The notes under the pieces are model-generated. The model did no database searches and was not told the DNA's origin. It worked only from the letters and a program-made list of their open reading frames with translations. A stretch of 48,892 nt of DNA, taken from assembly GCF_000374005.1 (NCBI RefSeq), contig NZ_KB893134.1, positions 1-48,892 of the forward strand, written 5' to 3'. Position numbers and translations under genes: made by a program. Of this stretch, positions 1 through 48,892 are shown piece by piece. Numbering within the stretch: position 1 is the first letter of the stretch; each line of letters opens with the position of its first letter. The stretch comes from Kiloniella laminariae DSM 19542. GTDB lineage: Bacteria; Pseudomonadota; Alphaproteobacteria; Kiloniellales; Kiloniellaceae.

Positions 1-215
1 TCGTCAGCCTCGACTTCTCCATGCAGTTGGTAGCTCGGCAGCTTGCTGGCGATGAGCTGGCGCAGGCGCATGAAAAAGCGGATCGCCGTGTTGGCCTGAA
101 CGCCCACGATCTCGGCGGCGGCACGAGCCGTGCTGCCGACAACGAAGTGTTCGATCAGCCTACTTTGCTGGCGGGCTGTGAGCCGACTTTTGCGGGTGTA
201 CATCGTAGCTATCAT
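1..215 (-). CDS. IS1595/ISXO2-like transposase, N-terminal fragment
   Basis: The reading frame opens at ATG 215, preceded by a GGAGG Shine-Dalgarno four bases upstream, and runs off the left edge after about 71 residues. It starts MIATMYTRKSRLTARQQ and contains a helix-turn-helix stretch (TARAAAEIVGV, then NTAIRFFMRLRQLI). It ends at GEVEAD, which in ISXO2-like transposases immediately precedes the ESYFGG part of the DDE-type catalytic core. The N-terminal DNA-binding region is therefore intact here and the catalytic part is outside the window. ATG 203 is an alternative start but is poorly spaced from the ribosome site. Whether the full gene is functional cannot be judged. Confidence 0.8.
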   Translation of the reverse strand, partial: MIATMYTRKSRLTARQQSRLIEHFVVGSTARAAAEIVGVQANTAIRFFMRLRQLIASKLPSYQLHGEVEAD

Positions 216-227
216 AGAACCTCCAGA

Positions 228-249
228 GATTCTTAGCTACTTCAGCCCC
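228..249 (-). repeat. Terminal inverted repeat of the IS1595-like element
   Basis: The sequence reads inward from 249 as GGGGCTGAAGTAGCTAAG and then continues toward the transposase ribosome site. The G-rich start and the short distance to the transposase start match IS1595-type ends. The partner repeat is outside the window. Confidence 0.6.
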
Positions 250-256
250 AAAAATT

Positions 257-297
257 AAGGCAGGAAGACGACCCTGAAGAACCGCCTTTCCTGCCTT
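257..297 (-). terminator. Rho-independent terminator of the potFGHI-like operon
   Basis: A perfect 10-bp inverted repeat, AAGGCAGGAA (257-266) and TTCCTGCCTT (288-297), encloses a 21-base loop. On the minus strand it is followed by AATTTTT, the U-tract expected after a terminator. It lies 47 bases beyond the stop codon of the last permease gene. The IS element starts in or immediately after the T-run. Confidence 0.65.
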
Positions 298-344
298 ATG
301 AACACAGGAATTTCTCCTACGCCTTAAACCCGGATGACAAACCG

Positions 345-1157
345 CTATAGTCGATATTTCTGTCGTGCCTGATGCCTCATAATCAGGCCTGCGCAGATAA
401 CCCCCAAAGCCACAGCCAGAATAATCAATGTCGCCAGTGCATTAATATCAGGAGTCACCCCGAGTTTCACTTTCGAGAAAATCACCATCGGCAACGTGCT
501 GCTCCCCGGTCCGGAGACAAAACTGGCAATAACCAGATCATCCAGAGACATCGTGAAAGAAAGCAACCAGCCTGCAAGCATGGCCGGCGTTAACAGTGGA
601 AGAGTGATATCCCAGAGGACGCGCAAAGGCTTGCCCCCAAGATCCATGGCAGCTTCCTCCAGATTCTCCTCCATCCCGGAAAGAGCGGACTGAACAATTA
701 CCGCCACATACGCCATGCTGAAAGTAATATGAGCGATGGTTATTGTTGTAACACCACGGCCATTTGGCCATCCAACCAGATCTTCCATCGAAACGAACAG
801 CAGCAGCAAAGACAGTCCCGTGATCACTTCCGGCATGACAAGCGGCGCTGTGATCATTCCGGTAAAGGCCAAGCGCCCCCGAAATCGGCCAAAACGCGAT
901 AAGGCAAGCCCTGCCAACACCCCAAGAATAACGGAAAAGGTTGCCGACACAGCAGCGATACGAAAACTGAGAAGAGCTGCATCGATAATCAGATCGTTCT
1001 CGAACAGCTCCCCATACCATTTAACCGAGAAACCACCCCAGATTGTCGCAAGGCGAGAGCTGTTAAAGGAATAGAAAATCAGGGACAGGATCGGAACATA
1101 GAGAAAGGCAAAACCGAAAACCAGCACAGAAAGCAGAAAGGTTGAGCGTTTTTTCAT
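345..1157 (-). CDS. potI: ABC transporter permease, PotI/PotC type
   Basis: A 270-residue inner-membrane permease of a spermidine/putrescine-class importer. It has about six hydrophobic segments, the first at residues 8-30. The cytoplasmic EAA-type loop that docks on the ATPase is seen around EEAAMDLGGKPLRVLWDITLP. Length and motif fit PotC/PotI. The start ATG 1157 has GGAG seven bases upstream and lies three bases after the stop of the partner permease, so the two are translationally close. It is the last gene of the minus-strand operon, before the hairpin at 257-297. Substrate choice depends mainly on the binding protein, so polyamine specificity is inferred from family only; a quaternary or methylated amine is equally possible. 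Confidence 0.88.
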   Translation of the reverse strand: MKKRSTFLLSVLVFGFAFLYVPILSLIFYSFNSSRLATIWGGFSVKWYGELFENDLIIDAALLSFRIAAVSATFSVILGVLAGLALSRFGRFRGRLAFTGMITAPLVMPEVITGLSLLLLFVSMEDLVGWPNGRGVTTITIAHITFSMAYVAVIVQSALSGMEENLEEAAMDLGGKPLRVLWDITLPLLTPAMLAGWLLSFTMSLDDLVIASFVSGPGSSTLPMVIFSKVKLGVTPDINALATLIILAVALGVICAGLIMRHQARQKYRL

Positions 1158-1160
1158 GAT

Positions 1161-2132
1161 CTAGCTCCGCTCCCCGTCTTTTGCCTGGAAATGCTGGTAC
1201 ATCATGATCGGCACCACCAGAAAAGCCAGAAGAGCAACAGCAACAGCAGAAGCAACAGGCCAGTCCCGGTTACTGAAGAACTCATCAAACAAAACACGTC
1301 CGATCATCAGGGTGTCATAATTGCCCAACAGCGCTGGAATAACGTATTCACCCGTTGCCGGAATAAAGACCAGCAGAGATCCGGCAACAATCCCCGGCAG
1401 CGTCAGTGGCAAGGTTACTGTGTAAAAAACCGTGAAGGGTTTGCCGCCCAGATCCGCCGCCGCCTCATTCAGACTTTCGTCCAGCTTTTCCATTGTTGCG
1501 TAGAGCGGCAAGATCATGAAAGGCAAATAGGAGTAGACAATCCCCACATAGATCGCCCCTTCGGTAAACATCATGTTCAGAGGCTCATCAATAATTCCCA
1601 TTGAAAGCAAGGCCCCGTTAATAATGCCGTTTTTATTCAACAACCCCATCCAGGCATAGATCCGCAAGAGAAACGATGTCCAGAAGGGCAAAACAACCAT
1701 CAGCAGCAGTATGCCCCGGATATCAGAACGAGAACGGGCTATCCCATAGGCCATGGGATAGCCAATCAACAGACAGATGATTGTCGATTTCCCCGCAAGC
1801 AGGAGAGAGTTGAGATAGGAGGAGTAATAGAGATCGTCGGTAACTAGAAATCTGAAGCTCTCGAAGGTGATTGAAATCGTAAAACTCAGATCTTCCGCCC
1901 ATTCGAACAAAGGTGTGAACGGCGGTCGGGCAATCATCCCTTCAGCCAGGCTGATCTTGAGAACAATGACAAAGGGAACGATAAAAAAAATCAACAGCCA
2001 GACAAGCGGTACGGCGAGGACAAGACGCTTCCAGTTCCGCTGTATCAACCTGCCAATCACATCCCCTGCCAGCTTTACAAGGGAACCCGAGGATAGCGTA
2101 GAAAGCTTGTGATTTGTGACATCCCTGCTCAT
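1161..2132 (-). CDS. potH: ABC transporter permease, PotH/PotB type
   Basis: A 323-residue permease that pairs with the downstream PotI-like protein. An N-terminal extension of roughly 35 residues precedes the first membrane segment (VLAVPLVWLLIFFIVPFVIVL), as in PotH proteins. The EAA loop is present near NEAAADLGGKPFTVFYTVTLP. ATG 2132 is chosen because it forms an ATGA overlap with the stop of the ATPase gene, typical of coupled translation. The longer frame opening at 2165 would overlap the ATPase by more than 30 bases. Role: half of the membrane channel of the amine importer. Confidence 0.87.
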   Translation of the reverse strand: MSRDVTNHKLSTLSSGSLVKLAGDVIGRLIQRNWKRLVLAVPLVWLLIFFIVPFVIVLKISLAEGMIARPPFTPLFEWAEDLSFTISITFESFRFLVTDDLYYSSYLNSLLLAGKSTIICLLIGYPMAYGIARSRSDIRGILLLMVVLPFWTSFLLRIYAWMGLLNKNGIINGALLSMGIIDEPLNMMFTEGAIYVGIVYSYLPFMILPLYATMEKLDESLNEAAADLGGKPFTVFYTVTLPLTLPGIVAGSLLVFIPATGEYVIPALLGNYDTLMIGRVLFDEFFSNRDWPVASAVAVALLAFLVVPIMMYQHFQAKDGERS

Positions 2133-3280
2133 TTCATCAACACCACCATACTGGAGGGATCCCACGAAACAAAAACTGCGTCTTCCCAGGTAAGGTTACG
2201 CTCCCCTTCCGAAGAGCGGCGCAGGTTCGGTGTCGTTGCTTGCAGAATCTGACCATTGGCCAAACGGATCCTGTAAATTGTATGAGTCCCCATATAGGCG
2301 ATATCGTGAATGAAGGCAGGAAGTTCGTTTATGCCCTGTCCCGCCTTAGCTTGACGTGTAATCTGGATTTTTTCTGGCCGGACTGCCAGCCAGAGCTGCC
2401 GGGCTTCCTTAACCGCCACCCCCCAATCGAGATGAAAATCCTGGCCAAGAGATCCACAGTGCGCCACCAGATGATCCCGACCGCTTTCCTTGACCTGACA
2501 ATCAAACATATTGATTGAGCCGATAAATTCAGCAGTGAATTTCGTTTCAGGACTTTCGTAAATATCCGACGGTGTTCCAACCTGGATCACATTACCTTTA
2601 TCCATAACCGCAATCCGGCTGGACAAAGTCATCGCTTCTTCCTGATCGTGCGTTACCACGATAAAGGTAATGCCCAACTTGTCCTGAATGTTCATCAGTT
2701 CAAACTGGGTATGCTCCCGCAATCTTTTGTCCAGTGCACCCAGCGGTTCATCCAGAAGCAGTACTTTTGGACGCTTCACCAGGGAACGCGCCAAAGCCAC
2801 CCGTTGCTTCTGCCCCCCGGACAGTTGGTTGGGTTTACGTTTGGCAAAGTCAGACATCTCGACCAGTGCCAGCATATCCGCAACCCGTTCGCGGGTTTCT
2901 GCCTTTGAGACTCCATCCCGGCGCAAGCCATAAGCAACGTTTTTTTCCACCGTCATATGCGGGAAGAGTGCATAGGATTGAAACATCATATTTACCGGGC
3001 GCTCGTAGGGGGGCATATCCGTCACATCAATGCCGTCAATAATCACCCGGCCTTTGCTGGGCTTTTCAAAGCCAGCCAGAATACGCAACAGTGTGGTTTT
3101 GCCACAACCAGACCCACCGAGAAGCGAGAAAAGTTCGCCCTTGTATATTTTCAGGCTGATGTCGTCGATTGCGGTAAAAACACCAAACTTCTTTCCGACA
3201 CCCTGAATATCGATAAAGGGCTCTGCTTCGGAATCAAAAGCAGGTCTATCCCCAACAATCGGCTTTTTGAATTCGGTCAT
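2129..3280 (-). CDS. potG: ABC transporter ATPase, PotG/PotA type
   Basis: A 383-residue cytoplasmic ATPase that powers the amine importer. It shows the Walker A motif GGSGCGKTT near residue 56, the signature LSGGQKQRVALARSL, Walker B LLLDEPLGALD and the H-loop VVTHDQEEA. A C-terminal TOBE-type regulatory domain follows from about residue 285, as is usual for PotA/PotG. ATG 3280 is preceded by AGGAG at ten bases; the adjacent GTG 3283 has slightly better spacing and is possible. It is separated from the binding-protein gene by 67 bases holding a hairpin, and overlaps the next permease gene by four bases. Confidence 0.9.
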   Translation of the reverse strand: MTEFKKPIVGDRPAFDSEAEPFIDIQGVGKKFGVFTAIDDISLKIYKGELFSLLGGSGCGKTTLLRILAGFEKPSKGRVIIDGIDVTDMPPYERPVNMMFQSYALFPHMTVEKNVAYGLRRDGVSKAETRERVADMLALVEMSDFAKRKPNQLSGGQKQRVALARSLVKRPKVLLLDEPLGALDKRLREHTQFELMNIQDKLGITFIVVTHDQEEAMTLSSRIAVMDKGNVIQVGTPSDIYESPETKFTAEFIGSINMFDCQVKESGRDHLVAHCGSLGQDFHLDWGVAVKEARQLWLAVRPEKIQITRQAKAGQGINELPAFIHDIAYMGTHTIYRIRLANGQILQATTPNLRRSSEGERNLTWEDAVFVSWDPSSMVVLMK

Positions 3281-3306
3281 CACACGCTTTCTCCTAAAGC
3301 GGGAAC

Positions 3307-3343
3307 GGGTAACCCTGCACCTGATCTCTCAGCAGGGCTACCC
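3307..3343 (-). other. Intercistronic hairpin between potF-like and potG-like genes
   Basis: GGGTAACCCTGC (3307-3318) pairs with GCAGGGCTACCC (3332-3343) over 12 positions with one wobble or mismatch and a 13-base loop. It sits between the stop of the binding-protein gene (3351) and the ATPase start (3280). No U-tract follows on the minus strand, so it looks like a processing or 3'-stabilising hairpin rather than a full terminator. Such structures often let the binding protein be made in excess over membrane components; that role is inferred here. Confidence 0.5.
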
Positions 3344-3350
3344 ACTGAAG

Positions 3351-4478
3351 TTAACTTCCAGTCTTGATCCGGCTCCAGCTGCGCGTCCGAACACGCTCTA
3401 CCTTTGGCGGCAATGTTTTTGCAAGGTACATCCGCTCCATAGCCTTGCTATCAGGATAGACTGCTGGATTGGTCCGAATCTCTTCGTCAACCAACGGGGT
3501 TGCAGCCTTGTTGGCATTCGCATACCAGGTATAGTTGGTTGCAGCCGCAATCACTTCGGGGCGCATCATATAGTTGAGCCACTTGTAGGCAGCTTCCTTG
3601 TTCGGCGCATCACTCGGGATCGCCCACATATCAAACCAGGCTCCGGCCCCTTCTTCCGGCACAAAATAATTCAGCTTGATCTCCACACCAGCTTCTTCCG
3701 CCCGTGCTGCTGCCACGGCATAATCACCGGACCAGGTCATGGCAATACAGCGTTCCTTGTTCGGTAAAGCGTTCAGATAGTTAGAGCTGTCAAACGTCGT
3801 GACACTGCCCCTGATCGCTGATACGGCCTCGACAACCTTGTCGTAATCTTCCGGGTTGGTCGACATGGGATCCAGGCCGAGATAGGAAAGCGTCATCGGA
3901 ATCACATCTACGGGTGAATCCAGCAAAGACACACCACAGTCCGCAAACTTGGAAATAATGGAGGGATCCAGGATCATGCTGAAAGAGCCAATGGGCGCAT
4001 CAGGCATCCGCTCCTTGATCATGTCAACATTGTAGGTGATGCCAACAGTACCCCACATGTAAGGTATTCCGTACCGGTTGTCCTCATCCCAGTTTGCCAC
4101 AACTTTCAGAATATCCACATCCAGGTTGGCATAATTATCGAGTTTGCTTTTATCAAGAACATCAAACACTCCCGCCTGGATAAGACGCGGCATGAACGAG
4201 CCTGCATGTAAAACAACATCATAACCGGAACTCCCGGTAATCAGCTTGGCATCAACCGTTTCGCTGGAATCGTAGGTGTCATAAATGACCTTGATCCCCG
4301 TTTCAGCTTCAAAATCAGCAATTGTACTTTCACCGATATAATCCACCCAGTTATAGACATGCAGTTCCTCGGCTTTAGCAGCTGATGCCGCCAAACATAA
4401 AGAAACAGCGGGTCCTGTCAGCAGTGCAACAGAGGAAAAGCGCCCCAATACAGCCCCAATTTTTTTTCTTGTACTCAT
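3351..4478 (-). CDS. potF: Periplasmic amine/polyamine-binding protein, PotF/PotD type
   Basis: A 375-residue substrate-binding protein. The Sec signal peptide runs from the basic N-terminus (MSTRKKIG) through a hydrophobic stretch to a likely AKA|EE cleavage near residue 36. The mature protein starts EELHVYNWVDYIGE, the hallmark opening of PotF/PotD proteins, and contains MWGTVGITYN and MTWSGDYAVAAARA typical of the family. ATG 4478 has GGGAG six bases upstream; a longer frame from 4502 lacks a better site. The gene follows the acyl-CoA dehydrogenase by 154 bases and starts the transporter block. Ligand is unknown; the catabolic genes opposite suggest a methylated or quaternary amine rather than a plain polyamine. 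Confidence 0.88.
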   Translation of the reverse strand: MSTRKKIGAVLGRFSSVALLTGPAVSLCLAASAAKAEELHVYNWVDYIGESTIADFEAETGIKVIYDTYDSSETVDAKLITGSSGYDVVLHAGSFMPRLIQAGVFDVLDKSKLDNYANLDVDILKVVANWDEDNRYGIPYMWGTVGITYNVDMIKERMPDAPIGSFSMILDPSIISKFADCGVSLLDSPVDVIPMTLSYLGLDPMSTNPEDYDKVVEAVSAIRGSVTTFDSSNYLNALPNKERCIAMTWSGDYAVAAARAEEAGVEIKLNYFVPEEGAGAWFDMWAIPSDAPNKEAAYKWLNYMMRPEVIAAATNYTWYANANKAATPLVDEEIRTNPAVYPDSKAMERMYLAKTLPPKVERVRTRSWSRIKTGS

Positions 4479-4632
4479 GAGTATCTCCCAGTTCATTGAC
4501 ACGCGCGCTCCCTGATTTTTTTATATTCTTCAGCGCATGCCCAATTTGATCAGAAGGTACCTCAACCAGATCTTGTTGTTTTTGTACTGCCTTGTTTTTG
4601 TGCTGGATAGAAGTCCCGCTTAAACATCAAGC

Positions 4633-5820
4633 TCATGGGTTCGTTGATCCAATCAGACCATCCAACCCACGTTTATTAAAAATTCCTCCTATAATTAATC
4701 TCTGGATTTCACTGGTACCTTCCCAGATCCGGTCCACCCTGACTTCCCGATAGAAGCGTTCGGCAGGATTTTCACGCATGTAGCCGCGTCCGCCAAAAAT
4801 CTGGACACAGCGATCGGCAACCCGTCCGACCATTTCCGAAGCATAAAGTTTGACCATCGAACAGCGCGCGTGAAGCCGCTTCAGATCCTCGCCCCGGTCA
4901 TGAGCCTGGGCAGCTTCATAGGTCATCAGCCGAGCTGCCCAGAGTTCTGTCGCACTATCTGCCAGCATGGCCTGGATCAACTGGTATTGGGCAATCGGCT
5001 GTCCATTTGCCAAACGACTCTTGGCAAAGGCACCGGCCTCTTCGATAAGCCGCTCCGCCGCCCCGCAACTCCGTGCCGCAATCATCAACCGTTCGCGCCG
5101 GAACCAGGCGCGGGTAAAATCCATGCCACTGCCTTCATCCCCAATCCGGTTTGACACCGGGACCCGCACATCCGTAAATCGATAGGTAGGGTGGTGTGCT
5201 TCAAAAGTATGAGAAAACAGCGGTGTATCAATTATTTCTATGCCATCAGAATCCAGATCGACGAAAAACAGGACATGTGCGCCCGCATGATCACCCCCCT
5301 CAAGCCGAGCCTGAAAAACCGCAAAATCAGCGAGGTTGGCGGAAGTAACAAACCACTTTTCTCCGTTCAGAACATAATGGTCATCTTCCAGACGGGCTGT
5401 GGCATTCAGGCCGTCAACATCAGACCCTGATTCTGCTTCGGTAATCGCATAACATTCGTGACGTTCCCCTTTGAGCAACGGCACAACATAACGATTGATT
5501 TGATCTTCACTACAGGCTTCAAACATCCATTTATGAGCTTCGCTGAAACACCAGCCCAGAGCATTTGTCACCCGCCCCAGTTGCTCGTAGATCGCAACCT
5601 GCTCGACAACACTAAGTTCCAGTCCGCCGTACTGCTTTGGTGCATCCATACCAGAAAGCTTGAAATCCTGGGCTTTCTGCCGTTGCCGCTGCCGGATCTC
5701 TGGTTTCAGTTCTCCACCATTCAACTCGGCCTCAACTTCGAAAGGAATAAGATCGTGCTCAACAAATTCACGCATTTTCCCAGCCCAAACCCGCGCCTCT
5801 TCAGGCAAGCGAAAGTCCAT
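4633..5820 (-). CDS. Acyl-CoA dehydrogenase
   Basis: A 395-residue FAD-dependent dehydrogenase of normal family length. It would introduce an alpha,beta double bond into an acyl-CoA and pass electrons to an electron-transfer flavoprotein. Seen: the FAD/substrate motif YAITEAESGSD, the loop NGEKWFVTSA, and the C-terminal catalytic-glutamate motif IWEGTSEIQR. ATG 5820 has AGGAG seven bases upstream; GTG 5823 is possible. It lies between the TetR gene (44 bases upstream) and the importer genes on the same strand, so it probably belongs to the same regulon. With the acyl-CoA synthetase on the other arm it suggests a CoA-thioester stage late in the pathway. The actual acyl group is unknown. Confidence 0.85.
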   Translation of the reverse strand: MDFRLPEEARVWAGKMREFVEHDLIPFEVEAELNGGELKPEIRQRQRQKAQDFKLSGMDAPKQYGGLELSVVEQVAIYEQLGRVTNALGWCFSEAHKWMFEACSEDQINRYVVPLLKGERHECYAITEAESGSDVDGLNATARLEDDHYVLNGEKWFVTSANLADFAVFQARLEGGDHAGAHVLFFVDLDSDGIEIIDTPLFSHTFEAHHPTYRFTDVRVPVSNRIGDEGSGMDFTRAWFRRERLMIAARSCGAAERLIEEAGAFAKSRLANGQPIAQYQLIQAMLADSATELWAARLMTYEAAQAHDRGEDLKRLHARCSMVKLYASEMVGRVADRCVQIFGGRGYMRENPAERFYREVRVDRIWEGTSEIQRLIIGGIFNKRGLDGLIGSTNP

Positions 5821-5864
5821 CACCCTGCTCCTGTATTGCTGACCAACCAGTTCTGCCCGGTCGA

Positions 5865-6527
5865 TTATTTTTTAGTAGGTTTTAAGCTCTCGATCTGAGT
5901 TGCTTTCGAAGGGAAAAGTGCCTTCATCAATTCGAATGAAGCGTTCGCCGCCTCCTGCTGCTTTATCGACTTCGGCGTAATCAGATACCTCTGCCACAAA
6001 CTGTCTGTCATACCCTCAATAGCCAGAGCCGCAATCTGCGGATCCACAATGGCTCCGCCCTCACCACAGACCTTGCGACAAAGATCACAAAGAACTTCTG
6101 TATGGGACTCATCCAGAGATCCGCACTCCTTCATGTAGGTAGGGCGCGATTTTGACTCTCCCCAAAAAGCATACCAGACAGCTATCTTCTTCCTGTTAAA
6201 AACCGAGCGATTGAAATCAGCCCTCACAACCGCACAGAGCTGCTCAACCGGATCCTCACCAGCCTCTTCAAGCGCCGTAGCCCAGGCATTACGATACTCC
6301 TCAGCCATAAACCTGAGCGTCTCAAGAAAAAGGATGTCCTTGCTCTTGAAGTGAAAAATCACAATCCCCTGCGACACCCCTGCACGATCAGCAACCTTTG
6401 CCAGAGTCGTGTCAGAAAACCCCAGTCGATCTATGCAGTCGATCGTCGCATCAATCAGCTGCTGCTTCCTGAAGACTTTTTGCGCTGCTCTGCTGCGCCT
6501 AGGAGTCTGTTTCATTTTCATTTCCAT
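5865..6527 (-). CDS. TetR-family regulator, BetI-like
   Basis: A 220-residue repressor-type protein. The N-terminal helix-turn-helix covers about residues 17-65 (TTLAKVADRAGVSQGIVIFHF). The ligand-binding half contains VWYAFWGESKSRPTYMKEC and resembles BetI, the choline-responsive repressor of glycine-betaine synthesis. It is first on the minus-strand arm and diverges from the aminotransferase gene across a 168-bp region with palindromes, so it most likely controls both arms and its own gene. The start is uncertain: in-frame ATGs at 6527, 6521 and 6515 are closely spaced and none has a strong ribosome site. BetI likeness hints at a choline- or betaine-like inducer, but this is inference. Confidence 0.82.
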   Translation of the reverse strand: MEMKMKQTPRRSRAAQKVFRKQQLIDATIDCIDRLGFSDTTLAKVADRAGVSQGIVIFHFKSKDILFLETLRFMAEEYRNAWATALEEAGEDPVEQLCAVVRADFNRSVFNRKKIAVWYAFWGESKSRPTYMKECGSLDESHTEVLCDLCRKVCGEGGAIVDPQIAALAIEGMTDSLWQRYLITPKSIKQQEAANASFELMKALFPSKATQIESLKPTKK

Positions 6528-6531
6528 ATTG

Positions 6532-6546
6532 ACTAAAAGCTTTAGT
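6532..6546. promoter_or_regulatory. Inverted repeat in the divergent control region (candidate operator)
   Basis: ACTAAA and TTTAGT arms flank a 3-base centre (AGC), starting 5 bases upstream of the longest TetR start. A regulator bound here would block the TetR-acdH-pot arm. Assignment rests on position and symmetry only. Confidence 0.35.
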
Positions 6547-6617
6547 TTAATATTTTTATATCGTCAATAATAAAATATATTACTAATAATATCAATGTTT
6601 TATATACAAATATTGAA

Positions 6618-6627
6618 TGAGCGCTCA
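6618..6627. promoter_or_regulatory. Perfect palindrome TGAGCGCTCA (candidate BetI-like operator)
   Basis: A 10-bp perfect palindrome centred in AT-rich DNA, 69 bases before the aminotransferase start. Its form resembles the TGAACGTTCA core expected of BetI-type operators, which fits the BetI-like regulator next to it. Binding is inferred. Confidence 0.45.
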
Positions 6628-6695
6628 GTTTATTATGGACAATTTCAAATTCCAAAATCACAATGCAGCAACAAAATGTCTGAAAGGTCCTAATC

Positions 6696-8009
6696 ATGAG
6701 ATCCCTTACCAAAAGCAACGCTCAGTTCAAAAAAGCCCTCCAAAAGCTGCCTCTTGGCGTCGCTTCCAACTTTCGCTACTGGGGCGATGACAAGACAATT
6801 TATGTCAAACAGGGAAAGGGGGCCCGCTTCTCGGACCTGGACGACAATCAATACATTGATTACCGCATGGGCTATGGGCCCGGCATTCTCGGTTATGCAG
6901 ATGATCGCGTTGATGCAGCTGCCATTGAGGGCATGAAGGTTGGTGGAGTCTTTGCCCTTGCAACCGAGCTGGAATACACCGTCGCGAATCGCATTTCCCG
7001 GATGGTACCTGCCGCCGAGCTGGTCCGTTTTTCCAACTCCGGGACAGAAGCCGTGATGGCGGCGCTGCGGATTGCCCGTGGTTATACCGGTAAAGACTCC
7101 TACATTATTATCGAAGGCGGATATCACGGCCTGTTTGACGCGGCACTTTGGTACACCCCCATGGAAGATTGGGTCGAAGGCCAGGGTGATCCTGAACTGG
7201 TTCCCTATAGCGACGGCGTCCCCCAGATGCTGAAAAAACTGATCCACACCGTACCGCTCAACGATGCCAACAAACTCGAAGAGGTACTCAAAAAGCACGG
7301 GGCTGATATTGGCGCCCTGTTGATCGAGCCGATTATGGGCAACTGTTGCAGCATTGCCGCGAACGCCGAATATATCCGCCAGGTGCGTGAACTCTGCGAT
7401 CGCTACGGCGTCATCATGATCATCGACGAGGTAAAAACCGGCTTCCGTGTCGCAAAGGGTGGTGTTCAGGAACTCTATGGAGTCAAAGCCGATCTCTGTA
7501 CCTTTGCCAAGGCTGTCGCCAATGGTTACCCGATCTCGATCGTCGCCGGACGCGAAGAAATCATGCGCAAGGTCGGCAATGGAATCGCCCATGGTGGCAC
7601 CTATACCGCCCATTCGGTATCGCTGGCAGCAGCAAACAAAACCTTGGAAATACTGGATGAAACCAGTGCGCTTGAAGATATCGCCAGCTTCGGTCTCGAC
7701 ATGCAAAAGGGCATCAGCGAAATCCTCGACAGCCGTGATATCCCCCACTCCTTCTCAGGTCACCCTTCCATGGGCGGACTATTCTTCAACGAACATCCAC
7801 CAGTGAACTACCGCAGCTGGAAAAAAAGCGACTACTCCTTCTATGACACCATGGCCCAGCATCTCCATGAACTGGGCATCCTCTGTGAACCGGACAGTCG
7901 CGAACCCTGGTTTATCTCGGCAGCACACGACAAGAGCTGTCTGGTTGAAACACTGAACAAGTTTGAAAAAGCCGTCGACCAGACCTGCGAACAGCTGAAA
8001 GTCGCCTGA
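6696..8009 (+). CDS. Class III PLP aminotransferase (GSA-aminomutase-like)
   Basis: A 437-residue PLP enzyme of the class III aminotransferase fold, close to the glutamate-1-semialdehyde aminomutase branch. Seen: RFSNSGTEAVMAALR (cofactor phosphate binding), IIEGGYHG, the cofactor-contacting aspartate in MIIDEVKTGFR, and the Schiff-base lysine in TFAKAVANG (about K272). ATG 6696 has AAAGG upstream. It is the first gene of the plus-strand arm. A heme role is unlikely: Alphaproteobacteria normally make 5-aminolevulinate by ALA synthase, and the gene sits among catabolic genes. More likely it transaminates a terminal or omega amine, giving an aldehyde or keto acid for the downstream dehydrogenase. 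Exact substrate unknown. Confidence 0.85.
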   Translation: MRSLTKSNAQFKKALQKLPLGVASNFRYWGDDKTIYVKQGKGARFSDLDDNQYIDYRMGYGPGILGYADDRVDAAAIEGMKVGGVFALATELEYTVANRISRMVPAAELVRFSNSGTEAVMAALRIARGYTGKDSYIIIEGGYHGLFDAALWYTPMEDWVEGQGDPELVPYSDGVPQMLKKLIHTVPLNDANKLEEVLKKHGADIGALLIEPIMGNCCSIAANAEYIRQVRELCDRYGVIMIIDEVKTGFRVAKGGVQELYGVKADLCTFAKAVANGYPISIVAGREEIMRKVGNGIAHGGTYTAHSVSLAAANKTLEILDETSALEDIASFGLDMQKGISEILDSRDIPHSFSGHPSMGGLFFNEHPPVNYRSWKKSDYSFYDTMAQHLHELGILCEPDSREPWFISAAHDKSCLVETLNKFEKAVDQTCEQLKVA

Positions 8010-8075
8010 TCCGGCCTTTCTGCCCTAATCCGTTTTTTACAGGGGAGGCAGGCCAAGCGGCTCGCCACAGATAAA

Positions 8076-9689
8076 ATGAATAAATCACGTTATGATGCCA
8101 TCATCATCGGCGCCGGGCATAATGGCCTGACGGCCGCCTGTTTTATGGCAAAGGCTGGCCTCAAGGTCCTGGTGCTGGAAAAAAACGATTATCTCGGCGG
8201 TGCCGCAGTCAGTCTGGAGCTTCACCCGGGCTGGACCTATTCGAACTGTTCCTACGTCTGCAGCCTGTTGCGGCCGGAAATTGTCCGGGACCTCAACCTG
8301 CCCAAGTATGGTTTGCAGGTCATCCCCTATTCCGGGGGCGGGGTCTTCATGCAGAACGGAGACCACCTCTGCAACTACAATGATCATGATGCCCATCGGC
8401 TTGAGTTGGCCCGTCATTCGAAAAAAGACTCTGAAGCCTATGATCGCTATTCAACCGATCTGATGCGGCAATGCCGCTTTATCAAACCGCTCCTGATGCG
8501 CATGGCACCGGACCCAACCTCTTTCAAACCAAGGGATTTGGGGGAGCTCGCCTATCTCGGCAAGCGTTTCCTTGATTTCTCCGAAGCCCAGATGGCTGAA
8601 ACCCTTCGCTTCTGGACCATGAGCGTGGCTGAATTTCTGGACGAGTATTTCGAATCAGATGTGATCAAGGCCTATTACGCCGGATCAGGAATCATCGGAA
8701 CCGCTCTGGGGCCCATGTCTCCCGGCACAGCCTATGTCCTTCTCCACCACTACATGGGTGAGGTTGATGGCAATATTGGGGCCTGGGGCTTTGCACGGGG
8801 CGGAATGGGTTCTATCAGCAAAGCCATGGCCGCTTGTTTTGAAGATCACGGCGGCGAAATCCGCAGCGGCTGTGGTGTTGACAAGGTTCTGGTCAAGAAT
8901 GGCCGTACCGTCGGCGTTGTTCTGAAGAACGGTGACGACTATTACGCCAACACGGTGATTTCCAACGCGGATGTCAAACACACCTTCCTGGATATTGTCG
9001 AGCGGGACGACCTCCCCGAAGATTTTGTCCGACAGGTTGAGCGCTTCAAGATCAGAGGCTCTTCCGGGAAGCTGAACATTGCTCTTGATGGCATGCCGGA
9101 GTTCCCTCAGGTCCCGAAAGATTCCCCGATCTTCAACGGCGACATGCATTTCACCGACAGCATCGAGCGGATGGAACGCGGGTATGACGACTGGAAAAAT
9201 GGCACCTGGTCGAAAGACCCCTATCTCGACATGCTCCTGCCCACCAGGATAGACCCGACCATGGCGCCTCCTGGCAAACATTACATGACCGTGTTTGTGC
9301 AATATGCCCCCTATCATCTTGCCAATAACGAAAGCTGGGATGGTGCCAACCGGGATGCCTTTGCTCAGACTGTGTTCAACCAGATCTCGGAATACAGCCC
9401 GAATTTCAAGGACATGATTCTGCACTACGAATGCCGGACACCCCTCGATATCGAAAGGGAAGCAGGTATTACCGAAGGCAACATTTTCCAGGGCGAGCTT
9501 ACTTTTGATCAGCTGCTCTTTAACCGTCCGGTTCCGGGCTACGCCCAATACAGATCCCCCATCAAAGGCCTTTATATGTGTGGCTCCTCGACCCATCCAG
9601 GCGGCGGTGTAATGGGAGCACCGGGGGCAAATGCAGCGCGTGAAGTATTACGGGACCTTGGTGCACGCCAGACGGTTCGGGGGTATTAA
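8076..9689 (+). CDS. FAD-dependent oxidoreductase, COG1233/PYROXD2-like (first copy)
   Basis: A 537-residue flavoprotein of the phytoene-desaturase/amine-oxidase superfamily. The N-terminal dinucleotide-binding motif is IIIGAGHNGLTAA, followed by the ADP-ribose acidic residue in VLVLEKNDYLGG. The C-terminal FAD motif is GLYMCGSSTHPGGGVMGAPG. Overall it resembles PYROXD2 rather than carotenoid enzymes, and no carotenoid genes are nearby. The ribosome site is weak; a GGGGAGG lies about 30 bases upstream. Its stop is two bases before the second copy. By family and context it would oxidise a carbon-nitrogen bond, perhaps an N-methyl group, but no member of this subgroup is recognised here with a proven substrate. 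Confidence 0.82.
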   Translation: MNKSRYDAIIIGAGHNGLTAACFMAKAGLKVLVLEKNDYLGGAAVSLELHPGWTYSNCSYVCSLLRPEIVRDLNLPKYGLQVIPYSGGGVFMQNGDHLCNYNDHDAHRLELARHSKKDSEAYDRYSTDLMRQCRFIKPLLMRMAPDPTSFKPRDLGELAYLGKRFLDFSEAQMAETLRFWTMSVAEFLDEYFESDVIKAYYAGSGIIGTALGPMSPGTAYVLLHHYMGEVDGNIGAWGFARGGMGSISKAMAACFEDHGGEIRSGCGVDKVLVKNGRTVGVVLKNGDDYYANTVISNADVKHTFLDIVERDDLPEDFVRQVERFKIRGSSGKLNIALDGMPEFPQVPKDSPIFNGDMHFTDSIERMERGYDDWKNGTWSKDPYLDMLLPTRIDPTMAPPGKHYMTVFVQYAPYHLANNESWDGANRDAFAQTVFNQISEYSPNFKDMILHYECRTPLDIEREAGITEGNIFQGELTFDQLLFNRPVPGYAQYRSPIKGLYMCGSSTHPGGGVMGAPGANAAREVLRDLGARQTVRGY

Positions 9690-9691
9690 AA

Positions 9692-11257
9692 ATGACAACA
9701 AGATATGATTCAATCGTGATCGGGGCCGGGCACAATGGCCTGACCTGTGCCGCCTACCTTGCCAAAGCTGGCAAGAAAGTTCTGGTTCTTGAAGCAAATG
9801 ACCGGATTGGTGGCATGGCCATTACAGAACAGGCCGCAGACGGGGTTTTGATCCCGACCTGCGCCCATCTGCTGTACCAGCTTCACCCTGATGTTATTCG
9901 GGACCTGGATCTGAAAGTGAAAATGGCCGCCTCTTCCCTCCCGACCATTGCCCTGGGCTCTGATGGTCGTCATCTCAAAATCCTGGGCGAGACCGTCACT
10001 GCCTTGAATGGCGCTGATCTATCAGCCAAGGACACAGAAAACTATGTTCTGGTCATGCGGGACCTGAAAAAATTCGCCCGTGTCCTCGGCGCTTTACTGG
10101 GGCAAAAGCCTCCCCATCTCAAAAACCGGGACTGGGAAGACACCAAAACCCTGCTTAAACTGGGCCTTTCGATCCGGATGATGGGCCGCAAATCCATGCA
10201 GGAATTTTTACGAATCGCCCTGCTCAATATTGCAGATCAACTGGAAGACCACCTGGAAAATGACCTTCTGATGGGTGTAACAGCCATGGAAGCCGTCTGG
10301 GGGACCCATCTTGCGCCCCGGTCCCCCGGTTCTGTTCTCAGCCTGATGTATAAACTCGCCGGAAGTCTAGAAGGAACCCAGGGGGGCATCGGTATTCCGG
10401 CAGGAGGCATCGGGAAAGTCTCAGAAGCACTTGAGCAGGCAGCAACCAGGGCCGGTGCAACCATCCGGACCAATACCCCGGTCAAGTCCATGCTGGTTGA
10501 AAATGACACGGTGATTGGAGTTGAGCTGGAATCCGGTGAAAAGATTTTAGCTGCTTCCGTCGCTTCCAGTGCAGACCCACAGCGGACCTTTCTGTCCCTT
10601 CTCGGGGCAGAACACCTCGATGCAGGCTTTACCCGGCGCCTTGGCAAAATTCGAAACCGTGGGGATGCTGCCAAGATAAATCTGGTGCTGGATGGCTTGC
10701 CTGAATTTACCGGCTTGAGCCAGCAGGATCTTGCTGCAAAACTGGTGATTGCCCCCAGCATTGATTATGTAGAAAAAGCCTTCAACCACGCCAAATACGG
10801 CGAGTTCAGCGAACACCCTGCTCTGGAGGTCACCCTTCCGACTGTGGTCGATCAGAGCAGTGCCGGAACAGGCAGGCATGTTCTCTCCATTGTCGCCCAA
10901 TATGCCCCTCATCAGCTCAAAGCGGGCTGGAGTGATGAACAACGGGCAGCTTTGGGAGAAGCGGTCATTCGTAAGCTGGAAGGTTATGCCCCCAATATCC
11001 GCAAGCAGATCATCTCGCAGCAGGTATTAACCCCGGCAGATCTGGAACAGCTTTTCAATGTTACAGGGGGCCACTGGCACCATCTTGAAATCCAGGTCGA
11101 TCAACTGTTGATGATGCGCCCGCTTCACGGAACAGCCCAGTATGAAACCCCCGTAGCAGGGCTTTATCTTTGTGGTGCCGGCGCACATCCGGGCGGTAAT
11201 GTTACTGGTGCGCCCGGTATGAATGCCGCCAAACGTATTCTGTCCAGAAAAGGCTGA
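9692..11257 (+). CDS. FAD-dependent oxidoreductase, COG1233/PYROXD2-like (second copy)
   Basis: A 521-residue paralogue of the preceding gene. It has the same VIGAGHNGLTCAA dinucleotide motif, VLVLEANDRIGG, and the C-terminal GLYLCGAGAHPGGNVTGAPG. The middle of the protein has diverged, so this is an old duplication, not a recent tandem copy. It starts two bases after the first copy and ends three bases before the GcvT-like gene, indicating tight cotranscription. Two paralogues kept side by side suggest a heterodimer, or two sequential oxidations on related intermediates. Both ideas are inference. Confidence 0.82.
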   Translation: MTTRYDSIVIGAGHNGLTCAAYLAKAGKKVLVLEANDRIGGMAITEQAADGVLIPTCAHLLYQLHPDVIRDLDLKVKMAASSLPTIALGSDGRHLKILGETVTALNGADLSAKDTENYVLVMRDLKKFARVLGALLGQKPPHLKNRDWEDTKTLLKLGLSIRMMGRKSMQEFLRIALLNIADQLEDHLENDLLMGVTAMEAVWGTHLAPRSPGSVLSLMYKLAGSLEGTQGGIGIPAGGIGKVSEALEQAATRAGATIRTNTPVKSMLVENDTVIGVELESGEKILAASVASSADPQRTFLSLLGAEHLDAGFTRRLGKIRNRGDAAKINLVLDGLPEFTGLSQQDLAAKLVIAPSIDYVEKAFNHAKYGEFSEHPALEVTLPTVVDQSSAGTGRHVLSIVAQYAPHQLKAGWSDEQRAALGEAVIRKLEGYAPNIRKQIISQQVLTPADLEQLFNVTGGHWHHLEIQVDQLLMMRPLHGTAQYETPVAGLYLCGAGAHPGGNVTGAPGMNAAKRILSRKG

Positions 11258-11260
11258 GCC

Positions 11261-12493
11261 ATGAGCAAATCATTGTCCCCCAAGACACCCGAAATTCTGT
11301 CCGCCAGACCGCGTGTCAATGCTGGTCGCAAGCCGACACCTTTTCACGCAAGACAGGTCGAAAAGTCTGAAACCAACGATTGGACACTCTGGGCCGGGTA
11401 CAGCATCCCCAACAGCTATACCAGTGTTGAGCTTGAGTACTTTTCCATCCGCAATGGCGCTACTCTCTATGATATTTCACCCATGTGTAAATATCGGATC
11501 AAGGGACCGGACGCAGAACGCTTCATGAACCGCTTTGTCCCGCGAGATGTAAGAAAGATCAAGCCCGGCCGGGTTGCCTATGCCATCTGGTGTAACGACG
11601 ATGGTCATGTTCTTGATGACGGAACGATATTCCGGTTTGGCCCTGACGACTTCAGACTCTGCAGCCAGGAACGCCAATACGCCTGGCTGATGGACTCCGC
11701 CCTTGGATTTGATGTCGAGATTCTGGACGAGACCGATGATATCGCTGCCCTTCAGTTCCAAGGGCCAACAACCTTTGCCATTCTCGAAGCCATGGGTCTG
11801 AAGGGCGTCGAGACACTCAAACCCTTTGATCTCCAGCATTTTTCCTTTGCCGGAACCGAGTTAATGATATCCCGGACCGGCTTTACCGGGGATCTGGGCT
11901 ATGAACTCTGGATTGAACCGGGCAAAGCCCTTGAACTCTGGGATGCTCTGATGGCAGCAGGCGCTGACCGGACAATATCCCCCGTCGGATCTCTTGCTCT
12001 CGACATGACGCGGATTGAAGCCGGATTTATTCAGCCTGCCGTCGATTTTCTGCATGCCGAACATGTGGTACGGCACACACGAGGGCGGTCACCCTTCGAA
12101 CTTGGCCTCGACTGGCAGGTTGACTTCACCAAAGGGCACTTCACTGGTCGGCGCGCCCTGTTAAAGGAAAAAGAAGCCAACAGCTCGCGTTACTGTTTTG
12201 TCGGCCTCGAAATTGAAGGCAACAAGCCCGCTCACAATGCACTGGTATATCACAAACAAAAAAAGGAAATCGGCCATATCACCTCGGCCGTCTGGTCCCC
12301 GACCATGAAAAACAATCTCGCCATGGCGCTGCTTCAGCGTCCCTTTGGCGTGGATATTACAGAGGATCTCTGGGTCGAAATCTACGTCGACAAGGAACTC
12401 AAATGGGACCGGGTAATGGCCCGGGCAAAAATTGTTGATCGCCCTTTCTTCAATCCCCCGAGAAAACGTCAGACTCCCCCCGCAAGATTCTAG
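11261..12493 (+). CDS. GcvT-fold folate-dependent methyltransferase (demethylase-like)
   Basis: A 410-residue protein of the aminomethyltransferase family (COG0404), which includes GcvT, DmdA and the LigM/DesA O-demethylases. Seen: LYDISPMCKYRIKGPDAERF near residue 70, DDGTIFRFGPDDF, LQFQGPTTFAILE, SRTGFTGDLGYELW and the C-terminal GHITSAVWSPTMKNNLA. Folate proteins of this fold accept a methyl or methylene group on tetrahydrofolate. No other glycine-cleavage genes (gcvH, gcvP) are near, so a glycine-cleavage role is unlikely. It sits three bases after the second FAD oxidoreductase, as expected if the flavoprotein makes the one-carbon group it captures. At 410 residues it is longer than DmdA, mainly through an N-terminal extension. 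Confidence 0.82.
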   Translation: MSKSLSPKTPEILSARPRVNAGRKPTPFHARQVEKSETNDWTLWAGYSIPNSYTSVELEYFSIRNGATLYDISPMCKYRIKGPDAERFMNRFVPRDVRKIKPGRVAYAIWCNDDGHVLDDGTIFRFGPDDFRLCSQERQYAWLMDSALGFDVEILDETDDIAALQFQGPTTFAILEAMGLKGVETLKPFDLQHFSFAGTELMISRTGFTGDLGYELWIEPGKALELWDALMAAGADRTISPVGSLALDMTRIEAGFIQPAVDFLHAEHVVRHTRGRSPFELGLDWQVDFTKGHFTGRRALLKEKEANSSRYCFVGLEIEGNKPAHNALVYHKQKKEIGHITSAVWSPTMKNNLAMALLQRPFGVDITEDLWVEIYVDKELKWDRVMARAKIVDRPFFNPPRKRQTPPARF

Positions 12494-12502
12494 GAGCAAT
12501 TT

Positions 12503-14602
12503 GTGCGTCACCGTTTATCCCCGCTGCTCAACCCCCGATCCGTTGCCCTGATCGGAGCCAGTGCCAAACCAGGCTCTGTCAGCCAGACCATGTTGCAACA
12601 CATCCGTCTTGGCGGCTTTACCGGACCTGTCTTTGCCATACACCCGACCAACGTCGAGGTAGACGGTTTTCGCTGTTACACCAGCCTTGACGCATTACCC
12701 GAAGTACCGGAGCACGCAATTCTCTGTGTTGGGGATCACCATGTCGTAGAACGCCTTTCGGAATGTGCCGCTCTTGGCATAAAAGCTGCAACCATTCTCT
12801 CGCCCCTTCATGCAGAAGGGAGCAATCCCGACAGCCTGAAACAGGCGGTTCGCACTATTGCCGAGGAAACGGGTATCCAGATCGTTGGGGCGAACTGTAA
12901 CGGGTTTTATAATTTCTGTTCCGGCCTTTGGGCCTGTGGTTTTCCAACCCGTCATGATCATCGTGCCGGAGGGATAACACTCCTGACCCACTCCGGGTCA
13001 CTGTTTAACGCCATTCTTGATACCGACTCCCGGCTTGACTACAATTATGTCGTCTCTACGGGGCAGGAGTTAACCACGAGCCTTGCAGATTACATGGACT
13101 TCGCCCTGGAGCAGGACTCGACCCGGGTCATCGGCTTGTTTATGGAAACAGCACGAGATCCTATAGGTTTCGCACAGGCACTGGCAAAGGCAGCAGAACG
13201 CAAGATACCGGTTGTGGCGCTCAAGGTCGGCAGAACAGAAAAATCAGCTCAGCTGGCCGCCAGTCACAGCGGTGCTCTGGTCGGCAACGATCAGGCCTAC
13301 ACTGCCCTCTTTGACCGCTACGGTGTACTGCGTGTTGAAACCATCGACGAGCTGGTTTTCACCCTGATGCTTTTCGCCCGGTCATCAACTCTTGGGCCCG
13401 GTGGGCTTGCAGCGATCCATGATTCAGGGGGCGAACGCGAGTTGATGGTCGATCTTGCCGAACAGATGCAAATTCCCTTTGCCGAACTGACCACTGAAAC
13501 CCGCCAGCGTATCCAGTCAAAACTGGGGCCGGGCCTCAAAGCAGGAAACCCTCTGGATGCCTGGCATTCATACAATAATTATGAGGAAAGTTACGGCGAA
13601 AATCTGATTGAATTGATGACAGATCCCCAGGTTGCCCTTGGTGTTGTTGTGGGGGATCGGGGCCCCGGGGGGCAGATCTACCCAGAATATATACGCTTCG
13701 CAAAAGCCGCGCGTGATGCCTCGGGAAAGCCAGTCTGCGTTGTTGCCAACCATCAGGGAACAGGAACCTGCCCCAGTGTTATCGAGGCAACACATAACGG
13801 AATCCCGGTACTGGACGGCATCGCTCCTTTTCTGAAGGCCGCAAAACACCTTCTCAACTATCGGGATTTTCAGGCCCGACAGGAAATCGGCATTCCACAG
13901 CCCGCCGAGGAAGTCGTGCATAAATGGCGCAGCTATCTGGGCAGAGGAACCCCGATGGATGAATGTACCGCCTACCAGCTTCTCCAGGATTTTGGCATAA
14001 CCGTCCCGGCTTCCCAACTGGCTCACTCTGCTTTTGAAACTGTAATCGCCGCCCGGAAGATCGGGTATCCGGTTGTGGTCAAAACGGCTGAAAGCGGGAT
14101 AAATCACAAATCCGATGCCGGAGGCGTTTTCCTCAACCTGACAAATGACGCTGCGGTTTCAAGTGCATACGACCAGCTTTCCCAAAATCTTGGTCCCAGA
14201 GTCATGATCGCTTCCATGATCAGAGAGAAAGGTGTCGAGATGATTCTGGGGATGGTGAATGACCCTCAGTTCGGCCCTGTCGTCATGGTTGGATTTGGCG
14301 GTATTCATGCCGAGATTCTCGCCGATACAGCCGTGGCCCTGCCTCCTTTTGGGAAAGCGACTGCCTTGCGCTTGATCGACAACCTTAAATTAAAGGCACT
14401 TCTGGAAGGTGTTCGCGGCGCAAGGCCAACAGACATGGACGCCCTGCTCGACTGCATCACACGCTTTGCCAGTATGGTCCACGCGCTTGGTGATCTGGTC
14501 AGTGAATTTGATATCAACCCCCTTTTCGCCTTGCCTCAGGGCTGCATTGCCCTGGATGCCCTGGTTGTACAGCAGCACCCTCAGGCAAAGGCAGCCGAAT
14601 AA
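12503..14602 (+). CDS. ADP-forming acyl-CoA synthetase (ACD superfamily)
   Basis: A 699-residue single-chain acid-thiol ligase that forms acyl-CoA from an acid, ATP and CoA. Domains in order: CoA-binding Rossmann domain (about 5-130, VALIGASAKPGSVSQ), succinyl-CoA-ligase-like domains with the phosphorylated histidine in AASHSGALVGND (about H255), and a C-terminal ATP-grasp domain from about 470 (YPVVVKTAESGINHKSDAGG). The start is GTG 12503, with TAGGAG eight bases upstream that also contains the stop of the previous gene. The same superfamily contains DddX, an ATP-dependent DMSP lyase, so lyase chemistry is an alternative. Its likely job here is to activate the carboxylate made by the aldehyde dehydrogenase. 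Confidence 0.85.
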   Translation: MRHRLSPLLNPRSVALIGASAKPGSVSQTMLQHIRLGGFTGPVFAIHPTNVEVDGFRCYTSLDALPEVPEHAILCVGDHHVVERLSECAALGIKAATILSPLHAEGSNPDSLKQAVRTIAEETGIQIVGANCNGFYNFCSGLWACGFPTRHDHRAGGITLLTHSGSLFNAILDTDSRLDYNYVVSTGQELTTSLADYMDFALEQDSTRVIGLFMETARDPIGFAQALAKAAERKIPVVALKVGRTEKSAQLAASHSGALVGNDQAYTALFDRYGVLRVETIDELVFTLMLFARSSTLGPGGLAAIHDSGGERELMVDLAEQMQIPFAELTTETRQRIQSKLGPGLKAGNPLDAWHSYNNYEESYGENLIELMTDPQVALGVVVGDRGPGGQIYPEYIRFAKAARDASGKPVCVVANHQGTGTCPSVIEATHNGIPVLDGIAPFLKAAKHLLNYRDFQARQEIGIPQPAEEVVHKWRSYLGRGTPMDECTAYQLLQDFGITVPASQLAHSAFETVIAARKIGYPVVVKTAESGINHKSDAGGVFLNLTNDAAVSSAYDQLSQNLGPRVMIASMIREKGVEMILGMVNDPQFGPVVMVGFGGIHAEILADTAVALPPFGKATALRLIDNLKLKALLEGVRGARPTDMDALLDCITRFASMVHALGDLVSEFDINPLFALPQGCIALDALVVQQHPQAKAAE

Positions 14603-14663
14603 AAGCTGAACCAGTATACAGAACACCAAGCAGAGCCAAAAACCAAGCCGGGAGAAACAAGAA

Positions 14664-16187
14664 ATGCACCTCAATCAGGTTGAACATTACAGCAAGAGTG
14701 ACTGGCAAAATTTTGCCGCCCGTTTCCGTCCTGAAACAGGCTTGTTTATTGACGGCTCTTATCAACAGGCCCTCGGGGGAGGCAGCTTTCAGTCCATCAA
14801 TCCCGCAACAGGCAACCCTGTTGCCGAACTGGCCCTGGGGACAGAGGCAGATATCGACAAGGCCGTTGCAGCGGCACAGAAATCCTTTCGCTCAGGTAGC
14901 TGGTCGCGGATGGCCCCAAGGGATCGGATGTCTGTCCTCTATCGTCTTGCAGATTTGATTGAGGAAAACGGGGCTGAGTTGGCTCTGATGGACTCCCTGG
15001 ATATGGGGAAACCCATCGCAGACTGTCTTGCTGTCGATGTTCCCGAAGTTGCCAAGACCTTCCGCTTTTTTGCTGAATGTATCGACAAGATTGAAGGCAG
15101 TGTCACCGCCACAGAATATAATGTTCTCAGTATGGTCCTGCGCGAACCTATTGGTGTTGTTGCCGCGATCTCGCCCTGGAATTATCCCCTGCTGATGGCT
15201 GCATGGAAAGTTGCCCCTGCCCTCGCAGCCGGGAACAGTGTTATCCTCAAACCCGCCGAGCAATCTCCGCTAAGCTGTCTGAAACTTGCCGAACTTTTTG
15301 TCCAGGCCGGAGGACCCGCAGGGGTTTTAAATGTGGTCAATGGTATGGGCGAAGTCGCAGGAAAAGCTCTCGCTCTCCATATGGATGTTGGCAAGGTCAG
15401 CTTTACCGGTTCAACTGAAGTCGGCAAGTTGATGCTGATTTACGCGGGCCAGAGCAACATGAAAAAAGTCGCGCTCGAATGTGGTGGCAAGAGCCCTCAT
15501 ATTTTCCTGGGCGATCTCAGCGGTGGCGATCTTGATGCAGCTGTCGAAACGGCTTGCGGGGCAATATACAGCAATATGGGCGAAGTCTGTAGTGCGGGTT
15601 CTCGTATCATTGTTGACAGTACAATTCACGAAGAGTTCGTCGAGCGATTTATCCAGAAGGGCAAAGATGCCTTCACACCAGGCGACCCGCTTGACCCGGC
15701 AACGAACATGGGCCCCCTTGTCGACCACGGCTCTCAGGCCCGGGTGTTAAAGATGGCTGAAAATGCCATCCTGGAAGGGGCAAAGCTTCAGTTTGGCGGC
15801 GATGCCCCCGGGGGAGATTTGTCCTCGGGTGCCTATATCAATCCAACCCTCTTTACCCTGGTGCACAACGATATGTCCATTGCCCGGAACGAAGTCTTCG
15901 GGCCCGTTGCCTCCGTTATAAAGGTAAACGGTCTAGATGAAGCCCTTGCTGTTGCTAATGACAGCGATTATGGCCTCGCCGCAGGGATCTGGACTAACGA
16001 TCTCAACAAGGCCCATCGCTTTGTCAAGGAGGTCGAGAGCGGTACCGTTTTTGTCAATTCCTATGATGAAGGGGATATGACCCAGCCCTTTGGAGGCTTT
16101 AAACAGTCCGGCAATGCCAAAGACAAGTGTTTCGAAAGCCTTCTGAGCTACACAAGATCCAAAGCTGCGTGGTACCGTTTACGATAA
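14664..16187 (+). CDS. NAD(P)-dependent aldehyde dehydrogenase
   Basis: A 507-residue enzyme of the betaine-aldehyde / gamma-aminobutyraldehyde dehydrogenase type. Seen: the cofactor region SPWNYPLLMAAWKVAPALAAG, VSFTGSTEVGK, the general-base glutamate in ALECGGKSP (about E272) and the catalytic cysteine in GEVCSAGSR (about C309). The C-terminal MTQPFGGFKQSG motif is also present. ATG 14664 has GGGAG upstream. It follows the acyl-CoA synthetase by 61 bases. It would oxidise the aldehyde produced by the aminotransferase or by oxidative N-dealkylation to an acid, which the neighbouring synthetase could then activate. Substrate unknown. Confidence 0.88.
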   Translation: MHLNQVEHYSKSDWQNFAARFRPETGLFIDGSYQQALGGGSFQSINPATGNPVAELALGTEADIDKAVAAAQKSFRSGSWSRMAPRDRMSVLYRLADLIEENGAELALMDSLDMGKPIADCLAVDVPEVAKTFRFFAECIDKIEGSVTATEYNVLSMVLREPIGVVAAISPWNYPLLMAAWKVAPALAAGNSVILKPAEQSPLSCLKLAELFVQAGGPAGVLNVVNGMGEVAGKALALHMDVGKVSFTGSTEVGKLMLIYAGQSNMKKVALECGGKSPHIFLGDLSGGDLDAAVETACGAIYSNMGEVCSAGSRIIVDSTIHEEFVERFIQKGKDAFTPGDPLDPATNMGPLVDHGSQARVLKMAENAILEGAKLQFGGDAPGGDLSSGAYINPTLFTLVHNDMSIARNEVFGPVASVIKVNGLDEALAVANDSDYGLAAGIWTNDLNKAHRFVKEVESGTVFVNSYDEGDMTQPFGGFKQSGNAKDKCFESLLSYTRSKAAWYRLR

Positions 16188-16327
16188 CCAAGGTAGGGGG
16201 AGTATGGTTCCTTATTTGATAAAAAATTACGCCACTGTTATCCAGACCTTTTACAAGCGTACAAATTTAACCAACAATAAACCGTGCCCCCTAAAGCCAG
16301 TAAGACAGTACCGGGAGACATAAAATA

Positions 16328-17284
16328 ATGGTGCCGAAGCTCATCGTCCGTATCGAAGCAATCAACGAAGAAGCTGAAAGTATACGCTCCTACGAACTGC
16401 GGGCTGTTGATGGATCAGATCTTCCAGCTTTTTCAGCTGGCTCACACATCGATTTTTTTCTCCCGGGCAATATGATCCGGCAATATTCCCTGTCAAATAA
16501 TCCTGCTGAACGTCACAGATACATCGTCGCTGTTCAGAAAGAGGAAAATGGGCGCGGCGGTTCCAGCTATGTTCATAAAAATCTGAAATCGGGGAGCCAG
16601 ATCGAAATCTCTCATCCCCGGAATCACTTTGAACTGGATGAAACTGCAGGACGGTACAAACTGATTGCTGGTGGCATTGGTATCACCCCCATTCTCTCGA
16701 TGGCCCGTCGGTTGAAATCCCTCGGGAAACCGTTTCAGCTTTATTATGCCTGTCGCAACAAACAGCGGGCAGCTTTCACCGAAGAGATGGTCGCTTCAGG
16801 GCTTTCAGCCCATGTGCTGTATTCCTTCGACGATCAGCACGGTCCCCTGAAAACCCAGGCGCTGTTTGGTCAACCGGAAAAAGATGTTCAAATTTACTGC
16901 TGTGGCCCGACCGGCCTTATGGATGCCGTCAAAAAGGTCACTCAGAACTGGCCAGCAGGAACCGTGCGTTTTGAACATTTTTCTGCCGATGAGACCACAG
17001 GTCCTAGGGCGGATGACGGCAGCTTTGAAGTGATCATCAACAGCACAGGCAAATGTTATCTCATTCCTGCTGGGAAAAGCATTCTCGCCGTTCTGGCCGA
17101 AAATGGTATTTTTGTCGATAATGCCTGCTGCGAGGGAATCTGCGGCACCTGTGAAACCGGCCTGCTTGACGGCGAAGCCGATCATCGAGATATGGTTCTG
17201 AGTGATCAGGAAAAGGCCGAAAACCGCCACATCATGGTCTGTTGCTCCCGCGCAAAAAGTCCGAGCCTTACGCTGGATCTCTAA
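16328..17284 (+). CDS. PDR/VanB-family flavin and [2Fe-2S] reductase
   Basis: A 318-residue oxygenase reductase. Order: flavin-binding barrel (IRQYSLSNNPAER), nucleotide-binding domain (LIAGGIGITPILSMARRL and YCCGPTGLMDAVKK), then a C-terminal plant-type ferredoxin domain. The ferredoxin cysteines are in ACCEGICGTCETG and in VCCSRA near the end. Such proteins carry electrons from NAD(P)H to a Rieske oxygenase, as in GbcAB or VanAB. No Rieske oxygenase subunit is in this window, so the partner must be elsewhere, or the reductase serves another acceptor. It follows the aldehyde dehydrogenase after 140 bases, so it may have its own promoter, and is closed by the hairpin at 17311-17351. GGGAG precedes ATG 16328. 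Confidence 0.86.
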   Translation: MVPKLIVRIEAINEEAESIRSYELRAVDGSDLPAFSAGSHIDFFLPGNMIRQYSLSNNPAERHRYIVAVQKEENGRGGSSYVHKNLKSGSQIEISHPRNHFELDETAGRYKLIAGGIGITPILSMARRLKSLGKPFQLYYACRNKQRAAFTEEMVASGLSAHVLYSFDDQHGPLKTQALFGQPEKDVQIYCCGPTGLMDAVKKVTQNWPAGTVRFEHFSADETTGPRADDGSFEVIINSTGKCYLIPAGKSILAVLAENGIFVDNACCEGICGTCETGLLDGEADHRDMVLSDQEKAENRHIMVCCSRAKSPSLTLDL

Positions 17285-17310
17285 CCCGCAGCGCCAGTTC
17301 CGAATGAGAA

Positions 17311-17351
17311 AAGATAAAGGCTCCTCATTCGTAATGAGGAGCCCTTATCTT
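17311..17351. terminator. Bidirectional terminator between the catabolic locus and hemY
   Basis: A 19-bp near-perfect stem (17311-17329 with 17333-17351, one mismatch or wobble, 3-base loop) lies between the stops of two convergent genes (17284 and 17370). Its A-rich left foot and T-rich right foot fit termination from both sides. Confidence 0.75.
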
Positions 17352-17369
17352 ACTTAACAGTTTATCTAT

Positions 17370-18845
17370 TCAGGCGCCGAGGTCCCGGGCCGCATCCTCA
17401 ATTTCTGCTGCTGGAGCTTTAAGAGTTTTCTTCCCGCTTTCCTGCTCAAAAACCACGGGCAATTTTTTAACATCCGGTGTTTCATCAGCAACAACCGTAC
17501 CCAAAGCAACCTGCTGCCCTGGAGATTGTGAGGAAATACCCTGACTCTTTACAAGAGTTGGTCGCTTCCAGGTCAGGCTGTCAAAACGGCCACAATCCCC
17601 GCAATGAGCTTGCCATTGATCAGCAATTGCCCCACAGGAATCACAGATCCAGTTGTGTGCAACCAGCGCTGTCTCTGCTTTTTCAAACCAGGTTGCCGCA
17701 GCTTTGCTATTGCCATGCTCTTCCTGTTCCAGCTGCCCCATAAGGCGGCAAACCAGCCGACTGGCACCTTTGTCTTCCTGTGCCAGCTTGAGGTGGCGTC
17801 GTGCCTCGCCCCAGAGTTTGGCCCGAAGGTTCGCTTCTGCCAGGGCAATATGACTTTCATAATGATCCGGATTTGAAGCAACCATTTGCCCCAGCCGCTT
17901 TACCCGTTCAACAGGGGTCTCTGAAGGCCACAGACTCATGTAGGTTCGGGCCAGCTCACGATGCGGTTGCTCTTTCCAGGCTTTGTTCAGGGTCTTGGCT
18001 GCTGCACGAATTTTTCCAGCCCGCGCATTCATTTCAGCCAGAAGAGTCACAGCGGGCACCAGATCCGGAGCAAGTTTGTAAGCTTCACGAGCCAGAACGA
18101 GTGCTTCATCATGACGCCCGTCATCCCGGGAGATCAAAGCCTGTTCAAGTTTGATAACCGCCCTTTTGCGGGCGGCTTCAGCCGAGGTCAGATTTTTGGT
18201 TTTTGCCCCATCTTTCAGCGCTTGATCCGCAATGGCAAAATCTCCTGATGCCTCGGACAGTTCAAAAAGGCTTTCCAGTACCCAAGGGGTTTTGGGGCTT
18301 ATGGCATGAGCTTGCTTGGCCAACTCAAGCGCCAGAGACAGATCACCCCGGCGTTGAGCCTGGATCAACAGCCCCCGCAGACCAAGAAACCGGGTCTCAC
18401 TACTTTCCAGCATAGCCGTAAAATAGTTAGTCGCGGCTTCTTCATCCCCTTGTAGCTGGGCAGATTGCGCTGAAAGCAGCATGGTCAGGGGCGGTTCGTC
18501 TGCCAGCAGGGCTTCTGCCTTTCGGGCCATCAATGTCGCTGTCTGGGCATCTCCCGCGGCCACGGCAACCATTCCCTGTGTCAGGGCCTGATAACCGCGC
18601 TTTTTCCGGTTGTCCTGACGTGCCTGTCCAAACAGGGCCGGTGCCTTGATCAAACCCCGCCATAAACGATAAAGATAGGCTGCCAGCATCGCGATAAAAA
18701 CAACGCCCAGGAAGAGAATTCCGACCGAGGTTTCCAGCCGGTAACCAATCCATTCAATCTCGACAGTCCCGGGGCGATTGGCGATCCAGATAACAACAGC
18801 CAGAAGCAGCGCCAACTTGAGAAAGTAGAACAGGGTCCGTTTCAT
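17370..18845 (-). CDS. hemY: HemY-type TPR membrane protein (heme-biosynthesis associated)
   Basis: A 491-residue protein matching HemY_N/TPR proteins encoded beside hemCD in proteobacteria. Two membrane segments occupy about residues 8-22 and 42-62, followed by TPR-like helical repeats (LALELAKQAHAISPKTPWVL, LVLAREAYKLAPDLVPAVTL). Near the C-terminus is a compact zinc ribbon, WICDSCGAIADQWQAHCGDCG, with four cysteines in two CxxC pairs. The start ATG follows directly on the TAA stop of mic60, so the two are translationally coupled. The protein is not the protoporphyrinogen oxidase also called HemY in Gram-positives. A scaffold role in porphyrin metabolism is inferred from context. Confidence 0.85.
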   Translation of the reverse strand: MKRTLFYFLKLALLLAVVIWIANRPGTVEIEWIGYRLETSVGILFLGVVFIAMLAAYLYRLWRGLIKAPALFGQARQDNRKKRGYQALTQGMVAVAAGDAQTATLMARKAEALLADEPPLTMLLSAQSAQLQGDEEAATNYFTAMLESSETRFLGLRGLLIQAQRRGDLSLALELAKQAHAISPKTPWVLESLFELSEASGDFAIADQALKDGAKTKNLTSAEAARKRAVIKLEQALISRDDGRHDEALVLAREAYKLAPDLVPAVTLLAEMNARAGKIRAAAKTLNKAWKEQPHRELARTYMSLWPSETPVERVKRLGQMVASNPDHYESHIALAEANLRAKLWGEARRHLKLAQEDKGASRLVCRLMGQLEQEEHGNSKAAATWFEKAETALVAHNWICDSCGAIADQWQAHCGDCGRFDSLTWKRPTLVKSQGISSQSPGQQVALGTVVADETPDVKKLPVVFEQESGKKTLKAPAAEIEDAARDLGA

Positions 18846-20525
18846 TTACTGAGCTCCCCCTGTGCCGCTGCCCTGCTCGGTAACCCCGATCAACAGCAAA
18901 GCCAGCTTGCCGCTCACTCTTTCACCTTCAAGACGATGTCCGGCCTGCAACAGCCAGTTTTCCATCCCGGAACGCGCCGCAGAGGTTAGCCCCTCCAGCT
19001 CACGTACAGCACCGGTCAAATCCCCTTCAAGCAGGTAATTTTCTGCCCGCGCCAGAACCGAAGCTGTCCCTTGCCCATCAAGCACATCGACCGGACGAAT
19101 ACTTATTACGTTAGAGATACGGCCAAGAGCCTTGTCAACCCAGGTTTGCCCTCCGGCGACCTTGTCAGCAGAAAGGGCAGATCTTGCTGCAGCAGGAAAA
19201 TCTGCCCGTAATTCTGTCATGCTTGGTAGCCCTTCCGAAGCAAAGGAAGAAAGGGGAGTAACCAGATCCTGCAGGGTTGCATTCTCGCTTGAAACCGCCC
19301 GCACCAGATCAAGTTCACGGATAAAGGGTCCAGATCCGCGGAGAGCATCGCGCAGCTGCAGCACCGCCAGCGCCAGATAAACGTCGTTCGTTGCCGGTCC
19401 TGGACGCGCGCTTTGCCCCGCCCCCAGATTATTGAAGCGGGACGACAAAGCCTCGACCTCGGCTTGCAGAGCTTCCAGCCTGCTTGCCTGTAGCGGATCA
19501 AACGAAGCAATAGAACCACTGTTCCCCTGTCCTCCAGACTGCTCAAGCCTTTGTAGACGACTGCGGGTCTCGGTCAGTTCCTTACGCAGCGAATCCATAA
19601 GTCCGCGGTCCACATTCGCCGTGGTCACCACAACTCCGCCATCCGTCAAACTAGAGAGCTGGCGTTCCAGCTCGGACTGGGCAAGCTTGAGAGTACGGAC
19701 CTGCTCGGACAAAGAAAGAAAGCGGTTCTCGTTAACACCCTGTCCCTGATCACTCAGGGCATGCTGTTCAAGCCCGACAATCCGCTCCTCCAAACCCTCC
19801 AGCGAAATCTGGTTTTCACTTGCCCCGATAACCGGCAGACGTTCGACGATAGGAAGCCAATATCCGCGCGTATAAACCACTGCCGCCAGAACCAAAGCAC
19901 AGGTACCGACGCCAAAGAGAAAGGAGTTCATCCCCCCGTTGCGCCGTGGTGCGTGTGTTGACCCAGAGTTTTTTGTCTGGGAGACCGAATCTTCAAAGTC
20001 TATCTTTTTACCTGAGGGAAGATCATCTTTTGCTGTCTTGCCCACCACTTCGGGTTCCTTGCCGATTAAAGGTTTCCCACCAGAAACTGGCACAGATCCA
20101 CCGTTTTTATTACTCTCAGAACCGCTCTGGGTTTCACCCGAACCTGTCACATTCTTAGCTGTCGGTTCTTTACCATCAGCTTTTTTCTCAGAAGTGGTAC
20201 TGGTCTGATCTTCGGTTTCGTTATTCAACTGATCACTTTCCCTTACCCTGGCAACATCCAGTTTTACGTTCGCTTTAACAGCAGCTTGTAGGATCTCTTC
20301 ATGGCGCGCCGCCGGTATGGAATCCCGTTCCTTCCAGCCCTGAACCGTGCTCACCGCAATCCCCAGACGATTGGCCAAAGGACGCAGTCCGCCAAAAGCA
20401 GTGATAATCTCCTGGGCAGGGCTTTCCCCGCTATTCGAGGTTTCTACGCCATCAGGCCCTTTCGGGTCTTTCCCTGATGTCTTGGTTTCCGGGGATGTGG
20501 GTTTATCACCCTGTTTGCTTGCCAT
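18846..20525 (-). CDS. mic60: Mic60/mitofilin-like inner-membrane protein with N-terminal HTH segment
   Basis: A 559-residue protein of the alphaproteobacterial mitofilin family (COG4223), ancestral to mitochondrial Mic60, which bends inner membranes and is often encoded with heme genes. Layout: helix-turn-helix-like segment at about 38-85 (EIITAFGGLRPLANRLGI, then STVQGWKERDSIPAARH), a long polar Ser/Thr/Lys/Gly-rich linker, one membrane segment at about 201-219, coiled coil at about 240-365, and a conserved C-terminal domain. The HTH part resembles the small domain annotated as carph-isopro and is unusual for a membrane-shaping protein. ATG 20525 has AGAGG upstream and the frame is continuous. 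An internal start at M199, just before the membrane segment, could give a short form without the HTH. Confidence 0.8.
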   Translation of the reverse strand: MASKQGDKPTSPETKTSGKDPKGPDGVETSNSGESPAQEIITAFGGLRPLANRLGIAVSTVQGWKERDSIPAARHEEILQAAVKANVKLDVARVRESDQLNNETEDQTSTTSEKKADGKEPTAKNVTGSGETQSGSESNKNGGSVPVSGGKPLIGKEPEVVGKTAKDDLPSGKKIDFEDSVSQTKNSGSTHAPRRNGGMNSFLFGVGTCALVLAAVVYTRGYWLPIVERLPVIGASENQISLEGLEERIVGLEQHALSDQGQGVNENRFLSLSEQVRTLKLAQSELERQLSSLTDGGVVVTTANVDRGLMDSLRKELTETRSRLQRLEQSGGQGNSGSIASFDPLQASRLEALQAEVEALSSRFNNLGAGQSARPGPATNDVYLALAVLQLRDALRGSGPFIRELDLVRAVSSENATLQDLVTPLSSFASEGLPSMTELRADFPAAARSALSADKVAGGQTWVDKALGRISNVISIRPVDVLDGQGTASVLARAENYLLEGDLTGAVRELEGLTSAARSGMENWLLQAGHRLEGERVSGKLALLLIGVTEQGSGTGGAQ

Positions 20526-20607
20526 TCCTGAACCTCTGTCGCGTCGAAAGGGTATTTCTCCCCAACTATGCGCCAGGCCAGACGGAAAATCCAGTACGTA
20601 CGTACTC

Positions 20608-21321
20608 TCAGCTATTTTTCATAATCAGTTGTTTCATTGCATCCCCTGTCGGTTCCGCTGCTGTATAAATCTCTGCCTGATCAAATGCCCGCAAGGACTC
20701 TGATACAGCAGAACTCAGACAAAAAATGCGACAACCTGCCAAAGTCAAGTTTAGTCCAGATGCGGTTATAAGCTGTGAAAATATTTTTGAAGATCTGGGA
20801 GAATAAAAGCTTATCTCTTTGATATTATGGCTTTTAAACTGATTTATTGTCGTGGTCAGCAGTGCCCTGGACGCAGTAGCAGAATAGAGAATTTCGCGCT
20901 GATAATCAAAACCGGATCGTTCCAGATCTCCTTTGAGATCTCCTGCCAGTTCCGAGGCAGCGGGGTGAAATAACAGACCGGCATGCGGGTTCAGCTGCTT
21001 GCATACAAGGGTAGCCAGATTGGCTACATCGCCTTGAGCTGAAAATACTTTTCCGAATCCGGATTTCCTGGCCTCCGTCGCTGAAGCGTCTCCGACACAG
21101 TAAACCGGAACATCACGAGAGACCGGGTACTGTCTTAACGCACGTACACCATTGGCCGAGGTAATGACAAAAGCCTGTACGCCCGTAAAATCAATATCTT
21201 TATCAGGATAATACTCAATTTCAATCACCGGATCACACAAGACTGTACGCCCCATGGAACGAAGGTCGGAAACCAGGGGCTCACAATCAACTGTCGGCCG
21301 GGTAACAAGATGCAGAATCAT
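20608..21321 (-). CDS. hemD: Uroporphyrinogen-III synthase
   Basis: A 237-residue cytoplasmic enzyme that closes hydroxymethylbilane with ring-D inversion to uroporphyrinogen III. Sequence is weakly conserved in this family, but AFVITSANGVRAL, VYCVGDASATEARKSGF and SFYSPRSSKIFSQL are characteristic. Normal length for HemD. ATG 21321 follows a GGGGGAAAG ribosome site. It lies 31 bases after hemC, with mic60 82 bases downstream. An AGTACGTACGTACT palindrome at 20594-20607 lies directly after the stop. Confidence 0.87.
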   Translation of the reverse strand: MILHLVTRPTVDCEPLVSDLRSMGRTVLCDPVIEIEYYPDKDIDFTGVQAFVITSANGVRALRQYPVSRDVPVYCVGDASATEARKSGFGKVFSAQGDVANLATLVCKQLNPHAGLLFHPAASELAGDLKGDLERSGFDYQREILYSATASRALLTTTINQFKSHNIKEISFYSPRSSKIFSQLITASGLNLTLAGCRIFCLSSAVSESLRAFDQAEIYTAAEPTGDAMKQLIMKNS

Positions 21322-21352
21322 CTTTCCCCCCTTTTACTGGACTATTGCAGTT

Positions 21353-22318
21353 TCAGGATTGCTGAGCTTCCAGTTCTTTAAAAAATGTCTCACCAGCCTG
21401 TGCTTTGAGATCCTGACCTGCAGAGCGCCCGAGTTCCTCGGCATCACAAAGTGCGCCACGTCTTTCTGCCCGGAAAATCTGGCTGCCATCTGTCGACGCC
21501 AAAAGGGTTCTCAGATAAAGCTGATCCCCTTCAATCTCGGCCAGCGCTGCAATTGGTGTTCGACAGGACCCATCAAGCTCTGCAAGACAGGCGCGTTCGG
21601 CCGAGATCCGCTGCATTGTCGGCAGGTGATGTATGGCATCTACATAAGCACGCACACGTGAATCGTCGCTGCGTATCTCGAGGCCAACAGCCCCCTGGGC
21701 AGGCGCAGGCAGCATCTCCTCAACAGAAAGCGCCGCGGTAATCAGTTCGGCCTGTTTCAGACGATTCAGTCCGGCGACGGCCAATAGCGTTGCATCGACC
21801 TGGCCTTCTTCGAGTTTGCGCAAACGGGTTTGTACAGATCCCCTGAAGGTGATCACCTCAAGATCGGGGCGGCGGGCCTTGATCTGTGCCTGGCGTCGGA
21901 GGGATGCAGTGCCGACTACAGCCCCCTGCGGCAAGGCATCCAGTGATGCGGCCTTGTTTGAGAACCAGGCGTCACGGGGATCTTCACGTTCAAGAACTGT
22001 CGATATCTCAAGTCCCTCTGGCAACCAGGTCGGAACATCTTTCATTGAGTGCACAGCAACATCAATGCTTTCGTCCTGCAAACCTTCTTCAATTTCCTTG
22101 GTAAAAAGCCCCTTACCGCCAATCGCCGAAAGCGCCCGGTCCTGAATCATGTCACCGGTGGTCTTGATCACCACAATCTCTATGGCGCCATCCTGTGCCA
22201 GTTCCACATGTGCCTCAGCCAGCAATCTCTTCACTTCGTTGGCCTGTGCCAGAGCAAGCGGGCTCCCCCGTGTTCCAAGTCGTAAAACAGGTAGATCAGT
22301 CATCAGTAACGCCATCAT
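21353..22318 (-). CDS. hemC: Porphobilinogen deaminase (hydroxymethylbilane synthase)
   Basis: A protein of about 321 residues that assembles four porphobilinogen units into hydroxymethylbilane on a dipyrromethane cofactor. Seen: LRLGTRGSPLALAQANEV near the N-terminus, IEVAVHSMKDVP-like segment (DVAVHSMKDVPTWLP), GTASLRRQAQIKARRPDL, and the cofactor-attachment cysteine in LDGSCRTPIAALA. The start is uncertain: ATG 22318, 22315 or 22303 are all possible and none has a strong ribosome site; homologues favour the 22303 start (MTDLPVLRLGTRGS). First gene of the hemC-hemD-mic60-hemY operon. Confidence 0.92.
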   Translation of the reverse strand: MMALLMTDLPVLRLGTRGSPLALAQANEVKRLLAEAHVELAQDGAIEIVVIKTTGDMIQDRALSAIGGKGLFTKEIEEGLQDESIDVAVHSMKDVPTWLPEGLEISTVLEREDPRDAWFSNKAASLDALPQGAVVGTASLRRQAQIKARRPDLEVITFRGSVQTRLRKLEEGQVDATLLAVAGLNRLKQAELITAALSVEEMLPAPAQGAVGLEIRSDDSRVRAYVDAIHHLPTMQRISAERACLAELDGSCRTPIAALAEIEGDQLYLRTLLASTDGSQIFRAERRGALCDAEELGRSAGQDLKAQAGETFFKELEAQQS

Positions 22319-22377
22319 ACTCAACTTTTATTCGAGTGTTATTCGGGCCCGGCTTTTCCGGATGATTCTGCTGCACT

Positions 22378-23241
22378 CTACCCGTTCAGGATGATTCCGA
22401 CAATTCCCATCGCCAGAAACAGCGACGCGACCAAGCGACGCAGAACAGCCCCTTCCCTGAAATAAAGCCCCCCAATAAGCACCGAAATGGGGATAGAGGC
22501 CTGTCGTACTGTCGCAACAGCAGCGACATCAGCACCTTCGCTATAAACATAGAGGATTAAAAAGTAGGAACTGTAACAAATCGCTCCGATCATAAAGTAA
22601 TGAAATGGACGGGAAATAAAGGCCTTAACAGTGCGCACCCCAACATTATCACGATCAATAAGCCAATACAGCAGACAGTAACTGGGGAAACAAAACAGGT
22701 TGACCCAAAAGTTGAGAACCGACGGTTCAAGCGCCTGCATGGCTGAAGCATCCGCCAGCGTATAGATTCCGGTCCCCAACAAAGACAAGAGCGCAAAACC
22801 CAATGTTACCGGATCATCGAATAGTCGGTGGCCCCGTCGGTACTGCAGCATAAAGGCAGCAAAGAGCACGAGAAGCACAAAAAGAATGACAAGAAGATCA
22901 TAGGATTGACCCAAAACAAGAAAGTTAAAGGTAATCACAATCAACGGGGTCGAACGGATAATCGGATAATAGGCCGAAAGATCCCCTCTCCTGAGCACGG
23001 CGACCAGTCCACTGCCATAACACATCTGGCCAACCCAGGAAAAAATCACCAGATCCCAGGCTTCAAAGGCAGCCAACAGGTCAAACCCGGCCAAGAGGCT
23101 ATGACCAAGAGAAATGCTGATCATACCCAAAGTCAGCGCCAGAAATCCAATTCTCTGATTTTCCCCCTTCTTGATCAGGGTATTCCAAAGCGGATGCAGA
23201 CAGGCTGATAACAAAACCAGCGCAGCGATTGTAAGTCCCAT
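22378..23241 (-). CDS. DMT-superfamily (EamA) transporter
   Basis: A polytopic inner-membrane protein of 287 residues with about ten hydrophobic helices in two EamA repeats, beginning MGLTIAALVLLSACLHPLW. Helix ends such as ASIPISVLIGGLYFREGAVL fit the second repeat of metabolite exporters or permeases. ATG 23241 matches the usual family N-terminus; a TTG at 23268 gives a nine-residue extension. Substrate unknown. It sits upstream of hemC on the same strand, in the space between hemC and tsaD that is shorter in related genomes as I recall them. Confidence 0.8.
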   Translation of the reverse strand: MGLTIAALVLLSACLHPLWNTLIKKGENQRIGFLALTLGMISISLGHSLLAGFDLLAAFEAWDLVIFSWVGQMCYGSGLVAVLRRGDLSAYYPIIRSTPLIVITFNFLVLGQSYDLLVILFVLLVLFAAFMLQYRRGHRLFDDPVTLGFALLSLLGTGIYTLADASAMQALEPSVLNFWVNLFCFPSYCLLYWLIDRDNVGVRTVKAFISRPFHYFMIGAICYSSYFLILYVYSEGADVAAVATVRQASIPISVLIGGLYFREGAVLRRLVASLFLAMGIVGIILNG

Positions 23242-23380
23242 AAAAAAATACCCGGGCAGGACTCGCAATCATGCCGGATTTCTCATCCGGGATTTACGTG
23301 TCACAAAAAAAGAACCAAACGCGTAATGTTGTATTCGGCTCTCCCATCAGCATCAACTGCTTTATCAAACCATTGGCAGA

Positions 23381-23408
23381 TCAAAGAAGGTCAAAGAAGG
23401 TCAAAGAG
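23381..23408. repeat. Short tandem repeat, 10-bp unit TCAAAGAAGG x 2.8
   Basis: Two perfect copies (23381-23390 and 23391-23400) are followed by eight bases of a third. It lies between the DMT transporter start and the esterase stop (23418). No function is evident. Confidence 0.7.
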
Positions 23409-23417
23409 CGATGCTTC

Positions 23418-24275
23418 TTATTGGACAGTTTGTTTTTCTGCCCATTCGATCCCCTGCGCCAACCACTCGGTTTTGAAGCTATGTCCTCCCTGATGAAGAC
23501 AAAGCTCCAGAGTCTTCCCCGACTTGCAACCGCTCCAGATCCGGCAGTCCAGATCCTCTGCCATCTGTTCAACGACCTCATCGTTACAACCGTTCGCTTC
23601 TTGCCAGATACCGATACCCTCCCGCACATCACCCTGATACCAACGACTGCCGATCTGGCGCCCTTTCATCGGGACCACAGTATCTGCAAGGCCATGAATA
23701 TGCCTCAGGTTAACTGCGGTTTGACAACTTGGGGGATGGGGACGCCAGAAAGATCCTGCAACGGGGAAAAAGGCGGTAAACTCCTCTCCCATATAGCAGG
23801 CAACATCCCAGGCCATTGATCCTCCTTGCGAAAAACCACTCGCCCATATCCGTTTATCGTCAACACGCCAACTGGAGCGCACATCGCGCAGTATCTCCTG
23901 GGTAAAGGCAATCTCATCCCTCTTTTCACTCGGTGCACCCACGTTGGACCAGCTCTGATCCAGTCCGTCAGGCACGACCAGCAAGACGCCTTTGCGCGAA
24001 GCCAGATCACGAAGGTTTTTATCATTGATAATATTCCGGGCTGACTGCCCATAACCGTGGTAATAAAACAGTATAGGCAACGCTTTGTTCTCAGGGATGT
24101 TTTTAGGCGCAGCAACAAGATAGGCACCCCCTGCCACCCGCCCGGAAAAGACGCGAGCGTTTGCCGTTTCCCCCGCCTGTGAAGCCGTCGCGACCAGCAG
24201 CCCCAGTACAAAAACGCCGATGACTGCATATATTTCAAGATTTTTCATACTACCCGGCAATAACCAGTTTCTCAT
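23418..24275 (-). CDS. Secreted alpha/beta-hydrolase esterase (PHB depolymerase/LpqC-like)
   Basis: A 285-residue exported esterase of the COG3509 family (poly-3-hydroxybutyrate depolymerase / feruloyl-esterase-like). A hydrophobic segment near residues 14-32 ends at ASQAGE and looks like a signal peptide. Catalytic elements visible: oxyanion region FYYHGYGQSARN, the nucleophile serine in ASGFSQGGSMAWD, the acid in HGLADTVVPM and the histidine in LHQGGHSFKTEW. ATG 24275 has AGGAG at nine bases; ATG 24248 right at the signal peptide is an alternative. Natural ester unknown. It diverges from tsaD across about 215 bases. Confidence 0.82.
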   Translation of the reverse strand: MRNWLLPGSMKNLEIYAVIGVFVLGLLVATASQAGETANARVFSGRVAGGAYLVAAPKNIPENKALPILFYYHGYGQSARNIINDKNLRDLASRKGVLLVVPDGLDQSWSNVGAPSEKRDEIAFTQEILRDVRSSWRVDDKRIWASGFSQGGSMAWDVACYMGEEFTAFFPVAGSFWRPHPPSCQTAVNLRHIHGLADTVVPMKGRQIGSRWYQGDVREGIGIWQEANGCNDEVVEQMAEDLDCRIWSGCKSGKTLELCLHQGGHSFKTEWLAQGIEWAEKQTVQ

Positions 24276-24491
24276 CTCCCCATACTCCTGCATTCATCTT
24301 TCCTGTAAAAACAACTTTTGGTTATCACCAGAGAACGACGCTTTATCCAGCTTGGCGCCATTGCTAAGACAGAAAACAAAAGGGAATACCTTGCCGACGG
24401 GCGGCAGATAGTATTTTCTGAACCTGTTAACAAATCAGGTGTCTCTGGATTTCAGAACACGATTCACTATCCACTAGAACTTATGGAAACG

Positions 24492-25559
24492 ATGAAGGTA
24501 CTTGGTATCGAAACCAGCTGCGATGAGACAGCCGCAGCAATTGTCGACAGCGATCACAATATTCTGGCGAACAGGGTGCTTTCCCAGCTTGAAGAACATG
24601 AACCCTATGGGGGCGTGGTACCGGAAATCGCAGCCCGCAGTCACATGGATCATCTCGACCGGTTGATCCGGGAAGCGCTCGATGAGGCCAAACTTGGTTT
24701 CGAAGACCTCGACGGGATTGCCGCAACCGCAGGCCCAGGTTTGATCGGCGGTGTTTTCGTGGGAGTCATGACGGCAAAAGCAATTGCCGCTGCCCGAAAG
24801 TTACCGTTTTTGGCTGTAAACCACCTGGAAGGCCACGCCCTGACAGCCCGCTTGACCGAAGGAGAAGCCGCGGCTTTTCCCTATCTTCTGCTGTTGGTAT
24901 CAGGCGGCCACTGCCAGCTGCTCGCCGTGGAGGATGTCGGTTGTTACAGTAGGCTTGGCGGTACTATTGACGATGCCGTCGGCGAAGCTTTTGACAAGAC
25001 AGCAAAAATGATGGGCCTTCCCTATCCCGGCGGACCTTTGATGGAACAGATTGCCAAGTCAGGAGATGCAACCCGTTTTGATCTCCCTCGTCCAATGAAA
25101 GGGCGGCCAGGCTGTGATTTTTCCTTTTCCGGACTGAAGACTGCAGTGCGCAAAAAAATTCTCGAACTGGCTGGTGCAGATGGCGCAGTCTCCAATCTTA
25201 CAGATCAGGATAGATCAGACCTCGCAGCCTCTTTCCAGGCTGCCGTTGGCGATGTTCTGATTGACCGCTGTGCTCATGCAATGGATTTTTTCGCAGCCAG
25301 ATACGGTCGCCCTGGACCCCTGGTTGTTGCGGGCGGTGTCGCGGCAAATCTCGCCTTGCGCAGCCGTCTTACCGAGCTAACAGACCAGCGACAAACCCGC
25401 CTCCTCGCCCCTCCGGTAAAACTTTGTACAGACAACGGAGTCATGATTGCCTGGGCCGGACTTGAACGGCTGCGGCTGGGTCTGACGGACTCGCTTGATT
25501 TTGCTCCCCGACCCCGCTGGCCACTGGACCAGCTCACGGGTGTAAAGGATCGCACCTGA
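24492..25559 (+). CDS. tsaD: tRNA N6-threonylcarbamoyladenosine transferase TsaD
   Basis: A 355-residue ASKHA-fold metalloprotein that transfers the threonylcarbamoyl group to A37 of ANN-decoding tRNAs, with TsaB and TsaE. Seen: [19 protein letters not shown] at the start, the metal-binding histidines in [33 protein letters not shown] and [13 protein letters not shown]. The frame is open far upstream (to 24318), but homologues begin at [13 protein letters not shown], so ATG 24492 (or 24483) is chosen. Its stop TGA overlaps the gpsA ATG by one base. This gene is near-universal and not part of the accessory content. Confidence 0.94.
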
Positions 25560-26563
25560 TGCCTGACACACACCTTGCTTCTGTTGGCGTTATAGGTTCC
25601 GGTGCCTGGGGAACTGCTCTGGCTGCCGTTGCCGCAAATGCAGGCAACAAAGTGACCATTTGGTCAAGAAATCCCCTAGTTGTCGATGATATCAACAACC
25701 AGCATGAAAACAGTCTCTATCTCAAAGGTGCCGCGCTTGATCCCGCCATTCGCGCCAGCACGAACGCCGAAGATCTAAAAAATGCCGATCTGTTGCTACT
25801 GGTTACCCCTTCCCAGCATCTCCGCTCTGTTATTACCCCGATCAAGTCGTTAATTGGTCCGGATGTTCCTTTGGTACTCTGTGCCAAGGGTGTCGAGATC
25901 AGCAGCGGCCTGCTTATGACCGAGATGCTCCAAGAAATACTTCCCGGGAACCCTCTCGCCGTACTTTCAGGTCCAACCTTTGCCATCGAAGTCGCCCGCG
26001 ACCTGCCGACAGCTGTTACCCTGGCCTGTGCAGATGCTGTTCTGGGGCAAAAGCTGGCCAGCACGCTCGGCAGCCGGGCTTTCAGAATCTATCATTCCAC
26101 CGATCCGGTTGGCGCCGAGATTGGCGGGGCCGTCAAGAACGTTATCGCCATCGCCTGCGGCATCGTTGATGGCCGACAGTTGGGGGATAACGCCCGTGCC
26201 GCCCTTATCACCAGGGGTCTGTCTGAAATCGTGCAGCTTGGCCTTGCCAAGGGAGCCCGCCGGGAAACCCTGATGGGACTGGCAGGTATGGGCGATCTGA
26301 CCCTGACCTGCACAGCAACACAATCGCGCAACTATGCCTTGGGCAAGGCTTTGGGCAGTGGCGAAAAGCTGGCAGACTATCTCAAAGGGCGCATTACCGT
26401 GGCAGAGGGTCTTGGCTCAAGCAAATCCGTTTCGGCCCTTGCCCGAAAACTCCAGATCGACATGCCAATCTGCAATGCCATCTGTGACGTCCTCCATCAC
26501 CAGGTCGACATCGATCAGACCATCGCCGATCTGCTTGCCCGTCCGCAAAAAGCAGAATTCTAA
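25559..26563 (+). CDS. gpsA: Glycerol-3-phosphate dehydrogenase [NAD(P)+]
   Basis: A 334-residue cytoplasmic enzyme reducing dihydroxyacetone phosphate to sn-glycerol-3-phosphate for phospholipid synthesis. Seen: the nucleotide motif IGSGAWGTALAAV, LSGPTFAIEVARD, the catalytic-lysine region GGAVKNVIAIACG and the substrate motif ALITRGLSEI. Translation is coupled to tsaD through the TGATG overlap. The tsaD-gpsA pairing is common in Alphaproteobacteria. Confidence 0.94.
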   Translation: MPDTHLASVGVIGSGAWGTALAAVAANAGNKVTIWSRNPLVVDDINNQHENSLYLKGAALDPAIRASTNAEDLKNADLLLLVTPSQHLRSVITPIKSLIGPDVPLVLCAKGVEISSGLLMTEMLQEILPGNPLAVLSGPTFAIEVARDLPTAVTLACADAVLGQKLASTLGSRAFRIYHSTDPVGAEIGGAVKNVIAIACGIVDGRQLGDNARAALITRGLSEIVQLGLAKGARRETLMGLAGMGDLTLTCTATQSRNYALGKALGSGEKLADYLKGRITVAEGLGSSKSVSALARKLQIDMPICNAICDVLHHQVDIDQTIADLLARPQKAEF

Positions 26564-26608
26564 CCCTTGATTGCCAAAACAGGTGATTGCCACAACAGGA
26601 AAATACCA

Positions 26609-26890
26609 ATGAAATTTATCTTTTCTTGCGTTGATAAAAAAGACCATGCCCACGTCCGTGCTGAAAACCGCCCGGCTCATCTCGAATACCTGGGCAAGTT
26701 CATGGATCGGGTCGTTGTTGCCGGCCCAACCCTTGGCGCAGATGGGGAAAGCATGACCGGAAGCTTGCTGATCCTGGAGTTTGACGACGCTACCGCTGCG
26801 CAGGAATTTGCCGAGAACGATCCTTACAAGCTGGCAGGACTGTTTGCACAGGTCACCATTACCCCCTGGAAACAGGTTTTGCCTAAATAG
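26609..26890 (+). CDS. YciI-like (YCII) domain protein
   Basis: A 93-residue single-domain protein with the YCII ferredoxin-like fold. Conserved features: a His-Asp style polar pair around RPAHLEYL, AGPTLGADGESMTGSLLILE, and the dimer-interface segment ENDPYKLAGLF. The frame is open from 26567, but MKFIFSC (ATG 26609, with AGGAAA upstream) fits homologues. It follows gpsA by 45 bases, in the tsaD-gpsA-yciI-EVE order common in Rhodospirillales-type genomes. Biochemical role of the family is mostly unknown. Confidence 0.86.
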   Translation: MKFIFSCVDKKDHAHVRAENRPAHLEYLGKFMDRVVVAGPTLGADGESMTGSLLILEFDDATAAQEFAENDPYKLAGLFAQVTITPWKQVLPK

Positions 26891-26955
26891 ATCGTAACAA
26901 CTCCCGATTTCCTTCCAGTCAGCCCGTGACAGAGCAGGAGCGATAGACAACAAAG

Positions 26956-26983
26956 TTGTCATAACGATCCCCGATGTTATGCT
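26956..26983 (+). promoter_or_regulatory. Sigma-70-type promoter for the EVE-domain gene
   Basis: TTGTCA (26956-26961) and TATGCT (26978-26983) are spaced by 16 bases and lie 29 bases before the ATG at 27013. A small hairpin, GACAAC-AAA-GTTGTC (26946-26960), overlaps the -35 element. Prediction from sequence only. Confidence 0.4.
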
Positions 26984-27012
26984 GGCGCTGGTTGGAAACA
27001 GGGAGAGGCTTT

Positions 27013-27432
27013 ATGGCATACTGGCTGATCAAAACCGAACCAGGCAGCTGGTCCTGGCAGGACCAGGTCGAAAAAGGAAACGAGCACTGGAACGGCGTGC
27101 GCAACTACCAGGCTTCAAATTACATGAAGGCCATGAAGGTGGGGGATCGCGCCTTTTTTTATCACTCCGTGAAGGAGAAAAGCATCGTAGGAATCGTTGA
27201 AATTTCCCGCGAATACTATCCGGATCATACAGATGAGAGCGGCCGTTTTGGCATGGTCGATGTTCGGACTGTCAAAGCCCTGAACAGACCAGTAAGCCTT
27301 GCAGAAATCAAAGAAGAAAAAGACCTTCAGGAAATGGCTTTGTTAAAACAGTCCCGGCTTTCGGTAATGCCTGTTACCAAAGCTGAATGGCAGACCATTT
27401 GCAAAATAGGGCAGACATCACCGGAAGTATAG
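27013..27432 (+). CDS. EVE-domain protein (DUF55, YTH-like fold)
   Basis: A 139-residue single-domain protein with the PUA-like EVE fold that recognises modified bases. Seen: MAYWLIKTEPGSWSW at the start, WNGVRNYQASNYMKAMKVGD and AFFYHSVKEKSIVGIVEI, the aromatic-cage region of the family. GGGAGAGG precedes ATG 27013; the longer frame from 26974 is not supported. Gene neighbourhood with gpsA and yciI is conserved in Alphaproteobacteria. Exact ligand unknown for the housekeeping members. Confidence 0.9.
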   Translation: MAYWLIKTEPGSWSWQDQVEKGNEHWNGVRNYQASNYMKAMKVGDRAFFYHSVKEKSIVGIVEISREYYPDHTDESGRFGMVDVRTVKALNRPVSLAEIKEEKDLQEMALLKQSRLSVMPVTKAEWQTICKIGQTSPEV

Positions 27433-27486
27433 CCAAATACTCCGGGAATACCTAAATCCATCCGAGGGAAAAAATACCGAATATTT

Positions 27487-27957
27487 CTATTTTTTCCCGC
27501 CTTCGGACAAAACCTTTTCAACAGCCTGGTTCAGAGCAGATGTCAAGCTCTTGCCAACAGCACCACCACTGCCTTTAATTCTCTGCGAGATGATGATCCG
27601 CATGGCATCAACATGCGCTTCAATCAAATCCAGCCGCTGACAGGCCGCAACCATATCTTTCTGGATCAGTTTACACAGGGATTTACCTGTTTCCGTCAGC
27701 AGGGGAAAGTTAAAGGTCCCCGCCTGACCTTTGATGTCATGGCTGATCCCCTGTATTTCATCAATCAGGGCTTCCGGAGCCGGACTGCTTTCGCGGGCCT
27801 TTTCCAACAACTTCGAGATTTTCTCCACATCTTCGGCAACCCAGACCTCGTATTCCTGCTCCATTCCCTGCAGAGCAGATTCGGCTGAAGCCACAATATC
27901 TTCGAGATCAGGCCCCCCCCGTGTCGGTACTTTGGATTTGAGATTGTTCGTCGGCAT
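27487..27957 (-). CDS. Stand-alone Hpt (histidine phosphotransfer) protein
   Basis: A 156-residue mostly helical cytoplasmic protein with an Hpt signature, ISHDIKGQAGTFNFPLL, placing the phospho-accepting histidine at about residue 73. No kinase or receiver domain is attached. The start is ATG 27957 or GTG 27975; neither ribosome site is strong. It diverges from the EAL-domain gene downstream (start 28277), so the two may belong to one signalling circuit. The partner kinase is not in the window. Confidence 0.78.
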   Translation of the reverse strand: MPTNNLKSKVPTRGGPDLEDIVASAESALQGMEQEYEVWVAEDVEKISKLLEKARESSPAPEALIDEIQGISHDIKGQAGTFNFPLLTETGKSLCKLIQKDMVAACQRLDLIEAHVDAMRIIISQRIKGSGGAVGKSLTSALNQAVEKVLSEGGKK

Positions 27958-28276
27958 ATGCACGTTCGCTTCCACTTATCGACACTTGATCAACGTCCTT
28001 GGCCTATCATAACACATTTGGAACCAAGAAGGCTTTCCTGCAGTTTAAAGCAAAATTCTTAACCAAGTAACAACAGGAGAAAACAGAATAAGCTGTTAAT
28101 TTTAAATATAAAAAATAGGAAATACTCGGATTTGTTTCTTTTGAATTTCATTTATTTTCTATTAACTCCTGCTCTCTAGAATAGGACTTTGAGTAATGAT
28201 CCCTGTGCCTGCATTTGTTATCTCCAGATATGCCCCAAGGTAACAGCATGGATCAGTGAAGCCAGTCGGAGCATCC

Positions 28277-29935
28277 ATGAGTGAAAACGAGGTAATCGCT
28301 TCTCTACGCCAGGCCCGTGACCGTTTCCTGGCTTTTGCTTTCTGCCGCGCAGATTTGCTGATTGAACTTTCCGATACCCACAAAATTGTCTTTATCAGCG
28401 GGGCGACCCAGAGTCTCTTTGGTCGCACAGTAGACGAATTGACAGGCATGTCATTATTTGACCTCGTTGTTCGCCAGGAACTTCCTGTGCTAGAGCAGCT
28501 GCTCAATGGCATGATTGGTGGAAACCGTCCCGATCCCATAAATATCCGTTTTGTTAAAAAATCAGAAGGTCCGCGGGACCTTTCAATCACTGGATATTAT
28601 GTCGAAGATCTGGAAAAGCACTTTTTTCTGTCCTGCAAAATTCCTTCCCCTCATGCGATAGAAGCCCCACAGGTTCACGACAGAATCAGTTTTGGCCAAG
28701 CTGTGATTGAGCATCAGAAAAGCAATCCAGAAGACAAACTGACCTTTATCGAGCTGGAAAATTATGATGAATTTGCCAAACGTTTAACCAAAGAAACCAG
28801 ATCCGAGCTTAGCGAAACCATTAACAGTTATCTTCGCGCCAGCTCTTCAGAAGCCAACTCGGCAGCGTCTTTTGGCAATGGACGCTATGGATTGATCAGT
28901 CGCCCGGATCTGGACATCGAGCACCTCAGCAACGAAATCACCCGTCAGGTTCAAGCCGCAGATCCCGCAGGGGTTGGTCTCAAAATTGAAAAAGCCAGCA
29001 TCGCCCTTGCAGACAGCGGTATTTCTGGCGGGAATGCCGCCCAGGCTTTAAGCTTTATGATCCAGCAATTTGCCCAGGACCATAATCAGGCTTTTAGTCT
29101 GGAAGAGCTGGCTCATTCCTTGCCAGAGATTCTCGTCCGGATACAAAAGACCGCAACACGGATCAAGAACGTGATCAATGGTGCTGATTTCATGATTGTT
29201 TTCCAGCCAATTATTGATCTGAAGACTCGTGCAATTCACCACTACGAAGTTCTCGCACGTATTAATGACGAAACAGGATCCCCCCAGGATTTCATCAGAT
29301 CTGCCGAAGATCTTAACCTGATCAAGGGGTTTGATCTTGCTGTCTGCCGTAAAGCAATCAAGTGGCTGGAAAATAACCCAAGTAAAAATTTCAGACGACA
29401 GCTGGCCGTCAACCTTTCTGCCGCCTCCATCGGAGAACAGGATTTCATTGAAAAGCTGATCCCGATGCTTGCGCCCTTCAAAGATACCCCTGAAAAACTA
29501 TTATTCGAAATTACGGAATCCACCAAGATTCCCGACCCGATACTGGCCAATCAATCCATGCAGACCTTGCGCAAGCTCGGCCATAAGGTCTGCCTGGATG
29601 ATTTTGGTGTTGGCGAGGCTTCCTTGCAATATCTTCGAATGTTCCAGATTGATGTTCTCAAAATTGACGGCAGTTATGTCAGGGAAGCCTTGGATGATAC
29701 GACTTCGACTCACATCCTTTCCTCCATTGCGGACCTTTGTAAAAAGCTGAATATCAGAACTGTTGCGGAAATGGTCGAGGATGAAGCCACAACCAACATG
29801 CTGATTGACTGTTCTATCGATTTGGGACAGGGCTATTACTTTGGCCGTCCCTGTAATGACATAACGATATTTGAAGAGCCGGATAAACCAAAAGTCGTTG
29901 TTCGCCGCGGCCAGAGCTCAGAAACATGGTCCTGA
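28277..29935 (+). CDS. PAS / degenerate-GGDEF / EAL-domain c-di-GMP signalling protein
   Basis: A 552-residue cytoplasmic protein without membrane segments. Order: PAS-like sensor domain at about 15-125; a central GGDEF-like domain at about 145-275 whose active-site loop reads FGNGRYGLI, so cyclase activity is not expected; and a C-terminal EAL domain from about 300. The EAL signature is YEVLAR (glutamate near 324), followed by LLFEITEST, CLDDFGVGEASLQYL, VLKIDGSYV and TVAEMVED, so most catalytic residues of a phosphodiesterase are kept. ATG 28277 has GGAG five bases upstream; GTG 28256 is less likely. Regulation through the PAS input is inferred. Confidence 0.83.
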   Translation: MSENEVIASLRQARDRFLAFAFCRADLLIELSDTHKIVFISGATQSLFGRTVDELTGMSLFDLVVRQELPVLEQLLNGMIGGNRPDPINIRFVKKSEGPRDLSITGYYVEDLEKHFFLSCKIPSPHAIEAPQVHDRISFGQAVIEHQKSNPEDKLTFIELENYDEFAKRLTKETRSELSETINSYLRASSSEANSAASFGNGRYGLISRPDLDIEHLSNEITRQVQAADPAGVGLKIEKASIALADSGISGGNAAQALSFMIQQFAQDHNQAFSLEELAHSLPEILVRIQKTATRIKNVINGADFMIVFQPIIDLKTRAIHHYEVLARINDETGSPQDFIRSAEDLNLIKGFDLAVCRKAIKWLENNPSKNFRRQLAVNLSAASIGEQDFIEKLIPMLAPFKDTPEKLLFEITESTKIPDPILANQSMQTLRKLGHKVCLDDFGVGEASLQYLRMFQIDVLKIDGSYVREALDDTTSTHILSSIADLCKKLNIRTVAEMVEDEATTNMLIDCSIDLGQGYYFGRPCNDITIFEEPDKPKVVVRRGQSSETWS

Positions 29936-30161
29936 GACATTAAACTCATATCACCTGGCCAAATTTCAAAATATTTCAGAACCTTAGAATAAAGATATTG
30001 CTGCATTGCGGTATAATTTTTCATTATCAGACCAATAACTTATCGAAAATTTCCAGATAGATCTTGAGAAAGCATCTTTTTGCGTAAATAATCCCTGCGA
30101 AGAAAAACTCGCCGCTCAAAGAAGTGGCGCAACAATAAATAAAAATAAGGGAGACCGAAGC

Positions 30162-32102
<1,941 letters not shown>

Positions 32103-32114
32103 ACTACAAAACAG

Positions 32115-32153
32115 AAAAGAGGCAAAGCAGCATCAGTCCGCTTTGCCTCTTTT
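32115..32153. terminator. Bidirectional terminator between acs and a LysR gene
   Basis: A perfect 14-bp stem, AAAAGAGGCAAAGC (32115-32128) with GCTTTGCCTCTTTT (32140-32153), encloses an 11-base loop. The A/T-rich feet give a T-run on either strand. It serves acs from the left and the convergent LysR gene from the right. Confidence 0.8.
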
Positions 32154-32175
32154 ACTTTTCTATCCAAATCTTAAA

Positions 32176-33051
32176 TCAATTCCATTTCTGCTTCAGGAAA
32201 TCCAGAAAAACCCTGAGCTTTAGCGGTACGTAATCCAGCTGCTGGTAATAGGCCCACATCTCGAAGGGGGCGCTGGAAAGCTCCTGCAGGACAGGGGCCA
32301 ATTCTCCTCGCGCCAACTCCTTTTCGATAATTAGGGCCGGGATATAGGCAATCCCCTGACCATCGACCGCAGCGGCAATAATAGCGTCAGTATTGTCACT
32401 TCTCAGTTTCCCTTCGACCATCACTGGAGCATGCCCCGGAAACTGCCACTCCGTTCTCCCTTTCCCCACCCCATAACAGAGGCATTGATGTGCAGACAGA
32501 TCTGAAAGGAGTCCGGGCTCTCCCCGCTCAGCCAGATAGCTTGGAGCAGCAAAAAGGAAATTATGATATCGGCATATCCGCGCACCGACAAACGCCCCCG
32601 AATCAAAGCCAGATATCCAACGTGCCAAGGATACATCAACCTGAGACAGGGGCAGCTTGTCATAATTGACAGCCTGCAGTTCGGTTTCAATATCTGGATA
32701 ACGGCGCATAAACTCACCGATAGCAGGTACCAAAAACCGGTTTAAGAGAGGTGCCGGAGCCGCAATTGTCAATTTCCCACGCGGGGTCTGCCCAAGACTG
32801 GCTGTCTCTTCCAGCAGGGTTTGCCATTCTCCTCCCAGAAACCGCATCCTGTTGTAAAAATGCTCCCCGGCTTCTGTTAGTGAAATCCGGCGTGTGGTTC
32901 GTCGCAACAGCTGAACTCCGAGCAGGTTCTCAAGTTCGGCAAGCCGCTTACTGACCACTGAAGGGCTGACATGCAACGCCCTCGCAGCTCCTGCCATGGT
33001 TCCCTGCTCCACAACCAACCGAAGCATCAGACCACGATCAAAATCATCCAT
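32176..33051 (-). CDS. LysR-family transcriptional regulator
   Basis: A 291-residue regulator. The N-terminal winged helix-turn-helix covers about residues 1-60 (GTMAGAARALHVSPSVVSKRL, kept here only as GAARALHVSPSVVSKRL). A periplasmic-binding-like effector domain follows from about 88. ATG 33051 has GGAAA upstream; the longer frame from 33093 lacks a site. It diverges from a small ABM-domain gene 108 bases away, which it probably controls, the usual LysR arrangement. Effector unknown. Confidence 0.85.
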   Translation of the reverse strand: MDDFDRGLMLRLVVEQGTMAGAARALHVSPSVVSKRLAELENLLGVQLLRRTTRRISLTEAGEHFYNRMRFLGGEWQTLLEETASLGQTPRGKLTIAAPAPLLNRFLVPAIGEFMRRYPDIETELQAVNYDKLPLSQVDVSLARWISGFDSGAFVGARICRYHNFLFAAPSYLAERGEPGLLSDLSAHQCLCYGVGKGRTEWQFPGHAPVMVEGKLRSDNTDAIIAAAVDGQGIAYIPALIIEKELARGELAPVLQELSSAPFEMWAYYQQLDYVPLKLRVFLDFLKQKWN

Positions 33052-33159
33052 ATTATTTCCATTACAAGAACATTCACTTCGAAAATACAGCAATTGTTTT
33101 CATTTTATCCAGCAATAAAGTGGTATCTGCTTTAAACAATATCGAACAAGGAAGTTGAA

Positions 33160-33477
33160 ATGTATGTAATTGAAACTGTCAGCTGGAACGCAAAGCCGGG
33201 TGTAATGGATCAACAAATGATCAAAGCTGTCGGTGTAATGGTCCCGGATTTGGTGCAGTTACCAGGCTTCCTGCACCAAAGTCTGGTCAAAACGTCACAG
33301 GGAAAATGGATTGGCATTTACTATTGGGATACCGAAGCCAATGCTCATGCCTCCAATGATCTCATGGCAGGCAAGGCCTCTCTGAAACAGCTCGTTTCCC
33401 TCACTGAGATGGAGAGCCTCGCAATAGAAGTCATGACACCGCTTCAGGAATCCACGCCCCTCATAATCACAGGATAA
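33160..33477 (+). CDS. Small ABM-like (dimeric alpha-beta barrel) protein
   Basis: A 105-residue protein resembling antibiotic-biosynthesis monooxygenase or heme-degrading-type dimeric barrels: MYVIETVSWNAKPGVMDQ, then PGFLHQSLVKT and WIGIYYWDTEANAHAS. AAGGAA lies six bases before ATG 33160. Likely controlled by the divergent LysR protein. The catalytic role is uncertain because the fold covers many functions; a quinol oxygenase or stress role is only a family-level guess. Confidence 0.65.
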   Translation: MYVIETVSWNAKPGVMDQQMIKAVGVMVPDLVQLPGFLHQSLVKTSQGKWIGIYYWDTEANAHASNDLMAGKASLKQLVSLTEMESLAIEVMTPLQESTPLIITG

Positions 33478-33549
33478 CCCGTAGAGAAGAGGAAGGGCTT
33501 AGGGGCCTACTCCACCTGTGTTATCAAAACATCCAGCACAGCAGCGCCT

Positions 33550-34470
33550 CTAGACCAATCCTTCGTAAATCTTTCGCTCCGGGTCAACCGCGGCGCGCTC
33601 GTCTCGCTGTAAAGCCTTCCAGATCTGAAACAGGGCATCCGAAAGGCTGGTTTCACCGGCCAAAGGTATCGCCTGTGGATCGGCGCAAACCAGGCCGCTG
33701 TTCAATCCCTGATAATAAATGATCCATTGCTGTGCTGTTTCTGCGGACAGACCCTGATCCTGAAAAATCTGGGACCACTGGTCTTCGGGAAGAGAAATCG
33801 CAGCAATATGTTTGCTCAGAACATTGCGAACCGCTTCTGAAATATCGTCAAGGTTGAAAGCCCGGGGACCGTGTAATTCCAGCAACTGCTGCCCGGCTGC
33901 CGGGTCAAGGAGCGCGGACAGCAACAAGGACACCACATCCCTGTTTGCCACCATTGGGAAAGCGGGGCCATCAGCCAGGAAAACAGGAAACACCGAATGG
34001 CTTTTTGCCATTGTCAGGGCGGGCGCCAGGTTTTCCATCAGGAACGCGATCCTCAGCACCATCAGATCTCTGCAGCGGTCCATGAGTTTCTTTTCGACAT
34101 CAGAGAAAAAATCGGCCCAACCTGTGGCTTCTCCTGCACCCATGGCAGAAAGGAGTATCACTTCGGGTTTTTCCGGCACATCATCCAGAGCTTCAAACAG
34201 AGCCTTGCAATAGTTTTCCCGGTACGTAAAGGAGCCATCATCCCGGCTGAAGGGAGGTAATATAAGCAATAGCCGCTGGACACCATCCAGTGCCTTTATC
34301 CAGCTCGCTTTATGTGCGGGATCTCCTTCGTTTACCTCTGCTCCCCGCCCACGCCAGAGATCTCGACAGCTCGCATCCGCCGTCAGAATTCTGACCAATT
34401 GGCCTTGCCCGACCAGCTGTTCGGTTACAGAGCGGCCTATCGGGCCTGCAGCATCAGCAATGAGGTACAT
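33550..34470 (-). CDS. NmrA-like NAD(P)-binding protein
   Basis: A 306-residue atypical short-chain dehydrogenase of the NmrA/QorB type. The N-terminal Rossmann motif is reduced (MYLIADAAGPIGRSVTEQL in place of GATGxxG). Further family marks are VQRLLLILPPFS, VILLSAMGAGEA, VLRIAFLMENL and FPMVANRDVVSLL. ATG 34470 has AGGA upstream. It diverges from an HxlR regulator across a 227-bp gap with a tandem repeat, a pairing often seen for quinone-reductase-like or redox-sensing proteins. Enzymatic activity is uncertain given the altered glycine motif. Confidence 0.75.
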   Translation of the reverse strand: MYLIADAAGPIGRSVTEQLVGQGQLVRILTADASCRDLWRGRGAEVNEGDPAHKASWIKALDGVQRLLLILPPFSRDDGSFTYRENYCKALFEALDDVPEKPEVILLSAMGAGEATGWADFFSDVEKKLMDRCRDLMVLRIAFLMENLAPALTMAKSHSVFPVFLADGPAFPMVANRDVVSLLLSALLDPAAGQQLLELHGPRAFNLDDISEAVRNVLSKHIAAISLPEDQWSQIFQDQGLSAETAQQWIIYYQGLNSGLVCADPQAIPLAGETSLSDALFQIWKALQRDERAAVDPERKIYEGLV

Positions 34471-34553
34471 CCAAATTTTCCTTACAACAATTCGCTCCCT
34501 TTATCTCTCTCTCAACAGCTGGGGACAAGCTGCAAAAAAGCCGCAGCCCACAG

Positions 34554-34613
34554 AAATCGGCAAAGGAGAAATCGGAAAAGGAGAAACCGGAAAAGGAGAA
34601 ATCGGAAAACCGG
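34554..34613. repeat. 15-bp tandem repeat (four units) in the NmrA/HxlR divergent region
   Basis: Units start at 34554, 34569, 34584 and 34599. The consensus is AAATCGGAAAAGGAG, with one or two substitutions per unit and a degraded last unit. The array ends 21 bases before the -35 box of the hxlR promoter. A period of 15 keeps reading frame, but no supported gene runs through it. Length may vary by slippage. Confidence 0.85.
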
Positions 34614-34634
34614 GGAAACTCTGTTGCTTTATTT

Positions 34635-34663
34635 TTGAAAGGGGCTCTGTGATAGACTATGAC
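34635..34663 (+). promoter_or_regulatory. Sigma-70-type promoter for hxlR
   Basis: TTGAAA (34635-34640) and TATGAC (34658-34663) are separated by 17 bases, 34 bases before the ATG at 34698. The 15-bp tandem array lies immediately upstream. Confidence 0.5.
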
Positions 34664-34697
34664 ATCAGGATTAATACCGCTCTGCTAAAGGTCAGTC

Positions 34698-35045
34698 ATG
34701 CGCTCCAGTTGTCCCATTTCCCGGTCACTTGATATTCTTGGCGACAGGTGGACCTTGCTTGTCATTCGCGACTTGATGTTTTTCGGCAAAAACCAATATG
34801 GGGAATTCCTGGCCTCGCCAGAAGGAATTTCCACCAACATCCTTGCAGATCGACTGAAAAAGCTGGAGCAGGTCGGCATCATCAGCAAAGAAGCCTATCA
34901 GCATAACCCGGTTAGATATACCTACTCCCTGACCTCGAAAGGCAAGGATTTACAACCTGCTCTTGCTGCTCTCTTTAGTTGGGGGCTTGAGCATGTGGAA
35001 AATTCCATCCCGCCAGACCAATCCCTTCTTAAACTGCAGGATTGA
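34698..35045 (+). CDS. HxlR-family transcriptional regulator
   Basis: A 115-residue winged-helix regulator of normal HxlR length. Seen: CPISRSLDILGDRWTLLVIR at the N-terminus, with the conserved cysteine (residue 5) that can sense thiol-reactive or aldehyde stress in several HxlR proteins, then ISTNILADRLKKLEQVGII and RYTYSLTSKGKDL. AAAGG precedes ATG 34698. It probably controls the divergent NmrA-like gene and itself. Confidence 0.88.
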   Translation: MRSSCPISRSLDILGDRWTLLVIRDLMFFGKNQYGEFLASPEGISTNILADRLKKLEQVGIISKEAYQHNPVRYTYSLTSKGKDLQPALAALFSWGLEHVENSIPPDQSLLKLQD

Positions 35046-35051
35046 TCCCCT

Positions 35052-35747
35052 CTAACAAGGTACATCAACAGCCTTGCAGAGAAAATGCATCATCGGCATG
35101 GCCGCTTGATAAGCCTTCACAACATCCGGCAAAAATTCAGGTTTTTGTGCAGCTTCGGGGGAAGAGCGGTGCATCAGGAATAGCGTTTTGCGTTTCAGAT
35201 CCTCCAGATGGGGACTGTCAGCGGCAAAGCCCTTGGGCGGTCGGAGCAAACCATCACCGCCAACACCCCCAAACATCTTTTGCAACTGCTTGTCCTCAAT
35301 GACCCTGCTCCAGGCTTCCGGGCGATCCGCAATGGCCCGACGAATTTTGTATAGTGCATCACTGGGCGGCAACCAGATCCCCGCCCCGTAGAACACTTCA
35401 TCAGTGGCAAGATGAACATAAAAACCGGGGGCATGGACATCCCGCCCCAGGCCATGACGAAAGTGGCAGGCTGCATGTTCCTTGTAGGGGCGTTTGTCTT
35501 TGGAAAAGCGGACATCGCGGTGAATACGGAACATTGATCCCCCATTGCGCCGGGCATCGGCAACAAAATGTGGTGTCAGCCCTGCCAGGGGCTCGACCAT
35601 GGCCTGAATAAAATCAAGCAAGGGGTCCTGCAGCGTTTCTCGATATCTTTTTTTATGCGCCTGAAACCAGTCCCGCGTATTGTTTTCTTTAAGTTCCTCG
35701 AGAAAATCAAACCCGGCTTTCGGAAAGCCGGTAAACCCGGAATTCAT
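35052..35747 (-). CDS. DUF2461 (TIGR02453) family protein
   Basis: A 231-residue conserved protein of unknown function. Family marks: LEELKENNTRDWFQAHKKRY near the start, FRIHRDVRFSKDKRPYKEH, then FYVHLATDEVFYGAGIW and LKRKTLFLMHRSS toward the end. Length is normal. It follows the GFA-family gene by three bases and so is probably cotranscribed with it. No enzymatic role is established for the family as far as I know. Confidence 0.85.
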   Translation of the reverse strand: MNSGFTGFPKAGFDFLEELKENNTRDWFQAHKKRYRETLQDPLLDFIQAMVEPLAGLTPHFVADARRNGGSMFRIHRDVRFSKDKRPYKEHAACHFRHGLGRDVHAPGFYVHLATDEVFYGAGIWLPPSDALYKIRRAIADRPEAWSRVIEDKQLQKMFGGVGGDGLLRPPKGFAADSPHLEDLKRKTLFLMHRSSPEAAQKPEFLPDVVKAYQAAMPMMHFLCKAVDVPC

Positions 35748-35750
35748 CAG

Positions 35751-36173
35751 TCAACTCCTTCTTGGCGGAAAAGCATCAAACTTGGGGATGCTATCATCCA
35801 TTGAATCCCAGGGCAGGGCATTTTTGACAAACATATCCGCAGTAGGTTTAAAGCGACTAGGCTCGTCGAGCGTCGCAGCTATAATCAAGGCCAACTCTGG
35901 AGAGTTCTCTGATTTCCCATAAATACGGCTGTTGCAACTAGTACAACAAAATGCCCGCATTTTTTTACCGCTACCCCCTATCGTTTCAAAGCAGGTTACT
36001 TCCCCTGTCACCGTAAAACTGCTTTCGGGAACAGCCATTATAGAAACATAAGCAGCACCACTCAGCTTCTGGCAATTGCGACAATGGCAGTTCACCTTGA
36101 AAGGCGAATCAAGACAACTTGTCTGATATCGGACCTTGCCGCAAAAACATCCTCCTGCCAGGACATCACTCAT
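35751..36173 (-). CDS. GFA/CENP-V family zinc protein
   Basis: A 140-residue protein of the glutathione-dependent formaldehyde-activating (GFA) fold. Zinc-binding cysteines are in GGCFCGKVRY, NCHCRNCQKLSG and FCCTSCNSRI. ATG 36173 has AGGAG seven bases upstream; a longer frame from 36188 is not needed. Family members are often annotated as formaldehyde-handling, but most are uncharacterised, and this one should not be read as a proven formaldehyde enzyme. First gene of a two-gene unit with the DUF2461 gene. Confidence 0.85.
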   Translation of the reverse strand: MSDVLAGGCFCGKVRYQTSCLDSPFKVNCHCRNCQKLSGAAYVSIMAVPESSFTVTGEVTCFETIGGSGKKMRAFCCTSCNSRIYGKSENSPELALIIAATLDEPSRFKPTADMFVKNALPWDSMDDSIPKFDAFPPRRS

Positions 36174-36551
36174 ATTTCTACTCCTCATAGTGAACTTGTT
36201 TTAAACAATCACATAAACTTGCAAAATAAAAGTGACTTGAATATGACGAATCAAGATAAGATTTCCCCCCGCAGATCTTGCTGAACGAATCTTGAAACCC
36301 CCGTCCGACTGCTGTCTCAAACAGATAAATGCCACAGCTTTGCGGTTTAAGAGGCGCATTTGCCACAGATGCCCAAATACTATGGCAGGCCTGACAAATT
36401 ACAGCCTTTATTCAGTCACTTACCCTTTTTCTGACACAAAAATGTACAAAGAGGATGCCAAAGTTTGACCAGATCTTGTCCCTTCACTTTGCCCCCTTGC
36501 CCACCCTATGTTTTGAGGACAGCAACAACAGAACGATAAAGGAATTATACA
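36174..36551. other. Intergenic region without a supported gene
   Basis: These 378 bases lie between the divergent GFA-family and DUF1344 genes. A 62-codon minus-strand frame at 36178-36366 is present but has no recognisable family and no clear ribosome site. The region should hold the promoters of both flanking genes; I could not identify convincing -35/-10 pairs. Confidence 0.5.
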
Positions 36552-36806
36552 ATGAATAAATTGCTTCTTGCTTCTTGTGCTCTGGGTTTTCTTGGCGTGG
36601 CTTCCCTTGCCAATGCTGCAGAGGTTGCCGGTCGGGTCATGACAACAGATCCGGCTTCCAACACAATTGTAATGGAAGATGGAACCGTGTTGCAGCTGCC
36701 AGAAAACCAGACGGTAGAAGGCCTTGCTCCCGGGACCGAGATCATTGTGACCTTTGATGAGCAAGACGGGAAAAACATGGTTACTGGTATCAAACCCGCT
36801 TCATAA
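36552..36806 (+). CDS. Small secreted DUF1344 protein
   Basis: An 84-residue exported protein. A signal peptide (MNKLLLASCALGFLGVASL to ANA|AE) is followed by a small beta domain, VAGRVMTTDPASNTIVMEDG and VEGLAPGTEIIVTFDEQDG, matching DUF1344. AAGGA precedes ATG 36552. Strong monocistronic signals: a perfect terminator follows. Function unknown; periplasmic location inferred. Confidence 0.82.
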   Translation: MNKLLLASCALGFLGVASLANAAEVAGRVMTTDPASNTIVMEDGTVLQLPENQTVEGLAPGTEIIVTFDEQDGKNMVTGIKPAS

Positions 36807-36836
36807 CCACGCGTTTGTAATTAACCATACTGATGA

Positions 36837-36868
36837 CAGGGGCGCGTTTATTCGCGCCCCTGTTTTTT
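36837..36868 (+). terminator. Rho-independent terminator of the DUF1344 gene
   Basis: A perfect 10-bp stem, CAGGGGCGCG (36837-36846) with CGCGCCCCTG (36853-36862), has a 6-base loop and is followed by six T residues. The convergent DUF2062 gene ends at 36874. Confidence 0.9.
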
Positions 36869-36873
36869 CTTTT

Positions 36874-37485
36874 TCAGGAAGACGCCCCGTCGATTGTATT
36901 AAGCCCCGCCAGGCGTTTTTTTCGGGCTTCGGCATACCGTGTTGCGAGTTTGAAAGACACCCAATAGCCGATAAGCCCTAAACCAATGCTATAGGGAAGA
37001 AATCCGACCAAAATTGAAGTTCCAGCCTTTTCCAGCATAAAGTGGAAAACCTCGACCACAGTTCCCCACAAGCCGGACTCAAAAGTCAGATGCTGACCAA
37101 TGGTTCTGGAGAAGCTTTCAAAGTCCTGTTCCGGATCAAAATCGAGCAGCAACAACCGTCCCGTAACATAATAAAGGTAATAGAGCGGAAGCATCGTCAG
37201 AGGGTTAGACAACCAGGACCAGGCCATCGCGATAATAAGGCTGAACTGCCAGTGCAATACATAGCGGCAGACCCACCAGACAACAAAAACCATATAGAGC
37301 TGGACACCAACTGTCGGCGTCATACCCAACGCCAGTCCCATCATAACGCCCCGGGCAACAATCTCCGGTTGGTCAACAGACCTGAGTACGGGAATCACGA
37401 GACGAAAATAAAGTAACCGAAGCATTCCTGCGCTCGGTTCTTGCTTATTGCGGGCGTGCATCTTGTTCTTGAACCAGGACTTCAT
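36874..37485 (-). CDS. DUF2062 membrane protein
   Basis: A 203-residue inner-membrane protein with about four hydrophobic segments. Family marks: VARGVMMGLALGMTPTVGVQ and AMAWSWLSNPLTMLPLYYLYY. The N-terminal 40 residues are basic and cytoplasmic by charge. Function of the family is unknown. It diverges from a CDP-alcohol phosphatidyltransferase gene 191 bases away, which would fit a role in envelope lipid biology, but that is only context. Confidence 0.83.
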   Translation of the reverse strand: MKSWFKNKMHARNKQEPSAGMLRLLYFRLVIPVLRSVDQPEIVARGVMMGLALGMTPTVGVQLYMVFVVWWVCRYVLHWQFSLIIAMAWSWLSNPLTMLPLYYLYYVTGRLLLLDFDPEQDFESFSRTIGQHLTFESGLWGTVVEVFHFMLEKAGTSILVGFLPYSIGLGLIGYWVSFKLATRYAEARKKRLAGLNTIDGASS

Positions 37486-37547
37486 CTATTCTTCTATTAA
37501 CGCCCTCTATAAAATATTAGAATCTCTCAAATAGGAATTGATCATCC

Positions 37548-37576
37548 TTGTGGCAACATACCGTGACTGTTATAAA
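37548..37576 (+). promoter_or_regulatory. Sigma-70-type promoter for the CDP-alcohol phosphatidyltransferase gene
   Basis: TTGTGG (37548-37553) and TATAAA (37571-37576) are spaced by 17 bases. The expected transcript would have a leader of about 95 bases containing the two dyads at 37621-37657. Confidence 0.45.
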
Positions 37577-37620
37577 CCAAAATTATCGTTAGTCCACGGA
37601 CAAAAATCCACTTTTCCGGG

Positions 37621-37657
37621 CTGTGACAGACCATCACAGTTCCTTGTGATCATCACA
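37621..37657 (+). promoter_or_regulatory. Two TGTGA/TCACA dyads in the leader of the phosphatidyltransferase gene
   Basis: CTGTGA-N7-TCACAG (37621-37639) and TGTGAT-C-ATCACA (37645-37657) sit in tandem, ending 19 bases before the ATG. Half-sites look like CRP/FNR-type motifs, but the spacings (7 and 1 or 3) are wrong for a standard CRP site. They could be operators for another regulator or short RNA hairpins near the ribosome site. Confidence 0.4.
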
Positions 37658-37676
37658 TGCAAAGGGTAACGAAAGC

Positions 37677-38234
37677 ATGAATCTACCCAACTGGCTCAGT
37701 GTTTTCAGAAGCGGCGCAGGCTTCATTGTCATTTACCTGCTCACCCAGGGTACACAACCCTTTCTGATCACAGCCATTGTGGTGATGATGATTGCCGAAA
37801 TATCCGATATGGCAGACGGCCACATTGCCCGGCGCTATGGCCAGGTCACCAAGCTCGGAATGATTATCGATCCCATGAGCGACAGTCTTTACCGTGCCAT
37901 GGTGTTTATCGGTTTTCTCGGAATTGGCTGGATACCCGTCTGGTTTGTCGCGATTATTATCACCCGGGATATCGTGGTTTCCTATCTGCGGATCTTCGCC
38001 CAGCAACAGGGCTTTACCATGGCCGCGCGCTCAAGCGGAAAGATCAAGGCCATTGTTCAGGCCTGTGCCCAGGTCTGGACAGTCGGCCTCTACGCCTTGA
38101 GCGGATTTTTCAGCCAGTACATGGATATCGTCCAGGTTTCTTTCTGGTTGTTGACAATTGCCACAGCTGTCACTGCCTGGTCAGGCTTCGACTATGCACT
38201 GGGCTATGTCAAATCCCTGCGCAAACCAGCCTGA
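37677..38234 (+). CDS. CDP-alcohol phosphatidyltransferase
   Basis: A 185-residue integral membrane enzyme that joins an alcohol to CDP-diacylglycerol in phospholipid synthesis. The complete family signature D-x2-DG-x2-AR-x8-G-x3-D-x3-D is visible (DMADGHIARR, then GMIIDPMSD), at about residues 44-70. Several membrane helices follow. It resembles PgsA (phosphatidylglycerophosphate synthase), but the alcohol acceptor cannot be read from sequence. It may be a second copy beside the housekeeping enzyme. AAGGG lies upstream of ATG 37677. Confidence 0.85.
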   Translation: MNLPNWLSVFRSGAGFIVIYLLTQGTQPFLITAIVVMMIAEISDMADGHIARRYGQVTKLGMIIDPMSDSLYRAMVFIGFLGIGWIPVWFVAIIITRDIVVSYLRIFAQQQGFTMAARSSGKIKAIVQACAQVWTVGLYALSGFFSQYMDIVQVSFWLLTIATAVTAWSGFDYALGYVKSLRKPA

Positions 38235-38268
38235 TTTATCGCGAGAAGCAGCTAGCAGCCCTGTCGAG

Positions 38269-39234
38269 TTAAACTGCTTTTTCGCCAACATGCATTTTTT
38301 CTATAACCCAGGGTGCAAAACGGGAAATTTCGGGCAAACAGCGTTGTTCCAGAATCTCGCAGGACTTCTTGCTGATCATTTTTTGCAGAGATTCCAGTTC
38401 ATGACGGCGGGTTGCCAGCATCAGACTACGCGAAAAAGCAGGCCCGGGCAGGGGCTCGCAACGGATTGACGGCAAATGTGTCTTTGCCTGCAAGAGACAA
38501 AGCGGCGTTGTAATCGCCCAGCCAATCCCGACAGCAACCATCGCAAGCGTCGCATCTGCCGTATCGAACTCAAACCGGCGCCGCGCCTCAATCCCAAGAC
38601 GCCGCAGATGTGTCTCGATGTTTATCCCGGTCAGGGATCGCGAGCTGTAACGGACCAGAGGAATATCTTCCGACAGCGCTTTCAGGCTTTCTATTTTTTT
38701 TGTGTATCCCACAGGCAAAGCCAGAACAAAGGGTTCGCGCAGCAGACGATGAGAGATAATTCTCTCTTCCGTCTCCACGCTGCCTTCCGTGATCACGACA
38801 TCCACTTCCCGGGTGAACAGCCGCTTCACATGTAGCTTGGTCAGACCGGACCAGACCGACCACTCCAGCGCCTCATCCATCAGTTCTTTGACCAGATGTG
38901 GCCCAACCGTAATCCCGAAGGAGTCAACCATTCCGACATTCAGCCTCGGCAAAGATCTTTGCTGGTGAGCCCGGACCATAAAAGATGTTTCCCGAGCCGT
39001 ATCAAGTAGGGATTTAGCCCGATCAAACAGGGTACGCCCGGCAGGAGTCAAAGCTGGCGGTCGTACTGCACGATCCATCAGCTTGACGTTCATCTTTTTC
39101 TCAAGCCCGCCAACAGCCTGGGAAACGGCTGACTGCGTAATTCCTTTTTGTTGTGATGCAGCTGTCATTCCCCCTGCTTCAACAACCGTAACAAAAACAT
39201 CCAGCGCACGCAGATCAAGATCGAGATGAGACAC
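38269..39234 (-). CDS. LysR-family transcriptional regulator
   Basis: A 321-residue regulator with the winged helix-turn-helix at about residues 8-65 (GMTAASQQKGITQSAVSQAV) and an effector domain beyond 95 (LPRLNVGMVDSFGITVGPHL). The start is GTG 39234, with AGGA nine bases upstream. It diverges across 232 bases from a PNPOx-family gene, its likely target. Effector unknown. Confidence 0.85.
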   Translation of the reverse strand: MSHLDLDLRALDVFVTVVEAGGMTAASQQKGITQSAVSQAVGGLEKKMNVKLMDRAVRPPALTPAGRTLFDRAKSLLDTARETSFMVRAHQQRSLPRLNVGMVDSFGITVGPHLVKELMDEALEWSVWSGLTKLHVKRLFTREVDVVITEGSVETEERIISHRLLREPFVLALPVGYTKKIESLKALSEDIPLVRYSSRSLTGINIETHLRRLGIEARRRFEFDTADATLAMVAVGIGWAITTPLCLLQAKTHLPSIRCEPLPGPAFSRSLMLATRRHELESLQKMISKKSCEILEQRCLPEISRFAPWVIEKMHVGEKAV

Positions 39235-39466
39235 TAAAAACTATCCTAGAAATAAAGACCTACTGTCCAGTATCGGCATTCTGTTGGCCATTGGGCTTAT
39301 CCTGTGAACCCGGAAAAAAGCAGGCTAACCTGATCGCCTGGCCAACAATTAGCAACATTAGTATTACTTATAGTGTCATCAAAGGAAAAAATTTGAAATT
39401 GAATCTCTGTTGATTTTTTGTTCCCTAAATGTTCTCATGTGTTTTCATATTTCATGAGGATACATC

Positions 39467-40030
39467 ATGGCAACAACATCTAAATTGCTGGAAACACATC
39501 GCTCCTTTATCGAACAGCAACCACTTTTTTTTGTGGCCACTGCTGGTCACAAGGGCCGGGTTAATCTCTCTCCCAAAGGCGTGGACAGCCTGCGTATTAT
39601 CGATGATACGACAATCATGTGGCTTAATTTGAGTGGAAGTGGCAACGAAACTGCAGCTCACTTGCAGGACCAAAATCGCATGACATTGATGTTTTGTGCC
39701 TTTGAGGGCTCAGCCCTGATACTCCGGGTTTATGGACAGGCAAAAATTCTCCACCCCAGAGATTCCGAATGGGAAACGTCATTGGCCGCCTTTCCCGCTA
39801 TTGCCGGAAGCCGCCAGATCTTCATCATGAATATTGATCTGGTCCAGACTTCCTGCGGCACAGGCGTTCCCGTCATGCAGTTTGTCGAAAGCCGTGCAGA
39901 GAAGGAACTCATTCCCTATTACGAAGATATGGGCCCCGAAGGTGTGCAAAAATACTGGAAGAGAAAAAACACCCGAAGTATTGATGGACTACCAACCGGA
40001 ATATTCGATGATTCCAGAGCCGAAGAGTAA
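39467..40030 (+). CDS. Pyridoxamine-5'-phosphate-oxidase-family protein
   Basis: A 187-residue FMN-binding split-barrel protein: QPLFFVATAGHKGRVNLSPK, WLNLSGSGNETAAHL and MTLMFCAFEGSALILRVYG are family features. It is not the vitamin B6 enzyme PdxH, whose C-terminal substrate residues are absent. Such proteins often bind flavin or F420-like cofactors and reduce small molecules. Likely controlled by the divergent LysR protein. Substrate unknown. Confidence 0.82.
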   Translation: MATTSKLLETHRSFIEQQPLFFVATAGHKGRVNLSPKGVDSLRIIDDTTIMWLNLSGSGNETAAHLQDQNRMTLMFCAFEGSALILRVYGQAKILHPRDSEWETSLAAFPAIAGSRQIFIMNIDLVQTSCGTGVPVMQFVESRAEKELIPYYEDMGPEGVQKYWKRKNTRSIDGLPTGIFDDSRAEE

Positions 40031-40057
40031 AACCTCTGCCCCGTTGCCCCGGGTTCG

Positions 40058-40846
40058 TCATCCGATAAGGAGATTTGCCAGCTCGACAAACCCCTGTCCG
40101 CTCCGGCTATCGGTGATCCAGGTTGGCTCATCGGATATACGCCCGACAAAATCAGCAACATTCGCCACACCGACCGAATGGGGGAAGCGGGCAAACATCG
40201 GGGCATCGTTCGGGGAATCCCCTGCAAAAACAACCTGATCAAGAACATCTTCCAGCTCAAGATTATAGACTTCCCGAAACAGCATTTCTGTCATGGTCAG
40301 CTTGTCATAATCACCAAACCAGCCGTTTACATGGATTGAGCTGACCTTTGCCTTGGCTCCCGCTTCATTAAAAAGCTCGACGATCCGGTCAATCTTCTCC
40401 TGTGGCAGAGCGGCAACATCTTCGCAGAAATCAACAGCCAGATCAGCAATCCTGTAATCCTGGTCCGAAGCAATTCCACTCCCCGGAACAGCCAGGGGGA
40501 TTGACTGCCGGAGCTGTTCGATCTTCTCTCGATCAAGCTTCCGTTCAGCCTCCTCTTTCCAGAAACGGCAGGTCATTTTACGATTGCCGTGATCATAGCG
40601 AAAATAGAAAGCGCCGTTTTCGCCGACAACAGCATCAACAGGCCACATGCGGGCAATATGATCACACCAGCCAGCAGGTCGCCCCGTAATAGGAATAACA
40701 TGGAATCCCGCCTTCTGCAGGCGATCCAGCGCCAGATAACTTTCCCCGGTCAAGCGGCCTTCACTGGTGACCGTGTCATCAATATCGGTCAAAACAAAAC
40801 GAATATTACGACAGACAGACTTGGGAAAATCGTTCAGGGGCTTCAT
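40058..40846 (-). CDS. HAD-superfamily hydrolase (type IIB cap)
   Basis: A 262-residue phosphatase-type protein. The nucleophile aspartate is in FVLTDIDDTVTSEG, motif II in VIPITGRPAGW, and motif IV in VFAGDSPNDAPMF. The IIB cap lies between about 90 and 190. Resembles sugar-phosphate phosphatases such as mannosyl-3-phosphoglycerate phosphatase, but the substrate cannot be assigned. ATG 40846 has GGA seven bases upstream; ATG 40858 would add four residues. Confidence 0.82.
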   Translation of the reverse strand: MKPLNDFPKSVCRNIRFVLTDIDDTVTSEGRLTGESYLALDRLQKAGFHVIPITGRPAGWCDHIARMWPVDAVVGENGAFYFRYDHGNRKMTCRFWKEEAERKLDREKIEQLRQSIPLAVPGSGIASDQDYRIADLAVDFCEDVAALPQEKIDRIVELFNEAGAKAKVSSIHVNGWFGDYDKLTMTEMLFREVYNLELEDVLDQVVFAGDSPNDAPMFARFPHSVGVANVADFVGRISDEPTWITDSRSGQGFVELANLLIG

Positions 40847-40992
40847 CGCGCATTCCATTCCACTTCACTAGACCGAGTGGTGAGGAAGAAACTGTTCCAG
40901 TGAATTTCCCCGCCAGGATTTACTCTACCTAACGTTTACCAGGACAAAAGAAAAGATTTTCCGAAAACCTGAAGGACTACCGGTCCCGTCCT

Positions 40993-42531
40993 TCATGCTA
41001 CAGCCTTCTTAAAAATGTCCGCCAACCTTTGGCAGCCCTGTTCGATTTCCTCACGATTACAGGCCCCGTATCCCATCATCAATCCCTGTTGAACATTTTC
41101 CGGCACGGCATAGAACAAAGACAGGGGTGAAAGCGAGATCTCCTCTTGGTCGGCGCGTCTGACGATTTCGCGATCGGTCGTTTTTTGCGTAACTTTATCG
41201 CTCAGAAATGCTGTCAGATGTAATCCGGCTTCATCGGGCTCAACCTCCAGATACTCCGGTAAAAAATGCCTGATATTCTCGAGCATGCAAATCTGCCGCT
41301 CAGCATAAAGACGACGCATCCGGCGGATATGGGCCGAGAAATGACCTTCAGCCATAAAATCAGCAAGTGCAGGCTGTGCCAGCAAGGAAGAGCGATCGTC
41401 CAGCAGGGCTCTGGCTGCGGCCACTGAATCAACCAGATCCTCGGGCACAACCACATACCCCAGACGCAACACATGAAACAGGACCTTGGAAAAAGAACCG
41501 AGATAAACCACCCTGCCCGCCTGCCCGCCCCTTTGCAAACGTTCAGCTTCCAGTCCTTGCAAAGAAGACAGGGGATTCCCTGAAAAACGAAATTCACTGT
41601 CATAGTCGTCTTCCAGCACCCAGGAATCATTTTCCATCGCCCAATCAAGCAATTCCAGACGACGGCGCAAAGACATCACGACCCCGAGCGGATATTGGTG
41701 GGAGGGCGAGACCACCGCCATTCGGGCCGAGGGGGCCAGGCGTCGGCCTTCTTTAACTGAAAGCCCCTCTGCATCCACAGGCACGGGGACTGTTGTAACT
41801 CCCGCAGAGTGAAGAGGCCCTCGCAACCCCGGATAGCCCGGTTCTTCAAACCAGACCTGATCCCCGGAATCAAGCAGAACCCTCGCCATGAGATCAACCG
41901 CCTGTTGGGACCCGGATGTAATCATAATCTGCCGCCAGTCACACTGCAGTCCCCGCGCGGCTCTTAGGTGATCGGCAATCGTCTTGCGCAGGGGCGCATA
42001 ACCACAGGGATCAGGGTTGCGCAAAACATCATCTTTGGGATAGCGCCAGGTTCGCGCCAGAGACCGCGCCCAAAGTGGAAAGGGAAAGGAATCAAGGTCG
42101 GTCATGCCCGGGGCAAAAACCCGGTGACTCCGGTGCACCCTTTTTTCCATGGCCGCAAGTTCTAGCCCGCGCTTTGACAAACCACGGCCAGATCTCACTC
42201 CCCCTGTCTGCTCCTTTTCCCCTAGTACCTGGGTAATAGTTCCCAGATCTTCAGGCAACACCCCGGAAACAAAGGTTCCCGAGCCTGTTTGCCCCTCCAG
42301 ATACCCTTCAGCAAACAAAAGGTCAAAAGCGCCCAAAACCGTATTCCTGGAACAGGAAAGCTCCTTGGCCAGAAAACGGGTTGAAGGCAAGCGCTCTCCT
42401 GGCAGAAGACGCCCCTTGAGCACCAGATCCCTGATCTGGACATAGAGTTGCCGCTGAAGAGGCAGGACATCCTCTTTTACCAAACTGATTTCCAGTAAAG
42501 GTGTATTGGGTGATCTCGGAGAGTTGGGCAA
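40993..42531 (-). CDS. MocR/PdxR-type regulator (GntR HTH fused to aminotransferase-like domain)
   Basis: A protein of about 512 residues. The N-terminal GntR-type winged HTH covers residues 15-80 (LPLQRQLYVQIRDLVLKG, then LPSTRFLAKELSCSRNTVLG). A fold-type I aminotransferase-like domain follows, with VWFEEPGYPGLRGPL, VLEDDYDSEFRF and a PLP-lysine motif YLGSFSKVLFHVLRLGYVV. No in-frame ATG is found near the N-terminus. TTG 42531, with AGGAG ten to eleven bases upstream, is preferred because the alternative TTG 42582 lies inside a palindrome likely to be the operator. Probably senses PLP or an amino compound and controls the divergent EamA transporter. Confidence 0.83.
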   Translation of the reverse strand: MPNSPRSPNTPLLEISLVKEDVLPLQRQLYVQIRDLVLKGRLLPGERLPSTRFLAKELSCSRNTVLGAFDLLFAEGYLEGQTGSGTFVSGVLPEDLGTITQVLGEKEQTGGVRSGRGLSKRGLELAAMEKRVHRSHRVFAPGMTDLDSFPFPLWARSLARTWRYPKDDVLRNPDPCGYAPLRKTIADHLRAARGLQCDWRQIMITSGSQQAVDLMARVLLDSGDQVWFEEPGYPGLRGPLHSAGVTTVPVPVDAEGLSVKEGRRLAPSARMAVVSPSHQYPLGVVMSLRRRLELLDWAMENDSWVLEDDYDSEFRFSGNPLSSLQGLEAERLQRGGQAGRVVYLGSFSKVLFHVLRLGYVVVPEDLVDSVAAARALLDDRSSLLAQPALADFMAEGHFSAHIRRMRRLYAERQICMLENIRHFLPEYLEVEPDEAGLHLTAFLSDKVTQKTTDREIVRRADQEEISLSPLSLFYAVPENVQQGLMMGYGACNREEIEQGCQRLADIFKKAVA

Positions 42532-42571
42532 AATCAGGCTGGCTCCTAAATTTTGAAAAATACAAGAGTAT

Positions 42572-42583
42572 ATTGGTACCAAT
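42572..42583. promoter_or_regulatory. Palindrome ATTGGTACCAAT (candidate MocR operator)
   Basis: A perfect 12-bp palindrome in the divergent space between the MocR-like gene and the EamA transporter gene. MocR-type regulators often bind GGTACC- or ATACCA-like half-sites. Position and symmetry are the only evidence. Confidence 0.45.
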
Positions 42584-42757
42584 TTTTCATGAACCCGCTT
42601 TCACCGCAACGATGAAAAGTTGTCAAAAAATCCGTTGTAAAATTGAACCCGAACAATTTTTCGTTCCGAATATCGTTACTGCAAATTTCCTTTGCTGCTG
42701 TTATGCAAGAAGGGTCTCTCCAGTTTATCCAGCCGGCCAACGCCAACAGGAAAATAA

Positions 42758-43678
42758 ATGCCCCAGCAAACCAACGGGTCTTCCGGCCTCCTCGCCACCC
42801 TCGCTCCTGGCAGCTTTGTCATTCTCTGGAGCTCAGGCTTTGTTTTCGCAAAAATGGCGTTGCCCTATGCCGAGACCATGACATTGCTGGCAACCCGTTT
42901 CCTCATTGCCGTGGCTCTTATGCTGATTATTTCCCTGATTTGGAAAGCCCGCTGGCCCAAGAGCATGACACAGGCTTTACATATCGCTATCGCGGGCATT
43001 CTGCTTCATGCAACTTACCTCGGGGGCGTCTTCGCAGCCATTGAACGAGGGCTTGAAGCCGGTGTTGCCGCCCTGATTGTTGGTATTCAACCTCTGCTGG
43101 TCGCTTTTGTCGCCGGACTATTTCTCAAGGAAAAGGTAACACTCAAACAGTGGGCCGGACTGGTCCTGGGCGTCAGTGGTGTGGTTCTCGTGGTCTGGTC
43201 CAAACTGGAAGACGGTCTGGGCACCGAACTCGGTGTCGCCATCGCCGTTATCGCCCTGATCGGCATTTCTATCGGAACTGTATATCAAAAACGTTTCTGT
43301 GGCGAAATGGATCTGAGGACAGGCGCTGTCATTCAGTATACGGCGGCAGCAGTCCCCACCGGTGTTTTAGCCTATTTCACGGAGACCATGGTCATCAACT
43401 GGACCGGAGAAATGATTTTTGCCATGGCATGGCTGGTCATTGTCCTGTCTGTCGGGGCCATCAGCCTGCTGTATCTTCTGATCCGCAAAGGCGCAGCTTC
43501 TAAAGTCTCAAGCCTGTTTTTTCTTGTGCCTCCCACAGCATCCCTGATGGCCTGGATACTTTATGACGAGGTTTTCCAGTCCACAGCCCTTATCGGTATG
43601 GTCATGACAGTACTGGGTGTTGCCTTGGTTAACCTGAAGCCGATCAAACGCTTTGGGCTGCGCAGTCGCCCTGGTTAA
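42758..43678 (+). CDS. DMT-superfamily (EamA) transporter
   Basis: A 306-residue inner-membrane protein with about ten helices in two EamA repeats. Marks: FVILWSSGFVFAKMALPYAE, VAALIVGIQPLLVAFVAGLF, AGLVLGVSGVVLVVW and SLFFLVPPTASLMAWILYDE. AGGAAA precedes ATG 42758. The divergent MocR-like gene suggests export of an amino acid or other amine, a common pairing; this is context only. Confidence 0.85.
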   Translation: MPQQTNGSSGLLATLAPGSFVILWSSGFVFAKMALPYAETMTLLATRFLIAVALMLIISLIWKARWPKSMTQALHIAIAGILLHATYLGGVFAAIERGLEAGVAALIVGIQPLLVAFVAGLFLKEKVTLKQWAGLVLGVSGVVLVVWSKLEDGLGTELGVAIAVIALIGISIGTVYQKRFCGEMDLRTGAVIQYTAAAVPTGVLAYFTETMVINWTGEMIFAMAWLVIVLSVGAISLLYLLIRKGAASKVSSLFFLVPPTASLMAWILYDEVFQSTALIGMVMTVLGVALVNLKPIKRFGLRSRPG

Positions 43679-43717
43679 GAAAAAAACTCTGGTCGGGAGG
43701 TCTTTCGGCACAAAAGC

Positions 43718-43996
43718 CTAACGCTTGCCCATAAGCCGATCTTCAAGCTCGCAGGATTCGTTGATGATCAGCGTATAAAGACGTCGCACAAATTCGGGAT
43801 CAACACCTTTTAACTTCCCTGTCTCTGCATTGCGCTCCCGGACTTCATCAACCCGGTCCTGAAGCACGGCAGGCACACCGTGCTGGCTCTTGAGTTGAGC
43901 CACTTCGCGAATAACCTGGAAGCGCTGGGAAAAGAGTTCCATGATCTGGTCATCAAGATCATCAATCCGTCGGCGATAAGGGGCTAGAAGCTCCAT
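43718..43996 (-). CDS. Chorismate mutase (AroQ class)
   Basis: A 92-residue all-helical enzyme converting chorismate to prephenate for phenylalanine and tyrosine synthesis. Active-site residues expected for AroQ are visible in YRRRIDDLDDQIMELFSQR, EVAQLKSQHG and DRVDEVRERN. Single-domain, not fused to prephenate dehydratase. Isochorismate-pyruvate lyase is a related alternative, but no siderophore genes are near. Confidence 0.87.
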   Translation of the reverse strand: MELLAPYRRRIDDLDDQIMELFSQRFQVIREVAQLKSQHGVPAVLQDRVDEVRERNAETGKLKGVDPEFVRRLYTLIINESCELEDRLMGKR

Positions 43997-44064
43997 AAAG
44001 AAAGTAACTCCGGTACTTAGAATCTGGTCTTTACAATTTGGCCCGCGGTGAAATTATCAGACAC

Positions 44065-44325
44065 CTAGAAATCCACACAAATTCCCTTGCGTTCCCAATC
44101 ACCGTATCGTGTCGGTTCCAGTCCTTGCGGACCACCGATCTCTTTTTTCTGCTCCAGGCCTTCCATCAGCTCCTTTTCGCGCTGAAGTCTGGCTTCAAGA
44201 GCACGCTCGAGATCTTTAGCGATAATCTTCTTGCGATTGGCAACAACGGGGGTTTCCTCCAAAGAGGAAGAAGTAACCACCGGGCTCTTTCCTCCCGGTT
44301 TATGTGCCGTAAATGTTCTCGTCAT
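44065..44325 (-). CDS. Succinate dehydrogenase assembly factor 4 (DUF1674)
   Basis: An 86-residue protein with the conserved C-terminal signature KEIGGPQGLEPTRYGDWERK followed by GICVDF, diagnostic of SdhAF4/DUF1674. In eukaryotes the factor binds flavinated SdhA during complex II assembly; the alphaproteobacterial members are presumed to do the same. The N-terminal half is polar and variable. It diverges from rsmB (start 44484). Confidence 0.88.
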   Translation of the reverse strand: MTRTFTAHKPGGKSPVVTSSSLEETPVVANRKKIIAKDLERALEARLQREKELMEGLEQKKEIGGPQGLEPTRYGDWERKGICVDF

Positions 44326-44483
44326 ACCTATTCATATGGCATGTAAAAAGTCACAAGCCAAGCCCCGTTCGAAAAACAATTCCAGAGACAAAACGCCTTC
44401 AAAAACACAGAAAACCAGCTTTGCATGGCACCCGCGCTGAAAAATCGCTTTTCTCCTTTGCCAGACGTGATAAACCGTAGCTT

Positions 44484-45863
44484 ATGACAGAAAACAGCAA
44501 AAAATCTTCCAAGAGCCGTTCTGGCGGCAAAGCAAGTTCAGGTCGGGAGTCTTCTCCCCGACGGCCTGCAAACCCGCGCCAACTGGTTTTACTTCTCCTG
44601 AAAAGTATTCTCCGGGAACAGCAGACTCTTGATGAGGCCCTGAGCAACAACCTGGCAGCCTTTGAGGCGATGGAAAAACGGGATCGCGCCTTTACCCGTT
44701 TGCTGATCTCGACGTTGATGCGACGCTTGGGGCAGATCGATAAAGCCATCAATGCCTGTATGAGCCGCAAGCTCCCGGCCAAGATGATCGATGTACGTGA
44801 TATCTTGCGTCTTGGCGCGGCTCAGTTGCTGTTCCTCGACACACCGCCACACGCCGCAGTCAGTACATCCCTTGATCTTGCCCGTGGCCCGCGTCTGGCC
44901 GGACACAAACCCTTGATGAACGCCGTATTAAGGCGGATTTCTCGGGAGGCAGAAGAACTGTTGGCCGAAATGGATGACAGTCGCGACAACATGCCAAAGT
45001 GGATGTGGGAAAAATGGAACAAGATCTATGGTGAGGAGACCACCCGCGCCATCGCTCTTGCCCACCTGGAAGAGCCACCGCTTGATCTGAACGTCAAATC
45101 TGCTCCTGAACAGTGGGCAGAAAAGCTTGGCGGTACTGTCACCTCAGGTAATTCGATTCGCCTGCCGCAAGGATCCGGGGATCCAAGCCAGCTGCCCGGT
45201 TTCAACGATGGTGAGTGGTGGGTTCAGGATTTTGCGGCAAGTTTGCCAGCTCTGCTTCTCGGCCCTGTAAAAAATCTGAAAGTTGCAGATATCTGTGCTG
45301 CGCCGGGCGGGAAAACCGCTGAGCTTGCCGCAGCAGGCGCAAACATAACTGCTGTTGATATTTCTGCCAAGCGGCTGAAGCGGTTGAGAGAAAATATCAA
45401 ACGCCTGAATCTCGACGTAGAAATTTTGACAACAGACGCAACAACCTGGCAGGTAGAGCAGCCTTTTGATGCTGTCTTGCTTGATGCTCCCTGTTCTGCC
45501 ACAGGTACCTTGCGCAAGCACCCGGAGCTGGGACGGATCAAACGCCAGGCTGATGTCCACCAGCTTTCCGAGATTCAGAGCAAGCTGCTGGAAAACACAC
45601 TTTCCCTGGTGAAGCCCGGCGGTCTTATCGTCTACGCGACCTGCTCGCTGGAACCGGAAGAAGGGGTAGAGCAGATAGAAAAGCTTCTTGCGGAAAATCC
45701 AACACTGGTCGAGCGACTGCCCATCAAAGCGGGGGACCTGGGTCCTGAACCCTGGCTTGCATCCCTTGTAACGCCTGAAGGTGACCTGCGTTGTCTCCCC
45801 TGTCACCAAAAAGAAGAAGGCGGCATAGATGGCTTTTACGCCTGCCGCCTCAAGAGGATATAG
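44484..45863 (+). CDS. rsmB: 16S rRNA (cytosine-967-C5) methyltransferase
   Basis: A 459-residue RNA methyltransferase. An N-terminal NusB-like domain covers about residues 30-170 (LLKSILREQQTLDEAL), then the SAM-binding domain with ICAAPGGKTAELAAAGANIT, LLDAPCSATGTLRKHPEL and the nucleophile cysteine in VYATCSLEPEEG. ATG 44484 is kept although the ribosome site is weak. The N-terminal 25 residues are Ser/Lys/Arg-rich and extend beyond the usual RsmB start. Confidence 0.9.
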   Translation: MTENSKKSSKSRSGGKASSGRESSPRRPANPRQLVLLLLKSILREQQTLDEALSNNLAAFEAMEKRDRAFTRLLISTLMRRLGQIDKAINACMSRKLPAKMIDVRDILRLGAAQLLFLDTPPHAAVSTSLDLARGPRLAGHKPLMNAVLRRISREAEELLAEMDDSRDNMPKWMWEKWNKIYGEETTRAIALAHLEEPPLDLNVKSAPEQWAEKLGGTVTSGNSIRLPQGSGDPSQLPGFNDGEWWVQDFAASLPALLLGPVKNLKVADICAAPGGKTAELAAAGANITAVDISAKRLKRLRENIKRLNLDVEILTTDATTWQVEQPFDAVLLDAPCSATGTLRKHPELGRIKRQADVHQLSEIQSKLLENTLSLVKPGGLIVYATCSLEPEEGVEQIEKLLAENPTLVERLPIKAGDLGPEPWLASLVTPEGDLRCLPCHQKEEGGIDGFYACRLKRI

Positions 45864-45899
45864 GAGTTTCGATAACCCTTGGATAAAAACCTCTGGATA

Positions 45900-45917
45900 C
45901 CGGGCTATGCTGCCCGG
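45900..45917 (-). terminator. Weak hairpin at the 3' end of the chemoreceptor gene
   Basis: CCGGGC (45900-45905) pairs with GCCCGG (45912-45917) around a 6-base loop. It overlaps the last codons of the chemoreceptor gene. On the minus strand a short T-run follows about nine bases later, so termination is possible but not strong. Confidence 0.3.
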
Positions 45918-48100
45918 ATACCCTGGATAAAGGCCTCAACATTCTTGCGCATTTCTTCCGAATGGCGCGCAAGTTCATTGGAAGCTTCAAGAACCTGCTG
46001 GGATGAATGCCCTGTCTGAGACGAGGCCTCACTCACACCCTGCATGTTCGAGGTCACTTCAGAAGTCCCCGCAGAGGCTTCCTGAACATTTCTGGAAATT
46101 TCCTGTGTTGCCGATCCCTGCTCTTCAATAGCAGTAGAGATTGAGTTGGAAATGTCATTCATCGCCGCAATTGTTTTCCCGATGGCTTCAATCGCAGCAA
46201 CAGCTGACTTGGTAACTTCCTGCATCTCATTAACCTGACCACTGATCTCATCAGTTGCCTTGGCTGTCTGATTGGCAAGATTTTTCACCTCACTGGCAAC
46301 AACAGCAAAGCCTTTGCCTGCTTCGCCAGCCCGGGCCGCTTCAATTGTCGCGTTCAGAGCCAGAAGATTGGTCTGTTCGGCAATATCAGAAATAAGCCCG
46401 ACAACCTCACCAATCCGGTTAGAAGCCTGCTCAAGCCCCCTGATTGTTGCAATGTTTGCATCCGCTTTGGAGACAGCATCACGGGCAATCTGGCTGGACT
46501 CTCCAACCTGACGGTTAATTTCTTCAATAGAGCAGCTGAGCTCCTCTGCTGCAGCTGCAACAGTCTGAACGTTAACCGATGCCTCTTCAGCAGCGGCAGC
46601 AACGGTATTGGACCGCATGGCTGTATCTTGGGCAATAGACGACATCTCGCCAGAAGTATTTTTCATCTGGGAAGCCGCCGAACCAACCTGCGTCAGGATA
46701 TCATTGCTATCTTTTTCAAAAGCAGCAACCAGCTGCTCAATACGTTTTGTCCGTTCTTCGCGCAATGAAACCATCTCCAGTTCCTTTGCTGCCATTTCAT
46801 CCTGTCTGATCGCATTTTCCTTAAAGGTTTGCAGAGCAGAGGCCATATCGCCGATTTCATCACTCCGGTCCCGGCCAGAAACCTCGAAGGTTTTGTCGCC
46901 ATCAGCAAGTTTCAGCATTTCATTGGTCGATTGCTGGATAGGACGGACGATTGACCGGGCGAAATACCAGCCCAACAAAGCTACAAGAACCAGAACAGCA
47001 AGTCCTATCAAGACAATATAGATGGCAGCTTCATGTGAAGATTCCAACACTTCCTCTTCATCAATCTCGGCCATCATGGCCCAGCGTACACCCTGAAAAT
47101 TCAGCGGTACATAAGCCGACTCAACAGGAACACCACGGTAATCAGGGGTTGTTTTAACACCACTTTTCCCGTCAAGGGCTAACCGAACAGTCTCGGTATC
47201 AACCTTTGTTTTGAGGATGGTAGGCTCTTTTGATAACCTGGAATCACTGCGCATCAGGTAATCTTGACCAACAACATAGGTTTCCCCGCTGCGGCCCATA
47301 CCAGTGCTCAACTGCAGAATACTGTTGATACGGTCGATAGGCATCTGAAAGACCAGTGCGCCCTGAAAACCGTTAGAGGTGATGATCGGTGTCGCCATGA
47401 AGCTTGCTGGCGCTCCATAGCTTGGACTGTAAGGCGCAAAATCGATAAAGGTTATATGCCCAGCCTGTTTACTGGCTTGTGCCCCTTTGAACGCTTCAGC
47501 CAAACCTGTATCTTTATATAGTCCTGTCAGCAGGTTGGTAGCATAATCCAGTTCCTTGAAAACCGTATAGACAACGTTCCCTTCGGCATCGACCAGAAAG
47601 ATATCGTAATAACCACGACCATCCAGCATCTGACGGAACCACGGATGAAACCTTTTGTGTTCAATATGATAAGCATCATCAAGTGCAGGTCCGTCAAAGA
47701 GATGCTTTTCGCCAAGCTTTTCTTTATTCCCGACCGCATTGGTTTCGGTTGTACCGCTTTCGTTAATATAAACCCCCTGCAGGGATTTTAGCGGATCGCT
47801 ATGTAGTCTTTTTTCATCCCGAAACCCAAGGGCCAGATTAGACAAAGCATTATGAACGTAACCATTGGCCGCTGTGATTGTGATATCTTCTTCAATCGAC
47901 TGAAGATATTGTGACAAGGATGCCGTTCTTGCCTCTGCACGGGCAAGCAACGTTTGTTGTTGCTGGTCTAAAAGATTGCTGGATGTGTTTATTACAGAAA
48001 ACACCCCGACAGAAACAACTGACAATATCGCAATAACCACAAAGAGTATTGGCAGTTTTTGCGCTATTTTTAAATTAGAAACCATACCGGATCTCTTCAT
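45905..48100 (-). CDS. Methyl-accepting chemotaxis protein (Cache-HAMP-MA)
   Basis: A 731-residue inner-membrane chemoreceptor. First membrane helix at about 12-33 ([19 protein letters not shown]), a periplasmic Cache-type sensor at about 35-350 ([20 protein letters not shown] is seen), second membrane helix at about 358-380, a HAMP domain ([20 protein letters not shown]), and the signalling hairpin with [27 protein letters not shown] lies eight bases before ATG 48100, a strong site. Ligand unknown; Cache sensors usually bind small organic acids or amines. Two hydrophobic helices and full length indicate an intact gene. Confidence 0.92.
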
Positions 48101-48397
48101 CGAAAGGTCCTCCTACAGCCCTATTTCTTTTGATTTTCTGGCTTAAAGTATAATTTTATCTAAAAAATCAAAAAAACACTCTCATTTACATACCATCGTA
48201 TGCTGAAACATTTAATTCTTGCTTAACGCCTCGTTTCACAATTCAGAAAAGAAGATTTCCACGCTTGGTCAACTGCAGGGAAGCAATGTCAGCCATACAA
48301 CCATCATCTTGCGAAAAACAGGTGTTGCTGTTACCAAAGTCAAAGAACATTTCTTTCATTTTTGGCTGACAGGCCCCAGACAGAACGAAGCAGGAAA

Positions 48398-48892
48398 ATG
48401 CAAAAACCCATCCGCATAGCTCCCTCAATACTCGCTGCTGATTTTTCCCAGCTCGGCACGGAAATACAGCGTCTTGATCAAGCTGGCGCTGATTACATTC
48501 ATGTGGACATCATGGATGGTCATTTTGTTCCGAACATTTCATTCGGGCCGGCGATTACCAAGTCTGTCCGTTCAGCCACAGACAAACCTTTTGATGTGCA
48601 TTTGATGATTTCACCTGTGGATCTCTACATTGAAGCATTTGTCGACGCAGGCGCCGATATCATCACCATTCACCCTGAAGCTGGCCCACATTTTCATCGC
48701 ACCATTCAGCTGATAAAATCTCTGGGTATTAAAGCTGGTCTGGCTCTCAATCCAGGAACCCCGATTGATATTGTGGACCATGTCATAGAAGACCTTGACC
48801 TTTTGCTTGTCATGTCTGTGAACCCGGGATTTGGTGGACAGAGCTTCATTCCTGGTGCGCTCGATAAAATTTCGTCCCTGAGGCAGAAAATT
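48398..48892 (+). CDS. rpe: Ribulose-phosphate 3-epimerase, 5' part
   Basis: The first 165 codons of an epimerase interconverting ribulose-5-phosphate and xylulose-5-phosphate; the rest lies past the window. Seen: [39 protein letters not shown] with metal-binding His/Asp, DVHLMI, and [19 protein letters not shown] 48398 follows AGGA at very short spacing, and no earlier start exists in frame. The 297 bases upstream (48101-48397) carry no gene and must hold its promoter and that of the chemoreceptor. Confidence 0.93.

Follow-up and report, generated by a model that had tools for sequence, protein, structure and literature searches.

A patchily distributed gene island of Kiloniella laminariae with a putative role in the breakdown of a cationic N-methylated amine

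We suggest that a gene cluster in Kiloniella laminariae DSM 19542, lying in a 48,892-nucleotide stretch of contig NZ_KB893134.1 (the window), is part of an island that would break down a cationic N-methylated amine; gene content, gene order, conservation, co-occurrence and motifs together make this reading about an even call. Its distribution among bacteria is patchy, and its conserved heart is a trio of two COG1233 flavoproteins, here labeled FadA and FadB, and a GcvT-fold protein. A large part of the dissolved organic nitrogen in soils and the sea consists of methylated amines; if the reading is true, this three-gene demethylation unit adds an enzyme type, and the trio would be a marker for a substrate without assigned breakdown genes.

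All 13 open reading frames of the original prediction (345-17284) are present where it placed them in the list of translated frames, and family scans back their names, the two flavoproteins being CrtO-like (Table 1). The entire gene order is conserved in a congener (G002) at 83-98% identity, and the genes from the class III aminotransferase (AT3) through FadA, FadB, GcvT and the ADP-forming acyl-CoA ligase (ACD) to the aldehyde dehydrogenase (ALDH) form a compact plus-strand run with gaps of 66, 2, 3, 9 and 61 nt. Thirteen is nevertheless not the full count, as a Rieske oxygenase gene lies beyond the window and membership of the VanB-type reductase is doubtful. On the left, the window ends at a contig break that falls within an IS1595-like element, whose transposase stands outside the pathway. 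Another contig of the same genome, C38, begins with a transposase end (Pfam DDE_Tnp_IS1595, 4.8e-9), and next on it are the Rieske oxygenase and a second TetR, also BetI-like. In G002, PotI is directly followed, across a 216-nt gap, by the Rieske gene. The locus therefore extends beyond the window, with the C1-C38 junction inferred from congener gene order. Hairpins had been described at both ends: the right one is there, while on the left the candidate (261-276) has 5 pairs only. Taken together, the hairpins of the scan show no excess (18, against a shuffled mean of 20.2, sd 4.5). A creatinase-like M24 protein adjoins the second TetR; matches occur in 2 of 103 loci, L129 and L130, which are its source records, and we set it aside as a part of the locus.

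Table 1. Features of the locus and its edges in the window.
Feature	Position	Strand	Basis
Apparent transposase start, IS1595-like by its matching other end, truncated by contig end	1-215	-	translation; 100% copies at contigs C17 and C18
PotI-like ABC permease	345-1157	-	family scan; 98% in G002
PotH-like ABC permease	1161-2165	-	family scan; 95% in G002
PotG-like ABC ATPase, TOBE domain	2129-3283	-	family scan; found in G002
PotF-like binding protein	3351-4502	-	family scan; pocket residues
Acyl-CoA dehydrogenase (ACAD), EGTSEIQ motif	4633-5823	-	family scan
BetI-type TetR regulator	5865-6527	-	family scan
Palindrome TGAGCGCTCA, possible TetR operator	6618-6627		sole copy in window; divergent promoter gap
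Class III aminotransferase AT3, GSAM/GntE-like kind	6696-8009	+	family scan
FadA, COG1233 flavoprotein, better conserved of the pair	8076-9689	+	family scan
FadB, COG1233 flavoprotein, FadA paralogue	9692-11257	+	family scan
GcvT-fold protein, nearest to C-terminal part of TMAO demethylase	11261-12493	+	profile scores
ADP-forming acyl-CoA ligase (ACD)	12503-14602	+	family scan
Aldehyde dehydrogenase (ALDH), nearest KauB/PuuC kind	14664-16187	+	family scan
VanB-type reductase (FAD, NAD, 2Fe-2S), membership doubtful	16328-17284	+	family scan; without the locus in 6 congeners
19-pair hairpin, probable terminator, right end	17311-17351		hairpin scan

The VanB-type gene follows a 140-nt gap and may be no part of the locus, because relatives at 67-69% identity occur in six congeners in which neither FadA nor GcvT finds a match at 1e-80. 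In the three of these that we examined, VanB adjoins a frame of 995-997 residues rather than FadA, YdbH-like in L138, the sole one family-scanned. Two of the three have a Rieske gene and a reductase-sized or reductase-matching frame about 3 kb from VanB; in L138, again the one scanned, these are GbcA-like (655 of 670 bits) and GbcB-like (446 of 500 bits). VanB as the obvious Rieske partner is weakened by this arrangement.

The trio recurs: of the 80 closest named loci, 74 carry all of FadA, FadB and GcvT, as does every one of the 72 that have 3 kb or more of sequence downstream. Hosts include rhizobia, Rhodobacteraceae, Burkholderiales and Gammaproteobacteria, and the annotations in the four plasmid loci that we viewed read only “NAD(P)/FAD-dependent oxidoreductase” and “aminomethyltransferase family protein.” Gene content was taken from protein searches with named queries, as automatic gene calling chose wrong frames in high-GC loci. 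Where 9 kb of flank was available on each side (50 loci), a class III aminotransferase was matched in 48, TetR in 45, a Pot permease in 41 and the Rieske oxygenase in 30 (not seen in the other 20). ACAD, ACD and ALDH were matched in only 7, 5 and 5 of these, which makes the downstream half special to the window's type of locus; ACAD has a match in 12 of the 80 named loci. Over 70 loci, mirror-tree distances of FadA, FadB and GcvT are correlated (0.91-0.96), yet pairs with TetR or PotG score nearly as high (0.87-0.94), so that the test does not discriminate. More remote relatives (about 37-42%) are often without GcvT.

In sarcosine oxidase and dimethylglycine dehydrogenase, flavin-dependent oxidation of an N-methyl group is coupled to a GcvT fold that passes the one-carbon unit to tetrahydrofolate. 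The GcvT-fold protein studied here matches heterotetrameric sarcosine oxidase and dimethylglycine dehydrogenase/oxidase in sequence, but is a separate 410-residue protein, and the flavin part consists of two COG1233/CrtI-type proteins rather than a DAO-fold partner: the Amino_oxidase profile spans both FadA and FadB, whereas DAO matches residues 7-43 and 7-61 only. FadA and FadB share fold and superfamily with the CrtI/CrtO carotenoid desaturases and ketolases, their best fold match being a carotenoid desaturase (TM 0.75 and 0.77). Behind these come nicotine, monoamine and putrescine oxidases at TM of about 0.5-0.6, a likeness at the superfamily level only. FadA nonetheless differs from CrtI/CrtO proteins in being followed by FadB and GcvT in all 72 loci with room and in its scores, both below curated cut-offs (280 of 1000 bits for CrtO, a wide shortfall, and 132 of 238 for the CrtI family). 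GcvT scores best against trimethylamine N-oxide (TMAO) demethylase, Tdm (259.5 of 1100 bits, below cut-off, over positions 386-761 of the 763-position profile), which is also its best PDB match; Tdm is a single 793-residue chain, whereas the protein here matches its C-terminal half only and is encoded beside flavoproteins. The glycine-cleavage GcvT score is not far behind (225.6 of 300 and 177.2 of 235.85 bits, both below cut-offs), while DmdA (150 of 410 bits, below cut-off), LigM and DesA (weak, at 69 and 62 bits) lie further off. Asp119, Asp120, Glu215 and Arg251, which we take to be the catalytic Asp and pterin-site residues, are invariant in 31 of 31 aligned proteins, but do not separate N-demethylases from glycine cleavage because plain GcvT shares such residues. 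There is no folate enzyme among the 13 genes.

The Rieske oxygenase tracks FadA. Among 72,556 plasmid records, the seven with FadA at 60% identity or more are the same seven that carry this Rieske at 50% or more, and among 58 relatives (own genome included) the Rieske gene is found in 12 of 14 FadA genomes against 3 of 44 others (Fisher 4e-8, uncorrected for kinship and with a FadA cut of 55% chosen after viewing the list). Its best matches are CntA and GbcA. It shares with the group V oxygenases CntA, GbcA and Stc2 the bridging Glu at CntA position 205, within the motif DNEGYH in the own and congener proteins, but departs from them nearby: group V has an aromatic residue (Va) or Asn (Vb) at CntA 203 according to PMC7948474, where the own and congener proteins, and 25 of the 29 Riesk8w proteins whose motif could be read, have Asp. 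The Cys-X-X-Cys pair described for some group V enzymes in PMC10952381 is also absent from the linked Rieske, with Gly and Val in its place. Both features are reported for enzymes acting on quaternary amines, and their absence here speaks against the proposed reading. At other loci, 10 of 11 Rieske19 proteins show YxECYHC, the signature of group Va. The own genome encodes a second Rieske with a GbcA-like NxECYHC motif and, read by eye, a reductase-like neighbor.

The importer has all four parts of PotFGHI, the genes for its two permeases, ATPase and binding protein forming one run. Its binding protein keeps Trp37, Asp39, Trp244, Asp247 and Asp278, which we assume to line the pocket (E. coli numbering, with an assumed offset); it differs from PotF in having Asp for Glu185 and in a score below the curated cut-off (404 of 636 bits). 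A second type of binding protein, SBP5, is mostly rhizobial; all 13 that we checked keep the Trp cage but have lost these acids. The pockets thus favor a methylated polyamine-like dication for the window's type and a less charged amine for SBP5 loci, and this division makes the substrate question directly testable. The palindrome between the divergent arms is a possible TetR operator; we did not find it near the Rieske gene.

Part of this evidence might instead fit an ordinary polyamine or diamine without methyl groups, with FadA and FadB as chain-cleaving amine oxidases and GcvT in another one-carbon or a structural role. We consider this unlikely, if worth keeping in view: the PotF pocket, the KauB/PuuC-like ALDH, the putrescine oxidase among the fold neighbors and the PuuA-, PuuB- and amidotransferase-like genes of loci L116 and L120 are consistent with it, but neither a folate-fold protein after FadB in all 72 loci with room nor linkage to Rieske oxygenases whose bridging Glu resembles that of group V is needed for plain polyamines. 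PuuA, PuuB and PuuD of the gamma-glutamyl putrescine pathway are absent among the 13 genes. Comparably unlikely is an alternative gene set for a known mono-quaternary amine (choline, carnitine, gamma-butyrobetaine, 5-aminovalerate betaine or trimethyllysine). The BetI-like regulators, the Va signature of Rieske19 and the acid-free cages of SBP5 point that way; against it, the three acids kept in the window's type suit a dication, and the own genome already has its GbcA-like Rieske. For 5-aminovalerate betaine, ACAD would also have to resemble glutaryl-CoA dehydrogenase, which we judge unlikely from its residues alone.

Breakdown of DMSP or another sulfonium compound, in which GcvT would play the part of DmdA as demethylase and a C3 acyl-CoA would be the end product, is very improbable. 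AcuI, an acrylyl-CoA reductase above its curated cut-off, is present in L081 and L109, and a DMSP-lyase-fold protein in a Fuscovulum locus, but GcvT scores far better against TMAO demethylase than against DmdA, and nearly all flanked loci have an aminotransferase match. Least credible of all is the O-demethylation or degradation of methoxylated aromatics, in which VanB, Rieske and GcvT would act as in lignin-monomer pathways: it draws on the VanB-type reductase and the weak LigM and DesA similarity, but VanB is unlinked in relatives, the importer is of a cation type, an aminotransferase is present and the Rieske carries the group V bridging Glu. Homarine, in whose catabolism Mgd takes part according to a 2026 paper, was rejected as a substrate: the aminotransferase is ill-suited to a ring nitrogen.

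For an N-methylated amine, we propose that the substrate would enter through the Pot-type importer and be attacked oxidatively first by the Rieske oxygenase encoded just past the window. FadA and FadB, probably as a heteromer, would oxidize N-methyl groups and GcvT would move the one-carbon unit to tetrahydrofolate, in parallel to sarcosine oxidase and dimethylglycine dehydrogenase but with other flavoproteins. AT3 may then transaminate the freed amine, ALDH oxidize the resulting aldehyde, and ACD couple the acid to CoA for dehydrogenation by ACAD, while the BetI-like TetR may govern both arms from the single palindrome. The deamination, oxidation and CoA steps of the original prediction are thus covered by protein family. 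Its broader claim of methylated-amine catabolism gains from the group-V-like Rieske linkage, the GcvT match to TMAO demethylase, the BetI-like regulators and the polyamine-type importers; the substrate class is a proposal. That no named pathway has this gene set holds among the top matches of our open-access literature searches, which include no published account of it.

A more specific proposal is a long shot: FadA-FadB-GcvT may be a folate-coupled N-demethylase of a new class, whose flavoproteins are a pair of the carotenoid-desaturase type, acting in PotF-type loci (the window, Aestuariispira, a Porticoccaceae MAG and others) on methylated dicationic polyamines, such as the N-methylated propyleneamine chains of diatom silica, with C3 units leaving as acyl-CoA. 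Such an exit would account both for the CoA ligase of the present locus and for the occurrence of hydratase and AcuI genes in some gammaproteobacterial loci.

The window opens a 941-kb contig (assembly 4.44 Mb, 38 contigs) and carries 13 reading frames in two divergent arms, for which Pfam and NCBIfam bear out the family names first given. Among the NCBIfam rows shown, none of the 10 proteins submitted reached a curated cut-off, so specific functions are not assignable from family alone. Congener G002 conserves the order of all 13 genes (83-98%), and the closest named FadA, among the matches listed, is from Aestuariispira insulae (Alphaproteobacteria; 77%).

Coordinates of the locus and of related features (L, fetched loci)
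Feature	Location	Strand	Content
Left arm	window	-	PotI, PotH, PotG, PotF, acyl-CoA dehydrogenase (ACAD), TetR
Right arm	window	+	class III aminotransferase (AT3), FadA, FadB, GcvT, ADP-forming acyl-CoA ligase (ACD), aldehyde dehydrogenase (ALDH), VanB
Apparent transposase start	window 1-215		
TGAGCGCTCA	window 6618		between the arms
Rieske oxygenase	contig C38 385-1665		after transposase end
M24 protein	L130 3709-4950; L129 12999-14231		near second BetI-like TetR
Second Rieske of the genome	L131 5124-7846		
FadA-like locus, Shinella sumterensis plasmid	L135 303-13256		FadA-like protein (39%), GcvT, ADP-forming ligase, enoyl-CoA hydratase
FadA-like locus, Rhizobium sp. NZLR1 plasmid	L136 279-16303		FadA-like protein, ACAD, CoA ligase, MaoC
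FadA-like locus, Sphingobium TomTYG65 plasmid	L133 12529-16368		FadA-like protein adjoining Rieske-type protein, bile-acid symporter

The original prediction of a 13-gene methylated-amine catabolic locus was largely right in what it observed, but its boundary needs correction. At the left edge the DNA appears to encode the opening part of a transposase and recurs on contigs C17 and C18; contig C38 begins with a transposase end (Pfam DDE_Tnp_IS1595), followed by the Rieske oxygenase, another BetI-like TetR (the second of this kind) and then an M24 gene. Beyond PotI in G002 lie a 216-nt gap and then the same Rieske, TetR and M24 genes. Because transposase pieces occupy both contig edges, and given this gene order, the locus was most likely split in the assembly by an IS element, with the junction inferred from G002; C38 could in principle adjoin a different IS copy instead. 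The M24 protein, which has matches in only 2 of 103 loci, presumably resembles creatinase, a name that NCBIfam did not return for it. The catabolic interpretation is plausible in class, and, as predicted, we recognised no description of the gene set in the top listings of the open-access literature (subscription or lower-ranked papers may differ). What looks new is the flavoprotein pair and an odd Rieske motif; the logic of folate-linked oxidative N-demethylation is already known.

Of 58 genomes, that of K. laminariae among them, 13 match GcvT at E 1e-80 or better, and only one of the eight congeners does, so the island is patchily distributed. When 84,980 species genomes were scanned with a FadA profile, at least 574 relatives came up; in the 80 top-scoring loci, whose counts do not describe remote relatives, FadB lies immediately downstream of FadA in 78, GcvT follows in 74, and the FadA-FadB-GcvT triad is complete in all 72 with at least 3 kb of room. 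Three remoter FadA relatives (40-42%; L038-L040, from relatives of our genome) had no FadB or GcvT match within the fetched stretch. Among the 50 of these 80 loci with 9 kb on each side (tblastn, 1e-12, some matches generic), neighbours matched were AT3 (48), TetR (45), binding protein (42), Pot permease (41), Rieske (30), methyltransferase MT9 (28), GS37 (7), ACAD (7), ACD (5), ALDH (5) and the proteins we label PuuB-like (4) and TMADH-like (2). In many Mesorhizobium loci a SAM methyltransferase, MT9, separates TetR from FadA (in the 8-10 kb region of L043-L060 and of further rhizobial loci), an odd presence within a demethylation operon; the nearest relatives of the L022 copy are phosphoethanolamine N-methyltransferases.

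FadA and FadB each form one clade (100/100) in a tree built from 19 sequences of each and 8 others (46 in all), so the pair predates its spread. FadA varies less than FadB: over 70 loci, mean pairwise identity is 73% vs 51%. AlphaFold2 models (mean pLDDT 82.7 for FadA, 87.2 for FadB) have a carotenoid desaturase as top Foldseek match (TM 0.75 and 0.77), and nicotine oxidoreductase, monoamine oxidases and putrescine oxidase lower down (TM about 0.5-0.6); the likeness to amine oxidases is at superfamily level. GcvT aligns best with TMAO demethylase, glycine-cleavage GcvT close behind, and the residues that we take to be catalytic and pterin-binding are invariant in 31 of 31 sequences. The K. laminariae genome has seven further GcvT-domain matches.

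A Rieske oxygenase often accompanies the triad. FadA at 60% or more is present in 7 of 72,556 plasmid records, and the identical 7 have a match of at least 50% to this Rieske; the listed coordinates put about 4 to 12 kb between the two genes. Rieske matches (1e-60) occur in 12 of 14 genomes with FadA at 55% or more (not G039 or G040) vs 3 of 44 others (G026, G027, G046; Fisher 4e-8, our genome counted, the cut chosen after viewing the list and relatedness ignored). The motif was readable in 45 of 66 proteins, and in none of 8 of the Riesk32 group: 25 of 29 readable Riesk8w proteins have DxEGYHV, and the Riesk19 group, which comes chiefly from gamma- and betaproteobacterial loci, has YxECYHC in 10 of 11 proteins. 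The latter is the group Va signature of CntA. The Asp of the former falls at CntA's ammonium-contacting position and is not among the residues given in the available portions of the signature papers (PMC7948474; PMC10952381). The Asp-bearing Rieske may bind a protonated amine. The genome's other Rieske has NxECYHC, resembling group Vb; the motif was also GbcA-like, and a neighbour read by eye is reductase-like.

Trp37, Trp244, Asp247 and Asp278, in E. coli numbering and with ligand roles that we assume, are kept in 12 of 12 PotF-type binding proteins at 45% identity or more, the window's included; one has Glu for Asp39, and at position 185 eleven carry Asp and one Ser (several PotF entries exist, and the E. 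coli reference chain taken from among them may be engineered). SBP5 is a second binding-protein type, mostly rhizobial with some Rhodobacteraceae. In all 13 SBP5 proteins checked, from 49 loci with matches, the Trp cage is kept, but residue 39 is Gly, residue 247 is not acidic and residue 278 is Cys. Given these differing pocket residues, the triad probably works for two or more substrate classes: the window type would take a dication, and the SBP5 type an amine of lower charge that is perhaps quaternary. Downstream of the core, three gammaproteobacterial loci encode AcuI (above its curated cut-off; L081, L109) and enoyl-CoA hydratase (L081, L099), a hint of a short acyl-CoA end. Neither AT3 nor ALDH is matched in L116 and L120; these loci carry genes resembling PuuA, PuuB and an amidotransferase, together with a 40% match to the other aminotransferase, which again points to a primary amine intermediate.

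VanB stands in the right arm as predicted, yet its membership may not hold: 13 of 58 genomes have a relative at E 1e-70, six of them congeners without the locus, and VanB does not adjoin FadA in the three of those six examined. Given this, and an upstream 140-nt gap with two promoter-like matches (a kind of match whose number was near chance), VanB may be an independent gene; it could still serve the Rieske oxygenase. The word TGAGCGCTCA, single in the window and conserved in G002, was found five times in 1.89 Mb of loci against about 1.8 expected by plain base counting: three copies, one in G002, are flanked by a TetR gene on one side and FadA or AT3 on the other, a fourth is between TMADH-like and SBP5, and the fifth is elsewhere. 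The exact word is absent from most loci, and from L129 and L130, which hold the Rieske gene.

Other loci carry FadA-like proteins. FadB and GcvT are not among the annotated genes of the Sphingobium stretch. L135, another locus built around one COG1233 protein, also has 3-hydroxyacyl-CoA dehydrogenase, BKACE and an ABC importer, and L136 has GABA transaminase, SSADH, RidA and ETF genes.
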